A program made the translations under genes and the position numbers. Below the pieces are notes generated by a model. That model made no database searches. It had not been told where the DNA came from and worked only from the letters and a program-made list of their open reading frames with translations. This document shows, piece by piece, positions 1 to 64,000 of a stretch of 64,000 nucleotides of DNA (its first letter is position 1; each line of letters opens with the position of its first letter). Source of the stretch: Nitzschia sp. pyKryTriq1 (lineage: Eukaryota; Bacillariophyta; Bacillariophyceae; Bacillariales; Bacillariaceae); the NCBI GenBank assembly GCA_956465555.1, contig OY101122.1:1499001-1563000 (forward strand). Reading direction: 5' to 3'.

Positions 1-530
1 ATGCCGGCATTCGCGCCTGGTACGAAAACTTCGCCACTGCATGCCATGACTATGGTTTTTACGCCCACCCGCTTTGGTGTTTCCAGCCCGACCATGGCGG
101 CGACCGTGGATTTACTGTTGGAAATGATGCTTCTGATAATCTACCGCAACGCATGGAAATCGCTATTGCCAAGATGTCCCACCCAATCTTTCGATTCCTC
201 TCGAAGAAAGACATGTTCCCTCGAGACAGTCGTCTCAGCTCCATTGTTCGCTCCTGTGACGGTGACGGGTACAAAGCCCTCAAGGCTGTTCTCTTTGATT
301 CGCACCCTGCGTTCCATGATCAGCCGTCAACCCTTATCACCGCATACCCAAAGCAACGAGATGCAACTACTCTGGAGTATTTCAAGCTCTTCATTGACTT
401 CGAACAGCTGCGTGCCTACATCGCCGATGTGACTGCTATCCTCGACGATGCGACTGAATTAGACATATTCATTCGCAACTCGAAGTACAGCACGTACCTC
501 AACCGAGTTCGCGGCTCTACCCCTCGGTAC
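1..530 (+). mobile_element. Fossil gag-like fragment of an LTR retroelement
   Basis: The left edge carries a reading frame whose translation resembles the gag-like region of Ty1/copia-type elements of diatoms, with an IRAWYENF segment, a GFYAHPLW segment and a later GDGYKAL-type segment. The similarity fades near 510-530, where GTAC-rich spacer begins. It is an incomplete, truncated fossil that runs off the window to the left. No terminal repeat is visible here. The family assignment is from remembered sequence character only and could be wrong. Confidence 0.4.
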
Positions 531-1051
531 ATTTATAGCTCCTATGGTTGGCTACTCTGCCATGTAGTTGTACCACCAGGACAGCTTGTACGTACCGGTA
601 CGTACCTGGTACCGGTACAGTACTGGTACCGGTACTGTACCAGATACTCGTACTACTGTCTACAGGCGGTACTGGTACTGTAGATAGATTGGCGAGTGTA
701 TGACGTCATAAACAGAGGTAAGTGCGACACAGCGCGAGCGAGCGGGCGCGATGATAGTCAGTACACGCACAGTACCAATACCAGTATGTACGTACCGTAT
801 CATACCGAGACTCGCTGGAAGCGTGCTGGAGTTTATTTTTTACGGGCTACTATCGCGAGCGCGGGCTCTGATTATGAAGAAGAATTGTACCAGGTACTGT
901 CTGTACGGTAACAGTAAGTTGAAAGTTGCAACAGTTCAACGATGGAACGAGGAACGAGATGCCATTTGTCCATTCTTATTCTTCTTCATTTTCATCGTTG
1001 AGCTAGTCAGTCAGTCTTCCTGGGTCCTTCCAACAACGCCGCAAGTGCGCT
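531..1051. repeat. Intergenic spacer with GTAC-rich palindromes
   Basis: This spacer separates the retroelement fragment from the MORN gene. At about 585-680 and 770-910 it is dense in GTAC, GGTACC and TACCGGTA, the short palindromic vocabulary that recurs in most spacers of this window. It also holds a TGACGTCA site at 701. No credible coding frame was seen. The last 100 bases probably contain the promoter and 5' leader of the gene starting at 1052. Confidence 0.6.
701..708. promoter_or_regulatory. CRE-like TGACGTCA palindrome
   Basis: A perfect TGACGTCA lies 344 bases upstream of the MORN gene start. bZIP factors of the CREB/ATF type bind this palindrome, and the half-sites TGACGT and ACGTCA are CO2/cAMP-responsive elements in diatoms. 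Function here is inferred only. Confidence 0.35.
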
Positions 1052-2494
1052 ATGCCGCCGTCCGCCACCATGAGGAAGAACTCCACCTCGCCGCCTTCGA
1101 TGGGAAATGAATCCTCTACGACCGGCAAACTAATGCAACTGCAGAAGGTTCGGAAAGCGGCTAGGTTAATCGGCATGGTAAATGGTCTTCAAAAGAGTAT
1201 GGAGGCGATGATCGAGAAACGAGCATACCATGCACAAAGGTCTACGGACTTGGAGAATGCTTTGACCGAAAGTGCTCCTGAGGCTTTAACCAAGTCAATA
1301 TCGATTCGCACCATCCAGGTCGCCGACATTATGATGGAGTTAGAGGATGCAACTGAAAAGAATGCTACTTTTGAAGAGAGGATCCACATCCTGCAACATG
1401 GTCACGAGCGAGACAAGCAAAATATGCAAGCTCAACTAGACGAATTGCAGAGTGATTATGAGTTGTTGGAGGAGCAGGCTGAGGCAACGCAGAAAGCGCT
1501 AAAACAACAATTAAGGGCAGCAAAGGAAGAAGCTGCCGAGGCGCAGATGAAATATACCAAAATGCGCCAGAATTACCATTCACTGACCAAGAATATTGCA
1601 ATAATGGCCACCAAAATAGCCAGCGTACAACGTGAGAACAGAAGTCTTCGGGAGGAGGCGGACGAGAGCCATCGAGCTCTAGTTGAAATGGAGAGAAAAG
1701 TACGACTTTTGAGGGAAAGTGAAAAGGCCATGTTGGAAAGTATCGTTTCCGGAGAGGCGGAAGACCCTGATGATACGATGGGACCGTCTCAATCACAACT
1801 CGATGAGTCTAAATCTGAGAATGAGGAGCTGGTAGATGAACACACAGCCAATGCCTTGGCGATTGAAGAATTGCAAAGTCGAGTGAAAGAACGAATGGCT
1901 TCGCTCAATGCACAGAGTCAGGAGCAGAGTATGATTTCTTCTTCGTCCAGTATTATTGAGGCGCAAATCAGCGACGATACCACTTCTTCTGTTGTGACGG
2001 AAGTCAGATCTAATATGTCTGTGCACACTGCGAGCACCTCTCCGAAACACTCTCACCGCTTGGAATCGTCGGCGAACCAAGTCTCGAAACTTGACGGATT
2101 GTTGAACATTGTTCGATCAATATCAAACCAAAGCTTCTGCTCGGGTACACAGCTTCTAGCGACCACGAGCAGCGAATCCAAGATTCAGATTTTTGAGGAC
2201 ATTTCCGTCGGTAACGAGACGCCGCCACAGCCTCCAGTCCAGATCATCAAGGATGTACCGAACATTGCAAGGCGCATGAAAATCTGCATTGACGGTATGG
2301 AAGGGGCCTATACGGGACCACTCGGCTCGAATGGCTTGCCAAATGGTACTGGGACGATTCGTTTCAAGAATCGTGATACCTATCTTGGGGACTTGAGAGA
2401 TGGGAAACTCCACGGTAAAGGGGCCATGTACTATGGAGCCAGAGATAAGACCACGGTTCGTGGAATGTTCGAGAACAACGTTCTGATGGGCTGA
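1052..2494 (+). CDS. Coiled-coil protein with C-terminal MORN repeats
   Basis: This single-exon frame encodes 480 residues. Residues about 25-240 are rich in E, K, Q, L and A in heptad-like order and should form a long coiled coil. Residues about 245-415 are Ser/Thr-rich and probably disordered. The C-terminus (about 410-475) carries MORN-type repeats, seen as GLPNGTGTIRF, DTYLGDLRDGKLHGKG and a third partial unit ending at the C-terminus. MORN repeats commonly bind membrane lipids or act as scaffolds. The annotated start is the first ATG; a second ATG six codons on (1070) has a better context (gccaccATGa) and may be the real one. The exact function is unknown. Confidence 0.75.
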   Translation: MPPSATMRKNSTSPPSMGNESSTTGKLMQLQKVRKAARLIGMVNGLQKSMEAMIEKRAYHAQRSTDLENALTESAPEALTKSISIRTIQVADIMMELEDATEKNATFEERIHILQHGHERDKQNMQAQLDELQSDYELLEEQAEATQKALKQQLRAAKEEAAEAQMKYTKMRQNYHSLTKNIAIMATKIASVQRENRSLREEADESHRALVEMERKVRLLRESEKAMLESIVSGEAEDPDDTMGPSQSQLDESKSENEELVDEHTANALAIEELQSRVKERMASLNAQSQEQSMISSSSSIIEAQISDDTTSSVVTEVRSNMSVHTASTSPKHSHRLESSANQVSKLDGLLNIVRSISNQSFCSGTQLLATTSSESKIQIFEDISVGNETPPQPPVQIIKDVPNIARRMKICIDGMEGAYTGPLGSNGLPNGTGTIRFKNRDTYLGDLRDGKLHGKGAMYYGARDKTTVRGMFENNVLMG

Positions 2495-3326
2495 AATTGA
2501 TGCTACATAAGACAAAGTCAACGATTTTGTGAGTGTTCATTTGATTGTATGACTTTGATGTTTGATTTATCCTCTACTAGAGCCCTTGCCGTCTCTGGAC
2601 AACGGATTTTTACTACCCGATAAGGGCCAATTCATGCCCAACCTCGCGGGCCTGGTTCTCGCTCGTTATGCTCTTGACGAATGAATGCAAGGCGAACAAT
2701 ACATGTACATGTCAATATACGATTACTATTGCAAGACTACCAAATGTGCTGAAGGGCGTTCGAACGAGAAGCTGACTTATCCTAGTATGTCTTCAGCATG
2801 AGACACGGCATGTTTGCAGTGGTGTCCCATTCTTCTTTTTCTTCTTGCAGTTGAATATTTTTTAGTGTATTTCCTTTCAAGCAATTTCGTGTTATGATAA
2901 TGATCGAAGCTACGGGTAGCTTAATAGCTCTGTTAGCTCTCTCTACTCGAGAGTCTATCACTTACCAGGTAGAGAGCTTATTCTATTTCAGAGTGCTCAC
3001 ATGCATGAACAGGGAGAATGACTAGTCCGAATAAATCCATCTTCGCCTGGCCCCATCGACCGCGCAAAATAGACGCACAATAAGGCGCATTTTCGATTTT
3101 GTTGATGTCAGTAATCAATCGTGGAGCGCGACAGTGAGGGAGATGGAAGATGGAAACAACACATCAACGCCCAACAAGCAAAACGCCAAACGCCAAACGC
3201 CAAACCTCTTCTCCTTTCTTCTCTTCACTACTGTACAAGCATTCATTCGCCCTCTGTCTCCGTTGCTGTTGCTGTCCTGCTTCCTCTGTCTTCGCCCCCC
3301 CCCCCCCTCTCCCCCATCTTTGCACC
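2495..3326. other. Intergenic spacer with a hairpin and simple repeats
   Basis: No credible gene is seen. An imperfect hairpin lies at about 2938-2980, with AGCTCTCTCTAC facing GTAGAGAGCT. A 7-base tandem repeat (AAACGCC units) lies at about 3180-3205 and a C-tract of about 14 bases near 3297-3310, both in the presumed 5' leader of the KIN17 gene. An in-frame upstream ATG at 3150 would lengthen that protein, but the added stretch is low-complexity. Confidence 0.55.
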
Positions 3327-4580
3327 ATGCCCAAAGCCGAACGCGGAAGCGCCAAGGACATTGGCAATCGCATCAAGTCCAAGGGGCTGCAAAAGCTCAA
3401 GTTTTACTGCCAAATGTGCGAAAAGCAATGTCGGGATGCCAACGGATTCAAGTGTCATTTGACTTCGGAGTCACATTTGCGTCAGATGAAAATCTTTAGT
3501 GACAACGCCGGAGGAATTCTCGACAGCTACAGCAAGAATTTTGAAAAGAACTACCTATCCACTTTGCGAATGCGACACGGCACCAAAAAGGTCAACGCCA
3601 ACAATGTCTACCAAGAACTGATTTCCGACAAGGAACATATTCACATGAATGCAACGCACTGGGCGACGCTGACTGATTTTGTACAATATTTGGGGAAAAC
3701 GGGAAAGTGCGTCGTGGAAGAGACGGAACGAGGGTGGTTTGTCTCGTATATTGAACGAGATGCATCCATTTTGGCGAGGAAGGAAGCCTTGCAACGACGA
3801 GAAGAAGCCGAGAAGGCTCTGGAAGAAGCGCAGTCTCAACGCATGGAAATACAGAGGATTGAAGCAGCGAAAGCGTTGGATCGAGCCGGAGGGACAGTTC
3901 AAACAGAAGCTACCAAGTTGGAGCGAAGTGATCAAGATGGACCCATCAAGGTTGCTTTGGGGGGTGCCTCTTCTAAAAAGACATCCAACGTCAAAGTTGT
4001 GCATTCGGCGTTCGACGACGACGATGGTGAAGACGATGACGAAGAGGAAGAGGCTCCAAAGGCGCCCAAATTTGACATTACAGTGCCAGTAGTAGCAAAC
4101 CCAGAAATTAAGCGAGCAGGTAGCAAACGGAAGGATGATTCCTTGCCACAAGATGAATCGACAAAGTCTATCAAGCGTTTCAAGACCGAGAAAGACAAGA
4201 CTTTTCGAAATGATTACTGGTTATATCGGGACATTGTTGTACGGATCATTTCCAAAAAATTTGCCGGCGGCAAATACTTCAAGCGAAAAGCGGTCGTTGA
4301 CAAGGTGATTGACAAATATACAGCGGAGGTGGAGGTTTTGGACTCTGGACCCGAAGAGAAAGATGGCGGCGATATTTTGCGCTTAGATCAAGATGATTTA
4401 GAGACGGTGATTCCTAAGGAGACTGGCAGGAAAGTTCGGATACTCAATGGGAAGTATAGAGGTGAAAAGGCCAGAGTCGAGGAACTTGATAAGAAAGGTT
4501 TCCAAGCTACGCTACGACTGAGTGTTGGCGATAAAATTCTCAAGGGAATTCCATACGAAGACTTCTCCAAGCTAGCATGA
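3327..4580 (+). CDS. KIN17: KIN17-like DNA/RNA-binding zinc-finger protein
   Basis: The 417-residue product matches the KIN17/Rts2 family, conserved nuclear proteins linked to DNA replication, repair and RNA processing. Near the N-terminus is the family C2H2 finger (C28, C31, H44, H50) after the motif KSKGLQKLKFYCQMC. Residues about 51-160 form the conserved winged-helix region, followed by an E/K/A-rich helix, an acidic stretch near 230 (DDDDGEDDDEEEE) and C-terminal SH3-like/KOW modules (GRKVRILNGKYRGEKARV). Human KIN17 is 393 residues, so length fits. The start at 3327 is chosen because MPKAE is the conserved family N-terminus; the longer in-frame start at 3150 adds non-conserved low-complexity residues. 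Confidence 0.93.
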   Translation: MPKAERGSAKDIGNRIKSKGLQKLKFYCQMCEKQCRDANGFKCHLTSESHLRQMKIFSDNAGGILDSYSKNFEKNYLSTLRMRHGTKKVNANNVYQELISDKEHIHMNATHWATLTDFVQYLGKTGKCVVEETERGWFVSYIERDASILARKEALQRREEAEKALEEAQSQRMEIQRIEAAKALDRAGGTVQTEATKLERSDQDGPIKVALGGASSKKTSNVKVVHSAFDDDDGEDDDEEEEAPKAPKFDITVPVVANPEIKRAGSKRKDDSLPQDESTKSIKRFKTEKDKTFRNDYWLYRDIVVRIISKKFAGGKYFKRKAVVDKVIDKYTAEVEVLDSGPEEKDGGDILRLDQDDLETVIPKETGRKVRILNGKYRGEKARVEELDKKGFQATLRLSVGDKILKGIPYEDFSKLA

Positions 4581-4699
4581 TGATGTTTTATGTTATCATA
4601 ATAATACGAAGTAGCACCATTCGCTAAACCTGTTTTCTCGTCTCTACTAGTGGCAAGTAGAAGCAATACTGTACAAGCGATAATGTTACAAGTACAGTA

Positions 4700-6857
4700 C
4701 TATACTAGCCACGCATCATCCATCGCGGCTTCACCCACACTATGCTGTTGTCGAAGCCCCTGCTCCTCACCTACCAGTACGGGGCCTTGACTGTTATGAG
4801 AATATTCGCAAGGAGAAACGAAATTCACGGGAGACATATCTCGATCCTTCTCGGGAAAGTTCTTGGTAGGTGTGTCGATGACGGGCCGTGGTCGTTCATC
4901 CGCGTCCTGCCCTTGTGGCTGCCGAGCTCCCCAATCGAGTGACATCACAACTGCTTCAGGGTCGGTGTGCGTTCTCTTGTCGATCCTCTCGATGTCGATG
5001 CCTTTGGTTGCGATGGCGGACGGCCTTCTTTTAGACTCAACAGCTTGTAGTTCCACTACACTAGACTCGATCCTTCGCAAATCCACGGGGCAATCCGGAT
5101 GAGAACGCCGAGACATTTGAACTTCTTTGACAATGGCTTTGAAGCGTTTTCTTTGCGTGTTAGGGCTCGCAGACTTCTTGAGTTCAATGGTCTTCGGCAA
5201 ACCTCTCTTCTGTGAAAGGGTTGAAAAGAGTTCAATGGCGTTAGCTACTGATGGGGCAGTGGCAATCATCTCTTTACTCGGAATGATTGATAAAAATTTA
5301 ATCACCTTGGCTACCGCTGGAGCATTGATCAATATTTCACTTGGATCCAACATAGGCCTACGGCCGATATCAGCTGACTGGATCGAGATTTTGTCTGGTT
5401 CGCCCTCTCTCATTGGCGTGTCGACCTTGGAGCTCTCTTCAGTTCCTGAATTGAGACCTGAACTCGGTGTCTGTGGAGCTTGCATATTCATTTGCCCATC
5501 CCTTGGTAGCGGCGGTAGCGGCTCCTTTGGCAGTTGATCATCGTCAAAGGCGTCATTGTTTCCCTTGGAAAGGGTTTCCCGTCTCATCGAATTATAGTAC
5601 TGCAGTTCTAGCTCGATCGGGTATAGTAGGTCGATACACCTCTCTGACTGGTTTGGATCGTTTTCACCACTAGGAAGTTGGCGACTTCGAGCTTCTGATT
5701 TGATCGCGGACTGAATCCAGAAAGACTCTGACAACGGTGATTGGAGATATCCCACCGACAACTCGAGAGCATTACTTCCCCGTAATTCTTTGTACCATCG
5801 ACTTGTTGCCACTTGTGGACTGATAGCACAAATGTGTGGCAGTAAGAAGTTTGAAGACTGCAGCAGATCCAAGTCAAAGCTATGTTTGAACAGCGTCGGA
5901 ACATCATTCGCGCCGCATTCCTTCTTTCTCTCGCCGTGGAAATCAGACAGATCCTTCGAAGATGGAGTCAACACATCGTCCATTTGAGCCGCAGAAAGGT
6001 TGTGAAAGAATGAATTGTACGAGCCATCCGGCAGAATCAGCATATCCTTTAGATTCGAAAGAAGCCCCAACTGCGCTCGATGAAAATAATGCAGTTGATC
6101 TTGGGATGGAAGTTGAGCAGATAAGGTCCCTGATCCGTATCCATCAAATTCGTCGGCAGAATCGTCGTCGGCCTCAGAGTATTTCCCCCCGAGCCGAACC
6201 TTGATTCTCGGAATGGTAATTACCTTTGAGCAAGGATTCTGAAGCCAGTACTTTGCTTTAGCGGTGATCACCCAGTAGCCCCGATACCCCTTCTCATTGT
6301 CTATCGTGTAAAAATCCAATTCCTCCAACTCCACTTTGACACCTTCTCGTTGCGGCTGCTGTGGCTTCAATGTGCCCACGAGAACGTAGTTTTGCAGGTC
6401 TTGCGTATCCACTGGTAGCGACACTCGTCGAAAGGGAAAGGCAAATGTTTCATCGGACACAAAATACCCCAACAGCGCCCTATTGGGCTTCGCGACCAGG
6501 TACCAATCCTCCAAGGCCCGGCAAGGGAGGTGCGAGAGAACGCTGCCGGCCTCTTCTAACAATCGGTCTAGGTTGTTGTTTTTGGTGATGGTGTCACGCG
6601 ACGGAAGAGTTTCTTCTTGTTTGGATGAGATCTTTTCAAAGCTGAACGCCGATGCTGGAAACTGAGAATCCACCTACTCGTACAATAATTATGTTTTCAA
6701 ACAAAAAAATCGAAAGTGAGAATATCAATACCAGAAAGCCGATGACACGTCGAGCTCCGATAGAAAATAGAACGATACTACTCCTTTCATGCATATACTG
6801 ACGCACCTCATCTTCCGTCAAGCTATCTCGAAGTCTTTGTCGTTTACCAAAGCTCAT
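4700..6857 (-). CDS. RFTS-like (DNMT1 replication-foci-type) protein, spliced
   Basis: The main exon (6673-4700) opens at a GTG, so it is not a true start. An upstream exon at 6857-6732 (MSFGKRQRLRD..) joins in frame through a 58-base intron (6731-6674, GTATTG..GAGTAG), giving 699 residues. An alternative donor at 6746 also keeps frame. Residues about 90-190 resemble the DNMT1/MET1 RFTS fold in motif order: a YVLVGTLKP strand, an EELDFYTID segment, then GYWVITAKAKYWLQNP. No methyltransferase motifs follow; the remainder is disordered with many S, P and E residues and ends in a basic, Arg-rich region. RFTS modules read chromatin or gate DNA methyltransferases. This assignment is tentative; the gene itself looks real. 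Confidence 0.6.
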
Positions 6858-7379
6858 GATGAATAGGAATAATGTGAAACTGACTGTCGCCGCATGCAAT
6901 CGTATTCATTCGTTCCTCTTGCTTGATTATTATGATTTATGGTGGCATTCGCAGTATTATATTTTTGTGCGTGATGCGTGATGTGTGATGATGTGTGGAG
7001 GATGAGAAAGATGACAAATACGAGGAGGAACAGCTATGATACGGTACGTACAGGTACTGTACTGGTGTACCTACCGCCGGGCTTTGGTCTCAAGCACCGG
7101 TACTTATAACTGCGTCTGATGCATGCAGTGCAGTCTGGAGTCGTGTGATGACGACAGGAAAGTGCAGAAGAGCAAGGCGCGAAAATCGACATTTATATAT
7201 GCCGACTTTTACTCCGCGGATCCGGGGAAAGGCCAACTCCTCCGTACCTAAATCTAACGTTGAAGCAGAACTCTCATCGTACCTAAATCTAACGTTGAAG
7301 CAGAACTCATCAATTGCGAAACTTCTGGTAAAAGAAAATAATAAGCCCCCATATAATTATGCATAAGTAATAAGTATGT
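6858..7379. repeat. Spacer with GTAC motifs and a 35-base tandem duplication
   Basis: GTAC-type sequence lies at about 7038-7110. A tandem duplication with a 35-base period starts at 7243 and 7278; both copies begin CGTACCTAAATCTAACGTTG and run to about 7310. No credible coding frame was found. Confidence 0.55.
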
Positions 7380-8009
7380 CTATGTAGTATTTTGACGGTA
7401 CCAACTCATACGGTACGTTCCGCATGAGATAATACCGAATGGATTCTCCCTGACAACTAATAGTATTAGAAGGGAAGGCCTATTCGATATGGGGGCAGCA
7501 GATGTCGATTGATTATAATTATGATGATCAAGAGAGATCACAGCAATAATAGAAAGGTCGGTGATGCTCTGGCGCAATGCATTTACTGTTGCATTTGAGT
7601 CCAGGTAGGACTCTCCAAGGATGGTCGTGAGTAACGATAGGCCGTGCCTATAGCTGTCGCGTACGTATTGGTCTTCCTTAGTCTGGACCTTCGCTTTGGC
7701 TTTGAGCGAGAGCGTGTTCATCAGACAATTCCTTGAAAAGCATACAGTCTTGCTGGATCTTGTAATCCGAATCCTCTACTAGGACATCCTCCCATTCCTG
7801 GAAGAGGCGCTCTAGCGAGGAGATTGAACCCCCCTGATTTTCTCTGCATATCGTCCAACTGACATTTGGACTGCTCGGTCGTTGATTTCTTTCTCTGAGA
7901 AAGAAGCCACTGTGCGCATCACTTGCGGTACAGTTAGCGCTGGTGCTTCCAACCAAATATCCACAGCGGCTTTCACTCGCCTGTCAACTTCTTTTGCCTT
8001 CCTTGCCAT
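7380..8009 (-). pseudogene. Broken small gene with an HTH-like N-terminus
   Basis: An ATG at 8009 opens a 65-codon frame (MARKAKEVDRR..) whose start resembles short HTH/psq-type proteins that accompany DNA transposons in diatoms: basic N-terminus, then AAVDIWLEAPALTVPQV and a second helix. The plausible coding sense moves to another frame at a run of six G on the coding strand (7834-7829), continuing as SSLERLFQEWEDVLVEDS, and moves again near 7700 toward MNTLSLKAKAK-like sequence. This looks like a decayed gene, though an unrecognised intron or a sequencing error at the homopolymer would give the same picture. Function is unknown. Confidence 0.35.
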
Positions 8010-8721
8010 GTTGGGATACTAATAGGGATTGCGTATAGGTCCTGTCACAATTCTAAGGCTGGCAACAGTCTCAAAATGGCATGTAACGGAACGGAAGTGA
8101 TTTGATGGCACAAAAAATTGTCCCACCGTACACTGCTTTTGGCGGGCTGTATCTCGGCGAGATACTGTGCAAACATAGCGAGTAAGGTGCCGTTGGAAAG
8201 CTCTTTGCGTGCACTTTCGTTCTAACTGTTATAACCGAAGAAATCAAATTGATAGAGGTTTCGTTTCCGTTCAAGTAGCTGGGGGGCTGAAATTCGGCTA
8301 AATTAGTTCTGTTACAGCGCGCGACATTACTTGTGTTAAACCCGTACAGTTCCGGTAATGGTAGGACGAGTTCGTTGAGAAGCACCGAGCGAGGCGGAAT
8401 CTGGAATCTCTCTTTTGGAATCTTTGACGACCTTTTCAGCCAGACATTCGGCGCGCGGCGATCGCGCAGGTCACCATAACGGAGTGACCGCACGTTCGCA
8501 AACAAACAAACAACGAAGAATCGCAAGAAGATCCATCGTCGCGACACAATAGCATATGCAGGGGCAAACCCGAGCGACGAGCGAGAGCAGAGAGCACAAA
8601 GCAAAACACAGGCTGAAACACGTCGCATATCATCATCATCATCATCATCACTTCATCGCTAGCGATAAGAGAAAGAAGTGACTGTTGTCGCTGAACAAAT
8701 AAACAAGGATCTATTCTAAGC
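8010..8721. other. Upstream spacer of the threonyl-tRNA synthetase gene
   Basis: No gene is called here. An antisense frame at 8628-8071 begins with a signal-like stretch, but it overlaps the presumed ThrRS promoter and has no family likeness. A short CAT microsatellite lies at about 8630-8652 (catcatcat units), close to the likely 5' leader. Confidence 0.5.
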
Positions 8722-11359
8722 ATGTCATCAGAAGGGGAAACGAAACCCGATGAAGGAGTCGGTCTCGAACAGGGCCGACGCGCCAAAGAAGGCAGCGGTC
8801 CCCGCATGGACACATCGGCGAAGAGATTGATTGGGGGCGACTCCTTTGTAGCACGGGAAGCCAACCCAGAATGGATCAAGAAGCGAGATGAAATTTACGC
8901 CACCATCAAAGGCCGTCGCGTGGAAGAACTCTCCACAAAGACGCCCGTCGATATCACGGTCACAATGCCTGATGGCAAAATGATTGCGGAAGACAAGGAA
9001 GGCGCCAAATTCCAGGCATGGAAGACCTCCCCTTACGATGTCGCTGTCACCATTAGTCAAGGGTTGGCGGATGCCAGTGCAGTAGCACGTGTCACGTACG
9101 AAAAATTCGTGGACGATTACAGTCCGGCCGAAGATGGTATGGAGGGAGAGGACACCTTGATGGACGCCATGGCGGATCTCACGCTCGACGATGAGGCTTC
9201 GGGCAAGACCATGCTGTGGGATATGACGCGCCCTCTGGTTGGGCCAGTCTCAAAGCTGGAATTCTGCAAGTTTGATGACGATCGGGATGCAAAGACCGTC
9301 TTCTGGCACTCGTCTGCTCACATGCTTGGAGAAGCTTTGGAGCACCTGTACGGATGCAAGTTGACCATCGGTCCTCCCCTAGCTGGTGGATTTTACTACG
9401 ATTCTTACATGGGGAAGGAATCTCTCAAGGAAGATGATTGTAAGTGAAAACACATCGAAGAAAATTTTGCTCGTCTTATGTACTTGATTTGAAGGACCCA
9501 GGAATCTTATTTCGTTTTTGCCTGATTATCGTCTTGGGAATCCCTTTGAGCAAATTTCAGACAAACCCATCGAACAAGAGGTTAATAAGATTATCAAGCA
9601 GAAGCAAAAGTTTGAACGCATGGTCGTCACTAAGGATGAAGCCTTGGAACTTTTTGCTGACAACCCTTTCAAGCAAGAAATCCTAACCACTAAGGTACCA
9701 GATGGTACTCGTACCACTGTGTACAAGTGCGGAGACTTGATTGACTTGTGCCGCGGCCCTCACCTTGCCCACACCGGAAAGGTCAAAGCCTTTGCTACCA
9801 CCCGACACTCTGCCACCAACTGGTTGGGAGATACTGATAACGACTCGCTGCAGCGAATGTATGGTATTAGTTTCCCCGACAAGAAGCAGCTCAAAGTTTG
9901 GCAAGAAAACATGGAAAAGGTAGGTCCATTCAAACCACCGCATTGTGTTGTGGCGCCATCTAAGACGGTTCAAAGATGAAAACTATACGAATCTCATTCT
10001 CGGAAACATAATGACGACAAATTTCCATTCCGCTGATTCTACTGAGACCCATTTGCCGCCCTTCGTTCGATCCATCGCATGGATTTCTTCGTCGCTTGTA
10101 TGGATGGCACAATTGTCTAACGCCGACTTCTTTGTTCAATATTATAGGCCAAGGAACGTGACCACCGACGTGTTGCAACCAAGCAAGATCTCATCATGTT
10201 CCACGATTTGTCCGCCGGTAGTGCTTTCTGGTTGCCGCATGGGGCTCGTATTTACAACAAGTTGATTAACTTTATCCGCTCGCACTACTGGAAGCGTGGA
10301 TACGATGAGATCATTACCCCCAACATTTATAACTTAGATCTCTGGCACAAATCTGGACATGCAATGCACTACAAAGATGCCATGTTCTGTTTCGATGTAG
10401 AAGGCCAAGAATGGGCTATGAAGCCCATGAACTGCCCTGGACACTGTTTGATGTTTGGAGGCCAAATCCGCTCTTACCGTGATCTCCCTATCCGCTATGC
10501 CGACTTTGGCGTGTTGCACCGAAATGAGCTGTCGGGTGCGCTCACCGGATTGACACGCGTCAGACGTTTCCAGCAGGACGATGCGCATATTTACTGCCGA
10601 GAAGATCAAATTAAAAGTGAAGTTCTTGGTGCTTTGGACTTTATGAAGAGTGTCTACGAGACGTTTGGAATGACATACAAACTGGAGCTTTCTACTCGAC
10701 CTAAGAAGGCTTTGGGTGACATTGAGTTGTGGAATCGTGCGGAGGCTTCCCTAGCCGAAGCCATGGATGAGTTCATTGGCAAGGGAAATTGGAGAGAAAA
10801 TCCTGGAGACGGTGCTTTTTATGGCCCCAAGATCGATATCAAGGTGATGGATGCCATGGAGCGTGTCCACCAGTGTGCCACCATTCAGCTCGACTTCCAG
10901 CTACCGATCCGCTTTGACCTGAAATACACCACCGATAGCAAAGAGGAAGGAAAGCAATTCGCGCGACCCGTCATGGTTCATCGAGCCATGCTTGGAAGTG
11001 TAGAACGCATGTTCGCTGTTTTGTGCGAGCATTGGGGTGGAAAGTGGCCCATGTGGATTAGTCCACGACAAGTCATGTTGATCCCCGTCCATGCGCGATT
11101 CAACGAATACTGTGAGGAAGTGAGACAAAAGCTACACGATGAGGGTTTCTATGTCGACGTTGATTCATCCAAGGCCACTTTTCAAAAGAAGGTTCGAAAT
11201 GCTCAGATTGCACAGTACAACTTCCAATTGGTAGTCGGTGAAACCGAGGTCAGCAATGGAAGCGTAAACATTAGGACTCGCGACAACGAAGTAGAAGGCG
11301 AAAAGAAAGTGGACGAAATGATTGCCATGTTCAAGAACCTACGGGATGAGTACCAGTAA
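8722..11359 (+). CDS. Threonyl-tRNA synthetase, cytosolic type, three exons
   Basis: Threonyl-tRNA synthetase charges tRNA-Thr. Exons are 8722-9439, 9561-9919 and 10148-11359, with introns of 121 and 228 bases (GTAAGT..TTTCAG and GTAGGT..TTATAG). Both junctions restore continuous family sequence (DDYKPIEQEV and MEKAKERDHR). The 762-residue product has a TGS domain (about 70-145), the SAD editing-associated domain with [12 protein letters not shown], the class II catalytic core with [27 protein letters not shown] and [14 protein letters not shown], and a C-terminal anticodon-binding domain ([10 protein letters not shown]). Zinc ligands of the family (Cys in MNCPGH, His in QDDAHIY, His in MVHRA) are all present. 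There is no obvious targeting peptide, so a cytosolic enzyme is most likely. Confidence 0.96.
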
Positions 11360-11445
11360 ACCTCGCCCATTTTAAACTTGTTTTAGCTTACGGTACGGAA
11401 GAAGTGCACCTCATGTATTGTTTGAATAGCATTATGTATCTACGC

Positions 11446-14372
11446 TTACCGGAGCATCCCAGAGATATCAGATGCAGTCTTATGTCTCTGTCTGCGTGGC
11501 CGGCCACTGCGCTTGGTCGCATCGGCGACCTGCTTGGTCTGAAGTTGATCAATTTCGGGAGACGCCTCAACAGGAGGTGGGACCGGACTCTTCACGGCAA
11601 TAGGTCCAACCCGTTCCTCCCCGTGTGTTTTGGTATAGTGTTCAGATTTTGTCTCCAATGATCCGACTTTTACAGTATCGTCGGCCTTCCCTCGCCTCAT
11701 CACAAGGCTTGCCCTCCGATCAAAGTTTCGCGTCGTGTGTTCTGTCTGTTTTCGTGGCTCTGTATCTCTATTTGCTGAGGCATCTAGCGCAGATTGGAGT
11801 TTTCTTGTCTTTTGTTTCTGGTCGAAAAGCTTTGAAGCGACCATGACGGACTGTCGGAACTCGCGATGCTTTCGATAGAGCGCCTTGTGGATTACACGTC
11901 CTGATTTCGATGCATCTCCGATTACATGCCTCAGTTCGCCAATAGCCTTGCTGGGACGAACAACACAGGGCAACGCCATCCTTATGGCTGCACTTGTTAG
12001 CTCTTCCTCGTCAAATCGATAACGCTCTTCTCCAAGGGGGGTTTCTCCGAGCGATCTTGAACGGACTCTTTTGTGTACAGTTTTGGGTAGATCTGCAGGG
12101 AAACCGATGTTTACAACCTGCTCCTTCTTCCCCATCAAATCGGGAGTCAGAGGTGGAACAAGCGGAAGCCCCAACGTGGGCAATTTCAAAGTGTCAAGAG
12201 CTGGTATATCGTCAAACTTGGCGAAAACCTGTTGCTTCGCTTGAGGGCTCATGCTACCCTCTGGGACTGCTTGAAGCAGGCTTCCTTCCATCACAAATCT
12301 CTTCGAGGGACGTTTCGGGATAGGACTAGTACTAGTTGCCTCCCTTTCCACCTTCTGCCCCTTAACAAACATTCGAAAGTCGTCATAGGTAATGCGGCCC
12401 AGAGGGCAGGAACATTCATCCAAACCATCCTGCCACATCTGACGAAGCGCCTCATCTTCTTGATCTTCCGTAGTGCCGAGAAGATCCTTCATGTCTTCAA
12501 GCGTGATGAATCTGATGGAGTCAATTGAAACGCGAATGAGATAATATTAAATGTCAACACAGCATCATCCTTGTATCACACTTACCCTTTCCGATCATAA
12601 TCGAGCCGATCAAATGCAAGCTTTAGATTTCGCTCATCAAAATTGCACTGCGATAGTCCTGCCGCGATGAATTCATGCCACCGAATCTTTGTTTCAGTTT
12701 TCCTTAGTCTCAGAGCGTTGAAAATATTTTCGACTTCGTCTTCGGTCAAAGATCCAAGTGCCCCCTCCTCTGCACTTTCCATCAACACCTGTTTCAATGT
12801 TGCCAGACTTATTTCGCCCTCGCATTCGGGGTCTACTTTCTCAAATTCTCGGCGTAAGTCAGCAATTTGCTCCGGAAGAAGCGTGAAACTTAACACTTCA
12901 CAAAGGAACTTTCGCATATCCGAGTACTCCTTGAATTCAACCAAAGCCTGGCAAAGATCTGGACTCAGATTGTGCCCATTCTCGGCATCCTTCTTGCCAA
13001 AAGTAAGTAGCCAAGGGTCACGTTGTGCCGCCCTCGCCGTGGGGCGCTGAGAAATATCTGGTTCTAGCAGCCGCTTGATGAAAGTTTTGGCTTCATCGCT
13101 TACACGATCCCAGATTTCTGCTGGTTCAAATTCAACATGGCCTTTCAGTATCTTGCTTCTAACAGAGAGTAGACTCTCTCCGTCGACGCCACCAAACGGA
13201 GTCTCGCCACTGAGTAGAAGATAGATAATCACACCGAGAGCCCATATGTCGACCTTTTCGTCGTATTGTCCGTTGATGATCTCAGGCGCAACAGTGTAGG
13301 GAGTCCCGACAGTCTCGTTCTGCAATTCTCCAGGGTGAGCAAAATGTTTTGATAGACCAAAATCGATCATTTTGAGCTCAGAATCTGCATCGGTGGAGGA
13401 AAAAAGAAAGTTTTCTAACTTCAAGTCTCGGTGAATGATGTTCTTGGAGTGTAAATACCTCACAGCTGACAACATTTGCTTTACAAGCCTAGCGCACTTC
13501 CATTCGGAATAGTGAAAGTCAGACTGCTCATCCAACCTGTCGAACAAGTCTCCTCCAGTGCAGAGCTCTTGTATCAAGAATATTTCAGACTCGTTTTCAT
13601 ATACTTCCTCCAAACGAACGATATTAGGATGGTCCAGCTGGCACATTATGCCGACTTCTTCTCGAAGTGCTTGCTGGCCTTTCTCCTCATTGATGATCAA
13701 CCCTAGATCCAAGCACTTGACAGCGTAATTCACACCTGTTTTTCGATGTGTCACTCTTCGCACGATACCAGAAACCCCAGATCCTAGCACTGGTCCATCA
13801 TGAACGCCTTCGTAAACTTCTTCGATCGGTCTTCCGTAGTCAGTCTGAGAATCGCAACGAGGATGAGAACAGATAGATTGTAATTGGAGTCGCCATACTA
13901 TTGTAGCACTAAGAATGTGCATGCTTACCTCAATCCGGACGACCCCCTTACAGAGATCTCCGTCCACAGAAATCGAATGCTTCAAATCTACAAGGTGGTC
14001 GCATGATGAAGTTCGATGGGGGGAATCCTCATCTTCCAAATTGCTACTCGATCCTCCCGACGAGTATCCAATCCTCAATCTTTTGGAACGACTGCTGGTC
14101 TTGACGGGAGAAGGAGTCGAAAACTCGTCGTTGAGCTTGACCTCATAGATCATTTGGAGGTTTTGCCGGTCTTCTGGATTCGATTCACATTCTTCTGTTT
14201 CAGAGCCTTGATCCTTGCTCTTGTGGGAAGGCGCCGCATGCGCACGAGGTGATGGGAGGACTACAGGAGTCTTGGATGATGCAACATCCCGGGCTGCTCC
14301 TGCAGCCTTGGAAACTTGAAGCGGTCCTGTCGAAACAGGATTTTCGATAGGTGCACTGGAGCAAGATCCCAT
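11446..14372 (-). CDS. Calcium-dependent protein kinase with a long C-terminal tail
   Basis: Exons 14372-13929, 13844-12586 and 12511-11446 give 922 residues. The chosen start yields MGSCSS, with Gly2 for N-myristoylation and Cys4 for palmitoylation, as in many CDPKs. The 84-base intron 13928-13845 (GTAAGC..TCTCAG) has no stop and stays in frame if retained, but would insert 28 foreign residues between VVRIE and TDYGRPIEEVY. The second intron is 12585-12512. The kinase domain has Lys191 in NYAVKCL, HRDLK at 286-290 and DFG at 309-311. Four EF-hand positions follow; three look degenerate and only DYDRKGFITLED is near consensus. A basic, low-complexity tail of about 300 residues follows, unusual for CDPKs. 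Confidence 0.9.
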
Positions 14373-15276
14373 TTTGTATAAGATAAGATACAAAGATGAT
14401 GGGTCTACTAGCTAGTAGTAAAATTTAGAATTGATGGATCCTTTTGAACGATTGACAGCCACGGAGGAGGAGATGATTTTGAAGTCAAATGTTGTATTAG
14501 CTGCAGGAGGACAATGATTCTCGTCTTCTTCCCTCTTCCGTACTTACTGATGAAAAGAAGAACTAAACGACTATTATCTACTGTATTATGATGGATGTGA
14601 GAAGAAGATGGAAGATGTTGCGAGATGAGTGTTCGGGTTTCTTGGTTCCGTTTCCCTGCCAAAAAAGCGCCTTAAAATAGGGAAAAAACGCTTGTTCATC
14701 AGATACGAAACGATTTATGAAGGAATTATGGCGTTAAAAACGAAAAACGTTCAAATAGAGAAGACAGCGCCTGCCTCGTTTCCAGGGTTATTTACCTCTG
14801 CTCGGTTCAGTTTGGTTCCTGATGGTGGTTTGCAGAGAGAGCAAGGATCGCGATGATGCGTGCAAAGCGCGCACCGCCAACGCAAAAAACTATGATATTC
14901 ATACAGTACATACATAGACTACGCACGAGACGACGACGACGACGACGACTAGCTCGAATTTGAGAAGTCTGACAGTAAACAGAGCCGAGAGGCGAACCAA
15001 AACCGCGCTGCTCGCTGAATGAACCAGGGAAAAATTATTTACCCCTGCGCTGAACAACAAACAAGAAACAGGCCTTATTTCATGATGAGTCTTTTTCACT
15101 TGTCACACCTTTACCTTTCACTTCCTGCCTCCTGTCTGAGCTTCACGAACCCTGCTGAAGAATCCTGACTGTCGTATTGCCGATGTACTCGTAAAAATAC
15201 GACACATGGCATCACGAGACAGGATAGAGTATTCTTCTTGTATTCCTCCAGTTGTTGACGTCCGAGATTTTCTCAA
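14373..15276. other. Divergent spacer between the kinase and the DHHC gene
   Basis: This 0.9-kb spacer must hold two divergent promoters. No gene is seen. Two direct copies of a TTATTTACC(T/C)CTGC motif lie at about 14788 and 15034, and a related inverted pair occurs near 18969-19007. A GAC trinucleotide run lies at about 14930-14948. Confidence 0.45.
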
Positions 15277-16305
15277 ATGGATGTCGAAGACAATGTCAAG
15301 ATCGGTCAGTCGCCACCATCAAGTCTTCATGGACCCACTATCATTGATGCGCTAGAAGAAAAAGAAGCTCTGGATGTTCTCGAAAATCATGATGAGTACA
15401 CCGGTCGAAGTTTCCTCCCAAAAATTCAAAACACACTTTTCAAGCCCCCCCAGAACGAGAACGAGCCCGAAAATAAGACGGCTCTCGACTGTGGAATGTC
15501 CAGTCTCATTGTCGACATTTCCAAGCTTCCTCCTCTAGCGAATCCCAATTATTCCATGATACGACAAGAGTCAAATGTGGGAATAACGGTGGTACTGTTC
15601 CTTTCGTTGGCCTTTATTGGAGTGACGCATGGAATCTCCTTGGCGGCAGTGGGCGGGATAGAAAAACACAGCCCGACATGGTGGACCTTTTTCATCTTAG
15701 TCTATGGTGAAACTGGAATTGCCTTACTCTGTCTCCTAGGACTCATGCTGGTAGATCCAGGAGTTGTGAAACGCTCTCCCGAGAATTGCTTTCCTATTCC
15801 AATGCAATGCGAGGCATGGATACAAGCTCACGTCGACGACGACGCACCAAAAGTCGAACCCCCCCCTGAATATTACATCGCCTCTTCTAACCCATCTACT
15901 CCTGGCGATACCTACTGCCGAAGATGCTTGCTGTGGAGAAGATTCAAGCATTCAAACAAATATTTTCATTGTAGCATCTGTCAACGATGTGTGGCAGAAT
16001 TCGATCATCACTGCAGTGTATTTGGGAGGTGCATCGGAGGCACACTACTATCACGGACTGGAAACTACAAGTTCTTTGTGACGATTGTCGCCATGGGTTT
16101 CGCAGGATACTTGACCAGTATCGTGTCATTGGTATGGAGCTTGTCGCTACGATACAAACCACAAATTGCAATCCCTGTGTGCCTATTTTGTTTGTGGCTC
16201 ACGACCGGAATTCTCATGGGGAAAATATGCAATGGAGTATGCCTATCATGCCGGGCATTTGCCATTTCATGCACCAACCAACTTCGACAGCTGCTGAAGG
16301 CATAG
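15277..16305 (+). CDS. DHHC-type protein S-palmitoyltransferase
   Basis: This 342-residue membrane protein is a zDHHC palmitoyltransferase, which transfers palmitate from its own cysteine to cysteines of client proteins on endomembranes or the plasma membrane. The cysteine-rich domain at about 213-256 has the order CRRC, HCSICQRCVAEFDHHC and FGRCIG, with the catalytic DHHC at 243-246. Four hydrophobic segments are visible, about 101-126, 134-160, 265-290 and 297-320, two on each side of the cysteine-rich domain as in the family. The tail after DHHC is SVFGRCIG rather than the usual PWVNNCIG. The neighbouring CDPK has a myristoyl/palmitoyl N-terminus, but that adjacency may be chance. Confidence 0.9.
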   Translation: MDVEDNVKIGQSPPSSLHGPTIIDALEEKEALDVLENHDEYTGRSFLPKIQNTLFKPPQNENEPENKTALDCGMSSLIVDISKLPPLANPNYSMIRQESNVGITVVLFLSLAFIGVTHGISLAAVGGIEKHSPTWWTFFILVYGETGIALLCLLGLMLVDPGVVKRSPENCFPIPMQCEAWIQAHVDDDAPKVEPPPEYYIASSNPSTPGDTYCRRCLLWRRFKHSNKYFHCSICQRCVAEFDHHCSVFGRCIGGTLLSRTGNYKFFVTIVAMGFAGYLTSIVSLVWSLSLRYKPQIAIPVCLFCLWLTTGILMGKICNGVCLSCRAFAISCTNQLRQLLKA

Positions 16306-16971
16306 CAGGCGGTACTAATTATTAGGGATGAAGAAAGGGCAATCAATCCAGTCTTCCTTCGCCAAAGCCAAACGGGTACATCAGGACGAGAAGATGTTGC
16401 ACAATCGATGTTACCTTACAGATATAATTAATGTCGATGATATGACAACATGATGCAAACGAGCACGCACACAGTAGGATACCTTGCACGAGTACGAAGA
16501 AGGAAAAATAATCATCATCTATTACCATACCGGTACAGTACGAGTACCGTACCGTATCATCTTTCATGCATCGTCGGCACGAAGTTATATAAACATGAAA
16601 ATATTGCTTTCGTAACAATCGTACTGTACCACCAGGATCAGTACATAGAATGGACAGATACGATTTCAGATGGACACACTCGCCTGGCCAGCATCCGAGC
16701 GAGCGCGCGTACACCAGAAGGCATGCATGAAGGCGCGTTTATGTACTGGTACCAGTACCAGTACCTGGTACCGTACCGGGACGTCAGAGACAAAGGCCAT
16801 CAAAATTTTGGGGGCGATTGATGAACGGTTGGGTCGTGGATACGATCGCCTCAAACTTGCTAAAATAATATCTCTCATGACAACAAAAGGTACCAATTCA
16901 CGTACCGGTACCGGTAGTAAGCAACAAGCGTGGATCATTTTTCTTGACTTCTTCAAAGGAACAAAAGAAAG
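16306..16971. repeat. Spacer with three GTAC-rich patches
   Basis: GTAC-type palindromes cluster at about 16530-16560, 16738-16790 (tact-ggtacc-agtacc units) and 16890-16920 (GTACCGGTACCGGTA). Overlapping frames through this stretch translate to repetitive, compositionally odd peptides and were not called. Confidence 0.6.
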
Positions 16972-17298
16972 ATGGGATTCTTCCAACGATCTACCAAGGT
17001 TGCGCAACAGGAAGCTACTAGCGTGAAAGAAGTCGGCTTTTCTTCCAGCAGTCCCTCAACGAATAATGTGGCCACTATTCGGGAACGGATGTCCAGAGTT
17101 GCCACGAAAGATCGGCCAGCACCAAAGCCCAAGCCCAAACCAGAACCAGAACCTCCCAAAGCGCCCACCAAAAGGGAAAAGAAGAAGATGCGAAAGGAGG
17201 ATAAGAAAGAACTTGTGAAGAAAAAGGAGGAGCGATCCACCAAGATTCAAGCTCTTCTGGCGATGCGGCAAGCAAACTCCCCACTCAGCTCTTACTGA
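16972..17298 (+). CDS. Small basic protein with a KPKPEPEP tract, unknown
   Basis: The 108-residue frame starts MGFFQRSTKV and has a proline/lysine/glutamate tract (PKPKPKPEPEPPKAP) followed by a very basic helix-prone region (KREKKKMRKEDKKELVKKKEE). It matches no family I recognise. The orderly codon use and the convergent position next to the trigger-factor gene argue for a real gene, while the short length and low complexity argue against. A second residue Gly would allow myristoylation. Confidence 0.4.
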   Translation: MGFFQRSTKVAQQEATSVKEVGFSSSSPSTNNVATIRERMSRVATKDRPAPKPKPKPEPEPPKAPTKREKKKMRKEDKKELVKKKEERSTKIQALLAMRQANSPLSSY

Positions 17299-17381
17299 GC
17301 ACAACCAGTGCCTTGTGGATTGTGGCCTAAATAAATCGAGATGTTCGCAATTTATAGTCAGTAAAGTTTGACACTATCTTT

Positions 17382-18106
17382 TTATACAGATTCTGCTTCC
17401 ACGTCAATTACCCCAGAATCCGCTGCTTTCGGTTCTGCGTCTGACACTAGCTCGGGATCAAAGATTGCTTGGAATGTAGCTGTAAACTGAATGTTGTCAC
17501 CTAGTTTGTATCCCTTTGCAATCTCAGGGATATCCTCCTTCACTTCGACTTCTCCGTCACTTCCAGGGATTGATTTTAAACCGTAAGCATTTACCGCTGA
17601 CTGTACCGTTTGGATGATCCCCTCCTGCACTGCGAATCCCCGAATTTGTGGCATGGCGTACGGTGGAACTTGGCCCTATCATTGCAACATCAAAAAACCC
17701 GTTAAGTTAGACCTTCCAGAATCTCACGTCCATCATTTCAATCAGAGTTATCGTAAAAACCTACCTTTCGGAATCCAGGGAAATCTGCCTTTTTGGCAGC
17801 ATCCTTCAAAACTCGTGTATTCAGTTCCTTGATCAGGGCCCCTTGGGCTGAAGCGGTCAGCCAGAATTTGAACACCGGTCCATTTTCATTCTTTACTCCT
17901 GTTGCTTCTCCCATGTTCTTCATACGAGAACCCTCCATGGTCTTTACAGCCGGTACTTCCTCGCCCCCTTCAGGCTCGGGTTTCAATTCGACGGCAGCAT
18001 TCAAAGCGAAGGTTCTTGTGCCGCCGGCAAAGACATTCGGAGCAAACGCCGAGACTCTTTCGACCAACAATAGTGCCGCTGCTACGGTGAAGATGGAAAG
18101 TCGCAT
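17382..18106 (-). CDS. Plastid-targeted trigger-factor N-domain protein
   Basis: Two exons (18106-17765, 17675-17382) with an 89-base intron give 211 residues. The junction rebuilds the ribosome-docking signature of trigger factor, FPGFRKGQVP. The N-terminus is a hydrophobic signal peptide ending VSAFAPNVF; a signal peptide followed by an ASAFAP-like motif with Phe at the cleavage point directs proteins to the complex plastid of diatoms. Only the N-terminal ribosome-binding domain is present, whereas bacterial trigger factor has about 430 residues with a PPIase domain and a C-domain. Plants also have a stand-alone N-domain form. It probably acts on nascent chains of plastid ribosomes. Confidence 0.85.
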
Positions 18107-19944
18107 GTTGTTGATTGGTCAAAGTAAATAGCTTTTATTATTAGTCCGCCAATGGAGAAGTTAGTTGATGGTCGTCGGCCGTGGGGTTGTTGGTGTTGGG
18201 TGGTGTTGGGTGATGGTGTTTGTTAAAGTTCTGATACCACTCGTGACTCGTCACGTGTCTCAACTCAATATCTCCGCTCAGATATACTTATACTTGTTAC
18301 TACTACTGTGTGATCAAATACAGCAGTCACAATCCAGAATACGCTCGTCAGTATATCCCTTTTCGAATTGTGAGCTAAAGTAAATTAATTCTATTCTACC
18401 TTTTGTCGTTTCATCCTGACTTCACGAATAGAATAAGATCATCCAAGACTAACTTGTCATAGATCTTCAGTTCACTTTATCTCCTTTCCAACACATATCG
18501 TCGATCTGATCTTACTTTGTTTCCAATCCGGTCTCACTTTTGTATTCCAAGATCACAATCAGTTTAGTTCATATATCTTGATCATAGCATCCGAATCGAT
18601 TAAATCAGTAGATTCAAGTCCCGAGTGAATCTCCAGTATATTGTATGACTCGTTTGATACGCCCGGTCGGATCCCATCCGACCTCGCTCATTGTCTAATC
18701 ATACATCAATCCGAACTTCGCCCATCTCGCGTTAGGACCAATCAATTCATTTAGATGAGTTCGCGAGTAGTGCCCGTATACTTCAAGTTGGCATTTTGTT
18801 TCCGTTATCGAACCGTTTCTCATCGTCTGCACTTCATCCGTCGGGTCTCTCCGTGTTTGACTCTTCCGACATAAGTGCATCTTCAACAGGTGTTGATGGT
18901 GCGTTTGTTGATCGCAGTCGGCAGTCGACTGACGTTTTTGCCTCCAATAAAATAATAAAGTCGTGAGCAGGGGTAAATAAGACGACTCTTATTTTTTATT
19001 ACCCCTGAAGTGAGTCATCTTTTTGAGGTCGAACGAGTTGTCCTCAACGTCAGCAGCAAAGTAGAGTCGTCTGCTTGTCGTCCGTTGATGAAGATGCACC
19101 CCATACATATCCAATCTATAGAATAGGCAAATCCAATCTCTAAAATTACTTAACGATTCTATGTCCTAAGCGACTCTGACACGCCAGCAACAAAATAAAA
19201 CGTGATTCACCAGTGACACAAATTTTCACCATTTTTGAGCCTCCAAACCGCTCCATATCCAACCCAAATGGGCTCGAAGATGGCCCAAAACGACGCTTTC
19301 CACCAACTCGGTTTTTCAACAATCCCGACGCAATACTTCCATGATGCTTGCCATCCATCATCTCCTCCAGCATACAACCTCAGAACCTCATTTCCCATGG
19401 TTCCACACCAAGTTGGTTCATGGCGGCTTCTCGCTCTTGATCCACGGTGTCCATTTCGGCGGTATCGTCATCAGAGCTTTCATCAACGATATGCCCATTC
19501 GGTGGGTCCTCCATGAGAAGTGATCGGATCGGTCACATTTTACCGAAGAAAGGGATGACAGACGGAAAAAGGACGAAAAGGGAGGAGAAGAACAAACAGA
19601 CGCCGCAGACACGACAGACACTAACCATTGGATATATCATAAAAAGTATTCGGATATGGAGAATCCTGAATGTTCGCTTATCCATTGGATATGCAAAAGA
19701 CGCGATGAAGATGAGCCAAGGATGAGCCAACCACCAAACACGCTGTTCGAAAATGGCGGGCGCGGTACCTGGTACCCCCCCGCCGGTATCAATACCAGGT
19801 ACGTACCTACCGTACTGTGTTTTGTACCGCTGTGCGTAATGTAGTGGGTATTGCTATGTTCACAAAAGTCATATTCGTTCCTCCTCCGCTTTGCCATTCA
19901 CACCACATACCGGTACATAGTTAGAAGAACAAAAGAAAAACACC
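18107..19944. other. Long spacer with inverted repeats and possible coding relics
   Basis: No confident gene lies in these 1.8 kb. A perfect 8-base stem hairpin (GGTCGGAT, loop CCC, ATCCGACC) is at 18665-18683. An inverted repeat with CAGGGGTAA facing TTACCCCTG lies at 18968-19006. On the minus strand, 19514-19383 reads as an acidic peptide beginning MEDPPNGHIVDESSDDD with believable codon use but only about 44 codons. GTAC-type sequence is at about 19765-19825 and 19905-19920, just before the helicase gene. Confidence 0.45.
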
Positions 19945-21303
19945 ATGCCTAAAAACAACAGCAAAGAAAAGCGTTCCAACCGCAAGGATGCCCCCTACGA
20001 ACACGACCAGAAGAAGGGGGAAAAGGACGATCGGCGCCGCAAACCACGTTCCGTCGGCGATACAGCGCCAGTGTCGAGCTTTGACGAAATGAACCTCAAG
20101 CCGGATCTACTCAAAGGAGTATACGCCTATGGTTTTGAGAAGCCAAGCGCAATTCAGCAGCGAGCGATTCGACCCATCGTACGGGGTAGAGACGTGATTG
20201 CTCAAAGTCAAAGTGGAACGGGAAAGACGGCTGTATTTTCTATCTCCGCCTTGCAGCTCCTTGATGAGACGTCGAGAGATGCACAAGTATTGGTCTTGTC
20301 ACCGACTCGAGAGCTGGCCGAACAGTCCCAGCGAGTTATACAATCTCTTGGTGACTTTATGAATGTAAGCAAAGAAATCGTCGTTGATCGAACATTGCAG
20401 TACCAGTAGAGTAGACTACTGCGACCTTTCTTCGCCTCACATGCCATTATTATTTGCTTCCAAAAGGTGAATTGCCACGCTTGCATTGGTGGTAAATCCT
20501 TGGGTAATGATATGAAAGAATTGGAACGGGGTGGGGTTCAGATTGTCTCGGGGACACCGGGACGTGTGTATGACTTGATTAGAAGGAATGCTTTGCAGAT
20601 GTCCAATCTAAAGGCGATCATTCTGGACGAGGCCGATGAGATGCTCAATCGAGGATTTAAGGATCAGATTTACGATATTTACCGATTTTTACCGCCATCC
20701 TGTCAAGTTGTATTGATGAGTGCGACTCTCCCACCCAACGTTTTGGATATGACTCGGAAATTTATGAATGATCCGGTGAAGATTCTTGTCAAGCGAGACG
20801 AGTTGACGTTGGAGGGAATTTCGCAATTCTATATTTCGGTGGAAAAGGAAGAATGGAAGTTTGACACCCTCTGTGATCTCTACGATACATTGACAATCAC
20901 ACAGGCTGTTATCTTTTGCAACACGAAACAGAAGGTGGATTGGCTATCGGAGAAGATGCGGGAAAACAATTTCACGGTATCCAGTATTCACGGAGACATG
21001 GACCAAGATTCACGAGACAAGGTCATGGAGGAATTTCGATCGGGAAGCTCCAGGGTATTAATCGCCACTGATTTATGGGGGCGTGGTATTGATGTTCAAC
21101 AGGTTTCCTTGGTGATTTGCTACGACCTGCCAACCAATCGTGAATTGTACATCCACCGTATTGGGCGGTCAGGTCGATTCGGTCGAAAGGGTGTTGCCAT
21201 CAATTTTGTACGGACCGAGGACGAGAGCCTGTTGAAAGATATTGAATCATTTTACAGGACTCAAATCAATGAAATGCCGGCGAATGTGGGCGACTTGCTA
21301 TAA
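19945..21303 (+). CDS. DEAD-box RNA helicase, eIF4A-III/FAL1-like
   Basis: Exons 19945-20364 and 20467-21303 (intron 102 bases, GTAAGC..AAAAG) encode 418 residues. The junction gives [16 protein letters not shown], continuous with the family. All helicase motifs are present: the Q motif ([13 protein letters not shown]), [28 protein letters not shown], and in the second RecA domain [18 protein letters not shown] and [24 protein letters not shown]-like sequence and the length point to eIF4A-III, the exon-junction-complex core helicase, rather than translation eIF4A-I. The N-terminal tail (residues 1-45) is highly charged. Confidence 0.93.
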
Positions 21304-21676
21304 TCCGTTATCACGATACATACTATCTTTCGGCATGGTTCATGGACGCGACAAACGCCGTAGGTAGGCACCACTAAGAAGTATACAATTTTCAAAGATC
21401 AGTCCCATATTGGCATGAGGTATCATTTCGATGATCAAGATGACACCGATTTGTCTCTTGAAGACTGTGGTGGTAAAAATTAGGCACAATGCTTGGAATG
21501 AATCTAGCGAGGATGAAGATGAACCAAAGCCACTGGATGTCGTCTTCGATTAGCACGCGACTTGGCAATGACACGCTCAAGGCAGGTTTGATGACTCGGT
21601 TGAGGCGGGAATGTGGCTTTTGTCGCATAGGTAGTGTTCGATCACCGTGTTCGGTTCTTCTTGTGAAGATATTTTA
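21304..21676. other. Convergent spacer, nothing recognised
   Basis: The helicase and RCC1 genes converge here. I see no gene or clear repeat. The spacer presumably holds both 3' ends, and a further 3' exon of the RCC1-like gene cannot be excluded. Confidence 0.4.
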
Positions 21677-22510
21677 TCAATTATCTCGACCGATCAAACC
21701 GGCCTGTGTTGCACGGGCAATGCATGCCCGAATCCCTTCATTCACCATAGTTGTCCGACACTTTCCTGCTTGATTCCGTACACTCCCTACGGCGTCCAAA
21801 GTTAAGGAACATTTTTGGATGGCGCATACGGCAGAAAGGAGTACGCCATCTTTGCCTTCGGAAAGTGTCTTGGATTTGACCGGAGCCGACACGTAGGGTT
21901 TGCCAACGAGGCCCAATTGTCCATCCCCGCCTTTTCCAAATGCATACACATCTCGGCGATTGGAAGCCAAGACTAGCGTATGATCTCCACCCAGGGCTAC
22001 ATCGCGAATTGTCAAGCTAGCGCTATTTACCACCGATTTCAGCTTCATCAACTCATGGACTGAATTGGACAAAACAAATCGATCTTGCCAAAGCTTGCCG
22101 TCAATCCAAGTGTACCCCGAACTGCCGCCATTGGCTGAACCCAATCCTAGTTGTTGCCACCGATCACATCCCGCCATCCATAGCTGGCCATCTTGGTCCA
22201 ACAGTGCTGAATGCCCTGTACCTACGGAGCATCCGTGACTACAAAATGCTCTGGTGACCCGAACAGGGATCGGAATCTGCCCAGGGTGCTTGCTTGGACT
22301 GGTGTTGGCGGAAGAAGATGATTCACGCCCCAGCTGTCCGACAGCATTGGATTTTCCCCAAGAGTAAGCACTACCATCAGCAGTGATGCCAATGGAGTGT
22401 CGTGTACCAGTGGTCACTGTCGTAAAAGGTGGATGTCGGGTGGACGGAGACGACGTCTGGCTCCCCGTTACATTGCCGTCACCTTCCTCCCCCTTGTGCG
22501 GCGATGACAT
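21677..22510 (-). CDS. RCC1-repeat protein
   Basis: The 277-residue frame has RCC1-type blade motifs: TTGTRHSIGITADGSAYSWG, VGTGHSALLDQDGQLWMAG and ALGGDHTLVLASNRRDVYAFG, each followed by an LG segment such as GQLG or QLGLG. RCC1 itself is a seven-bladed propeller acting as Ran GEF; this protein has about four recognisable blades, so it is shorter than a full propeller. The last 45 residues lose the repeat pattern, which could mean a divergent tail or an unrecognised 3' intron beginning near LTLDA. A Ser/Thr-rich, probably disordered leader of about 28 residues precedes the first blade. The specific partner is unknown. Confidence 0.8.
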   Translation of the reverse strand: MSSPHKGEEGDGNVTGSQTSSPSTRHPPFTTVTTGTRHSIGITADGSAYSWGKSNAVGQLGRESSSSANTSPSKHPGQIPIPVRVTRAFCSHGCSVGTGHSALLDQDGQLWMAGCDRWQQLGLGSANGGSSGYTWIDGKLWQDRFVLSNSVHELMKLKSVVNSASLTIRDVALGGDHTLVLASNRRDVYAFGKGGDGQLGLVGKPYVSAPVKSKTLSEGKDGVLLSAVCAIQKCSLTLDAVGSVRNQAGKCRTTMVNEGIRACIARATQAGLIGRDN

Positions 22511-23697
22511 GCTGATGAGTATTCAATCAATGTTCATTGAACACTCCGTTCCTCGTATCTGCCAAACCAGCAACAGGAGAACTTGGGGCGAGAAGAAGGC
22601 TGCAATTGTGTTTGTATGGCCTCTCTAGAGAGTAGAGTGCAACTTCCTTTATAATATTCGTCATCGAAGACGACGATGGTGATGACTGCCCCTCAACCAC
22701 ATCATCAACAATCGTCATCATGCTGCCGAGGGAAAATTTTTATAAAAAATGAAGGAAAGAAGAGAAAAACTCGAAAAGCGTCATCGGTCATCGCACGATT
22801 TGGTTTTGGTCGCATTGGTCTTTTTTGTCGATCCTCCGGCCAGACAAGCGCGCTCCCGCGCGCACTGCACATAAAACCGACCGATCCGATCAATCTGAAA
22901 ATGAATCGAAGGAATCAACCATCACAACATATCATCAGGATTGAGTGCGTTTTCACCACGAGCAAGAAAGAGAAGAGATACAGATAAGGATTGGACCTGG
23001 GATATTGTACTCGTAACGGTAGACCAGTACTGGTACCACCCCGGGATAGATACTTCGCGTACTGTAGACTTATACCGGTATGATACCCGGTACAGGGACT
23101 ATTACTCTGCGAGTACATACAAACCACCATACTCAGACAGCACCCGCAATGGAGTATCGAAAGAGTTAATAAATATGCTGCGGTTATTGATAAACGCAGT
23201 CGTGAACATGTACGAGCTCTGTTGTCACCGAGAGAAACGGAGTGGCGAGAGGAACGAGGACGCGAAGGTTTCGGCGTCTCCCTTTAGCAGCGAGAAGCCG
23301 TAGAGGTTCGAAGATGTCGAGCCATTCCGTCGTAGGAGTCTCGCCCAGAAGAAAATTTGCACGGTGCTGATCCATTAAGTCGGAGTGGGTGGGCCAGGCA
23401 GCCAGCAGAAAACCACAAATCGGTGCTTCGAAAGAGGCTTTGAATAAATTGATCAGAGAAGGAGCGACTCCATGCATGCATGTGCCTGCTCAGGACATCA
23501 AACACACAACACCGTCGAAACAGAGTCGGTGGTTGATATTCCGACACGCCACACGCAGGTGTAGTATACAATACACCAACGGTCAGAATGAAGCAAATTT
23601 TGGCCGGTGCCAGATCTACTACCGGTAGGCGAACAAATTACAACCGTTGCTTACCTTGGATTGCCTCCACGGACACAAAACTCAAAACTGCAGAACG
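22511..23697. repeat. Spacer with GTAC motif, no gene called
   Basis: Overlapping frames on both strands here give compositionally odd peptides without family likeness. A GTAC-rich patch lies at about 23020-23095. A short hairpin-like CTCTCTAGAGAGTAGAG stretch is at about 22620-22636. The start of the next gene is placed at the ATG of 23698, because the longer open frame begins at a TTG. Confidence 0.5.
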
Positions 23698-25089
23698 ATG
23701 ATGAGAGAAGACACTACTAGCGGATCCATCACCACCAGTCTCCCGGGCAAGCTTGCCCATGAGTTCCTTGCGGCTCCCGTACCAGAGTCACCGAAGAGTG
23801 CACCCTCGGTGCTAGAGATGCCTCAGCACTCGATCGTTTCCACGTCGAGCAGCATCAGCCGAGATGACAACCTTCCTCCGCCTGACATCACGCAGGGAGG
23901 CGACGACTCCTCCTCGCCGTCGAAAGAATCCCGCTACCCCAGTTGTGTGTCCACTTCTCGTTTCTTCGACGATGCACGAACCCATAGTCCTCTGTCCACC
24001 TTGACTCCAGAGCAACTATCCATTCGCCACAAGCAAGATGGGCAACACAACGCCACCGCGATTGACCTTTCCTTGAGATTTCTCAGCGGCATACCGCCAG
24101 CGAAAACTGGACCCGAAAAGAGTCCAAGCCTCATGCCGGGAATATTTTATCAGAATTTTGACGACTATGCGCACCCGAACACTTTGCTACCCAGCATTTG
24201 CAATGCGCCAAAGTCTACGGCCAAGAGTAGCCATCATCAGATTCACTACCTTGCGATGAGACCACAAGCGATGCCGAATAGTCAGCGACGACTCTTGGGC
24301 ATGAAAGCTGACAGACTTTCGAACATTGACCCGTCAGAAGAAGAGTCCACAATCCAGGACATAGATGACATTGATGTTTCGTTCATGTCAGCCTGCTCGC
24401 TTCACGAAAAGATACCGATCGAGCCAAACACCATGTCCGTGAGCGAAGTCATTTCCCATCAGATCGAGGGGGTGGAGAGCTTGCTTGATCCAAATGGGAA
24501 ACACGACGAAGTTGGCGACGACGATGATGATGAGGATGTGTACGTCTGCTTTGAGCAGGGCGAGGAGCACACCCTGTGCGATTTCGAAGACAAAGTGGCC
24601 AATATGGGCGATGCAGAGTCCGAGGAAGAATCCTACGCTACTGGTGCACCCCATGATTTCTGGCTGGATGACGTTCTCCAACCGGAATTTCGCGATCCAA
24701 CAGGCCTTCTGAATGTCATGGATCGAATGTTGGACTGTTTGGACCCTCAGTTACTAATACAGTCGGAAGGAAGAGGATTGGATTCATCTCCTCAAACATA
24801 CGACGAGAAGACCCTCGATGATGATCTAGAATGGGAGGCTGCGATGGAGAAGGATGGCATGGATTGGCTCTTTCCTTGTTGTGACGATTCCGGATTAGAT
24901 AAAGATTTCGGAAATTTCCTAGACGACAGTTCTACGGAAGCAGCCAGCCTGCCGGATTCGGTGTCTGCCATTGAAAATGTTGTTGATACCAGCCTCAACG
25001 ACAACTCTGCCGCGTCCAAGGATGTTGTTGCAGATCGGACAATGGTGACTGAAACTGACCTCACTTTGGAGCTTTCGCTTGATGCTTAG
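23698..25089 (+). CDS. Unknown acidic, mostly disordered protein
   Basis: The 463-residue product (MMREDTTSG..) has no recognised domain. It is Ser/Pro-rich in the first 230 residues, then strongly acidic, with an EVGDDDDDEDVYVCFEQG stretch and repeated Asp/Glu-rich segments to the end. Aromatic-acidic clusters such as HDFWLDDVLQPEF and MDWLFPCCDD could be short binding motifs. Codon use is orderly and there are no internal stops, so it is likely a real gene. The downstream gene on the same strand encodes another large charged unknown protein; whether they are related is unclear. Confidence 0.65.
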   Translation: MMREDTTSGSITTSLPGKLAHEFLAAPVPESPKSAPSVLEMPQHSIVSTSSSISRDDNLPPPDITQGGDDSSSPSKESRYPSCVSTSRFFDDARTHSPLSTLTPEQLSIRHKQDGQHNATAIDLSLRFLSGIPPAKTGPEKSPSLMPGIFYQNFDDYAHPNTLLPSICNAPKSTAKSSHHQIHYLAMRPQAMPNSQRRLLGMKADRLSNIDPSEEESTIQDIDDIDVSFMSACSLHEKIPIEPNTMSVSEVISHQIEGVESLLDPNGKHDEVGDDDDDEDVYVCFEQGEEHTLCDFEDKVANMGDAESEEESYATGAPHDFWLDDVLQPEFRDPTGLLNVMDRMLDCLDPQLLIQSEGRGLDSSPQTYDEKTLDDDLEWEAAMEKDGMDWLFPCCDDSGLDKDFGNFLDDSSTEAASLPDSVSAIENVVDTSLNDNSAASKDVVADRTMVTETDLTLELSLDA

Positions 25090-26295
25090 CCTCTCCTCGT
25101 GGACTGGATACCATGGAAACTATGTGCGAGTAGGGAGGTCAACGACAGGTTATTGGTCGAACAGTTTCCAACTTACATTGGTCTACGAATAATATCAGAA
25201 TGCCGATGATGATACATCATGTTCTAAGGGATTTTTCTCGTCTCACCAATCAATCTATTAGATGGTTCATTCTCTAGCTAGAATACTCGTACTCTTAGGC
25301 AGGTACACACAGAATAGTCCACTTTAGCTCCTCTCTCCCCCCCCCCTCTCTCTCTCTCTCTCTCTCAAGAGTGGAGAGGAGTTGTCGGTAGACTCTACTA
25401 TCTGTACTCTACTACGTAGTAGCTCTCTACTCCTCTCTCTCTACTAGAGATAGAGAGAGATCGAGAGGGAGATGCGCTGGTGCATACCGGTACTGTACTT
25501 GTACCGGTATACTCAGTACCAGGTACGAACCAGGTCAACAGTCAGCATAGATGTACTCGTACAGTAGAGTACAGTACCGGTACAGTACCCGGTACAGTAC
25601 CCGGTACAGTACCCGGTACAGTACCCGGTACAGTACCCGGTACAGGTACAGTACATACAAGTACGGGTACAGCGTAGAAAGCGAGACACGCCGCTCCCCC
25701 TTTCCTTTGGTGATGTCCCCCGATTGTCATTGTTTCGGAATGATGATACGTGTAGCACGATCCACAGAATGATCTTCATTGTACAAAGCGGTCACTCATT
25801 GCTCCGAAATGTCATGTTAAATAAATCGTAATTTTTCCGTTCAGGCCAAAATTGGCTTGAAAAATTTGGCGAAACATAGCCATTCTTGGGAAGCAAAAAT
25901 CTGAGTCACACAATTTGGCTAAATAACCATATTTACTTAGAGACGAATATTCTCGTTGAATGCCAAAAATCAGCCGGCCAATCTCCGGCTACATAGACAT
26001 TTTGGCGCCACACCTCGTTCGCGCCAATAGTTCAGCCAACAAACCATGTTTTGGTTCAAAAGGCTGCATTCCGAGGGAAGCCCATCCCAACAACAAGACT
26101 CTCTCTCAGCGGGCTTTTTCATTTGAATACTGCAGCCTGGATTTAAACCATCTACACATCCTAAGTGTTATTGTGGTTGTTGTCGATATCGATTGTGTAG
26201 AGATTCGTACTTCTATTGTAAAACCAGCAGCCACCCAAGACGGATTTCTCATTTCAAATCCGGATTTGCCAAACAACGAGAAAGACATTTGGACC
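25090..26295. repeat. Repeat-rich spacer: CT microsatellite and 12-base GTAC tandem array
   Basis: A C-tract followed by a CT microsatellite lies at about 25337-25366. A near-palindromic block follows, including the perfect palindrome CTACTACGTAGTAG at 25409-25422 and CTCTCTACTAGAGATAGAGAG-like arms to 25460. At about 25574-25644 is a tandem array of about six copies of the 12-base unit CAGTACCCGGTA. The open frame of the next gene extends upstream to 25960, but that stretch looks non-coding. Confidence 0.7.
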
Positions 26296-29040
26296 ATGAC
26301 GACTAGTACTGGCGGTACAAGGCATCAACGAAAAGCGGAGAGATTGCAGACCCTGAAAGCAACAAAGAGGTATCAGGCTGCTCAAGCTCGGAAGGCTGGT
26401 GATTCGGTACCCGTAGTCACAGAGACTACCGAGGTCACAAATCTCGACGACTCCAAGCCCATCGATGAGGTTGATGATTCCATCTCAGACGCCGTTGACT
26501 ACAACGAGCAAGCGAACGAGGATATGCCTGACGCCGTTGACTACATGGAGCACCCGAGCGAAGATATGCCTGAATCGCCAGCCCTGAGTCGCGTGGACGA
26601 AGTCGAAGTGCAAGAAGAGAATAAAGCAGAAGCCCGCCTCACTGATGAGGAAGAGGAAAGCCCCGTTGTGATTGATCTTTTTCAAGATGTCTCCCACGAA
26701 AAGTCGCTTTTGGATAGTCCGAAGGCCCATCGGAAATCATACGATGGCGACCAGACACCCAAAACCAAGACTTTGTCCCGCATGGACGAAACGAAGGACG
26801 CGACTCCCGGCAGACGCTTTGATATCGTGGAGGACGGACGCCCTCATCGAGGAAACAAGTCAGGCCGCACGAATAAGACATCGTTGAGGAAGAAGTCGTC
26901 CAAGGGGCGCGTATCGAGAGGACAAAAGAGGTCCAAGAGAGTTCGTATCAAACAGCGTTCCATCGATGACGACGCTTCCAGTGTAGACTCTCAGCTCGAG
27001 TCCTACTTATCTGAGGACAGGTCCGATGGAATGGCTGGCGCCCTGGATCATATCATTGACTATTTTACCCCCATGGATGATTCGCGTTCTCTTGATGACT
27101 CCTACGCGTACTCGGAAAGAACGGAGAGGACAGATCGAACTGAGGAAACATATGCGAATCAACCTTTGTTCGATTATTCATTCTTTTCGTCAAAGTCAAA
27201 GGGAGGACTCCTCAAGGACGTAGAGGACCTTTTCATGGACCGGTTCAGTTGCGGCCCCGCAATCCCCGAGTGCCAAGATCTTGGCACTCAGACTTTTTCA
27301 TATGCGGAAGACGAGTCAACAGTTTCTGCCCCACCTGCGAGAAAGATCAAGCCCAAAAGACGCCCAACTCGTTCGAAGAGATCCTCTAGAAAGCCAGCCT
27401 CCAAAGAGGCGGACATGCCAAGTGTTGACTTGAGTACGATTAACCCAGAAGATGAAACTGAAACCGGAACTCTAACAACGAAGGGTGAAAGTTTATCTTC
27501 CAAAGTTCTGGACGGCAGTTTAGCCACGTCAACTTACGACACGGACAAGGACATTGCTCATTACGCTTCGTTCGACACCGCTGAGCAGGGACGTGGCTGC
27601 AACATAGTTGGGTGTCTCGAACCGACCACTGAAGCAAAGAACGACTTCGGCGAGGGCCAGAAGGCCAAAATCCGAGACCTGCTGCTCATCGCCAGGCGTC
27701 ACGCGGAGCAAGCAACAAAGGACTTGAGGAGTGAAACAAGCAGTCTTTTCAGCCCGAGCATCGCGTCCTCAAAGATGAGTTGGCTCCGCGATTCCACAAC
27801 TGTGAAAGCTGATGCCGTTGACGCCGTTGATGCTGCAGACACAACCTTTACAGATGTCGGTACCGCTTTCACCGACGGTGCAGAGACCCAGTCTATCATT
27901 CAGCAGCCTCCCGTTTCTGATGCTGATGTCGCCCTGAAGATCATCGACGAAGAGACCAGCAAGGAACCTGACAGCCACAGCGACAACAATTTATACGCAC
28001 CGGCCCAGTCGATCAAGACCTCTGCATCATTCTATTCTGTCGATACTTCTACATCACAGAAGAAGGACCCCGAAACTGCCTTCCAGAAGGCATTCTCAAA
28101 GCTGCGAGACGACACCGTCCTAGCTTCCAAGAGGTTGCAAGACTTCCAGCAAAGCCTGCAAGTCATGGACTTTGCGCCAGCAGGCAACGTCTCTATCACA
28201 GAGAAAGTGAAGCAAGTATTCACATGCTCCCCCGAGCCCCATGAAGTGGACGAAATGCCCGCAGAAGAGTCAAAGAGGGTAACTGCAGTTGAAACACTGA
28301 AGAATGTGTTCACCTGCTCCGATGTCAACCGGCAAGACTCTATTTTGGTCGAGGCTGGGCCAGATGTCGCTGTTGGTGTAAGCCCAGCAACTGAAGACGA
28401 TGCAAACAACAGCATTGCAGGCGATGAGGTTGAAAGGCAAGCGGACGTCGAGCGGCCCGAGGAGGACGATTCGGGCACCCCGTGCGCGAGTGAACCTTTT
28501 GGTGAAGTCGTCAAGCCTGTCACCGCCGAAGGCGATTCTTCAGAGACGCGGTCGGTCCAAACGAAGGACACGAGCAGAAGCAGCACAGAAGATGAAGGTG
28601 AAAATGAAAGCCCGGAGCACTGCGTCATTGAGGACGCACCCTTGAATAAGTCCATGCAATCCCAGGAAACATTTCAGTCGCAACAGCAAAGTACAATGGA
28701 GATGTCTACAGAATCAAAATCCCCGAAGAAGTGGCGAAAGCTCCGGCGGATGTCAAAACTTGTACGCCCTCTCTTCAGAACGAAGAGACACTCAGCTAAG
28801 AACAGCCCTGCAGCACAGTCGTCTTCCGAACAAAATACGAGCAACTCTTCCGGGGCCGACTCGGCTGTCAGCCCGTTCGACCCTTCGCTTAGTATGAAGG
28901 CCAAACGTGAGGCGTGGCGAAGTTCACAAAACGAGTTCGATGAGATCATCAGTGACAAGGCTCGGGCTAACGACTGGGTCATGTTCCCCGAATTTGTCAA
29001 TAGCAGCAATGTGGATGCGGCGACGAAAGCATCCATTTAG
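26296..29040 (+). CDS. Unknown large, charged, disordered protein
   Basis: From the ATG at 26296 (ggaccATGAC) the frame encodes 914 residues; an in-frame ATG at 25960 would add 112 residues of doubtful sequence. The N-terminus MTTSTGGTRHQRKAERLQTL is basic. The body alternates acidic and basic low-complexity blocks, including a nuclear-localisation-like region (KPKRRPTRSKRSSRKP). Internal repeats are visible: DMPDAVDY/DMPE near residues 70-90 and a pair KVKQVFTCS / TLKNVFTCS near 640-680. The C-terminus has a defined segment (MKAKREAWRSSQNEFDEII). No family is recognised. Confidence 0.7.
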   Translation: MTTSTGGTRHQRKAERLQTLKATKRYQAAQARKAGDSVPVVTETTEVTNLDDSKPIDEVDDSISDAVDYNEQANEDMPDAVDYMEHPSEDMPESPALSRVDEVEVQEENKAEARLTDEEEESPVVIDLFQDVSHEKSLLDSPKAHRKSYDGDQTPKTKTLSRMDETKDATPGRRFDIVEDGRPHRGNKSGRTNKTSLRKKSSKGRVSRGQKRSKRVRIKQRSIDDDASSVDSQLESYLSEDRSDGMAGALDHIIDYFTPMDDSRSLDDSYAYSERTERTDRTEETYANQPLFDYSFFSSKSKGGLLKDVEDLFMDRFSCGPAIPECQDLGTQTFSYAEDESTVSAPPARKIKPKRRPTRSKRSSRKPASKEADMPSVDLSTINPEDETETGTLTTKGESLSSKVLDGSLATSTYDTDKDIAHYASFDTAEQGRGCNIVGCLEPTTEAKNDFGEGQKAKIRDLLLIARRHAEQATKDLRSETSSLFSPSIASSKMSWLRDSTTVKADAVDAVDAADTTFTDVGTAFTDGAETQSIIQQPPVSDADVALKIIDEETSKEPDSHSDNNLYAPAQSIKTSASFYSVDTSTSQKKDPETAFQKAFSKLRDDTVLASKRLQDFQQSLQVMDFAPAGNVSITEKVKQVFTCSPEPHEVDEMPAEESKRVTAVETLKNVFTCSDVNRQDSILVEAGPDVAVGVSPATEDDANNSIAGDEVERQADVERPEEDDSGTPCASEPFGEVVKPVTAEGDSSETRSVQTKDTSRSSTEDEGENESPEHCVIEDAPLNKSMQSQETFQSQQQSTMEMSTESKSPKKWRKLRRMSKLVRPLFRTKRHSAKNSPAAQSSSEQNTSNSSGADSAVSPFDPSLSMKAKREAWRSSQNEFDEIISDKARANDWVMFPEFVNSSNVDAATKASI

Positions 29041-29359
29041 ATGTCTTGACTTAAAAGAAGTACACACACGTTTTTGTCTCTAGCAATACAAAAGCTGCTG
29101 TACCAGTGCTACTATGCCCTCTACGGTAGAGATTAGCGAGTGTGATGATCACGCGGTCACGTTGTGATAGCCATACACAATAATGAATGCGCGAAATACG
29201 GGTAGTCTTCTGCTTACCGGTATAGTCTACTCTCTAGAGAATGTTCTCATAGTCTGCTGTATGATACCTACCAGGTAACTAGTACCGTGGGTGGCCCTAC
29301 AGTGCTACAAGTGACGGCACAGTGCCATGTTGGACAGTAGAAAACCAGCACACACACAC
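29041..29359. other. Convergent spacer, short GTAC patch
   Basis: This 319-base spacer holds scattered GTAC-type sequence at about 29215-29285 and a TACTCTCTAGAGA stretch near 29228. Nothing else was recognised. Confidence 0.45.
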
Positions 29360-31864
29360 CTAAAGCCCCAGACGAATTAGCTCAGCAATGTCATCATGTC
29401 CGCGTTTCCTTGCCCATCCCTCTGCTGTAAGGCCCTTAAAGTCAGGGTGGGCTAAAGCCTTGGAGTAGTGACCCAAACCGATCTTAGTCCTGTCAGCGCC
29501 TCTTTGCAGTAAAAAACGGACCAGCTGTCGGTCCCCAGCCCAAGCAGCGTTAAGGAGGGCTGTGAAGTGCCCTCTATCGTAGCTCTCAATATCGGCGCTT
29601 TTCTGGTCGACAAGCCATCGTACTACCTTGTGACGTTGGTGTATAACAGCTAGATTGAGAATCGAATTCCGCTCACAAACAACAGGGCTGACGTAGTTCA
29701 CATTGAAACCAAAGTCTTCCTCTCCCTTCTGTACTAGCTTTTCGATCTTTTGCAAAGAAGTAACAAAAAAGACAGAGTAAGCCAAGTATCTGTTTCAGCA
29801 CCGGCCAAAACGTCATCTGATTGTTAGACAATGGCACGACAATAAACACACCTTTTGTAAATGGTCTCCCTTGAAGAGTACACCAGAACATTTCACCAAA
29901 AGATCGTCCCAGAGCTTCTGGCTGTCGCGTTGTTCAATGCGAAGCCTATGAAAATACAACTCGTGCCAAGGCTTTCGTGGTCTCCGTGGTAGAATCCAAT
30001 TCGACGGACACAATCGCCTCCACACTTCCGCTCGCGCTTTCAGGCCGCCTGAAAATGCTTTGTTAATGCATAAAAGCTTGCTGTATTCACTGCGATCTAA
30101 AAATGAGAAGCAGAGCACAACAATGTCATCTGGCGCCCCAAGTGATGCGTGAAACAAAAAAGAAATGTCCAGTCTTCGCTTTTCCGATTTTCGACGTTTG
30201 CGCTCTTGATCTTCTTGCTCGAGAATCACGTCGATAGCTGCCATATCAGTAAAAGCCGGCGTGAGAACCTTCCGTCGTTTGCGCGACAATAATTCTTGGT
30301 CGTCGACGTCTTCATGGCTTTCCCCTTGGGCAGTTTCACTACCGACCTCCAAACGAGGGAAGGTGTCTCCATATTCATTGATACACGCCTCTTCATTTCG
30401 CTGCCTTTGTCGCTTTCTCCTGAGGAGCCTCCACTGGTTTCGACGGATCCGCAGCCAATGCTGAAAAGGTCGGGGTTCTTGAGAAATATGAACGACTGCT
30501 TCACATTCTTCTTGGATGCGTTGGGTTTTCTTCTTGTTCCAACTGTATGAAAGCTTCCACTTTGACAAAGATGTGGTCATCCAATCGTCAAAGGATGTGA
30601 AACCCTGGTGTGTCCAGAAATCATGTGCAACTGTGCACCCTTCGATTTCTAATGCATCTTTTTTGCATTTTTCAGAATCATACTTGTAGACTTTATACGT
30701 TTGTTTCCATCGATGTTTCCTTTCAGCCAGCCACGCTGGAAAATCTTTTATCGGTGGTAGAAACAACTTGGCGCGTTGCCCATCTTCCGGTGAGAATTCC
30801 AAATTATCGTCAAATGGCAAATTCTCTCCCTTTTCGTTCTTGAACCATGGGTTTCGCCAATTCGACGGGATGCGCATGACACCACTATTACTCGCACTCG
30901 TGGCCTTGTTCGACAAATTTGAAGCGGAAGGTACCTTCGTTGGAGGAGGAGGCTTTTTTAGAAACACGCTGGAAGCATCGCGTGCGGATTGAAATGAATG
31001 GATGGATGCCTTGCTGGCCTCTGCCACCCGAGATAAAAGATCCAACGGATTCTCGCCTGTAGTCTTTTGGTGCTCAAATAATGAGCGAGGACCAGACACG
31101 TACCCTGCTGAAACACAGGGTTTTCCTCCCAGATTCCTATCCGGAGTTACCTGTCTCGCTATGTTGCTGCTGGGCACAGGGTTGGGTGTGCTTGGCATCG
31201 ACATAGCACGGAACACTTGTCTCCATATCCCATCCGCAGATGTGGCCGCCAGGAATGGTTGATTAGATATCCTTACATCCTGGTGTGCTAACGCCGCAGT
31301 GGCAGCCTCAGGATGCCTCAGAACAACAAAAGTGAAGTGATTGACATTCCGAATATAGTCGGTGAATGCCATCAACGAGTGAAAGCAACTTGGATCAAAT
31401 CCATCGATGCTCAGGAGTAGGTCTCCAGGCCATAATTGTTGATGCCTTGCGTCCAGCGAAGCCATCCCGCTCACGTGAGCCCGCAGTCGCCGACGGAATA
31501 TTTCCGGATGCTCAAATGGCGTGAGCATCGGTGAGAACACAACCCGCGAGTCCAAAAAATGTTCACTGCAGTGGATATTGTGGCACCAGTCAATGATTTG
31601 CCTTCCGTTCTCGTGGACCTTGCCAAGAACGATCCGATCATCAAATTTGCTGAAAGCTATTCCCCACGGCGTGGCTGCAGATTGACGCTTCGAATGAACT
31701 ACGACACATATCAGGTCTTGCCGTTTTGACTTGGGAAACTCAGCCACGGTCCCCAAAAGAGAGCGACCTTGGCGCTGATAGACCCCGCCGCTTTGGTGGG
31801 GGTGAGGATAGGGCTGATGGTTCTGCCACCAACCCCCAAAAGGGCCTAAGGGATGCGCAAGCAT
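29360..31864 (-). CDS. PDZ-like / F-box / ankyrin-repeat protein
   Basis: Two exons (31864-29852, 29746-29360; intron 105 bases, GTGTGT..CAAAAG) give 799 residues. The open frame extends upstream to a GTG, so the first ATG is used; an upstream exon is possible. Residues about 60-190 resemble a PDZ domain (TPWGIAF.., then PGDLLLSIDG). Residues about 370-500 carry three spaced repeats of a W-x11-W pattern: PAWLAERKHRWKQTY, DDWMTTSLSKWKLSY and QHWLRIRRNQWRLL. An F-box-like segment follows (DDIVVLCFSFLDRSEYSKLL, about 590-620). The second exon encodes three ankyrin repeats (HFTALLNAAWAGDRQLVRFL). F-box proteins recruit substrates to SCF ubiquitin ligases; here ankyrins or the PDZ-like part may select them. 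Confidence 0.75.
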
Positions 31865-32806
31865 ATTTATCGTTCCTAAAGGACGGTGGGATGAAAGCAC
31901 AAGTTCCAGGCTACCGTAAATCGTAGATCAGCGATGAGTGACGTCAAGAAAGCAAGCAAATTGTGATGAAGCGTCTTGTCGATCCTCTCAAAATGGATCC
32001 GTGATTAGACCATAGATGGTCACAAGAAAGAGGATCGAAGGAGGGCAAGGGTGACTGTGATGATGGCAAACCACAGTCTAATGAAAATCTCTGCCCTCGC
32101 GATGCGGCGGATGGGCGATGATTTTTTTTTGGGGGGGGGGAGAGGATCCGCTCTACCGCTCGGTATATCTGCGTGCTTCTTTTGCGCTGTCGCGGTTTCT
32201 AGCTGTACAATACAGTACCATACGAATGTACCAGGTACGGTACAGTACAGCACGCCGTATCGCTAAGAATTTTAGTACATTTCATGCTACGAATACTCGT
32301 ACATAGTACTGGGGGTACCCCAGGTATGTACAAGCGTACTGTCCCGGGGGGTACACCCCGCGCCAGTACACCATAGGTCAGATGTACCAGGTACCAGGTA
32401 ATACTGTACCGGTATCCCTCTCCTCGCGCTCTGCGCTCGAGCCTTGCTCGAGCTACATACATACACACAGGCACTGTAGGTTCCCGCCAAAATTGACACG
32501 TCTGAGACAGTCATTAGCCAATCAAATTGTGTCAGGTTCATTTCTGAGTACAAATTCTACAGGGATTTTACGTGAGCGATCTCAACGAGCTCGCGCGGGA
32601 CGCATCGCTACCAGGTACCGGTATGTATGTACCAGAACGTGTACCCCTTTCTTTTTTTCGACTTTCGACGATGATCGACCGACGATGATGATGATGGCGG
32701 AGAGATACTCGTAGAGAACGACGCGTCGGGGAGCCACGAGTGCCACCTTGTCCGTGTATTACCCCTTTTCTGCCTGAGCCACACTTTTGAAATACAACTA
32801 CATAAT
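31865..32806. repeat. Divergent spacer with GTAC motifs and homopolymer junction
   Basis: The spacer holds two divergent promoters. A T-run meeting a G-run lies at about 32123-32139. GTAC-type palindromes are dense at about 32205-32270 and 32300-32420 (including mirror-like CCCGGGGGGTACACCCCG) and again at 32610-32640. No gene is called. Confidence 0.6.
31939..31946. promoter_or_regulatory. CRE-like TGACGTCA palindrome
   Basis: A perfect TGACGTCA lies 75 bases upstream of the F-box/ankyrin gene start, a promoter-proximal position. Its role as a bZIP site is inferred from the motif alone. Confidence 0.4.
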
Positions 32807-33297
32807 ATGACAGACTACGGAGGCTTGCACTATCCAAATTTAGTTTCATGCCGAGTGACGCTGACAGGTGCAGCTGCCACGGCGAGACCACCATTGAGAC
32901 TTCCCGCCGAATGCGTTGAGGCTGCTAACGTCCCTCCCAGGAACGAGCCCTACGATTTTTCACTGGGTAAGTGACACTGAAAGGCGCGCCTAATTTTCCT
33001 CAAAAGTACTCGCAAGGCCTTCCTGACCGAATGAATGATGTTGTGGTTATGATCATTCATGTCTCGACCATCAATTGAATCCTCCTTCTTTATATAGAGC
33101 GGAATGTCATGAAGAAATTGAACGAGCGAGAACAAGACCAAATACTAATGAAGGCGGAAAGTCGAGAAGAATTACAAGCTGCAACCTTGACCAAGATGAA
33201 GAGCGTTACAGGGGCGAAGGAGGAGGTCTGCATCGCAATGTTGGAATCCAATGCATATAATTTGAAAACGTCTATTGAGGCTTTTTATCTACGCTAG
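32807..33297 (+). CDS. Small protein with UBA-like C-terminus, two exons
   Basis: Exon 1 (32807-32966, MTDYGGLHYPNLV..) ends at a strong donor GTAAGT, and exon 2 (33098-33297) begins after TTTATATAG; the join gives YDFSLERNVMKKLNEREQD in frame and a 119-residue product. The C-terminus has the pattern GAKEEVCIAMLESNAYNLKT followed by SIEAFYL, which resembles a UBA-like three-helix module (hydrophobic first helix, then Asn/Leu turn, then an Ala-x-x-Phe helix). UBA-like domains bind ubiquitin or nuclear export partners. The middle segment is helical and charged. The gene is short and easy to miss because its longest open frame is only 62 codons. The exact family is not recognised. Confidence 0.6.
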
Positions 33298-33433
33298 CTG
33301 GGTTTCCGTATCTATCGACTCAAATGTAAGCTTTATGTAAATAATTATGTTCTCTACAAAATGCAATTCGCTTTCCTCATGAGTGGTGTGCGAATAGCTC
33401 ATACGTCAACGAGTAACCTTCAAACATAGTTGA

Positions 33434-35098
33434 TCATGGAGTCAGCGATGGTTCTTTCCGTTTCTTCTTCTCTTCGACCTTCTCGTCCTCGAATTCAGAG
33501 AGCAGGAAATCGACTACATCTTTCGCAGAGTACTCCCAGTCTCCCTTTTCATTCTGCTTCAGGTATTGCCTGCAATTGTTGACATCGTCACCAATGGTGA
33601 TCAACATCTCCTCCTGATAGTCATGTTTGGGTTGGACCTGAGGAAGGCCCACGTTTGCGCACAAGGCATTGCAGAGACACTTTCTGCCCTCGGTCGCTTC
33701 AAGTTCGCCACCTTTCTTCACATAATCTTCTATCGGTTCAGATGCACACCGATAGCCAATGGAACCATCCGGCTTCGTGTACATTTCGCGAAGGTAACCC
33801 AGGCTACATGTGCGTGGACGATGTTCATATGTCTCGGGGTCGGACAGAGTGCCTTCCAGTTCGAGAACCTTGAAAGGGAAACCAGTTGGAGAGGCTTGGG
33901 GGTCCGTGAACACACCAACGTCTTTTCGTGCAAGCTCATTCAAAATGGCGTGTTTGGTATTGGATTCCATTCCTGATTCCTTACTCAACGCAAAGGCTGT
34001 ACCAACTTGAACACCGGCTCCTCCAATATCAACAACCTCCTTGACTTTCTTGGGATCGGCATAGGATCCAGCTAGCCAGAAAGGAAGACCGTTGGTCGCT
34101 TTGGCAAACTTTGGAAGATCAACGTCGTCCTTTTCTCCATAAACGGGCTCACCGCGCTCATTTAGATTTGTGGCATGGGTTTTTGTGACGGGGTCGTATT
34201 TGAAACCTCGAGGCGGAGCATTGTGCCCTCCGGCCGTGTTGAGTTCGACGACAAAACCGTCGATTCCCTTCGTAGGGCCCTTTCCTGACGCTCGCTTGAG
34301 CATCGACTGTGCCAAGACAACAGATGAAACGATCGGAACGAACTTTGGGCGTTTGTAAGGTACTGCAAGATCAGGTCGTCCAGCGGCTTCCCAAAAGTTC
34401 TTCGGCGAGAACTCGAGAACGATATTTTCAGAATGATCGGCTAGGTCAAGCTCCTGTTTACAATCCACGCATTCGGCGAGATTGTCCAGAATGCCGGGGA
34501 TTTTCATGGGAATTCCAGCTCCCATGAGCACATAGTCGACGTCTGCAATCATGGCGCCATATAGAGACGCTACCGTAGGAAGCTGGACCTTGGTGAGTAG
34601 ATTGAGTCCTACCAACCCGTTTGGAATAGGCGAGCCGTCATCATTGTGTTTCGCCAACCACACTTCACAGTAGTTTGCGAGGACACAAACTTCCAGAAGG
34701 TGTTGCGAGGGCTTGGTGGACCACATCGGAATGCTCTTGTAGGGCTTCTGAGGATCTTTACCGCCTTCGATGTAGTACTTGTTCATAATGCGGCTTGCCA
34801 TTCCCTGGTCGGGAAACGTGACCAAGGCCTTTCGCATGGCGCCTTCTGGGTCTCCATTTTGGAGCTCTCTCACAAGGACAGTGTCAATGGCTGTCCCAGA
34901 GACGACTCCAAGCTGGCCTTGTTTGGCTACCTCGCGAGCAAGCTCCCACTTCGAGATCCTGATGCCCATACCACCTTGAATCACACGAGGGATGGGGGCG
35001 ACACCATTGACATAAGCCTCGACGCCATGATTTGGTGCGGTCAAAGCTGTGACCGCCAGTCCAATCAGAAAGATGCTCGTAAATCTTGGGTTTGTCAT
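33434..35098 (-). CDS. Nitronate monooxygenase (FMN) with signal peptide
   Basis: The 554-residue single-exon product belongs to the nitronate monooxygenase/2-nitropropane dioxygenase family, FMN enzymes that oxidise alkyl nitronates, with FabK-like enoyl reductases as relatives. Family signatures are VIQGGMGIRIS, GVVSGTAID, VVELNTAGGHNAPPRG and the FMN-phosphate loop IGGAGVQVGTAFALSKESG. The N-terminus (about 1-28) is a signal peptide (SIFLIGLAVTALTAPNHGVEA), so the enzyme enters the secretory route; the following AYVNG does not match a clear plastid ASAFAP motif. A C-terminal extension of about 130 residues contains a cysteine cluster (KCLCNALCANVG) and ends in a charged tail. The substrate cannot be told from sequence. 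Confidence 0.88.
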   Translation of the reverse strand: MTNPRFTSIFLIGLAVTALTAPNHGVEAYVNGVAPIPRVIQGGMGIRISKWELAREVAKQGQLGVVSGTAIDTVLVRELQNGDPEGAMRKALVTFPDQGMASRIMNKYYIEGGKDPQKPYKSIPMWSTKPSQHLLEVCVLANYCEVWLAKHNDDGSPIPNGLVGLNLLTKVQLPTVASLYGAMIADVDYVLMGAGIPMKIPGILDNLAECVDCKQELDLADHSENIVLEFSPKNFWEAAGRPDLAVPYKRPKFVPIVSSVVLAQSMLKRASGKGPTKGIDGFVVELNTAGGHNAPPRGFKYDPVTKTHATNLNERGEPVYGEKDDVDLPKFAKATNGLPFWLAGSYADPKKVKEVVDIGGAGVQVGTAFALSKESGMESNTKHAILNELARKDVGVFTDPQASPTGFPFKVLELEGTLSDPETYEHRPRTCSLGYLREMYTKPDGSIGYRCASEPIEDYVKKGGELEATEGRKCLCNALCANVGLPQVQPKHDYQEEMLITIGDDVNNCRQYLKQNEKGDWEYSAKDVVDFLLSEFEDEKVEEKKKRKEPSLTP

Positions 35099-35809
35099 CC
35101 TTTGGAGAGGGTGGTTTCGCTGGATGAAAATTGCTTTTGTGAAAGTCGTCGATCAACTTTTTGTTTTTATGATATGAGATCAACCAAACCGCGGAGATAG
35201 CTGCTGTGCGCTTCGGGTTCCTGCAGCAGAACGAAGGATCCAAAAGTGCAACACTGGTACAAATACTAACGTTCAAACGACGACGAAGCAGCAGCAGATG
35301 AGGATTCGCATTCTTTTATTTTATTAGTTGTTCTTTTTCCTCCGTGGACCCGAAGAGCCAGCTCGCGTACAACACAAAAAAAATCAGAACCCGGGACCTG
35401 AATGAATCATGTGGCAATGATAACGATCGATGGGTGATACGATCTTTGGACTTACCTGGTATTCCGACGCAATGCGAATTGGAGCGCACATTTTGTCGAT
35501 GGCTGTTGCCTCGTTCGTTTCTGTCATCAGTTAGTTAGAAGTTCGTAAAATAAACAGAAGAGTGTGGCCGAAGCCTGACGCACATGCGACCCGCCCGGCG
35601 CGCCGAAACGAGAGCAGCTGACGAAACAGCTGCGGTCGAATGAATCAATCATCCTATTGAAGTCGCTTGGGTCGATCGGTTTTTTGCTTCGATGAATAAG
35701 GATGAAGGATGAGATGTGAGATGTTGTGATGACAATGACAATCATCCAGTCCTTATCCCTCCGCCCCACTTGTGTTCACATAACTTGCAACCCGTTTTAC
35801 TAAGGAGAG
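35099..35809. other. Divergent spacer, nothing recognised
   Basis: The spacer separates the divergent nitronate monooxygenase and ATG5 genes and should contain both promoters. No gene, GTAC array or clear repeat was seen. Short frames here have no family likeness. Confidence 0.4.
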
Positions 35810-36871
35810 ATGACGCTGGATCAAGTACGAGCCGCCAACTGGTCGGGATCCATTCCCATAGTATTAAGCTTGGCTCCCACGTCTTTGTCGAGTCCCACAG
35901 CACCTGGGCCGATTCATGTGCTGGTATCGAGACATAACTTTCTGCATATTGGACTGCAAGAAGCTGTTTTGAGACTGCACAAGTACGCTCCTCCCACATT
36001 TTCCTTCACGAAGCGTGTCGTGGAAGAGCCCGACACTCTAGGTGGCGATGGTGATGATTCCTCTGCAGAGGATGGCGACAACGTTGATAAAGACGAAGAA
36101 CCATCCGAAGAAAATTCAGCAGCTCGAAAAGACGGGGCCCCAAAGACGACGAAATCGATGACTGCTACGATCAAACAAAAGACGATTATATATCCCCTCT
36201 GTTGGTTTGAAGATGAAGAAACACAGCTACCCTTACAGTGGCAATTGTTTGCGGGCGTTTTATGGGACAGTCGTGCATCTCAATCATCGGCAGGACCGAA
36301 CCTGTTGCCGTGGAGAATTCGAGTTCACTTCACAAACTATCCGTCCTCTCAATTGCTGGATTTGGATGCGGCGACCAGTGGAGTATTGTCAACAGTTGAG
36401 CGTACATTTAAGAACTACCTCAAACAAGCCTTGGTACTGCAGCATGGCCAGAACAAAGTCGCCCTCAATATGACCAAGCAAACCCATCAACGGATCTGGG
36501 ATTCGATTGTGACATCGAAATATGCTGTCTACAAACCAATCCAAGAGGATATTCAAGCGGATCCGAAAAATCAATTAGCCATGATTCCGGTTCGACTCGT
36601 AGTGGGCCCATCGAAACCAATCATCCAGAAACGATGTGATGTCAGCACTCTGACGTTAGGCAAACTCCTTCACTTGTGGCTCCCAAAACACTTCGTGCCG
36701 AAATTAGGTCAGGGAGAGAGCGACGAGAATATCGTACCAGTAGTAGAGACAACGACGTGGAGAGTGGCTGGCCTTGCTCCACCACTGTCAAGTCCACTTG
36801 TCGAATTGTGGCAAAGTCTCTGTCATCCAGACAATTTTTTGTACATTTCCATAACCTTGATTCAAAACTAG
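35810..36871 (+). CDS. ATG5: Autophagy protein ATG5
   Basis: The 353-residue product matches ATG5, which is joined covalently to ATG12 and with ATG16 promotes lipidation of ATG8 at the growing autophagosome. Family landmarks are ANWSGSIPIVLSLAP at the N-terminus, LLPWRIRVHFTNYP in the middle, and HPDNFLYISITLIQN at the C-terminus (HPDNFL.ISI is the family end). The ATG12 acceptor lysine is K216 in LQHGQNKVALNM, placed 14 residues before the conserved Trp of RIWDS, as in yeast and plants. Residues about 72-120 are an acidic insertion (GDDSSAEDGDNVDKDEE) absent from the animal and yeast proteins and probably a disordered loop. Confidence 0.92.
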   Translation: MTLDQVRAANWSGSIPIVLSLAPTSLSSPTAPGPIHVLVSRHNFLHIGLQEAVLRLHKYAPPTFSFTKRVVEEPDTLGGDGDDSSAEDGDNVDKDEEPSEENSAARKDGAPKTTKSMTATIKQKTIIYPLCWFEDEETQLPLQWQLFAGVLWDSRASQSSAGPNLLPWRIRVHFTNYPSSQLLDLDAATSGVLSTVERTFKNYLKQALVLQHGQNKVALNMTKQTHQRIWDSIVTSKYAVYKPIQEDIQADPKNQLAMIPVRLVVGPSKPIIQKRCDVSTLTLGKLLHLWLPKHFVPKLGQGESDENIVPVVETTTWRVAGLAPPLSSPLVELWQSLCHPDNFLYISITLIQN

Positions 36872-37004
36872 CTATTCCGAGTACTTGTACTGTACTCAGT
36901 GGCAACTTGATGCTTCGTACATGATTCTTTGTTCCTACTTTTACAATCGGGCCCTTGAATGGGTCCCCCTTCTCTAGTGCTACGATTACTTTACAGAGGA
37001 GTCA

Positions 37005-38404
37005 TTATGAACTCTTATCTTGGTCGTCCACGTCGTCTTGCAACGACAGTGCCGCAGCTTTTGCAGCGCCGGACATATTGAAAGAAGTTTGACTGAGTTC
37101 CCGCTGCACTCTTTTGAGATTGCGGGCGGCGTCCGCAATGGTACTCTTGTTGGTCAGTTCCTTCTTCAGTTTATGCATTTGCATCTGGCGCGTCAAATAC
37201 TGAAGTGTATGAAAAGTCCGGGCTTGAATTCTCGTCAACTCTTCCATTTGCTCTTCCAAACAATCAAGTTGCTCCCGGATTTCCATGGGAGCCGATCCTT
37301 GAGAATCCGTTTCATCGTCAAAACCTTGCAGCATGGCCTTGTCTGTCTTGTGGAGCGAAGCAATGGCGTCACAGATGACAGCAATAATTAGGTTGACCAC
37401 GATGAATCCAGAAATGATCACAAAAGCAACAAAGGGCACCCACGCCCATGAGTAGGTCACCATGACTTCTCTGCAGATGGAAGCCCAGTTGTCCAGAGTC
37501 ATCATTTGAAAGAGTGTAAACAGTGTCCAACCCATCCCTCCAAAGTAATTGAATGCTGTTGGATTTTCAACCCCATGCAGGTTACTAAATAGCTGGGTAA
37601 ACATGACCGCAAAGATGTAGAAAATGAGTCCCAACATGAGACCGATGGCCGCCATTCGGGGGACCACACCAAATAGAGCTAAAAAGGAAGGGAACGAGAA
37701 AAACGATGGGTTAGCCAACAAGGCAATTATCTCGTGAAGTGAGTGAAGCCGGTGAGGTTTCACGCACCTAAGATAAGATTCTTCATAATCTTAATGCGAG
37801 TCACCAGCCGCAACGCCCGGAAAATCCGAAAGGCTCGAATGATTTGAACGCTGGCGAAGGACCAGCTCGTAACGATGATGACCAAGTCAAAGACCAGCCA
37901 CCCATCAAGGAGTAGTCTCCATCCATGATAGACGAATTGGAGAAATAATTCCACAGTGAATATAATCAAAAAGGCCAAGTCAACTTGTTCAAATATATTG
38001 TCGAGTTTTGGATTGTCACGCACAAAGGAATAGGTCCCGATTCCCATCATTATGGCGTTGATGCTGATCAACAGTACGATGAATAACTGGACCTTTGCGT
38101 TATTGACAAGCATCCCACAATTGAACCTGAGTTGATTGACCATGTCCGCAAACTCGCGGTAGGCCTTTCTTTCATGTCCAAACTGATCAGGAAAATCTCC
38201 GAAATCCCCGGCGGCGTCGCTATTTTCTGAATCATCGTCGTTCTCTTGCTTTTTATCTCCGGCCCCCGATAAATCTACTGAATTATCGCTTTTATTTCCC
38301 AAGTCCAGTAGTTTGGCCTCGGAAGGCTTCTTTTCCGGCCTGGCCATTGATAACTCGGCCGTCTCCACCCTCGTCCCTATAGGCCCATTTTCATTCAATA
38401 CCAT
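37005..38404 (-). CDS. Single-domain voltage-gated cation channel 1 (TLDNWAS filter)
   Basis: Exons 38404-37768 and 37678-37005 (intron 89 bases, GTGCGT..TTTTAG) give 436 residues with one six-segment unit, as in bacterial NaV and diatom EukCat channels. S1-S3 lie at about 105-180. S4 holds arginines at 190, 193, 196, 199 and 203 (RAFRIFRALRLVTR). The pore has the filter TLDNWAS at 273-279, close to bacterial TLESWAS, followed by S6 (GFIVVNLIIAVICDAI). An acidic N-terminus of about 85 residues and a C-terminal coiled-coil-like region (EQLDCLEEQMEELTRIQ) flank the core; the latter may hold four subunits together. It should conduct Na+ and/or Ca2+ on depolarisation. It converges with ATG5. Confidence 0.92.
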
Positions 38405-39290
38405 GTCGGACTTCTTATTGTACGCAGTCTACACGTAGCTCGGAACAATCAAATTTGGGTCCTTCGAGGCATTCACCGTGAAAGCTTCGTATCTGACACA
38501 ATAATGTGGGAGTTTTGAGACAGACGGAAAGTACGGGTACAACAAGAAGTCACTTGATATGTACGAGTGAAAAGTGAAAAGGACCTCAGTGAAATAAATT
38601 GGTAGAAGGAAAACGAGAAACAGAAGCACGAAGAACGGAAGTGTGTGTGCCAGTCGTCAAGCATACAGTACCAATACCTACTCGTACCGGTATGCAGTGC
38701 GCAGTAGTGCTGCCCTCTGTAGTCGCTGCGGGCGGCCCGGGGCTGCTATTGGAGCATCCGGGGAAATTTCGGCAACCATTTCATGGCGGGGGAGTTGGGT
38801 CATTTTATTGCTCCGACCACCGACGAGCGCAGCGAGGAGGGAGGCGCTGTACATCCGGGTTACTTTATGCCTATTTTCCGTGGTAATCGGGAGCGGTCGA
38901 CGAGCCATCAGCCATTCAGCCACGAATTGATTATCCTCAAAAACAAAACAAAACAAAAAACAAAAAATAGCATGTCACCATCTTCTCTGCCCTCACCATC
39001 AACACATGTTGTGTCTGATTCGCTGCAGTTGCACGAATCTCCGCATGTGGGAGAGGAAAGAGAGGATGGCGAGGTTAAAAACCCCCCGCCAACGACAGCC
39101 ACTACCCAAGCGCGGTCGGCATCTCACAGCTAAAGTCCCCTTGGGAAGGCAGTGAGTCCGACCACGTGTCTTGCATGACAGGGTATGAGGTAGTTGACGG
39201 CAAACCTTCAACACTCCAATGTCTGATCCTCATTCCAGCCTTTGGTAAGCAGTTCACTTTGTTTGCTACTATACTCTATACTCATTACAG
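38405..39290. other. Spacer with small GTAC patch
   Basis: A small GTAC-rich patch lies at about 38665-38695 and an A/C-rich run (AAACAAAAC units) at about 38940-38965. The frames here have no family likeness. Nothing that looks like a terminal inverted repeat of the neighbouring transposon-derived gene was found. Confidence 0.45.
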
Positions 39291-42200
39291 CTATGCGTAG
39301 TACTGACACTTCCTATCTCCTTTGGTCTTTGCTCCGTTGCACTCTGATTTCTTGCATTTCTTGCAGGTCCGTTGCTTCCTTTTTTTGGTGTCAGGCCCTC
39401 TGGCGTGTGATTGGTCGGGTCGTTGGTCGTGTGTCGGAAAGGAGATTGGGTTGATTGACACTCCGCCAACAAAATTATTCAACGGAGGCGCAAATGCTTT
39501 GGATGAAAATCCAGCCATTGCGGTCGGACGTGCTGGCAAAGAAATATCCCTTGGAACCATCACTCGCGACAGGCCCACTGGAGAAGGAATGATGACTCGT
39601 TTTGCTGGAGGTGGCCGATTGTTGTCTGCGACTCTCGTCCGCTTGGGCTTTTGCGTGACGGCCTGATCACTGTTGGTGTTGGGTAGGGAGATGGCAGCGG
39701 TGGCGCATGCAGTGGCCGGTATTGGTACGATGTCATGATCCTCATTAATTCTAGCAAGCTCTTTCAATGTTGTCAATTCCAGTTTCTTGGTGGTCTCGAT
39801 GATTCGTCCATTCCGTTCTCTCCTGCTCTGCTCCAAACGATTATAAACTGGGAGCTTGGGGAAAACTGTAATACCGTCCACCTTCTCCAAGATAGCCAAG
39901 CAGATCCTTTCGGCATCTGCGTTGCATTCCAAGGCAACCGATGGATACAATTTCGTATCCTTCGCCCAAGGCAATGTTGGGATAGCCAGTCCAGTTTTAT
40001 CAGCGAGGTATTGTAAGTCATTGGTCAGCTTCCATTTTTTAGGTGCCTTTGCACCGGCCTTCTTTGCTAGCTCCATCGCTTTCTCACACTCTCTTTCCAG
40101 CACCGTTGCCCGTTTAGCAATAGCTGCCGTAAGCTCAGCAGAGGCGATCGGTACAATGCCAAATTTCTCTTCCGTTCGTGCATAGCTACTTGAATTGACC
40201 CATCCTGGATATAGATTGACACCAAAGACCCTGTCGTAGAGGGTCTGGATAGCATCGGTTAGCCACGTATCGTAGTGGCCAACGTGCGGGAAGCCTGGGC
40301 GTTTCGCGCGGCTTATAGAAATATTCAGTCCATGCCGTATCTCAGCAAGGCTCACATCCGAGCTTTCAATCCCGATGGTGGCGGTTATTCCAAGCGCTGG
40401 TCGAATCTGTTTGTGAGTCAGTTCAACCGTTCCGGTCGAACGCAGGGACTGGATCAGTGGGAGCCCGAATTGATTGCGCTTGACTTCGCCAAAAGCATCC
40501 AGCTTGTAGTTATACATTGAATGCCCTGGTGGATCCGAGTAAAATCCTTGCCGGATTTCCTCCAGGATAGCCTCCGCCTTTTTCCAGGCGTCGTCGTTGA
40601 ATAGCGGCTTTTTTGATTTCAGGCAAATCTCATTCCCGAAACGTTCGAACACAGCACGCACCCGCCAGTAGAGTTTGCTCGGCGGGGGCATGTATCTTGG
40701 AATCATCTCAGTAAAAAAGTCGACATCGTAATACCGCCGCCTCTCTAGATCGAAATCGGAAAAGCCCGCCTCTTTGAGGACACCGCAAACGACGCTGTTC
40801 CACTCTTTGTCCCACACATATACAGCCTCCCGAAACGCGACAGAGTAAACTTTCTTGGCGGAATGATTTGCAGGGACGTACGGTCGATCCATCATATGCC
40901 ACCCATCCCCTAGAATAGCTGAGAACACGTCGATGATGGATTGTGGAGCATCTTTCAGGCCTTTCACTTTCACTTTCTTCGAAGTATTCGATGCCTCCTC
41001 TGCCCCGTCGTCCAGAGCGTTCTGCAACAGGTCTCGAATCATGGCGACTTCCTCGGGCGATATTGCTTCCAAGTCCTCTTCCTCTTCTCTATCATCATAT
41101 ATATCCTCGTCACCATCTGACGCCTCTTCAGAAGCTTTTAGTGGAGGTACTACTGGTGCTGTCGACACCCGCTCCTTGCTGACAGCGCACTCAACGAAAA
41201 GACTCTGACGATTTTCAGCGTGCTCTCGTAGCATACTTCCTGGCAAGACAATTTCGAAAGGAGCTTCGCCAAAGTCGGATAGTGTTGTGTTCTTCCGTCC
41301 CTTCCTGCCCTTCTTTACTGTTGGTACACTCAAAAGAGGAGCAACCACCTTGTCGATTCGGACGCAGCGGCGGTAGTCATTTTTGGAGGCTGCTGGCAAA
41401 ATCATCTCTCCTGGAAAGCGAATTCTCTCAGGAGCCTTGTCTAAAACCGTTCCTACTGCCCCAAGCGCGGATATTTGCCCAAGATTGCCCTTGTAGGATG
41501 AAATGTCTACTATTTTCCCAGGAACGGCGCTTATCTCTGGCAACGGAGCCGTCAGATCTGGAAGTTTCATCAGCTCTTCGTAGACAAGCAACGAATAGAC
41601 TGCATCTTTCAGTGCATACAGTTTTTGCTCGTCGCTTAGAATGCCGGCGAAGTTTGACGTCTGAAGAGTTTTGTCCAGAATTTCCCCAAAGAAGTGTGCC
41701 GAGTAATGCTCAAGGCCCGTACGCCCCGAACTGGTCACAACGCCACGGCGATTAGCAAGATATGCGACGTCTCCGATTCTTGTAGATAGATCTCCGCAAT
41801 TCAGAAAGTCCTCTCGTAACTTGTTTATGTCTCCTTTGATACTTCTCCCGCTGAAAACAAGCGACCTACTATTTAATAAATCCACCAATGACTTTGGAAG
41901 CGTCTTTTCGGATGGCTCGACTCGATATAAAATGGAGTGAACGACGTCAGGTGAAATTCGCATATCCCGATACGCAAGAGTAATTACCGAGACGGCCTTC
42001 TTCCCAATAATGAACCCACGTCCATTCCGAAGAATTGGCCATTCCAAGTCAAGGCCAATCCTTCGGAATCCTTCCTCTTGGCCTTCCATCAAATCACGTA
42101 TTAGTTGGAAAGTGTTCCCACACGTTCTTCTACCAAGACATTTGGAGTGTTTCAATATCTTGGCATCCACACTTCCTTCCTTTTCAACTACTGTGGTTTC

Positions 42201-43724
42201 TTCCAACATTTCAGCGGCTCCAGTTTCATTCGTTTTATTCAATGTTGCATCAGGTGTTGTGTCGATTGTTCTTGCGTACTCGTCTAAACGAGCTTGTTCC
42301 TTTCGAAGCGACGGAAATGTACTAAGCAAAAACTCCCTGTCCCGCGAGGGATTGTCAGTGTAGGCAAGTCGTGGCCCGGTTTGTCCATACGCTGCCATGG
42401 TGTCTTGCATACCAGTCAGGGGCCGTAAGATTTGATCGTGAGCATCGGTAGGAACTAAGAATTGTTGACGGATCTCGCCCATTTCATTCTTCACTGTCAC
42501 CAATCCTTTGAAAACTTGCAGTCCTTCGTATCTAGGAAGCAATTTTGACGTTTTGTACGAAGTGTCGATCTTCAGCACATCTAGCGGTATTTTCTTCATT
42601 TCTGAGTCGAGGAATGGCCTGATACTCTTGTGGAAGGAATTCAGCACTTTCGAAATATAACCTCCAGTAGGTACTCGCCCATCGTAGCCATCTTTGTCAG
42701 CAAAAGTAGAAAGAATACGAGGTTGGAAATTCAGCCCCTCAAGTTTACCCTGCTCGTACGCATCATCAATTTTCATCTTGTCGTATCGCTTCGAATGCAT
42801 CTCAAGAAGTATTCCTGACATGGTTTCTGGTCTGATGCCGTTTCTTCTTTTGGCGCGAAAGAGAGACAAGACAGTATGATCGAGAGCCAGCTTGCGAGTC
42901 AGAAAAGCAGGAAATTGTAATCCTTTTCCATATGCCATATTCTCCAATGTCGTAGGGTCCCAGCTACGAAAGCGGTAGTTGCAATCATGACAAATGCATC
43001 GGCGACCAAGGACATAGTAATTGGTCTCAAGTCCAATGACAAGTCGATGATTGTTGTTTTTGTCGAATCCATGGTTGCCAATCTTTTTCGGGTCGGCTGT
43101 CTTGCATTTGGGACAGGACGGGACAACACCGTACTGAACATCGGGTAGCCAAACTCGGATGTCTTTGTAGTATGCTTGATTTGATTTTGTAATATTTAGC
43201 TTGGCACAAAGATGGGAGGCCATACTAGCCAACAGCCTAAAATCCGACATCTGGAGTAGTCGCAGCAACCATGCGTCCTTGGCTTGCTTATCAGTTCGTT
43301 GCTTGTTGACTTCTTGGGCAAGTCTATTAGCCACAGCCTCCAAGAGCTGTTTCATAGGATGATCATTTTCTACTTCGTTGGGATTGGTAGAGCAATCGTC
43401 TGCTTTGTCAAGTGCCAATCCACAGTCTGCTGCCACATCGTCGATATCAACATCGTATGTTGCAAACACAACAGAATGCCCTTCTCCAATCACGGGGATT
43501 ACTTCCTCTGCAGTTGTAGATCCCAATGGTTGGGTCTCTTTTTCTGATGAGCTCGTAGTACTTGTACTTGCTGCTGCCGCCACCTTCGTCGACCCTGTCC
43601 GAAGGAAATTGGCCATGCTTGATCGCTGAACGCCATCCTGAGTTCGTGCAGTAAGTGCTGCATTTCGAATCTCAACACTGGTACGCCTGGCTCGTTGATG
43701 GATATCAGCACCTCTTTCACTCAT
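39291..43724 (-). CDS. Zinc-ribbon / DDE-like / 3'-5' exonuclease chimeric protein
   Basis: The start is the ATG at 43724 (MSERGADIHQ); the open frame reaches further only to a TTG. The product has 1477 residues in one exon. In order: a zinc ribbon (C204, C207, C245, C248) of the kind seen at the N-terminus of DDE transposases; an RNase-H-like region with D387 in VLKIDTSYK and D457 in AYTDNPSRDREFL, as in MULE-like transposases; a WRN/RNase D-like 3'-5' exonuclease with DEDDy residues D559 and E561 (GLDLEW), D632 (SIKGDINKL), Y703 and D707 (YALKDAVYSLLVYEEL); an acidic linker; a long uncharacterised region (YMPPPSKLYWRVRAVF); and a C-terminal Cys cluster (TCKKCKKSEC). It looks transposon-derived, with an apparently intact exonuclease centre. 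The third transposase acid is not evident. Confidence 0.75.
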   Translation of the reverse strand: MSERGADIHQRARRTSVEIRNAALTARTQDGVQRSSMANFLRTGSTKVAAAASTSTTSSSEKETQPLGSTTAEEVIPVIGEGHSVVFATYDVDIDDVAADCGLALDKADDCSTNPNEVENDHPMKQLLEAVANRLAQEVNKQRTDKQAKDAWLLRLLQMSDFRLLASMASHLCAKLNITKSNQAYYKDIRVWLPDVQYGVVPSCPKCKTADPKKIGNHGFDKNNNHRLVIGLETNYYVLGRRCICHDCNYRFRSWDPTTLENMAYGKGLQFPAFLTRKLALDHTVLSLFRAKRRNGIRPETMSGILLEMHSKRYDKMKIDDAYEQGKLEGLNFQPRILSTFADKDGYDGRVPTGGYISKVLNSFHKSIRPFLDSEMKKIPLDVLKIDTSYKTSKLLPRYEGLQVFKGLVTVKNEMGEIRQQFLVPTDAHDQILRPLTGMQDTMAAYGQTGPRLAYTDNPSRDREFLLSTFPSLRKEQARLDEYARTIDTTPDATLNKTNETGAAEMLEETTVVEKEGSVDAKILKHSKCLGRRTCGNTFQLIRDLMEGQEEGFRRIGLDLEWPILRNGRGFIIGKKAVSVITLAYRDMRISPDVVHSILYRVEPSEKTLPKSLVDLLNSRSLVFSGRSIKGDINKLREDFLNCGDLSTRIGDVAYLANRRGVVTSSGRTGLEHYSAHFFGEILDKTLQTSNFAGILSDEQKLYALKDAVYSLLVYEELMKLPDLTAPLPEISAVPGKIVDISSYKGNLGQISALGAVGTVLDKAPERIRFPGEMILPAASKNDYRRCVRIDKVVAPLLSVPTVKKGRKGRKNTTLSDFGEAPFEIVLPGSMLREHAENRQSLFVECAVSKERVSTAPVVPPLKASEEASDGDEDIYDDREEEEDLEAISPEEVAMIRDLLQNALDDGAEEASNTSKKVKVKGLKDAPQSIIDVFSAILGDGWHMMDRPYVPANHSAKKVYSVAFREAVYVWDKEWNSVVCGVLKEAGFSDFDLERRRYYDVDFFTEMIPRYMPPPSKLYWRVRAVFERFGNEICLKSKKPLFNDDAWKKAEAILEEIRQGFYSDPPGHSMYNYKLDAFGEVKRNQFGLPLIQSLRSTGTVELTHKQIRPALGITATIGIESSDVSLAEIRHGLNISISRAKRPGFPHVGHYDTWLTDAIQTLYDRVFGVNLYPGWVNSSSYARTEEKFGIVPIASAELTAAIAKRATVLERECEKAMELAKKAGAKAPKKWKLTNDLQYLADKTGLAIPTLPWAKDTKLYPSVALECNADAERICLAILEKVDGITVFPKLPVYNRLEQSRRERNGRIIETTKKLELTTLKELARINEDHDIVPIPATACATAAISLPNTNSDQAVTQKPKRTRVADNNRPPPAKRVIIPSPVGLSRVMVPRDISLPARPTAMAGFSSKAFAPPLNNFVGGVSINPISFPTHDQRPDQSHARGPDTKKRKQRTCKKCKKSECNGAKTKGDRKCQYYA

Positions 43725-44559
43725 GATAAGAATAGAGAATGATGATACAAGTAGTGCTACCGGTACAAGTATTGCTGAATGGGTTGTGTTGTGTTGTTTT
43801 GTTGGTGTGGACAATGTTGCTTAAAGTGCTTCTGAACGTGCTTCTTCGCGCAATGCGCAAAGAGCGATCGAATTATTTTGGCGCGCACCAAAAAGAAGCC
43901 TCCCAACGCACGCACCCCGTAATCTCGGGCCCCCTAATGGGCGAATCCATGAGTCAAAATGACGTCACTTCTACGACATCGAGAAGACAGAGATCTTTAG
44001 GAAGTGAGACGAGGCTTTTAATGAAATAGCTCGTTTCGGACATGCCTTTTAATGAAATATTTAAAGGGACTTTTGACCTTTTAATCATTTATTTAATGGA
44101 ATTTTGATTAAAAAGTCCCCCGCCATGTTGTGGTTGCCGAAATTTCTGAAACAAAAACAATCGCGCATTTTACCGCGCACATTGCAGCTACTGTACACAC
44201 GGTATCTGTAGGTCAAAACAAGGATACCGGTCAAAGATTTCTTCGTACAAGTACGAAAAAATTTTCGTACGAAAAATTCTTCGTTATGCCTGCCTGGTAC
44301 CTGGTACCGTACTGTGCCACGGGAGCAGCAAGCGCAGCAAGCACACAACATATAAAAAAAGGGCACAGTAAAATCAGATCAGATAGCGAGGGAAGAATTC
44401 GAAACCAGAAACAGGTACGAGATACAAGTACATACAGACACTCCTCAGGACAGAGGGCGTCATTCCCCGCAGTGGATACGAAGTCTTCGTCCTCGTCTGT
44501 GTCGACCTTCGAGTGGTGTTGAAGGACTACTGTTACCTTCAGATTGCTCTTACAAAACA
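43725..44559. repeat. Divergent spacer with inverted/direct repeats and GTAC patch
   Basis: Between two divergent genes. CTTTTAATGAAATA occurs twice (44015 and 44045). An imperfect inverted repeat has GGGACTTTT and TTAATCA (44066-44087) facing TGATTAAAAAGTCCC (44105-44119). GTAC and TACGAAAAATT-type sequence fills about 44220-44320. A TGACGTCA lies at 43960. The repeat group could be the remnant of a small non-autonomous DNA element. Confidence 0.5.
43960..43967. promoter_or_regulatory. CRE-like TGACGTCA palindrome
   Basis: A perfect TGACGTCA lies 235 bases upstream of the exonuclease-chimera start and about 590 bases upstream of channel 2, in their shared divergent spacer. A bZIP role is inferred from the motif. 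Confidence 0.35.
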
Positions 44560-45996
44560 ATGGAAGGCACACCGTCTTTTCAGAAGTCGGCATCCGAGAG
44601 AAGTTTGGCTTCGCTTGAAGTCTGCGATATCTTCCGTACTAGTGGCGATGCCTCGAGCGAAAATAATGAAATTGGCCGACAGACCCCAACGACGCCTACC
44701 TTGGTACCCACTCCTGCTCAACCACCACACGAACTAGAAGGTGGCGTGACTAATTCACCAAAACAAAAGACTACGGTGGAACATCCCGCAAAGCGGAATC
44801 AGCATTTACGGAAACCCAAAACGATGAGCAAACGTCTTGTTCATCAGGACTCATTTCAATCGCAAACATCAACGACCATGAACGACTCGTTTTTTCGAGA
44901 CGATTCTCTAGGCGAAAGTACCAACTCTCTTCTAGGTTCGAGTAGAAGAGAAAATCTCCACCGATTTCCAGCGCTGGAAGAAGTCAGTCACGAATTGACG
45001 GCGGATCCAACCAACGCTGCAGCCTCTAATAATAAGAATAATGATAATACCCTCACCACGGAGGCAAAAACGAAACGAAAGAAGGGGCCAAGTGACGAAT
45101 CATCTCTGGAAGGTCGTCACGTGCTACGCAGGATTCGAGTTGCCGCTGGTAAGGTTGTTGAGCATCCCTACTTTCAGTTATTCATCATAGCTTTGATCAT
45201 GATCAATGCAGCTATGATGGGCTTGGCCACCATGGATTTTGTTACAAACAACCCGGACGTTCTGAATGCTTTTGAAATCACCGACAAGGTTTTCTTGATT
45301 ATTTTCACGATCGAGCTTGCCCTGAATACCCTCTACCATGGCCTCCACATGTTTACTGATGGCTGGTTGTTCTTCGATGGTATCATCGTGATATCCTCTT
45401 GGGCATTCGTCCAGCTTCAAATTGTCAGGGCATTTCGAATCTTTAGAGCATTACGGCTAGTTTCGAGGCTCCCCGCGCTACGGCGATTGGTTCAGGCAAT
45501 CTCTATGGTATTGCCACGAATCGCTGCTATCAGCTGCTTACAGACACTCATCATGTACATCTACGCCGTACTTTGTACAACACTCTTTGGAGATCTTTCC
45601 GATACGGGGGTCTCAGATTTCGACTACTTTGGAACCCTGGATCGGTCGATATTTACCCTGTTCCAGATGATGACTCTTGACTGGAGTCAGGTCGCTCGGG
45701 AGACACAAGAAATCTATCCAAACTCGATTTATCTCTTCATTTCATTCATCATTTTAAGTGGGTTCATTGTGTACAACATGATTATTGGAGTCGTTTGCGA
45801 TTCTGTGTCCATGTTGGAGCAATTGAGAAAGTCCGTTGACGACCAGGAAGAAGAACCCGGGCAGGAATCTGTGGCTTGCGATGAGAAAGTTATTGCCAAG
45901 CAGATGAAGAAGCGCCTTGCGGATATGATAGAGGCGCAAAAGCAGCTACTGGCGACAGCCGAGGGCGTTGTCAGCGAATTTGAAAATCTGAGATAG
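44560..45996 (+). CDS. Single-domain voltage-gated cation channel 2 (short TLDWSQ filter)
   Basis: This single-exon 478-residue channel has one six-segment unit. A long Ser/Thr-rich N-terminus (about 1-190) precedes S1 (PYFQLFIIALIMINAAMMG). S4 has arginines at 290, 293, 296, 299 and 303 (RAFRIFRALRLVSR). The filter is TLDWSQ at 372-377, one residue shorter than TLDNWAS of channel 1 when the flanking FTLFQMM and ARE segments are aligned. S6 reads SGFIVYNMIIGVVCDSV. A short acidic stretch and a coiled-coil-like tail (KQMKKRLADMIEAQKQLL) follow. The shortened filter suggests a different ion preference from channels 1 and 4; selectivity is not predictable here. It converges with channel 3, 294 bases away. 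Confidence 0.9.
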   Translation: MEGTPSFQKSASERSLASLEVCDIFRTSGDASSENNEIGRQTPTTPTLVPTPAQPPHELEGGVTNSPKQKTTVEHPAKRNQHLRKPKTMSKRLVHQDSFQSQTSTTMNDSFFRDDSLGESTNSLLGSSRRENLHRFPALEEVSHELTADPTNAAASNNKNNDNTLTTEAKTKRKKGPSDESSLEGRHVLRRIRVAAGKVVEHPYFQLFIIALIMINAAMMGLATMDFVTNNPDVLNAFEITDKVFLIIFTIELALNTLYHGLHMFTDGWLFFDGIIVISSWAFVQLQIVRAFRIFRALRLVSRLPALRRLVQAISMVLPRIAAISCLQTLIMYIYAVLCTTLFGDLSDTGVSDFDYFGTLDRSIFTLFQMMTLDWSQVARETQEIYPNSIYLFISFIILSGFIVYNMIIGVVCDSVSMLEQLRKSVDDQEEEPGQESVACDEKVIAKQMKKRLADMIEAQKQLLATAEGVVSEFENLR

Positions 45997-46290
45997 CACC
46001 CGCCGTCCTACCCCCATGGACCAACCAGTGGCAAATGTTTCTTTCATCATCAATCACACACAGTCTCTCCAATTTTTTTTCGCAAGTTCTAACCTTGGTA
46101 CTAAACATGATTTTTCGATCTACGAGTGAGCAATCCAGGCGATTGTACTACATTATCCTTAGCACCCCGAAGTTCTCGGGGTAGAACCCACTACCTAGTA
46201 CTTGCTAGATCCGTTCAGTCCAAATTCTACATTGGGAAATCAGCCCAAACATAATGCATGCTTCGAGGTTTCGCAGGGTACTCTAGTAGA

Positions 46291-48147
46291 CTAGCTACCG
46301 GAGTTCGTCGTCGAGTTCGAGACATGACTGTCACGACTGTGCATACTACTCCGGCTGTGAAGGCTACTCCTGGAGGAATCCCTGGTTAGCACTGACACGC
46401 TGGGCTCACGAAGAGAGCTACTTGATAAATCTCCTTGAGACCCACCTTTTTTGAAGGAAAGTTGTGACAAATAGCCGCTTCTTCTGGATCCAGTAGAACT
46501 TCCACTTGCAGAGCCTCGTCGCCTTGCCTTCCTCCTGTCTGGCAGAATTCTTGAATGCCGTGAACTATTCAACGACGCGTTTTCCTCCGAAGCCTTGATG
46601 CTGGCTTTGAGAGTGAGCTCTTTCAATTTCCGCTCTTGCTCTCGTCTCCCCTTCTCTTGGATGTATGTCCGTTCTAATGATTCGAGTTGTCTCGTCGACT
46701 GCATATCTTTCTGATACGTCATGCGCCGATTCATTTCGATACGCAGCTCCGCTTCTCGATGTTGGGCCTTCATGCGCTCAGCCTCAAGATTCAAAAGTTC
46801 ACTTGCCATGAGCTCAATCAAGTTCTGAACATTCTCTTGCGTCCGCAGCATATCGCTTATATGGCATTGAAGGAGATCAATGCGCTCTTGCGCCTCTGCC
46901 AATTTGTCGGTAGGGTTGTTTGGCTCAAACCCATCGAGTTCGCGAACTGTCTTTTCTGTCACCGCAACAGCATCACAAACCACGGCAACAATCAAGTTGA
47001 ACACGATAAAGCCAGTGATCATGATAAAAGATCCGAAAGGGGCCCACGCCCAGGGCTCGAACGTCATGACCTCTCTCGCAATATCCCCCCACTCAAGAGT
47101 CATCATTTCCATACATGTGAATAGCGATGTGTCGAGTGTTGTAAAATAGGAATCCGACAAAGGAAGGTGGGAAAACAGCTCGGTGAAGAGAACTGAGAAG
47201 ATGTAGAAAATCAGCAGCAAGAGGGCTGCAATAGCATACATTCGAGGCATGACGGCTCCAATTGCAAGGACCAGGTCTCGTAATGGTTTGACTCTTGTGA
47301 TCAGACGGAATGCCCGGAAGATTCGGAAAGCTCGAACAATCTGAAGTGACTCAAATGACCACGACAAGATCACTATCAGCAGGTCAAATACAAGCCACCC
47401 GTCCCCAAACAACGTCACACCAAGATATATCAGCTGCATTAGACACTCAACCGAGAAAATAATCAAAAATCCGCGATCAACTTTATCAAAAAAAGCGTCC
47501 ACCTCTGGGTCCTCCAACACAAAGTCAAAAGTTGCCAGTCCCATCATGAGGGCATTCGCGATGATGAGAGCAATCATGATTATTTGCACATATTCATTGT
47601 TCACAAGCTTTCCACAAAACATCCTAAACTTCCATATTCGCGAGCCTGACTTCGCGGCATATTCCGAATCATCGGAGTATGAGTTCTCGTCTGAATCAGG
47701 ACCATTTTCTTCCGAAACCCGACCCTCACCCTCAGATATTGGGTCCTTCTTTCCATCATCTGACTGACCCAAAGATCCTTCTTTCGCGTAGTCAAATTCT
47801 ATCACTGATCCACTATCTGTCGACACTGAGCATGCCCTTATTAAAGGGGAACCCCCGTGCTGTGGGTGTTTTGAAGGAAGATGTGCTGGCGATTGCGGTA
47901 GAGGTTGTTGCGAGTCTTGCTGAGATGTTGTGTCTCCCCCACCTGTCAGTGGAACTTCAATCTCATCGTTGGACATTTTATCTGAGCCGGAACTGTGGTC
48001 AGCCTCGTCCTCTCTTGTGTCTGGTGTTGCCGCGTCTGATATCGTGTCATGCTTCGGACATTGAGCAAGTTCTTCCGAGGGTGTGGTTCCACTACCGCTA
48101 GCAGAACTTCTGTCCTCGATCGGGTTAATTACACCTGCGGATGGCAT
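46291..48147 (-). CDS. Single-domain voltage-gated cation channel 3 (short TLEWGD filter)
   Basis: The 618-residue single-exon channel has an acidic, disordered N-terminus (about 1-180), S1 from about 188 (VQIIMIALIIANALMMG), S4 arginines at 272, 275, 278, 281 and 285 (RAFRIFRAFRLITR), and the filter TLEWGD at 350-355. As in channel 2 the filter lacks one residue relative to TLxxWAx. S6 is GFIVFNLIVAVVCDAV. The cytosolic tail is the longest of the four: a coiled coil (about 425-525, with LDLLQCHISDML-type and EAELRIEMNRRM-type heptads) and then a basic, Ser-rich segment to the end (SSSSLREPSVSVLTRDSSRS) with many potential phosphorylation sites. The latter could tune gating or localisation. 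Confidence 0.9.
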   Translation of the reverse strand: MPSAGVINPIEDRSSASGSGTTPSEELAQCPKHDTISDAATPDTREDEADHSSGSDKMSNDEIEVPLTGGGDTTSQQDSQQPLPQSPAHLPSKHPQHGGSPLIRACSVSTDSGSVIEFDYAKEGSLGQSDDGKKDPISEGEGRVSEENGPDSDENSYSDDSEYAAKSGSRIWKFRMFCGKLVNNEYVQIIMIALIIANALMMGLATFDFVLEDPEVDAFFDKVDRGFLIIFSVECLMQLIYLGVTLFGDGWLVFDLLIVILSWSFESLQIVRAFRIFRAFRLITRVKPLRDLVLAIGAVMPRMYAIAALLLLIFYIFSVLFTELFSHLPLSDSYFTTLDTSLFTCMEMMTLEWGDIAREVMTFEPWAWAPFGSFIMITGFIVFNLIVAVVCDAVAVTEKTVRELDGFEPNNPTDKLAEAQERIDLLQCHISDMLRTQENVQNLIELMASELLNLEAERMKAQHREAELRIEMNRRMTYQKDMQSTRQLESLERTYIQEKGRREQERKLKELTLKASIKASEENASLNSSRHSRILPDRRKARRRGSASGSSTGSRRSGYLSQLSFKKGGSQGDLSSSSLREPSVSVLTRDSSRSSLHSRSSMHSRDSHVSNSTTNSGS

Positions 48148-50235
48148 CGTTATACCTCTGTTTTAATAGATGCAAAGCAGAACGAAGCCACGACCGATGA
48201 TGATAGGCTAAACGAAACAAAAGTACTATCCCCGGAGGCACTCGGATGAGATCGCCAGCCTAGATGTACTGTATCGCGTGGTACTGAGAACACGTAGTTT
48301 TCTACGCAATTCCGAGTCAGAAAACTGAAAATCGTCCGCCTAAAGCCGGTTCGGTCTCTTGAAGCTTTCGACCACAGCGATTTTCCTCCACAGGAAATAA
48401 TTAAAACACAATATCCAGGTACAGTGTCGATGCTTGAGCTGTAAGTAGCAAAGACAACAATGGCAATTGCGTTCACAAAAGTCAGTCTATCAACGACCTC
48501 GTTTATCCTATCAACCAGGGATTTCCCCTCCGCCTCCGTGCGTGGGGGTCGTCGGTGTGTGCCGGTACCAGGTACCGTACCGGTACAGTATGTAGCAGCA
48601 GCTCCTACCGGTACCACAGTACGCAGTACAGTACCCAGTACACTACAGTACCAGTGTACTGTAGACGTACTGGTACTGCATACAGTTCGTCCCGGTACGT
48701 GTACCTGTACACAGCTCGAATCATCATCATCATAAGTTGAAAAACGCATGCATCATCGCGCGCATGCACTCACCGTCTGGCTGTCTGTCTTTTGACCGTA
48801 CGCCCGCCCGCCCGCCCGCCCGTCCCCCACTCGGTGCCCTCTTGGGTTCGTACAACAAGTACGGTAGTCTACATGGTACCAGTAGGAAAATCTATATATG
48901 TTTGTGTGTTATTTGGGTGTGTCTACAAGAATGCTGTAGCTGAGATCCTTGTTGGAACCAAGTTTTGGCGCAGAATTTGTGGGGGTAGTATTAGAACAGA
49001 ATAGTAGAAGTACGTACTGTTCAACCGTTACATGTTGTATAATAGTAATGACGTACGATGTTGTGTACGTCCGTATATGTTCGACAAGGTTTGATGACGA
49101 CTGGCGTATGACGTCATCAGTATGTCCTTCTGTCCTGATCGAGGAAATCACGCGCGGAGCCACGCACACGTTCGAGCAATCCCAGCCACGAGCGCCCGAG
49201 CGAAATTACACGTTCTAGCTTCCCACTTACTGATGTGGCTAGATCAGACACTAGATCAAGTACTAGGACCTACATCCTTCAAGTTCCCAGTAGGAATAAA
49301 GAGATGCACATCCTGAGTCAGTGCCAACGATGTGGCAAGATGAAAAACAGTAGAATCCTGTGGATTTACTACTGGGAAATGCAATTGCAATTACTACTGG
49401 AAGTTTTTCTGGAAAATCAAGAGTAGCAAAATAGACAATAAAAATAGGCTCACAATTATCAGAAAACCAAATCTGTTTCAATTCTGTTACAATAGTTTAT
49501 CATTGACCCAAAAGCTTTACCAGCTCCTGCTAGGAAAGTATTTCATCCTGTTTTACCTGTTCATGGATCAAGTCGCAACAGGAAGGGTGTTGGAGAGTGT
49601 TCTTGCTCATGATGATTCGAAGGAATCGAATATCGAGACACGCGGCGAATGATTCTATATGATTCTGAAGGATTCGGAGAGAATCGAAGACCCCCAGAGA
49701 ACATCGGAGAAACGATATGAAGAACGACACACGTTTGACCGAAAGTACATGAGAAGAAAATAATAGAGTAGAAGTGCTCATAATTTTAGTAAGCGGACAT
49801 TACGCTAAAGAGACACGAGAGTTTGTAACACAGTACTACTTAATTGAAGTCCAATGAATCAACAGCAGAGCTCGCCCGGCGCGCGAAATTTTACTCCGGC
49901 ACCTAAAACTCTGCATTGGCTGGTGCATTCGGATGGTTAGTTAGAGATACACATGTTTGGGTCCTGGATGCAGCTTCGGCGTCAGCGGCCAAAAATGATG
50001 GAGTTCACAAGACTCGTCCTTCTCGCTCGGCTGTGGTGTTGCCGAATTTTGACGGGAAAAGTACAAATAATATCAGATGGAGGAGCGATGCTCGTAAGAG
50101 TTTCATTGTAGACCCATTTGAATACCTTGGTGTTCTACGAGCGCAGAGCCCATCGAGATCAGTTGCAATCACTCTCCTTTCTCTACAGTTAGAACACGAT
50201 AGCGTTCTGATAGCATAATCTACGAATAGCAGACA
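48148..50235. repeat. Long spacer with GTAC array, GCCC run and CRE-like site
   Basis: GTAC-type palindromes fill about 48560-48720, producing an antisense open frame (48749-48150) that is only repeat translation. A short CCCG tandem run is at about 48801-48822. Further GTAC/TACGTAC bits occur at 48850-48890 and 49008-49070, and TGACGTCA at 49109. A frame at 49916-50218 opens at a non-ATG codon and has no family likeness; it is probably leader sequence of the next gene. Confidence 0.55.
49109..49116. promoter_or_regulatory. CRE-like TGACGTCA palindrome
   Basis: A perfect TGACGTCA in the divergent spacer between channel 3 (961 bases away) and the phosphoesterase-like gene (about 1.1 kb away). 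It is the weakest of the four sites because of its distance from both starts. Confidence 0.25.
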
Positions 50236-52458
50236 ATGGCTGACGATGAACCCTTTGATTCCCTTGGCGGCAACGCCCCTGTGAGAAGGCCTTCTACGAC
50301 TCCCAATGCGCCTCCATCTTTTGCATTTGACCATGGCGGCAACATGTCAACACCGGGAGGTGCCCCTCCATCCTCTGCCTTTGGCAATCCTAATCCTGCG
50401 CCTGCCACCAAGGGCTTCGAAGACGAGGAGGACGAACTAGGTGCTATTCCAACTAGAGCTCAGGCCACGCAGCCGCCTTCGATCATGTCTACACAGCTGA
50501 ATGATCGCTGGAAACAATACGAGACGCAGATGGACGGTCATCGTACCGAATCTTCCCTAGAGAAGCAAGGCCAGGAGGAGACCTACTCGAACTACAGGGT
50601 CTCGGCTAGTGCTGTTCGTACCGAACTTTCTCCTCGTCAGCCTTACTCATTCCGAAAGAGCGACTCGTATGATACTGACCAGCTCATTCGAAAGTACGGT
50701 GGCATGGCCGGAGTGCCTCCTGCCATTAGCAGCTCTCGCCCTCCTGCTGCAAGTTTGAACACGATTCAACCAGCAGATGTACGGGACCAGGCACAAAAGA
50801 TGCTCGAGCTCGTGGATGATCACTTGAAGACTCCCCTGGACATTCGTCGCACTGAGAGTGGCGGCTTTCGGGCAGCCCCGCCTGTTCCGTCGAACGAAGA
50901 AGGCGAGCCCTACTCGTTCCGCCGCACTTCTTCCACAAATTCTGCATCCGGAAAGCGTGTTCCGGCTGCCTTGTCGGGCTTGAATTTCTCCAAGCCGGCC
51001 AACAACTGGAAAGAGCCGGGGCGATACTCGTTTTCGGATCCATCCTTTCGTGACGATGATCACATTTCGGATGACGAAGACGTTATCATTCGTTCCGATG
51101 GGCTCTTTGAGGATGAACCCGTGGTAGATGTGGTGGGTATGGAAAGCCGAGCTGCCGGTAGTCGTCCCTACAGTGATGAAAAGAAATTTGAAGGCGACTT
51201 TGACGGTGGCTCCAAAACCTGGAGCTCACGATACTCGGACAGCTCCCCTTATGTCTCTCAAAAACATGTTTTGGATCAGTGGGACAGGGAGTTTGGACAA
51301 GAGCAGGGTCGAAAAAGTGCTCGCAACATGTTTATGAGTACTGCCAGCAATATTCGCAGTTCGGCCAGCAACGCCTTTTCATCCGCCGCCGGCCAAAAAC
51401 AAAAGGTATTTGGATCAGGAGGATTCAGCTTCCGTGCCAATCATGTCTTTGGACACCACAAGGCTGCTTCAGAACAACCTGAGGTCAATCTCCGCAGTGT
51501 GTGGAGAGAAGTCGATGAAGATGCTCCGGTCGGTCCTCCTCCTGTACACAAGACGTGGCAAGAGGTTATGTTGAACAAGAGAAAGCGTCGCCGCATTCTA
51601 GGCATTCTTGTGATCCTCATTGTTGGTGCCATTGCTGCTTCTTCTGCTGTGACGGCTGTCAAGAACCGCCAAGCTAGCGCTTCCTTGTTTGCCGGGTCAG
51701 ATATTGGACAATCAGTCACGTTCCACGTGACTTCCGACTCGCCCTACGACAGTGCCGCCGAGGAACGAATGGTCAAAGATCTGGCCAACATCCCTTTGGA
51801 TTCGGAATTTGTGGTGCATCTTGGAAACATTCAAGATTCTACCGTCTCCTTCTGTTCCAAGACTCGTTACAGCGATGTAGCCTCTATTCTCGTGAAGTCG
51901 CCTGTGCCGCTCTTCATTGTTCCTGGAGCAGAAGATTGGACCAAGTGCCCGGACCCAAACACTTCGTTTGAACACTGGCTGGCAGCCTTCTTTGACTTTG
52001 ACCTAAAATTCAAGCATTCCATTCCTGTCAAACGTGACGACAACAGCCCAGAAGCCTTTTCATTCCTATACAAGGGAGTTTTGTTCGTTGGAATGCACCT
52101 TGTTAGCGGACCCCTAATGGATGACGATGCATGGGTGGAACGCCAGAAAGAAATGCTCAGGTGGTACTATGGAATGGCCAATATTAACAAGGGAAACTTT
52201 AGAAGTATTGTCTTGCTTGGAAATGCCAGACCAAGCGCCCAGCAGACTCTCTTTTTCGATGCCCTTTTCAGCAACCTGAAGGAGCACCACGCTCCCATCG
52301 TTTACATTCACGCCAACGAAAAGGGTGAAGAAGTCATTCAGTACAATCCCTTCGAAGCTCATAAAGAAATCAAGGTCATCGGAGTGCAAAACGGAAGTGC
52401 CCACCCACCTCTAAAGGTCACGGTCGGATTTGGAGAACGACCATTCATGGTTGGATAA
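50236..52458 (+). CDS. Single-pass membrane protein with degenerate calcineurin-like phosphoesterase domain
   Basis: The 740-residue frame has a disordered N-terminal half with three YSF repeats (QPYSFRKSD, EPYSFRRTS, GRYSFSDPS), a basic KRKRRR stop-transfer signal and one membrane helix (about 452-475, ILGILVILIVGAIAASSAV), so the C-terminal half should be luminal or extracellular (type II). That half (about 485-740) follows the calcineurin-like metallophosphoesterase layout, but metal-binding motifs are changed: DSPYDS where DxH is expected, VHLGNIQD for GDxxD, VPGAEDW for GNHE, and VLLGNARP and VYIHANEK near the histidine motifs. It is probably a pseudo-phosphatase with a binding role. Its family in diatoms is not known to me. 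Confidence 0.75.
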   Translation: MADDEPFDSLGGNAPVRRPSTTPNAPPSFAFDHGGNMSTPGGAPPSSAFGNPNPAPATKGFEDEEDELGAIPTRAQATQPPSIMSTQLNDRWKQYETQMDGHRTESSLEKQGQEETYSNYRVSASAVRTELSPRQPYSFRKSDSYDTDQLIRKYGGMAGVPPAISSSRPPAASLNTIQPADVRDQAQKMLELVDDHLKTPLDIRRTESGGFRAAPPVPSNEEGEPYSFRRTSSTNSASGKRVPAALSGLNFSKPANNWKEPGRYSFSDPSFRDDDHISDDEDVIIRSDGLFEDEPVVDVVGMESRAAGSRPYSDEKKFEGDFDGGSKTWSSRYSDSSPYVSQKHVLDQWDREFGQEQGRKSARNMFMSTASNIRSSASNAFSSAAGQKQKVFGSGGFSFRANHVFGHHKAASEQPEVNLRSVWREVDEDAPVGPPPVHKTWQEVMLNKRKRRRILGILVILIVGAIAASSAVTAVKNRQASASLFAGSDIGQSVTFHVTSDSPYDSAAEERMVKDLANIPLDSEFVVHLGNIQDSTVSFCSKTRYSDVASILVKSPVPLFIVPGAEDWTKCPDPNTSFEHWLAAFFDFDLKFKHSIPVKRDDNSPEAFSFLYKGVLFVGMHLVSGPLMDDDAWVERQKEMLRWYYGMANINKGNFRSIVLLGNARPSAQQTLFFDALFSNLKEHHAPIVYIHANEKGEEVIQYNPFEAHKEIKVIGVQNGSAHPPLKVTVGFGERPFMVG

Positions 52459-52533
52459 ACGACAGAAGAAATCGTCGAATTTGCTGGGTGCCCTTTTGCT
52501 TTTGTCACACTAGAGATCACTGATTATATATAG

Positions 52534-55211
52534 TTATACCTCTACTTTATTGATAGGTTCGTATCCGTCCCGCTTGTCCTCTGTTTCTTCTCCATCATCC
52601 TTCTCTTTAGATTCATCCTTCGTCACCCCTCCGTCGGTAGTATCTTGTTGTTCCTCGAATGCTTCCACCAACCCGGCGTTTTCTTTCAGCAATTTCATAT
52701 CTTGTGTACTCGAGACCTGTGCTTGGCAACGCTTGGCCATTTCCGCGGAAGCTTCGGCATCAAAGGCGCGTTCCGAAGAAGCACATGTTGCCGGAATGGG
52801 TAGATACGTACGAGCAAGCTTCCATACGGTTGGAAACTCTTCATGGCGTTCCTTCCACCAAGGTAACGGGTCTTCGAAATCTTTGGTACCGTCCTCATGC
52901 TCAGTATACATCTTCATACCTTCAGCAGCCTTGTAAGCAGTCAATTCTACCTGGCACTCTTCTTTGGCCTTAAGAGTCTCGGGATCAGTAGCGCTAGGGC
53001 GCTTGTTGGATTTTGGTGCGGCGGCGGGGGATAGTCGTTCAGAGAAGAGGCGGTTATGACCTCGTTTGGTACCTGGTACTCGGCTTGACGCTAAAGCCCG
53101 GAGTTCAGAAGAAGGAGCAGCCGTCTTTTGTTTTTTCGTTCGCGTTTTCTCAGCCGGGTCTTCGCCCTCGTTCGCTGCGGCATCAGTAGCCTGTAACTCG
53201 GTTTCCTCCATTTTCAGCAAAATCATTTGTTCCAAAACTGCATCAAAAACTACATCTCTAGATGCGGTGGTCGATTCGAGGAGGGAGAGTGATTTGAATC
53301 GAGGGTCCAGCGCATGCGCAATCCAAACTATTTGTGGTAATCCGTGGAATGGGTCGCTGGGAAACTCTTTTCCAAAGCGCTCTTCCCAAGTTGACAACAT
53401 TTTTTTCATGCAAGTCTTGAGCTTTCCTTGGTAGGCATCAGGATTAAGATCTTCGCCGACTACTTGAAGGATCAGGGGCACAAGCCCTATTGTGACAAAC
53501 CTTTGTTTTTGGAGAAGCTGGGAAGCAATGCTGAACGGCTGCCACGCTTCATGAAGCTTTTCCAATACATCCCAATCCTGCTTTGACAGTATCTCGACAT
53601 CCTCCAATCGTGAATCGAGCGCGAGAAACTCGAGGGCTTTACGCAAGTACAGGAGTCGTCCAAGCATCTCATTTGTAGACCACCAGCTGTTTGGTAGACT
53701 ATCCAAAAGAAGTGGGAGCTGACTTTGACCCGCCGGGAAGAAGGTTCTAAGCTCTTGCTGTGCTTTGAGCAGAAACTCGCTCGTAGCGGCAGATGAACAG
53801 ACTGCCTCTACGAGCTTTCTGGCTTTGCTGACCAAATCCTTGGTATTTGGGCCCAAAGCTACATATACAACCTCTGCTATCCGATTCAACTCGAAATCAA
53901 CTCCCTGGAAAAGTAGGGGTCCTCCGGCACCATCGTACGTTTCCGAGTCCTGGCAATTGCTCACCGTGCCTCGTACCTGCTTGTCCCTCGCTACACCAAC
54001 AGATTCCCAAAGGGCATCGGCTGGTTCTCCCTGGGCCACCGTTTTGTCGAAGTCACAGGCTATCACACAATTATGTAGCTTGAAATCGTCATCGATCCAA
54101 TGCACGCGGTCAACTTGGTAGGAGCAGAGGTTGTACGCCGTCCAGATTTCATGTACATGAATCAGCGATTGGTTTGCGAGCATTTCTTTCAGTTTGTGGC
54201 GCATGGCAAAGACAAGGTAGGAAATGTACTGTTCCACTGCGTCCTTTGTAAAGACGCTGACATGCCGGGGGCTACTGACAAAAGCCGCTGTCATCTTCCG
54301 AAAAGAGTCATCTTCCACTACATCGAGGGGCTGATCAGTTTCGAGGATCCACTGGGTGATGGCTTTGAGCTGTGACGATCGATTGACTTCTTTTTTTCCC
54401 TTCGTCTTGGACGTGTAGTATGTCTTTGCGCAAGTTCCTGGGGGGCTCAAGACGGGACCATCCTTCAACTTTTGCTGATTCATGATCTTGAAAATATCTT
54501 TATGCTGAATCTGTAAATGCCGCTTGAGTGGCGTCGGAGATCGATCAACTTTGCTCAATTTCACAATTTTTCCACACAAGTTACAATACGCGAGGGGCTG
54601 CTCAACCTCGGAAGCAAAATCATCCATGTTCCAAGTGTGGTACAACCTCCACCAGATTGTTTTCTTGGTGACCTGAGGAGCGCATACTTTGTTTGCTTCG
54701 AGGAGATCAGCGACGGTCGAGTGAGCTTTCAGCAAAGTCGGCCAGTCCAGATCGGCCATTGACTGAGGAGAGTCCGAATCAGCCGATATTACTCCTGGCG
54801 TAGCGACACTTGATCCAGGTCCCTGCTCACCGTGTTTCGCTTTCTTTGCCGGACGTCCATCCTCCTCCAAGAACAGCCCAAAGTTATTCGGGCTTTCGCC
54901 TGGGAACAAGCAGTTTTGACAAATATGGATGGATTCCGGCTTTTCGATCTGACCCGCCGGTGCTTTGGTGGCATCAATCGCAGCACACGGTGGATGAAGA
55001 GCTTTATCGCACCGGTTGCATGTGAACGATGCAGCTATTTGTGCCCAAGGCTGAAGACTTCCGAGCAGAAAACGTTTTACGATCTGAGTGGTGCACGTAA
55101 TACTGTACGAGTAGAGGCGATGCTAGAAATTTGTCTTTTGGCGTCTTACCATTTATCAGCCCCAGAAGCACAAACGAGACCTGCGGCTGCTGGTTGCGAT
55201 TCGGAGCTCAT
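52534..55211 (-). CDS. hAT-transposase-derived protein with PHD-like and BED fingers
   Basis: The long frame (down to 52534) opens at TTG, but the sense continues upstream. ATG at 55211 begins MSSESQPAAAG, exon 1 ends at 55150 before GTAAGA, and the frame-compatible acceptor GGAAG gives exon 2 from 55057; total 861 residues. Residues 34-70 form the second half of a PHD-like finger (CNRC, HPPC, CQNC). A BED finger follows (C179, C182, H201, H206). The middle matches the hAT RNase-H region, and the C-terminus (about 760-805) is the hAT dimerisation segment (LPIPATCASSERAF). The expected first Asp (DLWTS) reads HEIWTA and the second (TDN) reads VSNCQD, so catalysis is probably lost. The acceptor AAG is less certain than the rest. 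Confidence 0.8.
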
Positions 55212-55718
55212 CTTTCCCTTGGACTTCTCTCTAATGCTAGCCAGCTAAATAATCTCTAAAATTGAGGGAAGATTTGTTCTTTTGGTATCTTATTGAGTAC
55301 ACCTGGTATATCTGCTCGGTCGTTGAGACAGCAGACCGATCCTGTTGGTGCTTTTTTGCATACCAAAAATACCGGTACGTATGGACTCGTATGCAACCCC
55401 AACCGGATGCTGGCGGATGCTGGCTACCAGCTACCGGTATGTTGGTTTGCTGTCGGTCGTCGCCGCGTTCGGTCCTGCTCGGTCCTTTTGCAGTCGAAGA
55501 AGTCATTTATTCAATGTACGATTGCATGATTTTTTCTGCAACTAGACTTCGAGTTGAGAGTCTACAAATAATAGTATATCGACAAATGGAAAGGAAACAA
55601 GACACTAAGAATGGTATTTGTATGCAAATTGTTACAATATATGTGCACGTGTTTTTTAACAAGCCAGAACTCTTCCACGTTTTGCGCTTTCTCTATTGCC
55701 CCCAACCCGCCTCTATGA
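55212..55718. repeat. Spacer with small GTAC/TACCGGTA patch
   Basis: A GTAC/ACCGGTA patch with CTACCAGCTACCGGTATG lies at about 55365-55445. Frames across it are open by composition only. No gene is called. Confidence 0.45.
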
Positions 55719-57407
55719 TCATGTTGGGGGTGGCAGTTGCGGGAGTGGAGGATCGGTTTCTCTCGACTGCAACGTTCTGTCGGATGGATCTCCTGTAGGG
55801 CTAATCACATTATTTCCATCAGATACTCCATTGGCTACCAAGGTACTCAGCGGTGCCTGTGACTCCTCCCGCATCGCGTTATCATTCAAGCGTGACATGA
55901 CTCGTTCAATTTGGTCTTCGGTAAGACCAATGTCTCGCCAGAAACCAGCTGTGGATGGCCCTCGATCACTATCGAATCCAAACTTTTTACGAGGAAATTG
56001 CGTAGCAAGGTCTGATTGCTTATCTGCCAACTCGACCTGTTGCCGATTTGTATTTTGGGTAACAGGTGTTGAATCACCAGGTTGTTGGTGTACTTTGCTT
56101 CCAAAGAATGTGCTGTTGAGTTCATCCCTGAGTGATTGTGTTGTTCTTATAATCTTTTCCTCGTTTGCTCGGGACGAAGCGCTATCCCCAGAGCCCGGAA
56201 GTCCTATACTGATTTGTTGTTTTTGTACCTGCAGCCCTTCTAGCACCGTAATTTGAGCTTGCATCATCAGTTGCATTGAACCCGCGAGCTCTTCCAGCCG
56301 ATCTTCTACCTTGAGAGCCTCGCGAACTGAAGTTGCCGCAGAAATATCGTCCTGAATGTACTTGACCACCGACTGTTGATGGACAGAAGTGACTGCATCG
56401 CAGACGACAGCAATTACCAAATTCAAAAAGAAGAAGCTCGAAACAACAACAAATGCTACGAATGGCGCCCAAGCCCACGGATACTCCTCCATGATCTCCT
56501 TGCAGATTTCAGCCCAGCCATCCAATGTCATAATTTGAAAGAGAGTGAATAGACTGATATCAATGCGGGAAAAATAATCTTCTGTAGTGATTCCATCGTC
56601 GTAAGTACTCTTGAATAGATCGGTGAAAAGAATGGAGAAGATCAAAAAGAGGATTGCCAACAAGAAGAAGATGGCAAACATCTTCGGGATCACAAGCAAA
56701 AGGGCAACCACCAGCTGCTTCAAATCTTTGACCCAAGTTGCAAGACGCAGAGTTCTCACCACACGGAACGTCCTCATGACCAATAGATTGGGCATAATCC
56801 AACCCAGGCCGACTATGACCATGTCAAAAACGAGCCATCCGTTGGCGAAAAAATTGATTCCGTTGGCAGCAAACTGAAGGAACAGTTCAGCAGACATGAT
56901 GTACACAAAAATCTCTTTCATGAGATCAAAGTAGTTCTTCGTCGTACGGCTTTCAGTGACAAAGTCTGCAGTTGCTACAGCGGCTAGAAGGCAGTTCAAA
57001 AGAATCAATACAATGGACACCCGCTTAAACGACCTTGATTTCACAACATGTTCTGCCCAGGCCACTGAGCAACTGAAGCAATTCAGAGTTGGAAATTTGG
57101 TAGCCTTTCCCCAAACATTAACGGATCGACCATCACCGAATGTTGTGAAGGTATCTTGCGATTCGAAACTAACATGGCTCGACTGGCTGTTTGCATCGGC
57201 ATCCTCCGCGTACTTTGCATAAGCGGCAAACGCAGCGTCCTCGCTTTGGTCTCCAGTGGAATCACCCGAAATATTAGAAAGTGCCGTTTGCAGGCCTGGG
57301 AACAACGGGATATTCGATGGAGGACCCAACAACCCTTTCGCTTTGTCAGACGATTTCAAAGCGCTCCGTCTGGGGCCCGCCATCGCCTTTTTCGTATCCG
57401 GATGCAT
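55719..57407 (-). CDS. Single-domain voltage-gated cation channel 4 (TLDGWAE filter)
   Basis: The 562-residue single-exon channel has S1 at about 128-150 (VSIVLILLNCLLAAVATADF), S4 arginines at 212, 215, 218 and 221 (RTFRVVRTLRLATW), with Trp at 225 where the other three channels have a fifth Arg, and the filter TLDGWAE at 294-300, the longer class. S6 reads SSFFFLNLVIAVVCDAV. A coiled-coil-like segment (VEDRLEELAGSMQLMM) and a Thr/Pro/Gln-rich tail to 562 follow. It differs most from the other three in S1-S4 and should be the most distant paralogue. An in-frame Met at residue 9 is an alternative start. Confidence 0.9.
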   Translation of the reverse strand: MHPDTKKAMAGPRRSALKSSDKAKGLLGPPSNIPLFPGLQTALSNISGDSTGDQSEDAAFAAYAKYAEDADANSQSSHVSFESQDTFTTFGDGRSVNVWGKATKFPTLNCFSCSVAWAEHVVKSRSFKRVSIVLILLNCLLAAVATADFVTESRTTKNYFDLMKEIFVYIMSAELFLQFAANGINFFANGWLVFDMVIVGLGWIMPNLLVMRTFRVVRTLRLATWVKDLKQLVVALLLVIPKMFAIFFLLAILFLIFSILFTDLFKSTYDDGITTEDYFSRIDISLFTLFQIMTLDGWAEICKEIMEEYPWAWAPFVAFVVVSSFFFLNLVIAVVCDAVTSVHQQSVVKYIQDDISAATSVREALKVEDRLEELAGSMQLMMQAQITVLEGLQVQKQQISIGLPGSGDSASSRANEEKIIRTTQSLRDELNSTFFGSKVHQQPGDSTPVTQNTNRQQVELADKQSDLATQFPRKKFGFDSDRGPSTAGFWRDIGLTEDQIERVMSRLNDNAMREESQAPLSTLVANGVSDGNNVISPTGDPSDRTLQSRETDPPLPQLPPPT

Positions 57408-58389
57408 ATTCAGAAAAATGCTCTAATGCGAGCTGGATCTTCCTTCTTCTTTCTCGGTTCAAGGACAACAAGGAAGCAAGAATATTTGTTGCGATGCTAC
57501 TCTAGCAGTCTAGAGTCTAAAGTCCAAAGTCCAAAGTCCAAAGAGGTGCAGGTGCAGGGTCTGCTAATCTGATCGAAGTTTGTCGTTATGTTTTCTCAGA
57601 TCTACAACATGTATCTGGTTGCTTCCGATCACGATAATAATTATTTACCGCCAAAAATCTGCATGCAGGTTTCCGATATGAACCAATCAAAAGGTTCCTT
57701 GACCCTGGCAACGCTCCACACACATCCGTTGGACATGGAATACTTATATCGGGCGCGAACAAGGATGACGTACTTTCATGTGCTAAGGCGTTCACTACAG
57801 CTCTTTGGTTGCGATTTCAGTTGGATTAAGCAAGAGAAGCGGCTGGTAGGCGTGCGCTGCGCGGCTGGCTGGCTGGGCACTTGACCTTGGCATGACGAAT
57901 AACGAATCTTCGATTGATGATTCATTCGATCGAATATCTCACAAAGCGACAAGCGACGTCTCTCCGCCCATCCATCGAATCCTCCGTGTTGAAACAACGA
58001 TGAAAAGCCAGACTATTGTATCAGTAAGATAACAAAGTCAGTCTAAGCTAAACACACAGTGTAACAATAACTTTCGTAGTGTTAGATTTGTAAACAACAA
58101 TGAGATCAAGAGATGATACTCATTGTTGCTACTTTACTCATCCGTTAGAAGAACGAACGTCAACAGGGATGACGTTCGTTGGGATTTGGATTGTCGACGT
58201 GTCATTATCATGGTCCGTACGTCGTGCGGCTCCTTGGTTATCCTTATCTCCAACACTCCGCACTCTTTAATGTTTGATGCAGGACAGCGGACAGCGGATA
58301 GCCCCACAAATAATAATCTCGTCGTCTCCTCTCCTACTACAGGTAAAGGGTCATTATTGCCAGTACAGTAGCACCCACCTTTGACCACG
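57408..58389. other. Divergent spacer with a short tandem repeat
   Basis: A 7-base tandem repeat (AAAGTCC, about three and a half copies) lies at 57519-57544. A short palindrome GACGTTCGTTG/CGAACGTC is at about 58153-58178. No gene was recognised; antisense frames here lack family likeness. Confidence 0.45.
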
Positions 58390-59520
58390 ATGGACGCCGT
58401 TGTTCAATTGATTCGAAATGCACTTTGTTGCTGCAAGGATCTTAGGTTACTGGAAGGGACTTTCCTTTATGATGCCGCCACTACGCGCCACCTCATTGGA
58501 GATAATCTTCCAGATCCCATGGACAAAACGACGCCTCTGGAGATGCTCATTTCACTCACGCAGTTTTATGCTTGTGTGAGCTGTTCGAAGTCCGGTTTCA
58601 CCCTATTGACGACCTCGATTGGAAAGTTGCGTCGTATCGTACGCATCGTTGAGGGTCGATTGAGTTCATCAAACAAGGACTGGTCTCAAGCCGATCGAAT
58701 CGTCAATGAATCGCTCTTCAAAGAAGCCAAATTTGCACTCCGAAGCGCATTGATCGGTTCCCTGGTTTTCCCCATTGGAATAGCATTTTTCTGGCTCACG
58801 GCAAATTCCTGGCATGTAACCGAGACTGACTGGATCGGTGGACTGCAAGCATTGATTTATGCTCTGATCGTGATGGAAATCGCTCTGGCTCCATTGCTGT
58901 ACTTCATGCTCATCGACGGGTTTGAAATGATTGCCAAGTCCAAGCGTTGCAAGGATTTGGTTGATATTATTGATTCGGGAACATTGAATCCAGAAGACAT
59001 TGGCATTCACCGGTATGAATCCATGACGAAATGGGTGCCTTTCTGGGATGCTGGTTTGCCAATTTTCGCCCCGGCCAGTGACGACGAAGACAAGAAGGTT
59101 CAGGCTGAAGTCAAGAATGTCGCAGACACATTTGCAACATGGTTTCCAAAGGACAAAAAGAAAGGAGAAAAGGAAGAGAAGCTGAGCAAAGAGGCATTCG
59201 AGGAGGCCAAGGACAAGTTGGAATCTGCAGTTCCTCAACTCAGGATGGAAGGGTATCGAGAATTTCTCTACCTCGTGTTCAACTTTGTCGCTTTCTACGG
59301 CTACCTGATGGGACCACTAGTATACTATTATGGAGATGAACAGCTCCAGCCCACCTACGTTCAATCACTGAAATTCTTTTACGACAACGATTACGCCGAC
59401 TGGGCAGGCAATTTCGCAGGAGACTTGATGTGGACAATCGAGCCTATGGTAATCCTCGGTAGTCCATTCCTTATTCAAATGGCCAAGCCCCAGAAAGCGA
59501 GCAAGGTGAAAGCAGATTAG
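58390..59520 (+). CDS. Multi-pass membrane protein, unknown
   Basis: The ATG at 58390 is used because the longer frame begins at TTG. The 376-residue product has hydrophobic segments at about 118-138 (LIGSLVFPIGIAFFWLTA), 153-175 (LIYALIVMEIALAPLLYFML), 285-305 (YLVFNFVAFYGYLMGPLVYY) and a weaker one near 345-362. Between the pairs is a charged cytosolic-type loop of about 100 residues with a Lys/Glu-rich stretch (FPKDKKKGEKEEKLSK). An N-terminal Cys cluster (CCCKDLR) could be lipidated. The family is unknown to me; it lies next to channel 4 and might be part of a membrane excitability set, but that is only adjacency. Confidence 0.7.
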   Translation: MDAVVQLIRNALCCCKDLRLLEGTFLYDAATTRHLIGDNLPDPMDKTTPLEMLISLTQFYACVSCSKSGFTLLTTSIGKLRRIVRIVEGRLSSSNKDWSQADRIVNESLFKEAKFALRSALIGSLVFPIGIAFFWLTANSWHVTETDWIGGLQALIYALIVMEIALAPLLYFMLIDGFEMIAKSKRCKDLVDIIDSGTLNPEDIGIHRYESMTKWVPFWDAGLPIFAPASDDEDKKVQAEVKNVADTFATWFPKDKKKGEKEEKLSKEAFEEAKDKLESAVPQLRMEGYREFLYLVFNFVAFYGYLMGPLVYYYGDEQLQPTYVQSLKFFYDNDYADWAGNFAGDLMWTIEPMVILGSPFLIQMAKPQKASKVKAD

Positions 59521-60412
59521 GCAAGAATCAATCAATCAATGAAAAATATGCTTATGGCGGCTGCGGCGTTCTCCTGGTCCTGCCAACGTTAACGTCGTTG
59601 CGCGTGGTGGAGCTATTCTTACTTCATGTTGCCATTACACTTTGATACAGTAATAGTGTTTCCAATGTATTTTTGTATCGAGCAATAATTTTTATCAATC
59701 GCTTACAAGTACGTGTACGATGACAATACCAACACCAGGTAATTGCTAAAGGTATGAGGTATTTTGTACCACTACTGGTACCGGAGTAGTAATAGTTTAT
59801 CATCACGATGATGAGCAGTCGCCGTCGTTGTCGATCGTAATTGTTAATTTAGACAGAGCACTTTTACGCTGCTTTAGCTTATTTCTTGTACTACTACGTG
59901 TACTATTACGGAACATTATTTTTTCATTTTAGTAATTTGGATTACTGTACAACTAGTACGCGTAGTAGCCTACGAATACTCGTCTTGGCGAAAATAAGAT
60001 CACCCGAACATTATTTGGTATGTATGGAATACCAGGTACTGGAACCGCGACTCGTCTCTAATAATAGCGAAGATCAAATTTTGAAAATATGCCCCCTTCT
60101 CTTTTCTCAAACCACGTCATTTTGGACATACAAATCAACTTCATGAATACGTACTAAGACCTGGTACCTGGTACCTGGTAGGTACAACGCAGGGATTGAT
60201 GAGATGACACGCACGGTTAATTGTCTCGCACATTCGGCTGACGCGACGCCGCCTTTCGCTCGTTTTACCGGTATTATTTACCATCATCTCTTCTCTACTC
60301 GTTCTTGCTTTGCCGCTCAAGGTAAACCATATTCATACTGTCAGCATATAGTAAAGCACAAGTTAGCGTTCATATAATCTTGTCCAATTGGCAAGAGTGC
60401 TGGTAGACTACC
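59521..60412. repeat. Spacer with GTAC and CCTGGTA repeats
   Basis: GTAC-rich patches lie at about 59700-59790 and 60030-60050, and a run of ACCTGGT units at about 60153-60182. The remainder is AT-rich. No gene is called. Confidence 0.55.
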
Positions 60413-61223
60413 ATGAGGCTCGGAAGAAATCGAACAAAGAAGGTGGCAGGGGCTTTCGCCACATTGCTTGGATCGTCCGTTGCCGTGGTCGTGTCGGACA
60501 GCATGCAATTGACCCCCACAATGGCGTCGACGGACTTCTCAAGAATCCCTCTGATTCCTCTTGATTTCACAGTGGGGGTGCAAGAAGGCGAGCCCATTAT
60601 GGCAAAGAATGCCGTTCTAGAGAATGCGGGACCATCAGGAAGCATCGTCTTTGTGGTCCGACGACCTGGGTGAGTTTTGTGCCGGGAGCATGGGCTGCAA
60701 TTGCTCAATCTCGGCATACAAGACAACTCTCCTTTGGAGGGATTTGAGCTCCTTGGCGTGGTAAAGGAGACTGGAGTGGTAAGAATCAGATATTCGATAT
60801 CATGATAGGCGTACTTTTTTGTTCATTGCAAGCACTCACATGATATTCTTCCATTAGGATGATGAAGGATTACGCGAATTTTACGATCAGTACTTTCCAT
60901 TTCCACTCTATCGGGATGAAGGCCTTGGATTTTATGAAGCGTTTGGTAACGGCTCTATCACTGAGGGTATGTCATGGAACCCATTTAAATTGTGGAGGGG
61001 TATGAAGCAAGTAGGCAACCGTTTGAAGGAAAAGAAAATTGAAGGCAACATGAAGGGCGAGGGTATGACAACTGGTGGTTTCTTGATTTTTGGTTCGGGT
61101 GGCGACCCCAAATACATGTACAAGGAGGATACTGGAAATCCGATTGACGAAGAATTGCTTATCGCAGCAGTCAGATCAGTCCGGGAAGGCCAAACGAGCC
61201 CGGCACCGCTCGAGGAGTTGTAG
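60413..61223 (+). CDS. Selenoprotein U (peroxiredoxin-like 2), TGA read as Sec
   Basis: Exons 60413-60778 and 60858-61223 (intron 79 bases, GTAAGA..CATTAG) give 243 residues if the in-frame TGA at 60671-60673 is decoded as selenocysteine (Sec87). The context is RRPG-U-VLC-REHGLQL, matching RRPGCxLCRE of the PRXL2/FAM213 family, where the TGA replaces the first redox Cys (UxxC). After the TGA the family continues: ELLGVVKETG, FYDQYFPFPLYRDE, GFYEAFG and a C-terminal GEGMTTGGFLIFGSGG. SelU with Sec is known in fish, birds and several algae. A conventional reader would end the protein at residue 86. The N-terminus has a hydrophobic segment (VAGAFATLLGSSVAVVVS). Confidence 0.85.
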
Positions 61224-61443
61224 GGTGGTAACGGTATATCCGTAGACAATGAACGATGACCTGAAGGAGAGCTCATGCGACGGATTGATTGATATTTCAG
61301 AATGATGGTGCGACCAGTGCATAGCAAGTCCATACTATGCGCTGTCCATTCCGGACAATGAGATACGTTCATCCTTCCATTTTTTCTTCTTCTAGTGGTC
61401 GTCTAAATAGAGTTATATTCAAAAAGCCTCCCTTCGATTCTAG
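61224..61443 (+). other. 3'UTR of the SelU gene with a candidate hairpin
   Basis: A SECIS element is expected downstream of the stop. The best hairpin seen is a 10-base-pair stem, CAGTGCATAG at 61315-61324 with CTATGCGCTG at 61335-61344, with a 10-base loop containing AA at 61326-61327 and an upstream ATGA at 61302. The ATGA-to-AA spacing (20 bases) is longer than the usual 10-13, so this is only a candidate. Another, less stable hairpin with ATGA lies at about 61253-61280. Confidence 0.3.
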
Positions 61444-62493
61444 CTAGCTCGCCTCGCGGACGATGACATTATCCTTGACATGATCAAGGAAGTTCAAAGT
61501 CTGAACGGTCCAGTTGCTGTCTGCATCAATGTCTAGTACATTGATGCACGTGTCTATGTAGCAACGATGTTGTTATTGACAGGCACAATGTGAGCATAGA
61601 TGGATGAACACATCACAGGACAGGCTTTGGTCGGGAATGAACTTACTTCCTTGCTTCACAGTAGGGTATTGCATGACATCACCCAACGCCGAAGCAGCGA
61701 TGATGACTTTATTGGTTCGTCCATGAGATACAATTGCGATATGCTGCTGGTCGGGGTAGCTGTCCAAAACTTGCTTCAACGCCGCCGTCGATCGTTCGGC
61801 GACGTCTCTGGTCGACTCGCCACCTCCTGGAAACGCCTCGTCGACATCTTGTTTCAGTTGCTTAGATATTGTTTTGAATCGTTCCGACAAAGCTGGGTCC
61901 AATTTTTGATCCCTCCACGCCAGTCCCTCGAACTCTCCAAAGGACATTTCCGCAAATCCATTCAAAATGACACGACGGTCTTGGACTGTGGAGTTGTGAC
62001 GTCCCCACAAAATATCTGCGGTCTCCTTGGCTCGGGACAAGTGTGAGCTCACCACGACCCCCAGCGGAATATCTTCCAAGGCGAGCGCGGTCGTCAGGGC
62101 TTGTTGGCGCCCATTTTCGTTCAATGGAATGTCGTAGCCTCCTCCTTGAATCTTCCCCTGCAGATTCCAGTCGGTCTCCCCGTGTCTTAGCAGATAAATT
62201 CGACGAGAGCCAGCAGGTAGAGGAGGAAGGATGCTGGAAATTAAGATTGTCGAAGAGTCGTCATCGGCTGTGGAGATATCGTCGAAGACGTCGTCCTCGC
62301 AGAGTGTCGAGGCTGTTGCACGGTTGGAGAGGGTCGGCACTTTGGTGGCGTTATCGCACGATTCAGCCATGGCAATGCTCACGGGATGGCTGTAGGAATG
62401 TCCTTGGTGCTTTTGTCGGATATCGGTAGGCAGCTGATGACTTTGGAATGATTGTAAGAATGCAAAAGTGTGCAGGGCTGAAAACACTTTCAT
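61444..62493 (-). CDS. Histidine-phosphatase (phosphoglycerate-mutase-like) protein
   Basis: Exons 62493-61647 and 61553-61444 (intron 93 bases, GTAAGT..CATAG) give 318 residues. The C-terminal exon restores the family end, KQGNTCINVLDIDADSNW. The RHG motif is LLRHGETDWN, the second catalytic histidine lies in SHGRTNKV, and the GFAEMSFGEFEG stretch carries the acid/base region, so it belongs to the phosphoglycerate mutase/fructose-2,6-bisphosphatase/broad acid-phosphatase branch of the superfamily. The start at 62493 is preferred; the longer ATG at 62628 falls in GTAC-rich spacer. The N-terminus MKVFSALHTFAFL is hydrophobic and may be a targeting signal. The substrate is not predictable. Confidence 0.88.
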
Positions 62494-63003
62494 GCTGTTG
62501 TTGTTGACGACTATTACAACTCCTCGTTTTCCAAACAGGTCCACACCGAGGAAGCGAATGAATGAAAATGAGCGGAGGGAAAGGCGATGATAGAGACGAA
62601 AGCAATTATGAAAAGTACCGGTATGCATGTACTGTACCGGTACAAGTACTGTAGTAGGATCGCTCGCTTTTGGCGCCTGTCTTTTGAGGGTTCGCCCTCC
62701 CGCGTTCTCCGCGTGAAATTGACGTGGAGCTCGCGTCGTGTTGCGAGGTTTCTGACTCAGTCATGAAAGCATTCCCGGATCCACGATCTACACGATCTTC
62801 TTTGCTCATCAATAATAAAATAAAACGATCGCAACGCGGCGACGATGATGGATCCGGAGGGTTATGATGAGGAGTGAATATTATTATAATAAGGAGGCAG
62901 TCTTCTCTTGTGAAGGAGTATCACAGTGCATACTCGTACTTCGTCAAGCTACCCGACGCCTCCATAACTATTAACTCTACCTCTACTCGTACTTCTTGAA
63001 ACC
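62494..63003. repeat. Divergent spacer with TACCGGTA patch
   Basis: A TACCGGTA/GTAC patch lies at about 62613-62652. The rest holds two divergent promoters with no recognised element. Confidence 0.45.
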
Positions 63004-63960
63004 ATGACGTCTCCCTCGACCTTATTTTCTGTAGCTGGAAAGAATGTGTTGGTCACTGGTGGATCGCGAGGAATTGGATTGATGATTGCCAAGGGATTTC
63101 TCCGTGCGGGTGCCAACGTTTTGCTCACGAGTCGCAGCGAAGAGGCTTGCAAAGAAGCGGTGGAATCCATTCTTCAAGAATCATCAAGTACTAATAATAA
63201 TTCCGCCGCGACCTGTCGATATCTAGCCTCTAATGTGAGCTCCCGCGCAGGATGCGAGCAGCTAGCGGAACAAGTCGCCGAGATGTTTGACAATCGATTA
63301 GATGTTCTCGTCAACAACGCTGGAACCAGTTGGGGTGAGCCTCTGGAGCGAAAATCGGGAAAGGCGAACTGGGGATTCGATAAAGTCTTGGATTTGGTAC
63401 GTGGGGAAGAAATCAGGGAAAATCTGGACAGTCTGTTTTCAGTTTGGAATCGCAGCATCTCATTTTTCTCTCGGACCCTGCTATTCTGTTTCGATACAAC
63501 ATTCTAGAATGTCAAGGGCATGTTCTATTTGACAAGAGCTTGTATTCCTATGTTGGAAAAATCAGCAACGGTAGAAGATCCGGCGCGCATCATCAATATT
63601 GGATCTGTAGTAGGATTTGTGCCCCAAGCAGCCCCGACCCACGCCTACGATGTCAGCAAAGCCGCCGTGCACCAACTCACCAAGAAATTTGCGGCCGACC
63701 TCGCCCCGAAACACATTACTGTCAATTGTCTGGCACCTGGATTCGTTCCCTCGCGCATGTCGGATGGTTTGGCAAGTTGGGGGGCTTCTCGGGAGGTTAT
63801 TGCGCAAAATGTTCCTCTCGGAAGGATGGGCAATGAGAATGATATGGCTGGAGCCTGTTTGTATTTCTCGTCACAAGCGGGAGCATGGTGTACGGGAGTG
63901 ATACTCAATGTCGATGGAGGAGCTGTCGGAGCCTTGCAGATTCCACTGTCGAGCCTGTAG
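63004..63960 (+). CDS. Short-chain dehydrogenase/reductase
   Basis: Exons 63004-63396 and 63508-63960 (intron 111 bases, GTACGT..TTCTAG) give 281 residues; the junction rebuilds KVLDLNVKGMFYLTRA. Classical SDR signatures are present: the cofactor loop TGGSRGIG, DVLVNNAG, the active-site Ser in IINIGSVVG, and the catalytic Tyr and Lys in AYDVSKAAV, with PGFVPSRM following. This is a classical NAD(P)-dependent SDR close to 3-oxoacyl-reductase/gluconate dehydrogenase types. The Arg in GGSRGIG and the TSRSEEAC segment suggest NADPH preference. No targeting peptide is obvious. The substrate is unknown. Confidence 0.93.
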
Positions 63961-64000
63961 GGGGTGATTCCTTGTTCGGTAAAGGATCCAGGATTCGGTG

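Follow-up and report, generated by a model that had tools for sequence, protein, structure and literature searches.

Four single-domain voltage-gated channel genes, very probably of the EukCatA type and of old local origin, clustered in a Nitzschia genome

Why do four genes for single-domain voltage-gated cation channels lie within 20.4 kb of the genome of the diatom Nitzschia sp. pyKryTriq1, and does their proximity serve a purpose? A preliminary description had placed these genes, here called W1-W4, in a 64-kb window (the whole stretch of DNA analysed, to which all coordinates refer), and each is found at the coordinates and on the strand given there. It is highly probable, judging from the sequence, that they encode four EukCatA-type diatom voltage-gated Na+/Ca2+ channels, which arose by old local duplication and never dispersed.

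W1, on the minus strand, is a 436 aa protein obtained by joining two ORFs via a GT...AG intron. Exon 1 (37768..38404) contains the start codon, the N-terminal tail, S1-S4 and the S4-S5 linker; exon 2 (37005..37678) contains S5, the filter TLDNWAS, S6 and the C-terminal tail. The 89-nt intron between them (37679..37767, minus strand, GTGCGT...TTTTTAG) is predicted from sequence, and two Pfam/BLAST half-matches abut across it. W2 (44560..45996, plus strand, 478 aa, filter TLDWSQ), W3 (46291..48147, minus strand, 618 aa, filter TLEWGD) and W4 (55719..57407, minus strand, 562 aa, filter TLDGWAE) are each a single open frame; the residue after the acidic position is absent from W2 and W3. Each of the four proteins has one match to Pfam Ion_trans (PF00520), with E from 2.5e-34 to 2.7e-39.

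The anatomy is that of EukCat-like single-domain channels, as had been proposed for this locus: one S1-S6 unit per protein, S4 arginines, an acidic filter and homology to bacterial Nav. The S4 ladder is R..R..R..R in all four, so that the four conserved S4 positive residues of EukCatA are present, and the TL(D/E) filter and the CD(A/S)(V/I) end of S6 are as first described. Core identities are 37-55%. Searches of PDB sequences show W2, W3 and W4 to be homologous to bacterial Nav (phmmer of W3 to 5hvx, NavMs, E 5.7e-34). The six-segment helices were checked for W3, whose AlphaFold model has a pLDDT of 90.7 over aa 167-455; the 50 best PDB matches listed in a fold search with this model are NavMs, NavAb/CavAb and NaChBac entries. 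In such channels, four subunits would assemble into a tetramer; depolarisation would move S4 and open the S6 gate, and Na+/Ca2+ would enter, depolarising the cell or raising Ca2+.

The tails outside the core had been called unrelated, and Smith-Waterman scores against shuffles agree with this (z from -1.3 to 2.4 in 12 comparisons); some BLASTP alignments extend tens of residues beyond the core, e.g. W1 30-378 with W3 121-451. A candidate coiled coil is present in each tail, weak for W3 and W4; the best heptad moment was matched by 10, 22, 48 and 84 of 500 shuffles for W1, W2, W3 and W4, respectively. The best heptad stretch of W1 lies about 60 residues past S6, and the W3 model has a confident 43-residue helix after S6.

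Searches of the genome (40.65 Mb) with each of the four proteins gave only the other three as good matches; the remaining matches had E of 0.985, 0.668 and 0.139, and one query had none. The preliminary description had allowed for closer kin elsewhere in the genome, and BLAST-type searches with each protein found none. A Nav/Cav-type filter, T.(D/E).W, occurs in 0 of the 27 other Ion_trans matches of the assembly. These two results together suggest that W1-W4 are, within the limits of these searches, the entire Nav/Cav-type channel set of the genome. A four-repeat match on contig C14, considered as a four-domain Cav, was dropped, its translation being without the T.(D/E).W filter. A profile of the four cores searched with hmmsearch against the ORFs of 18 loci matched L009 (E 1.8e-12), L020 (1.5e-6) and L019 (4.2e-4); the pore motif of L009 is TPC-like (VNN) and that of L020 is TPCL-like (VND). 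L009 and the two weaker matches are superfamily kin of W1-W4. In the viral_contigs search, 27 stretches matched a pattern and none encoded a relative.

The preliminary description had cautioned against an assembly artefact, and no break is seen: the window has 0 N bases and W1-W4 are on one contig. Were four loci scattered at random over 40.65 Mb, they would all fall within 20.4 kb with a probability of ~5e-10; the co-location is therefore not due to chance, but paralogues need not sit randomly. Since the four are also each other's only close relatives found, and no point was found in its favour, the reading of the cluster as an artefact or a chance co-location can be set aside as extremely improbable.

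In the tree of the cores, a 100/100 branch separates W1-W4 from 32 bacterial Nav proteins; the tree took in these 36 proteins, and interleaving other eukaryotic channels would give the same grouping. Four-fold sites differ by 64-90% among W1-W4, and NG86 dS was not computable; the synonymous sites are saturated, at about the level of unrelated codons. Together with the mutual genome matches, this bears out the claim of an old, diverged cluster rather than recent tandem copies. Recent, species-specific copies that diverged fast would fit the end branch of W4, the longest of the four at 2.18 changes per column; but the state of the four-fold sites and the absence of direct DNA repeats of at least 24 nt from the locus make such an origin very unlikely. 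Among the pairings of W1-W4, none of five constrained groupings was rejected (AU p 0.32-0.49). The order of duplication is thus not fixed, and W2 and W3 need not have lost the filter residue in one common event.

Old local duplication would explain how the cluster arose; the preliminary description had also put it forward for study as an excitability locus. W1 and W2 diverge, and their upstream region holds a 5.4-kb DNA transposon (38770..44139, minus strand) with inverted arms at 38763-38796 and 44113-44146, the outermost bases of which are flank, and with a 6-nt flanking duplication, AAATTT (38764-38769 and 44140-44145). No matching flank duplication was found at L124, the complete-looking short relative of the transposon with both ends seen. 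The transposon ORF (39291..43814, minus strand, 1507 aa) has DUF6729 and a 3'-5' exonuclease-like domain; fragments of it elsewhere in the genome are up to 99% identical, and the insertion is apparently recent. Without the transposon, about 0.78 kb would separate the divergent W1 and W2. W2 and W3 converge on a 294-bp spacer (45997..46290). A hAT-type transposase-like ORF (52534..54909, minus strand), with one other genome match at 33% identity, lies between W3 and W4. An unrelated ORF is found there too.

A need for co-regulation, through shared chromatin or a divergent W1-W2 promoter, might have kept such a cluster together. Old paralogues are still within 20 kb, W1/W2 and W2/W3 are closely spaced in the way just given, and a Kv pair of similar divergence (48% identity) is dispersed over two contigs, so that clustering of channel paralogues is not universal in this genome. 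Three other groups are nevertheless clustered likewise: a Kv-like trio (45-53%, 11.3 kb), a TPC-like pair (59%, 7.7 kb) and a CNG-like pair (85%, 18.8 kb). The upstream regions of W1-W4 have no word of 7 or 8 bases in common and share two 6-base words, a number reached by 88 of 100 shuffles; the transposon upstream of W1 and W2 and the two ORFs between W3 and W4 also speak against a selected arrangement. The idea of a special excitability locus therefore does not stand up well, and a selected one is unlikely. In a limited check of titles and abstract beginnings in the open-licence literature searched, no description of an EukCat gene cluster was met.

Three filter types occur among the old paralogues: TLDNW in W1, TLDGW in W4, and TLDW/TLEW, one residue short, in W2/W3. 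The shorter filters of W2 and W3, like the divergent arrangement of W1 and W2, were absent from the preliminary description. Under the 'beacon' rule (PMC10120453, used here in part), selectivity depends on which residue follows the acidic ring; this is one author's classification, and its wording is inconsistent for the gap case. It has also been cautioned that selectivity is not to be deduced from acidic residues alone (PMC8002053, likewise used in part). The published filters compared were TLDAWAD (PMC8002053) and the residue-lacking form (PMC10120453). By the beacon rule, W4, with Gly after the acidic ring, would tend to Ca2+; W1, with Asn and an Asp ring, would resemble the Odontella channel (TLDAWAD) in being non-selective and permeable to Na+; W2 and W3, without this residue, would be non-selective, as is the Phaeodactylum channel. 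The three types are thus predicted to differ in selectivity, and most likely one excitable current has been divided among the duplicates by selectivity type.

A different use of unlike filters would be a four-domain channel in pieces, with W1-W4 joining in a single heterotetramer, obligate or facultative, as CatSper1-4 do; the filters would then surround one asymmetric pore, and clustering would keep the set together. Exactly four members were found, at one locus and with four unlike tails, and native Odontella channels may be heteromeric, as three transcripts exist (Yates et al., PMC8002053); but OsEUKCATA1 alone gives currents in HEK293 (PMC8002053), P. tricornutum has three EukCatAs, not four (PMC9516774), and neither the upstream regions, which give no sign of co-regulation, nor the clustering of other channel paralogues sets these genes apart. 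Such an assembly is improbable. So, too, with little in the way of probability left to it, is a heteromeric excitability channel in which the four subunits, two without the filter residue, would form one asymmetric pore independent of animal Nav/Cav and CatSper, in a genome where no four-domain Cav was found.

Paralogues of one origin with three filter types are a natural series on which the beacon rule for Na+/Ca2+ selectivity can be tested, and the diverged pores are useful for the study of ion choice. If the searches are right, this 20-kb stretch contains the diatom's whole Nav/Cav-type channel set, and its small size would make it convenient to strip one cell of every such channel and ask what purpose excitability serves in diatoms.

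Like W1-W4, CatSper1-4 are four distinct single-domain proteins that differ in their filters; for W1-W4, heteromeric assembly is hypothetical. Part of this CatSper background is given in the portion of PMC10120453 consulted. No CatSper chain is among the best 60 PDB matches listed for each of W2, W3 and W4 or the best 50 fold matches listed for W3. Four-domain Cav/Nav channels differ from W1-W4, which have one repeat per protein and are separate genes on both strands. EukCatB of haptophytes are likewise single-domain eukaryotic relatives; their C-terminal EF-hand (PMC8002053, in part) has no match in W2-W4 (E <= 0.01) or in W1 (E <= 10). Bacterial Nav (NavMs, NavAb, NaChBac, CavMr) resemble W1-W4 in sequence and W3 in predicted fold, and the W4 filter TLDGW resembles TLEGWVD of Ca2+-selective CavMr (PMC8002053, in part). 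Unlike them, W1-W4 have long N- and C-terminal tails and a VCDAV-type S6 end, the Cys of which is in 0 of 32 aligned bacterial rows; the filter residue absent from W2/W3 is kept in all 79 bacterial relatives examined.

The host agrees with the diatom origin of EukCatA: a light-harvesting protein at L034 has Fcpb7 (7vd6) and FCP 5 (8iwh), which we take to be diatom structures, as best matches and is a diatom-type fucoxanthin-chlorophyll protein. Of the diatom genomes examined, a single one lacks EukCatA (PMC11085791); its filter forms and C-terminal coiled coil have been described (PMC8002053, in part). The portions of the EukCatA descriptions consulted do not contain the TLDGWAE form of W4, with Gly after the acidic position. 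In Seminavis robusta the family is reported to have expanded by dispersed duplicates (PMC7335047, in part), whereas W1-W4 are all within 20 kb. Host, anatomy and published filters point to membership of the EukCatA clade: like PtEUKCATA1 and OsEUKCATA1, W1-W4 combine a diatom host with one six-segment unit, S4 charges, an acidic filter and Nav-like homology, and both published EukCatA filter types, TLDxW and the residue-lacking form, occur among them. W1-W4 are very probably further members of the known EukCatA-type channels, and the cluster itself is not extraordinary.

Four single-domain voltage-gated cation channel genes, W1–W4, are clustered in the window, which lies on contig C8 (1499001–1563000) of the 40.65 Mb, 20-contig genome assembly. 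The positions proposed for them in the preliminary description were confirmed by ORFs and Ion_trans (Pfam) matches. W2 (44560–45996, plus strand, 478 aa), W3 (48147–46291, minus strand, 618 aa) and W4 (57407–55719, minus strand, 562 aa) are single open frames. W1 (38404–37005, minus strand) comprises two ORFs joined by an inferred 89-nt GT–AG intron (37767–37679, minus strand), which accounts for the frame change between them; the spliced protein has 436 aa. Each protein contains one Ion_trans stretch (E-values of 2.7e-39, 1.2e-35, 2.5e-34 and 1.9e-34 for W1 to W4). An alignment of the four bore out the S4 arginine ladder, TL(D/E) filter and CD(A/S)(V/I) end of S6 described earlier: S4 reads R..R..R..R throughout, the filters are TLDNWAS (W1), TLD-WSQ (W2), TLE-WGD (W3) and TLDGWAE (W4), and the S6 ends are CDAI, CDSV, CDAV and CDAV, respectively. 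The N- and C-terminal tails, held in the same description to be unrelated, indeed scored no better than shuffles (z −1.3 to 2.4, 12 comparisons); BLASTP alignments of some pairs extend some tens of residues beyond the S1–S6 core.

W1 and W2 are arranged head to head, whereas W2 and W3 converge across a gap of 294 bp, with their tails facing each other. W1 and W2 are separated by a DUF6729/exonuclease-like DNA transposon with 34-nt inverted arms (88% complementarity) and an uninterrupted ORF (39291–43814) carrying DUF6729 and an exonuclease-like domain. AAATTT flanks the element on both sides, so its ends were placed at 38770 and 44139; other copies start at or near the same base. It has many short, near-identical partial relatives elsewhere in the genome, with fragments up to 99% (protein) and 100% (DNA) identical, and its insertion therefore looks recent. 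With the transposon subtracted, about 0.78 kb separates the start codons of W1 and W2 (779 bp with these ends, 781 bp with ends taken one base further in), so late padding accounts for some of the 20-kb spread. The interval between W3 and W4 holds an ORF with no Pfam match (50236–52458) and a hAT-type ORF (52534–54909) with one relative in the genome (33% identity). The gene of the autophagy protein ATG5 (35810–36871, three Pfam domains) is directly beside W1, and a CDPK-like gene (12582–14393), about 23 kb from the channels, encodes a protein kinase with an EF-hand pair, the EF-hand match being under the Pfam cut-off.

Searches of the whole assembly with each channel (for W1, its core) gave no matches beyond the cluster except three rows (E 0.985, 0.668 and 0.139), each from a different search. 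PF00520 has 32 matches in the genome, five in the cluster (W1 counted twice) and 27 elsewhere, all of which were translated (23 + 4). The pattern T.(D/E).W, with the residue before Trp optional, was found in 0 of the 23 translations, and the remaining four, inspected by eye, carry TVGYG or TCGYG pores. The other matches appear by eye to be Kv-like, TPC-like or TRP/PKD/CNG-like; some, such as a pair on contig C9, end before the filter and were assigned by resemblance. A TPC-like ORF, expected superfamily kin, is also matched by a profile built from the four cores (E 1.8e-12). Within the assembly as given and the limits of the search, which works exon by exon and scores the best candidates only, W1–W4 would be the genome's only Nav/Cav-type channels.

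In an IQ-TREE tree with 32 bacterial relatives (the best 80 of 248 found were fetched, 79 used with one omitted by choice, and 32 left after redundancy reduction), a branch with 100/100 support sets W1–W4 apart from the rest; the W4 branch is long (2.18). Within the four, none of the constrained groupings W2+W3, W1+W3, W1+W2, W1+W2+W3 and W1+W4 was rejected, each being less than 0.6 log units worse (AU p 0.32–0.49). Core identity is 37–55%, 64–90% of four-fold degenerate sites differ and NG86 dS was not computable, so the duplication is old in synonymous terms, in keeping with the old, diverged cluster first proposed. The cluster most likely arose through local duplication long ago, its membership being unusually complete.

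Nine channel matches of the same genome, picked by eye, served as a clustering control. On C4, a Kv-like trio with 45–53% identity fits into 11.3 kb; on C3, a TPC-like pair with 59% identity (L020 and L021, adjoining matches at C3:2443170–2450888 with a VND pore motif) fits into 7.7 kb; and on C9, a CNG-like pair with 85% identity fits into 18.8 kb. These groups indicate that nearness of old channel paralogues is not unusual in this genome, yet it is not universal, since a Kv pair with 48% identity is split over C9 and C1. The 360-bp stretches upstream of the four W genes share no 7- or 8-mers and two 6-mers (as many in 88 of 100 shuffles), and this word comparison gives no evidence of co-regulation. 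The LTG pores of the C4 trio resemble those of an unusual four-repeat channel on C14 (L026:1749–5897), whose four Ion_trans repeats all lie in a single 1382-aa open frame, Kv-like without TVGYG, with pore stretches LFGEF, LSGEA, LTGDY and LGGEW. Paired gene matches occur at similar offsets on C1 (~4.28–4.57 Mb) and C3 (~3.14–3.42 Mb); the two stretches sampled show 97.7 and 98.0% identity, and these regions are either haplotypes left unmerged or the result of a large duplication of recent date.

An AlphaFold model of W3 residues 167–455 (pLDDT 90.7, pTM 0.66) has the channel helices and a long helix past S6; all of its 50 best listed PDB fold matches belong to NavMs, NavAb/CavAb and NaChBac. 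In PDB sequence searches, bacterial Nav channels were the best matches of W3, while multi-repeat Nav or Cav3 chains, matched in several stretches, were top for W2 and W4, with bacterial Nav near. Each of W1–W4 most likely forms a tetramer, which depolarisation would most likely open; a CatSper-like heteromer of the four is an unsupported alternative. In 79 of 79 bacterial relatives, one residue stands between the acidic position and Trp; the W2 and W3 filters have none. Spafford (PMC10120453) sorts channels according to this residue, the 'beacon': Gly is reported as Ca2+-selective, a small neutral residue as Na+-permeable (non-selective with an Asp ring, e.g. OsEUKCATA1 of Odontella sinensis) and an absent beacon as non-selective (e.g. 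PtEukCatA1 of Phaeodactylum tricornutum). The rule is not fully consistent, as the gap case has three wordings: the abstract speaks of sodium channels, the text calls one-domain channels of this kind non-selective, and the legend of Figure 7 has 'more calcium selective'. Following the text, W4 is predicted to be Ca2+-leaning and W1, W2 and W3 non-selective. The experimental value of the four lies in their three filter types.

The chlorophyll-binding family PF00504 is matched 72 times in the host genome. Nine of these loci were translated, two of them (L030 and L032) in an unrelated frame, and two proteins were compared with the PDB: L034 matched Fcpb7 (7vd6, 1.7e-83) and FCP 5 of 8iwh (8.9e-82), and L028, a more distant member, best matched multi-repeat LHCI chains. 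Both 7vd6 and 8iwh are diatom complexes. One other Ion_trans locus, on C7, has the pore motif VNN, and two on C3 have VND; VNN is described for diatom TPC1, and VND for a TPC-like group found mainly in pennates and also in the centric C. tenuissimus (PMC11085791). The same source describes four-domain Cav channels as almost missing from pennates, with S. robusta as an exception. We infer that the host is probably a pennate diatom.

Judged by sequence, W1–W4 would be new members of a known family, EukCatA, whose channels are likewise diatom, single-domain and Nav-like (PMC8002053; PMC11085791). EukCatB was ruled out by the lack of any EF-hand match in the Pfam searches of the four. Both published EukCatA filter types are present here within a single genome, a hint that they split before the species did, unless loss recurred. 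Three EukCatAs are reported from P. tricornutum (PMC9516774) and three from O. sinensis (PMC8002053). In Seminavis, the family reportedly expanded through dispersed duplicates (PMC7335047), whereas here the complete set lies in one cluster, a contrast worth recording.
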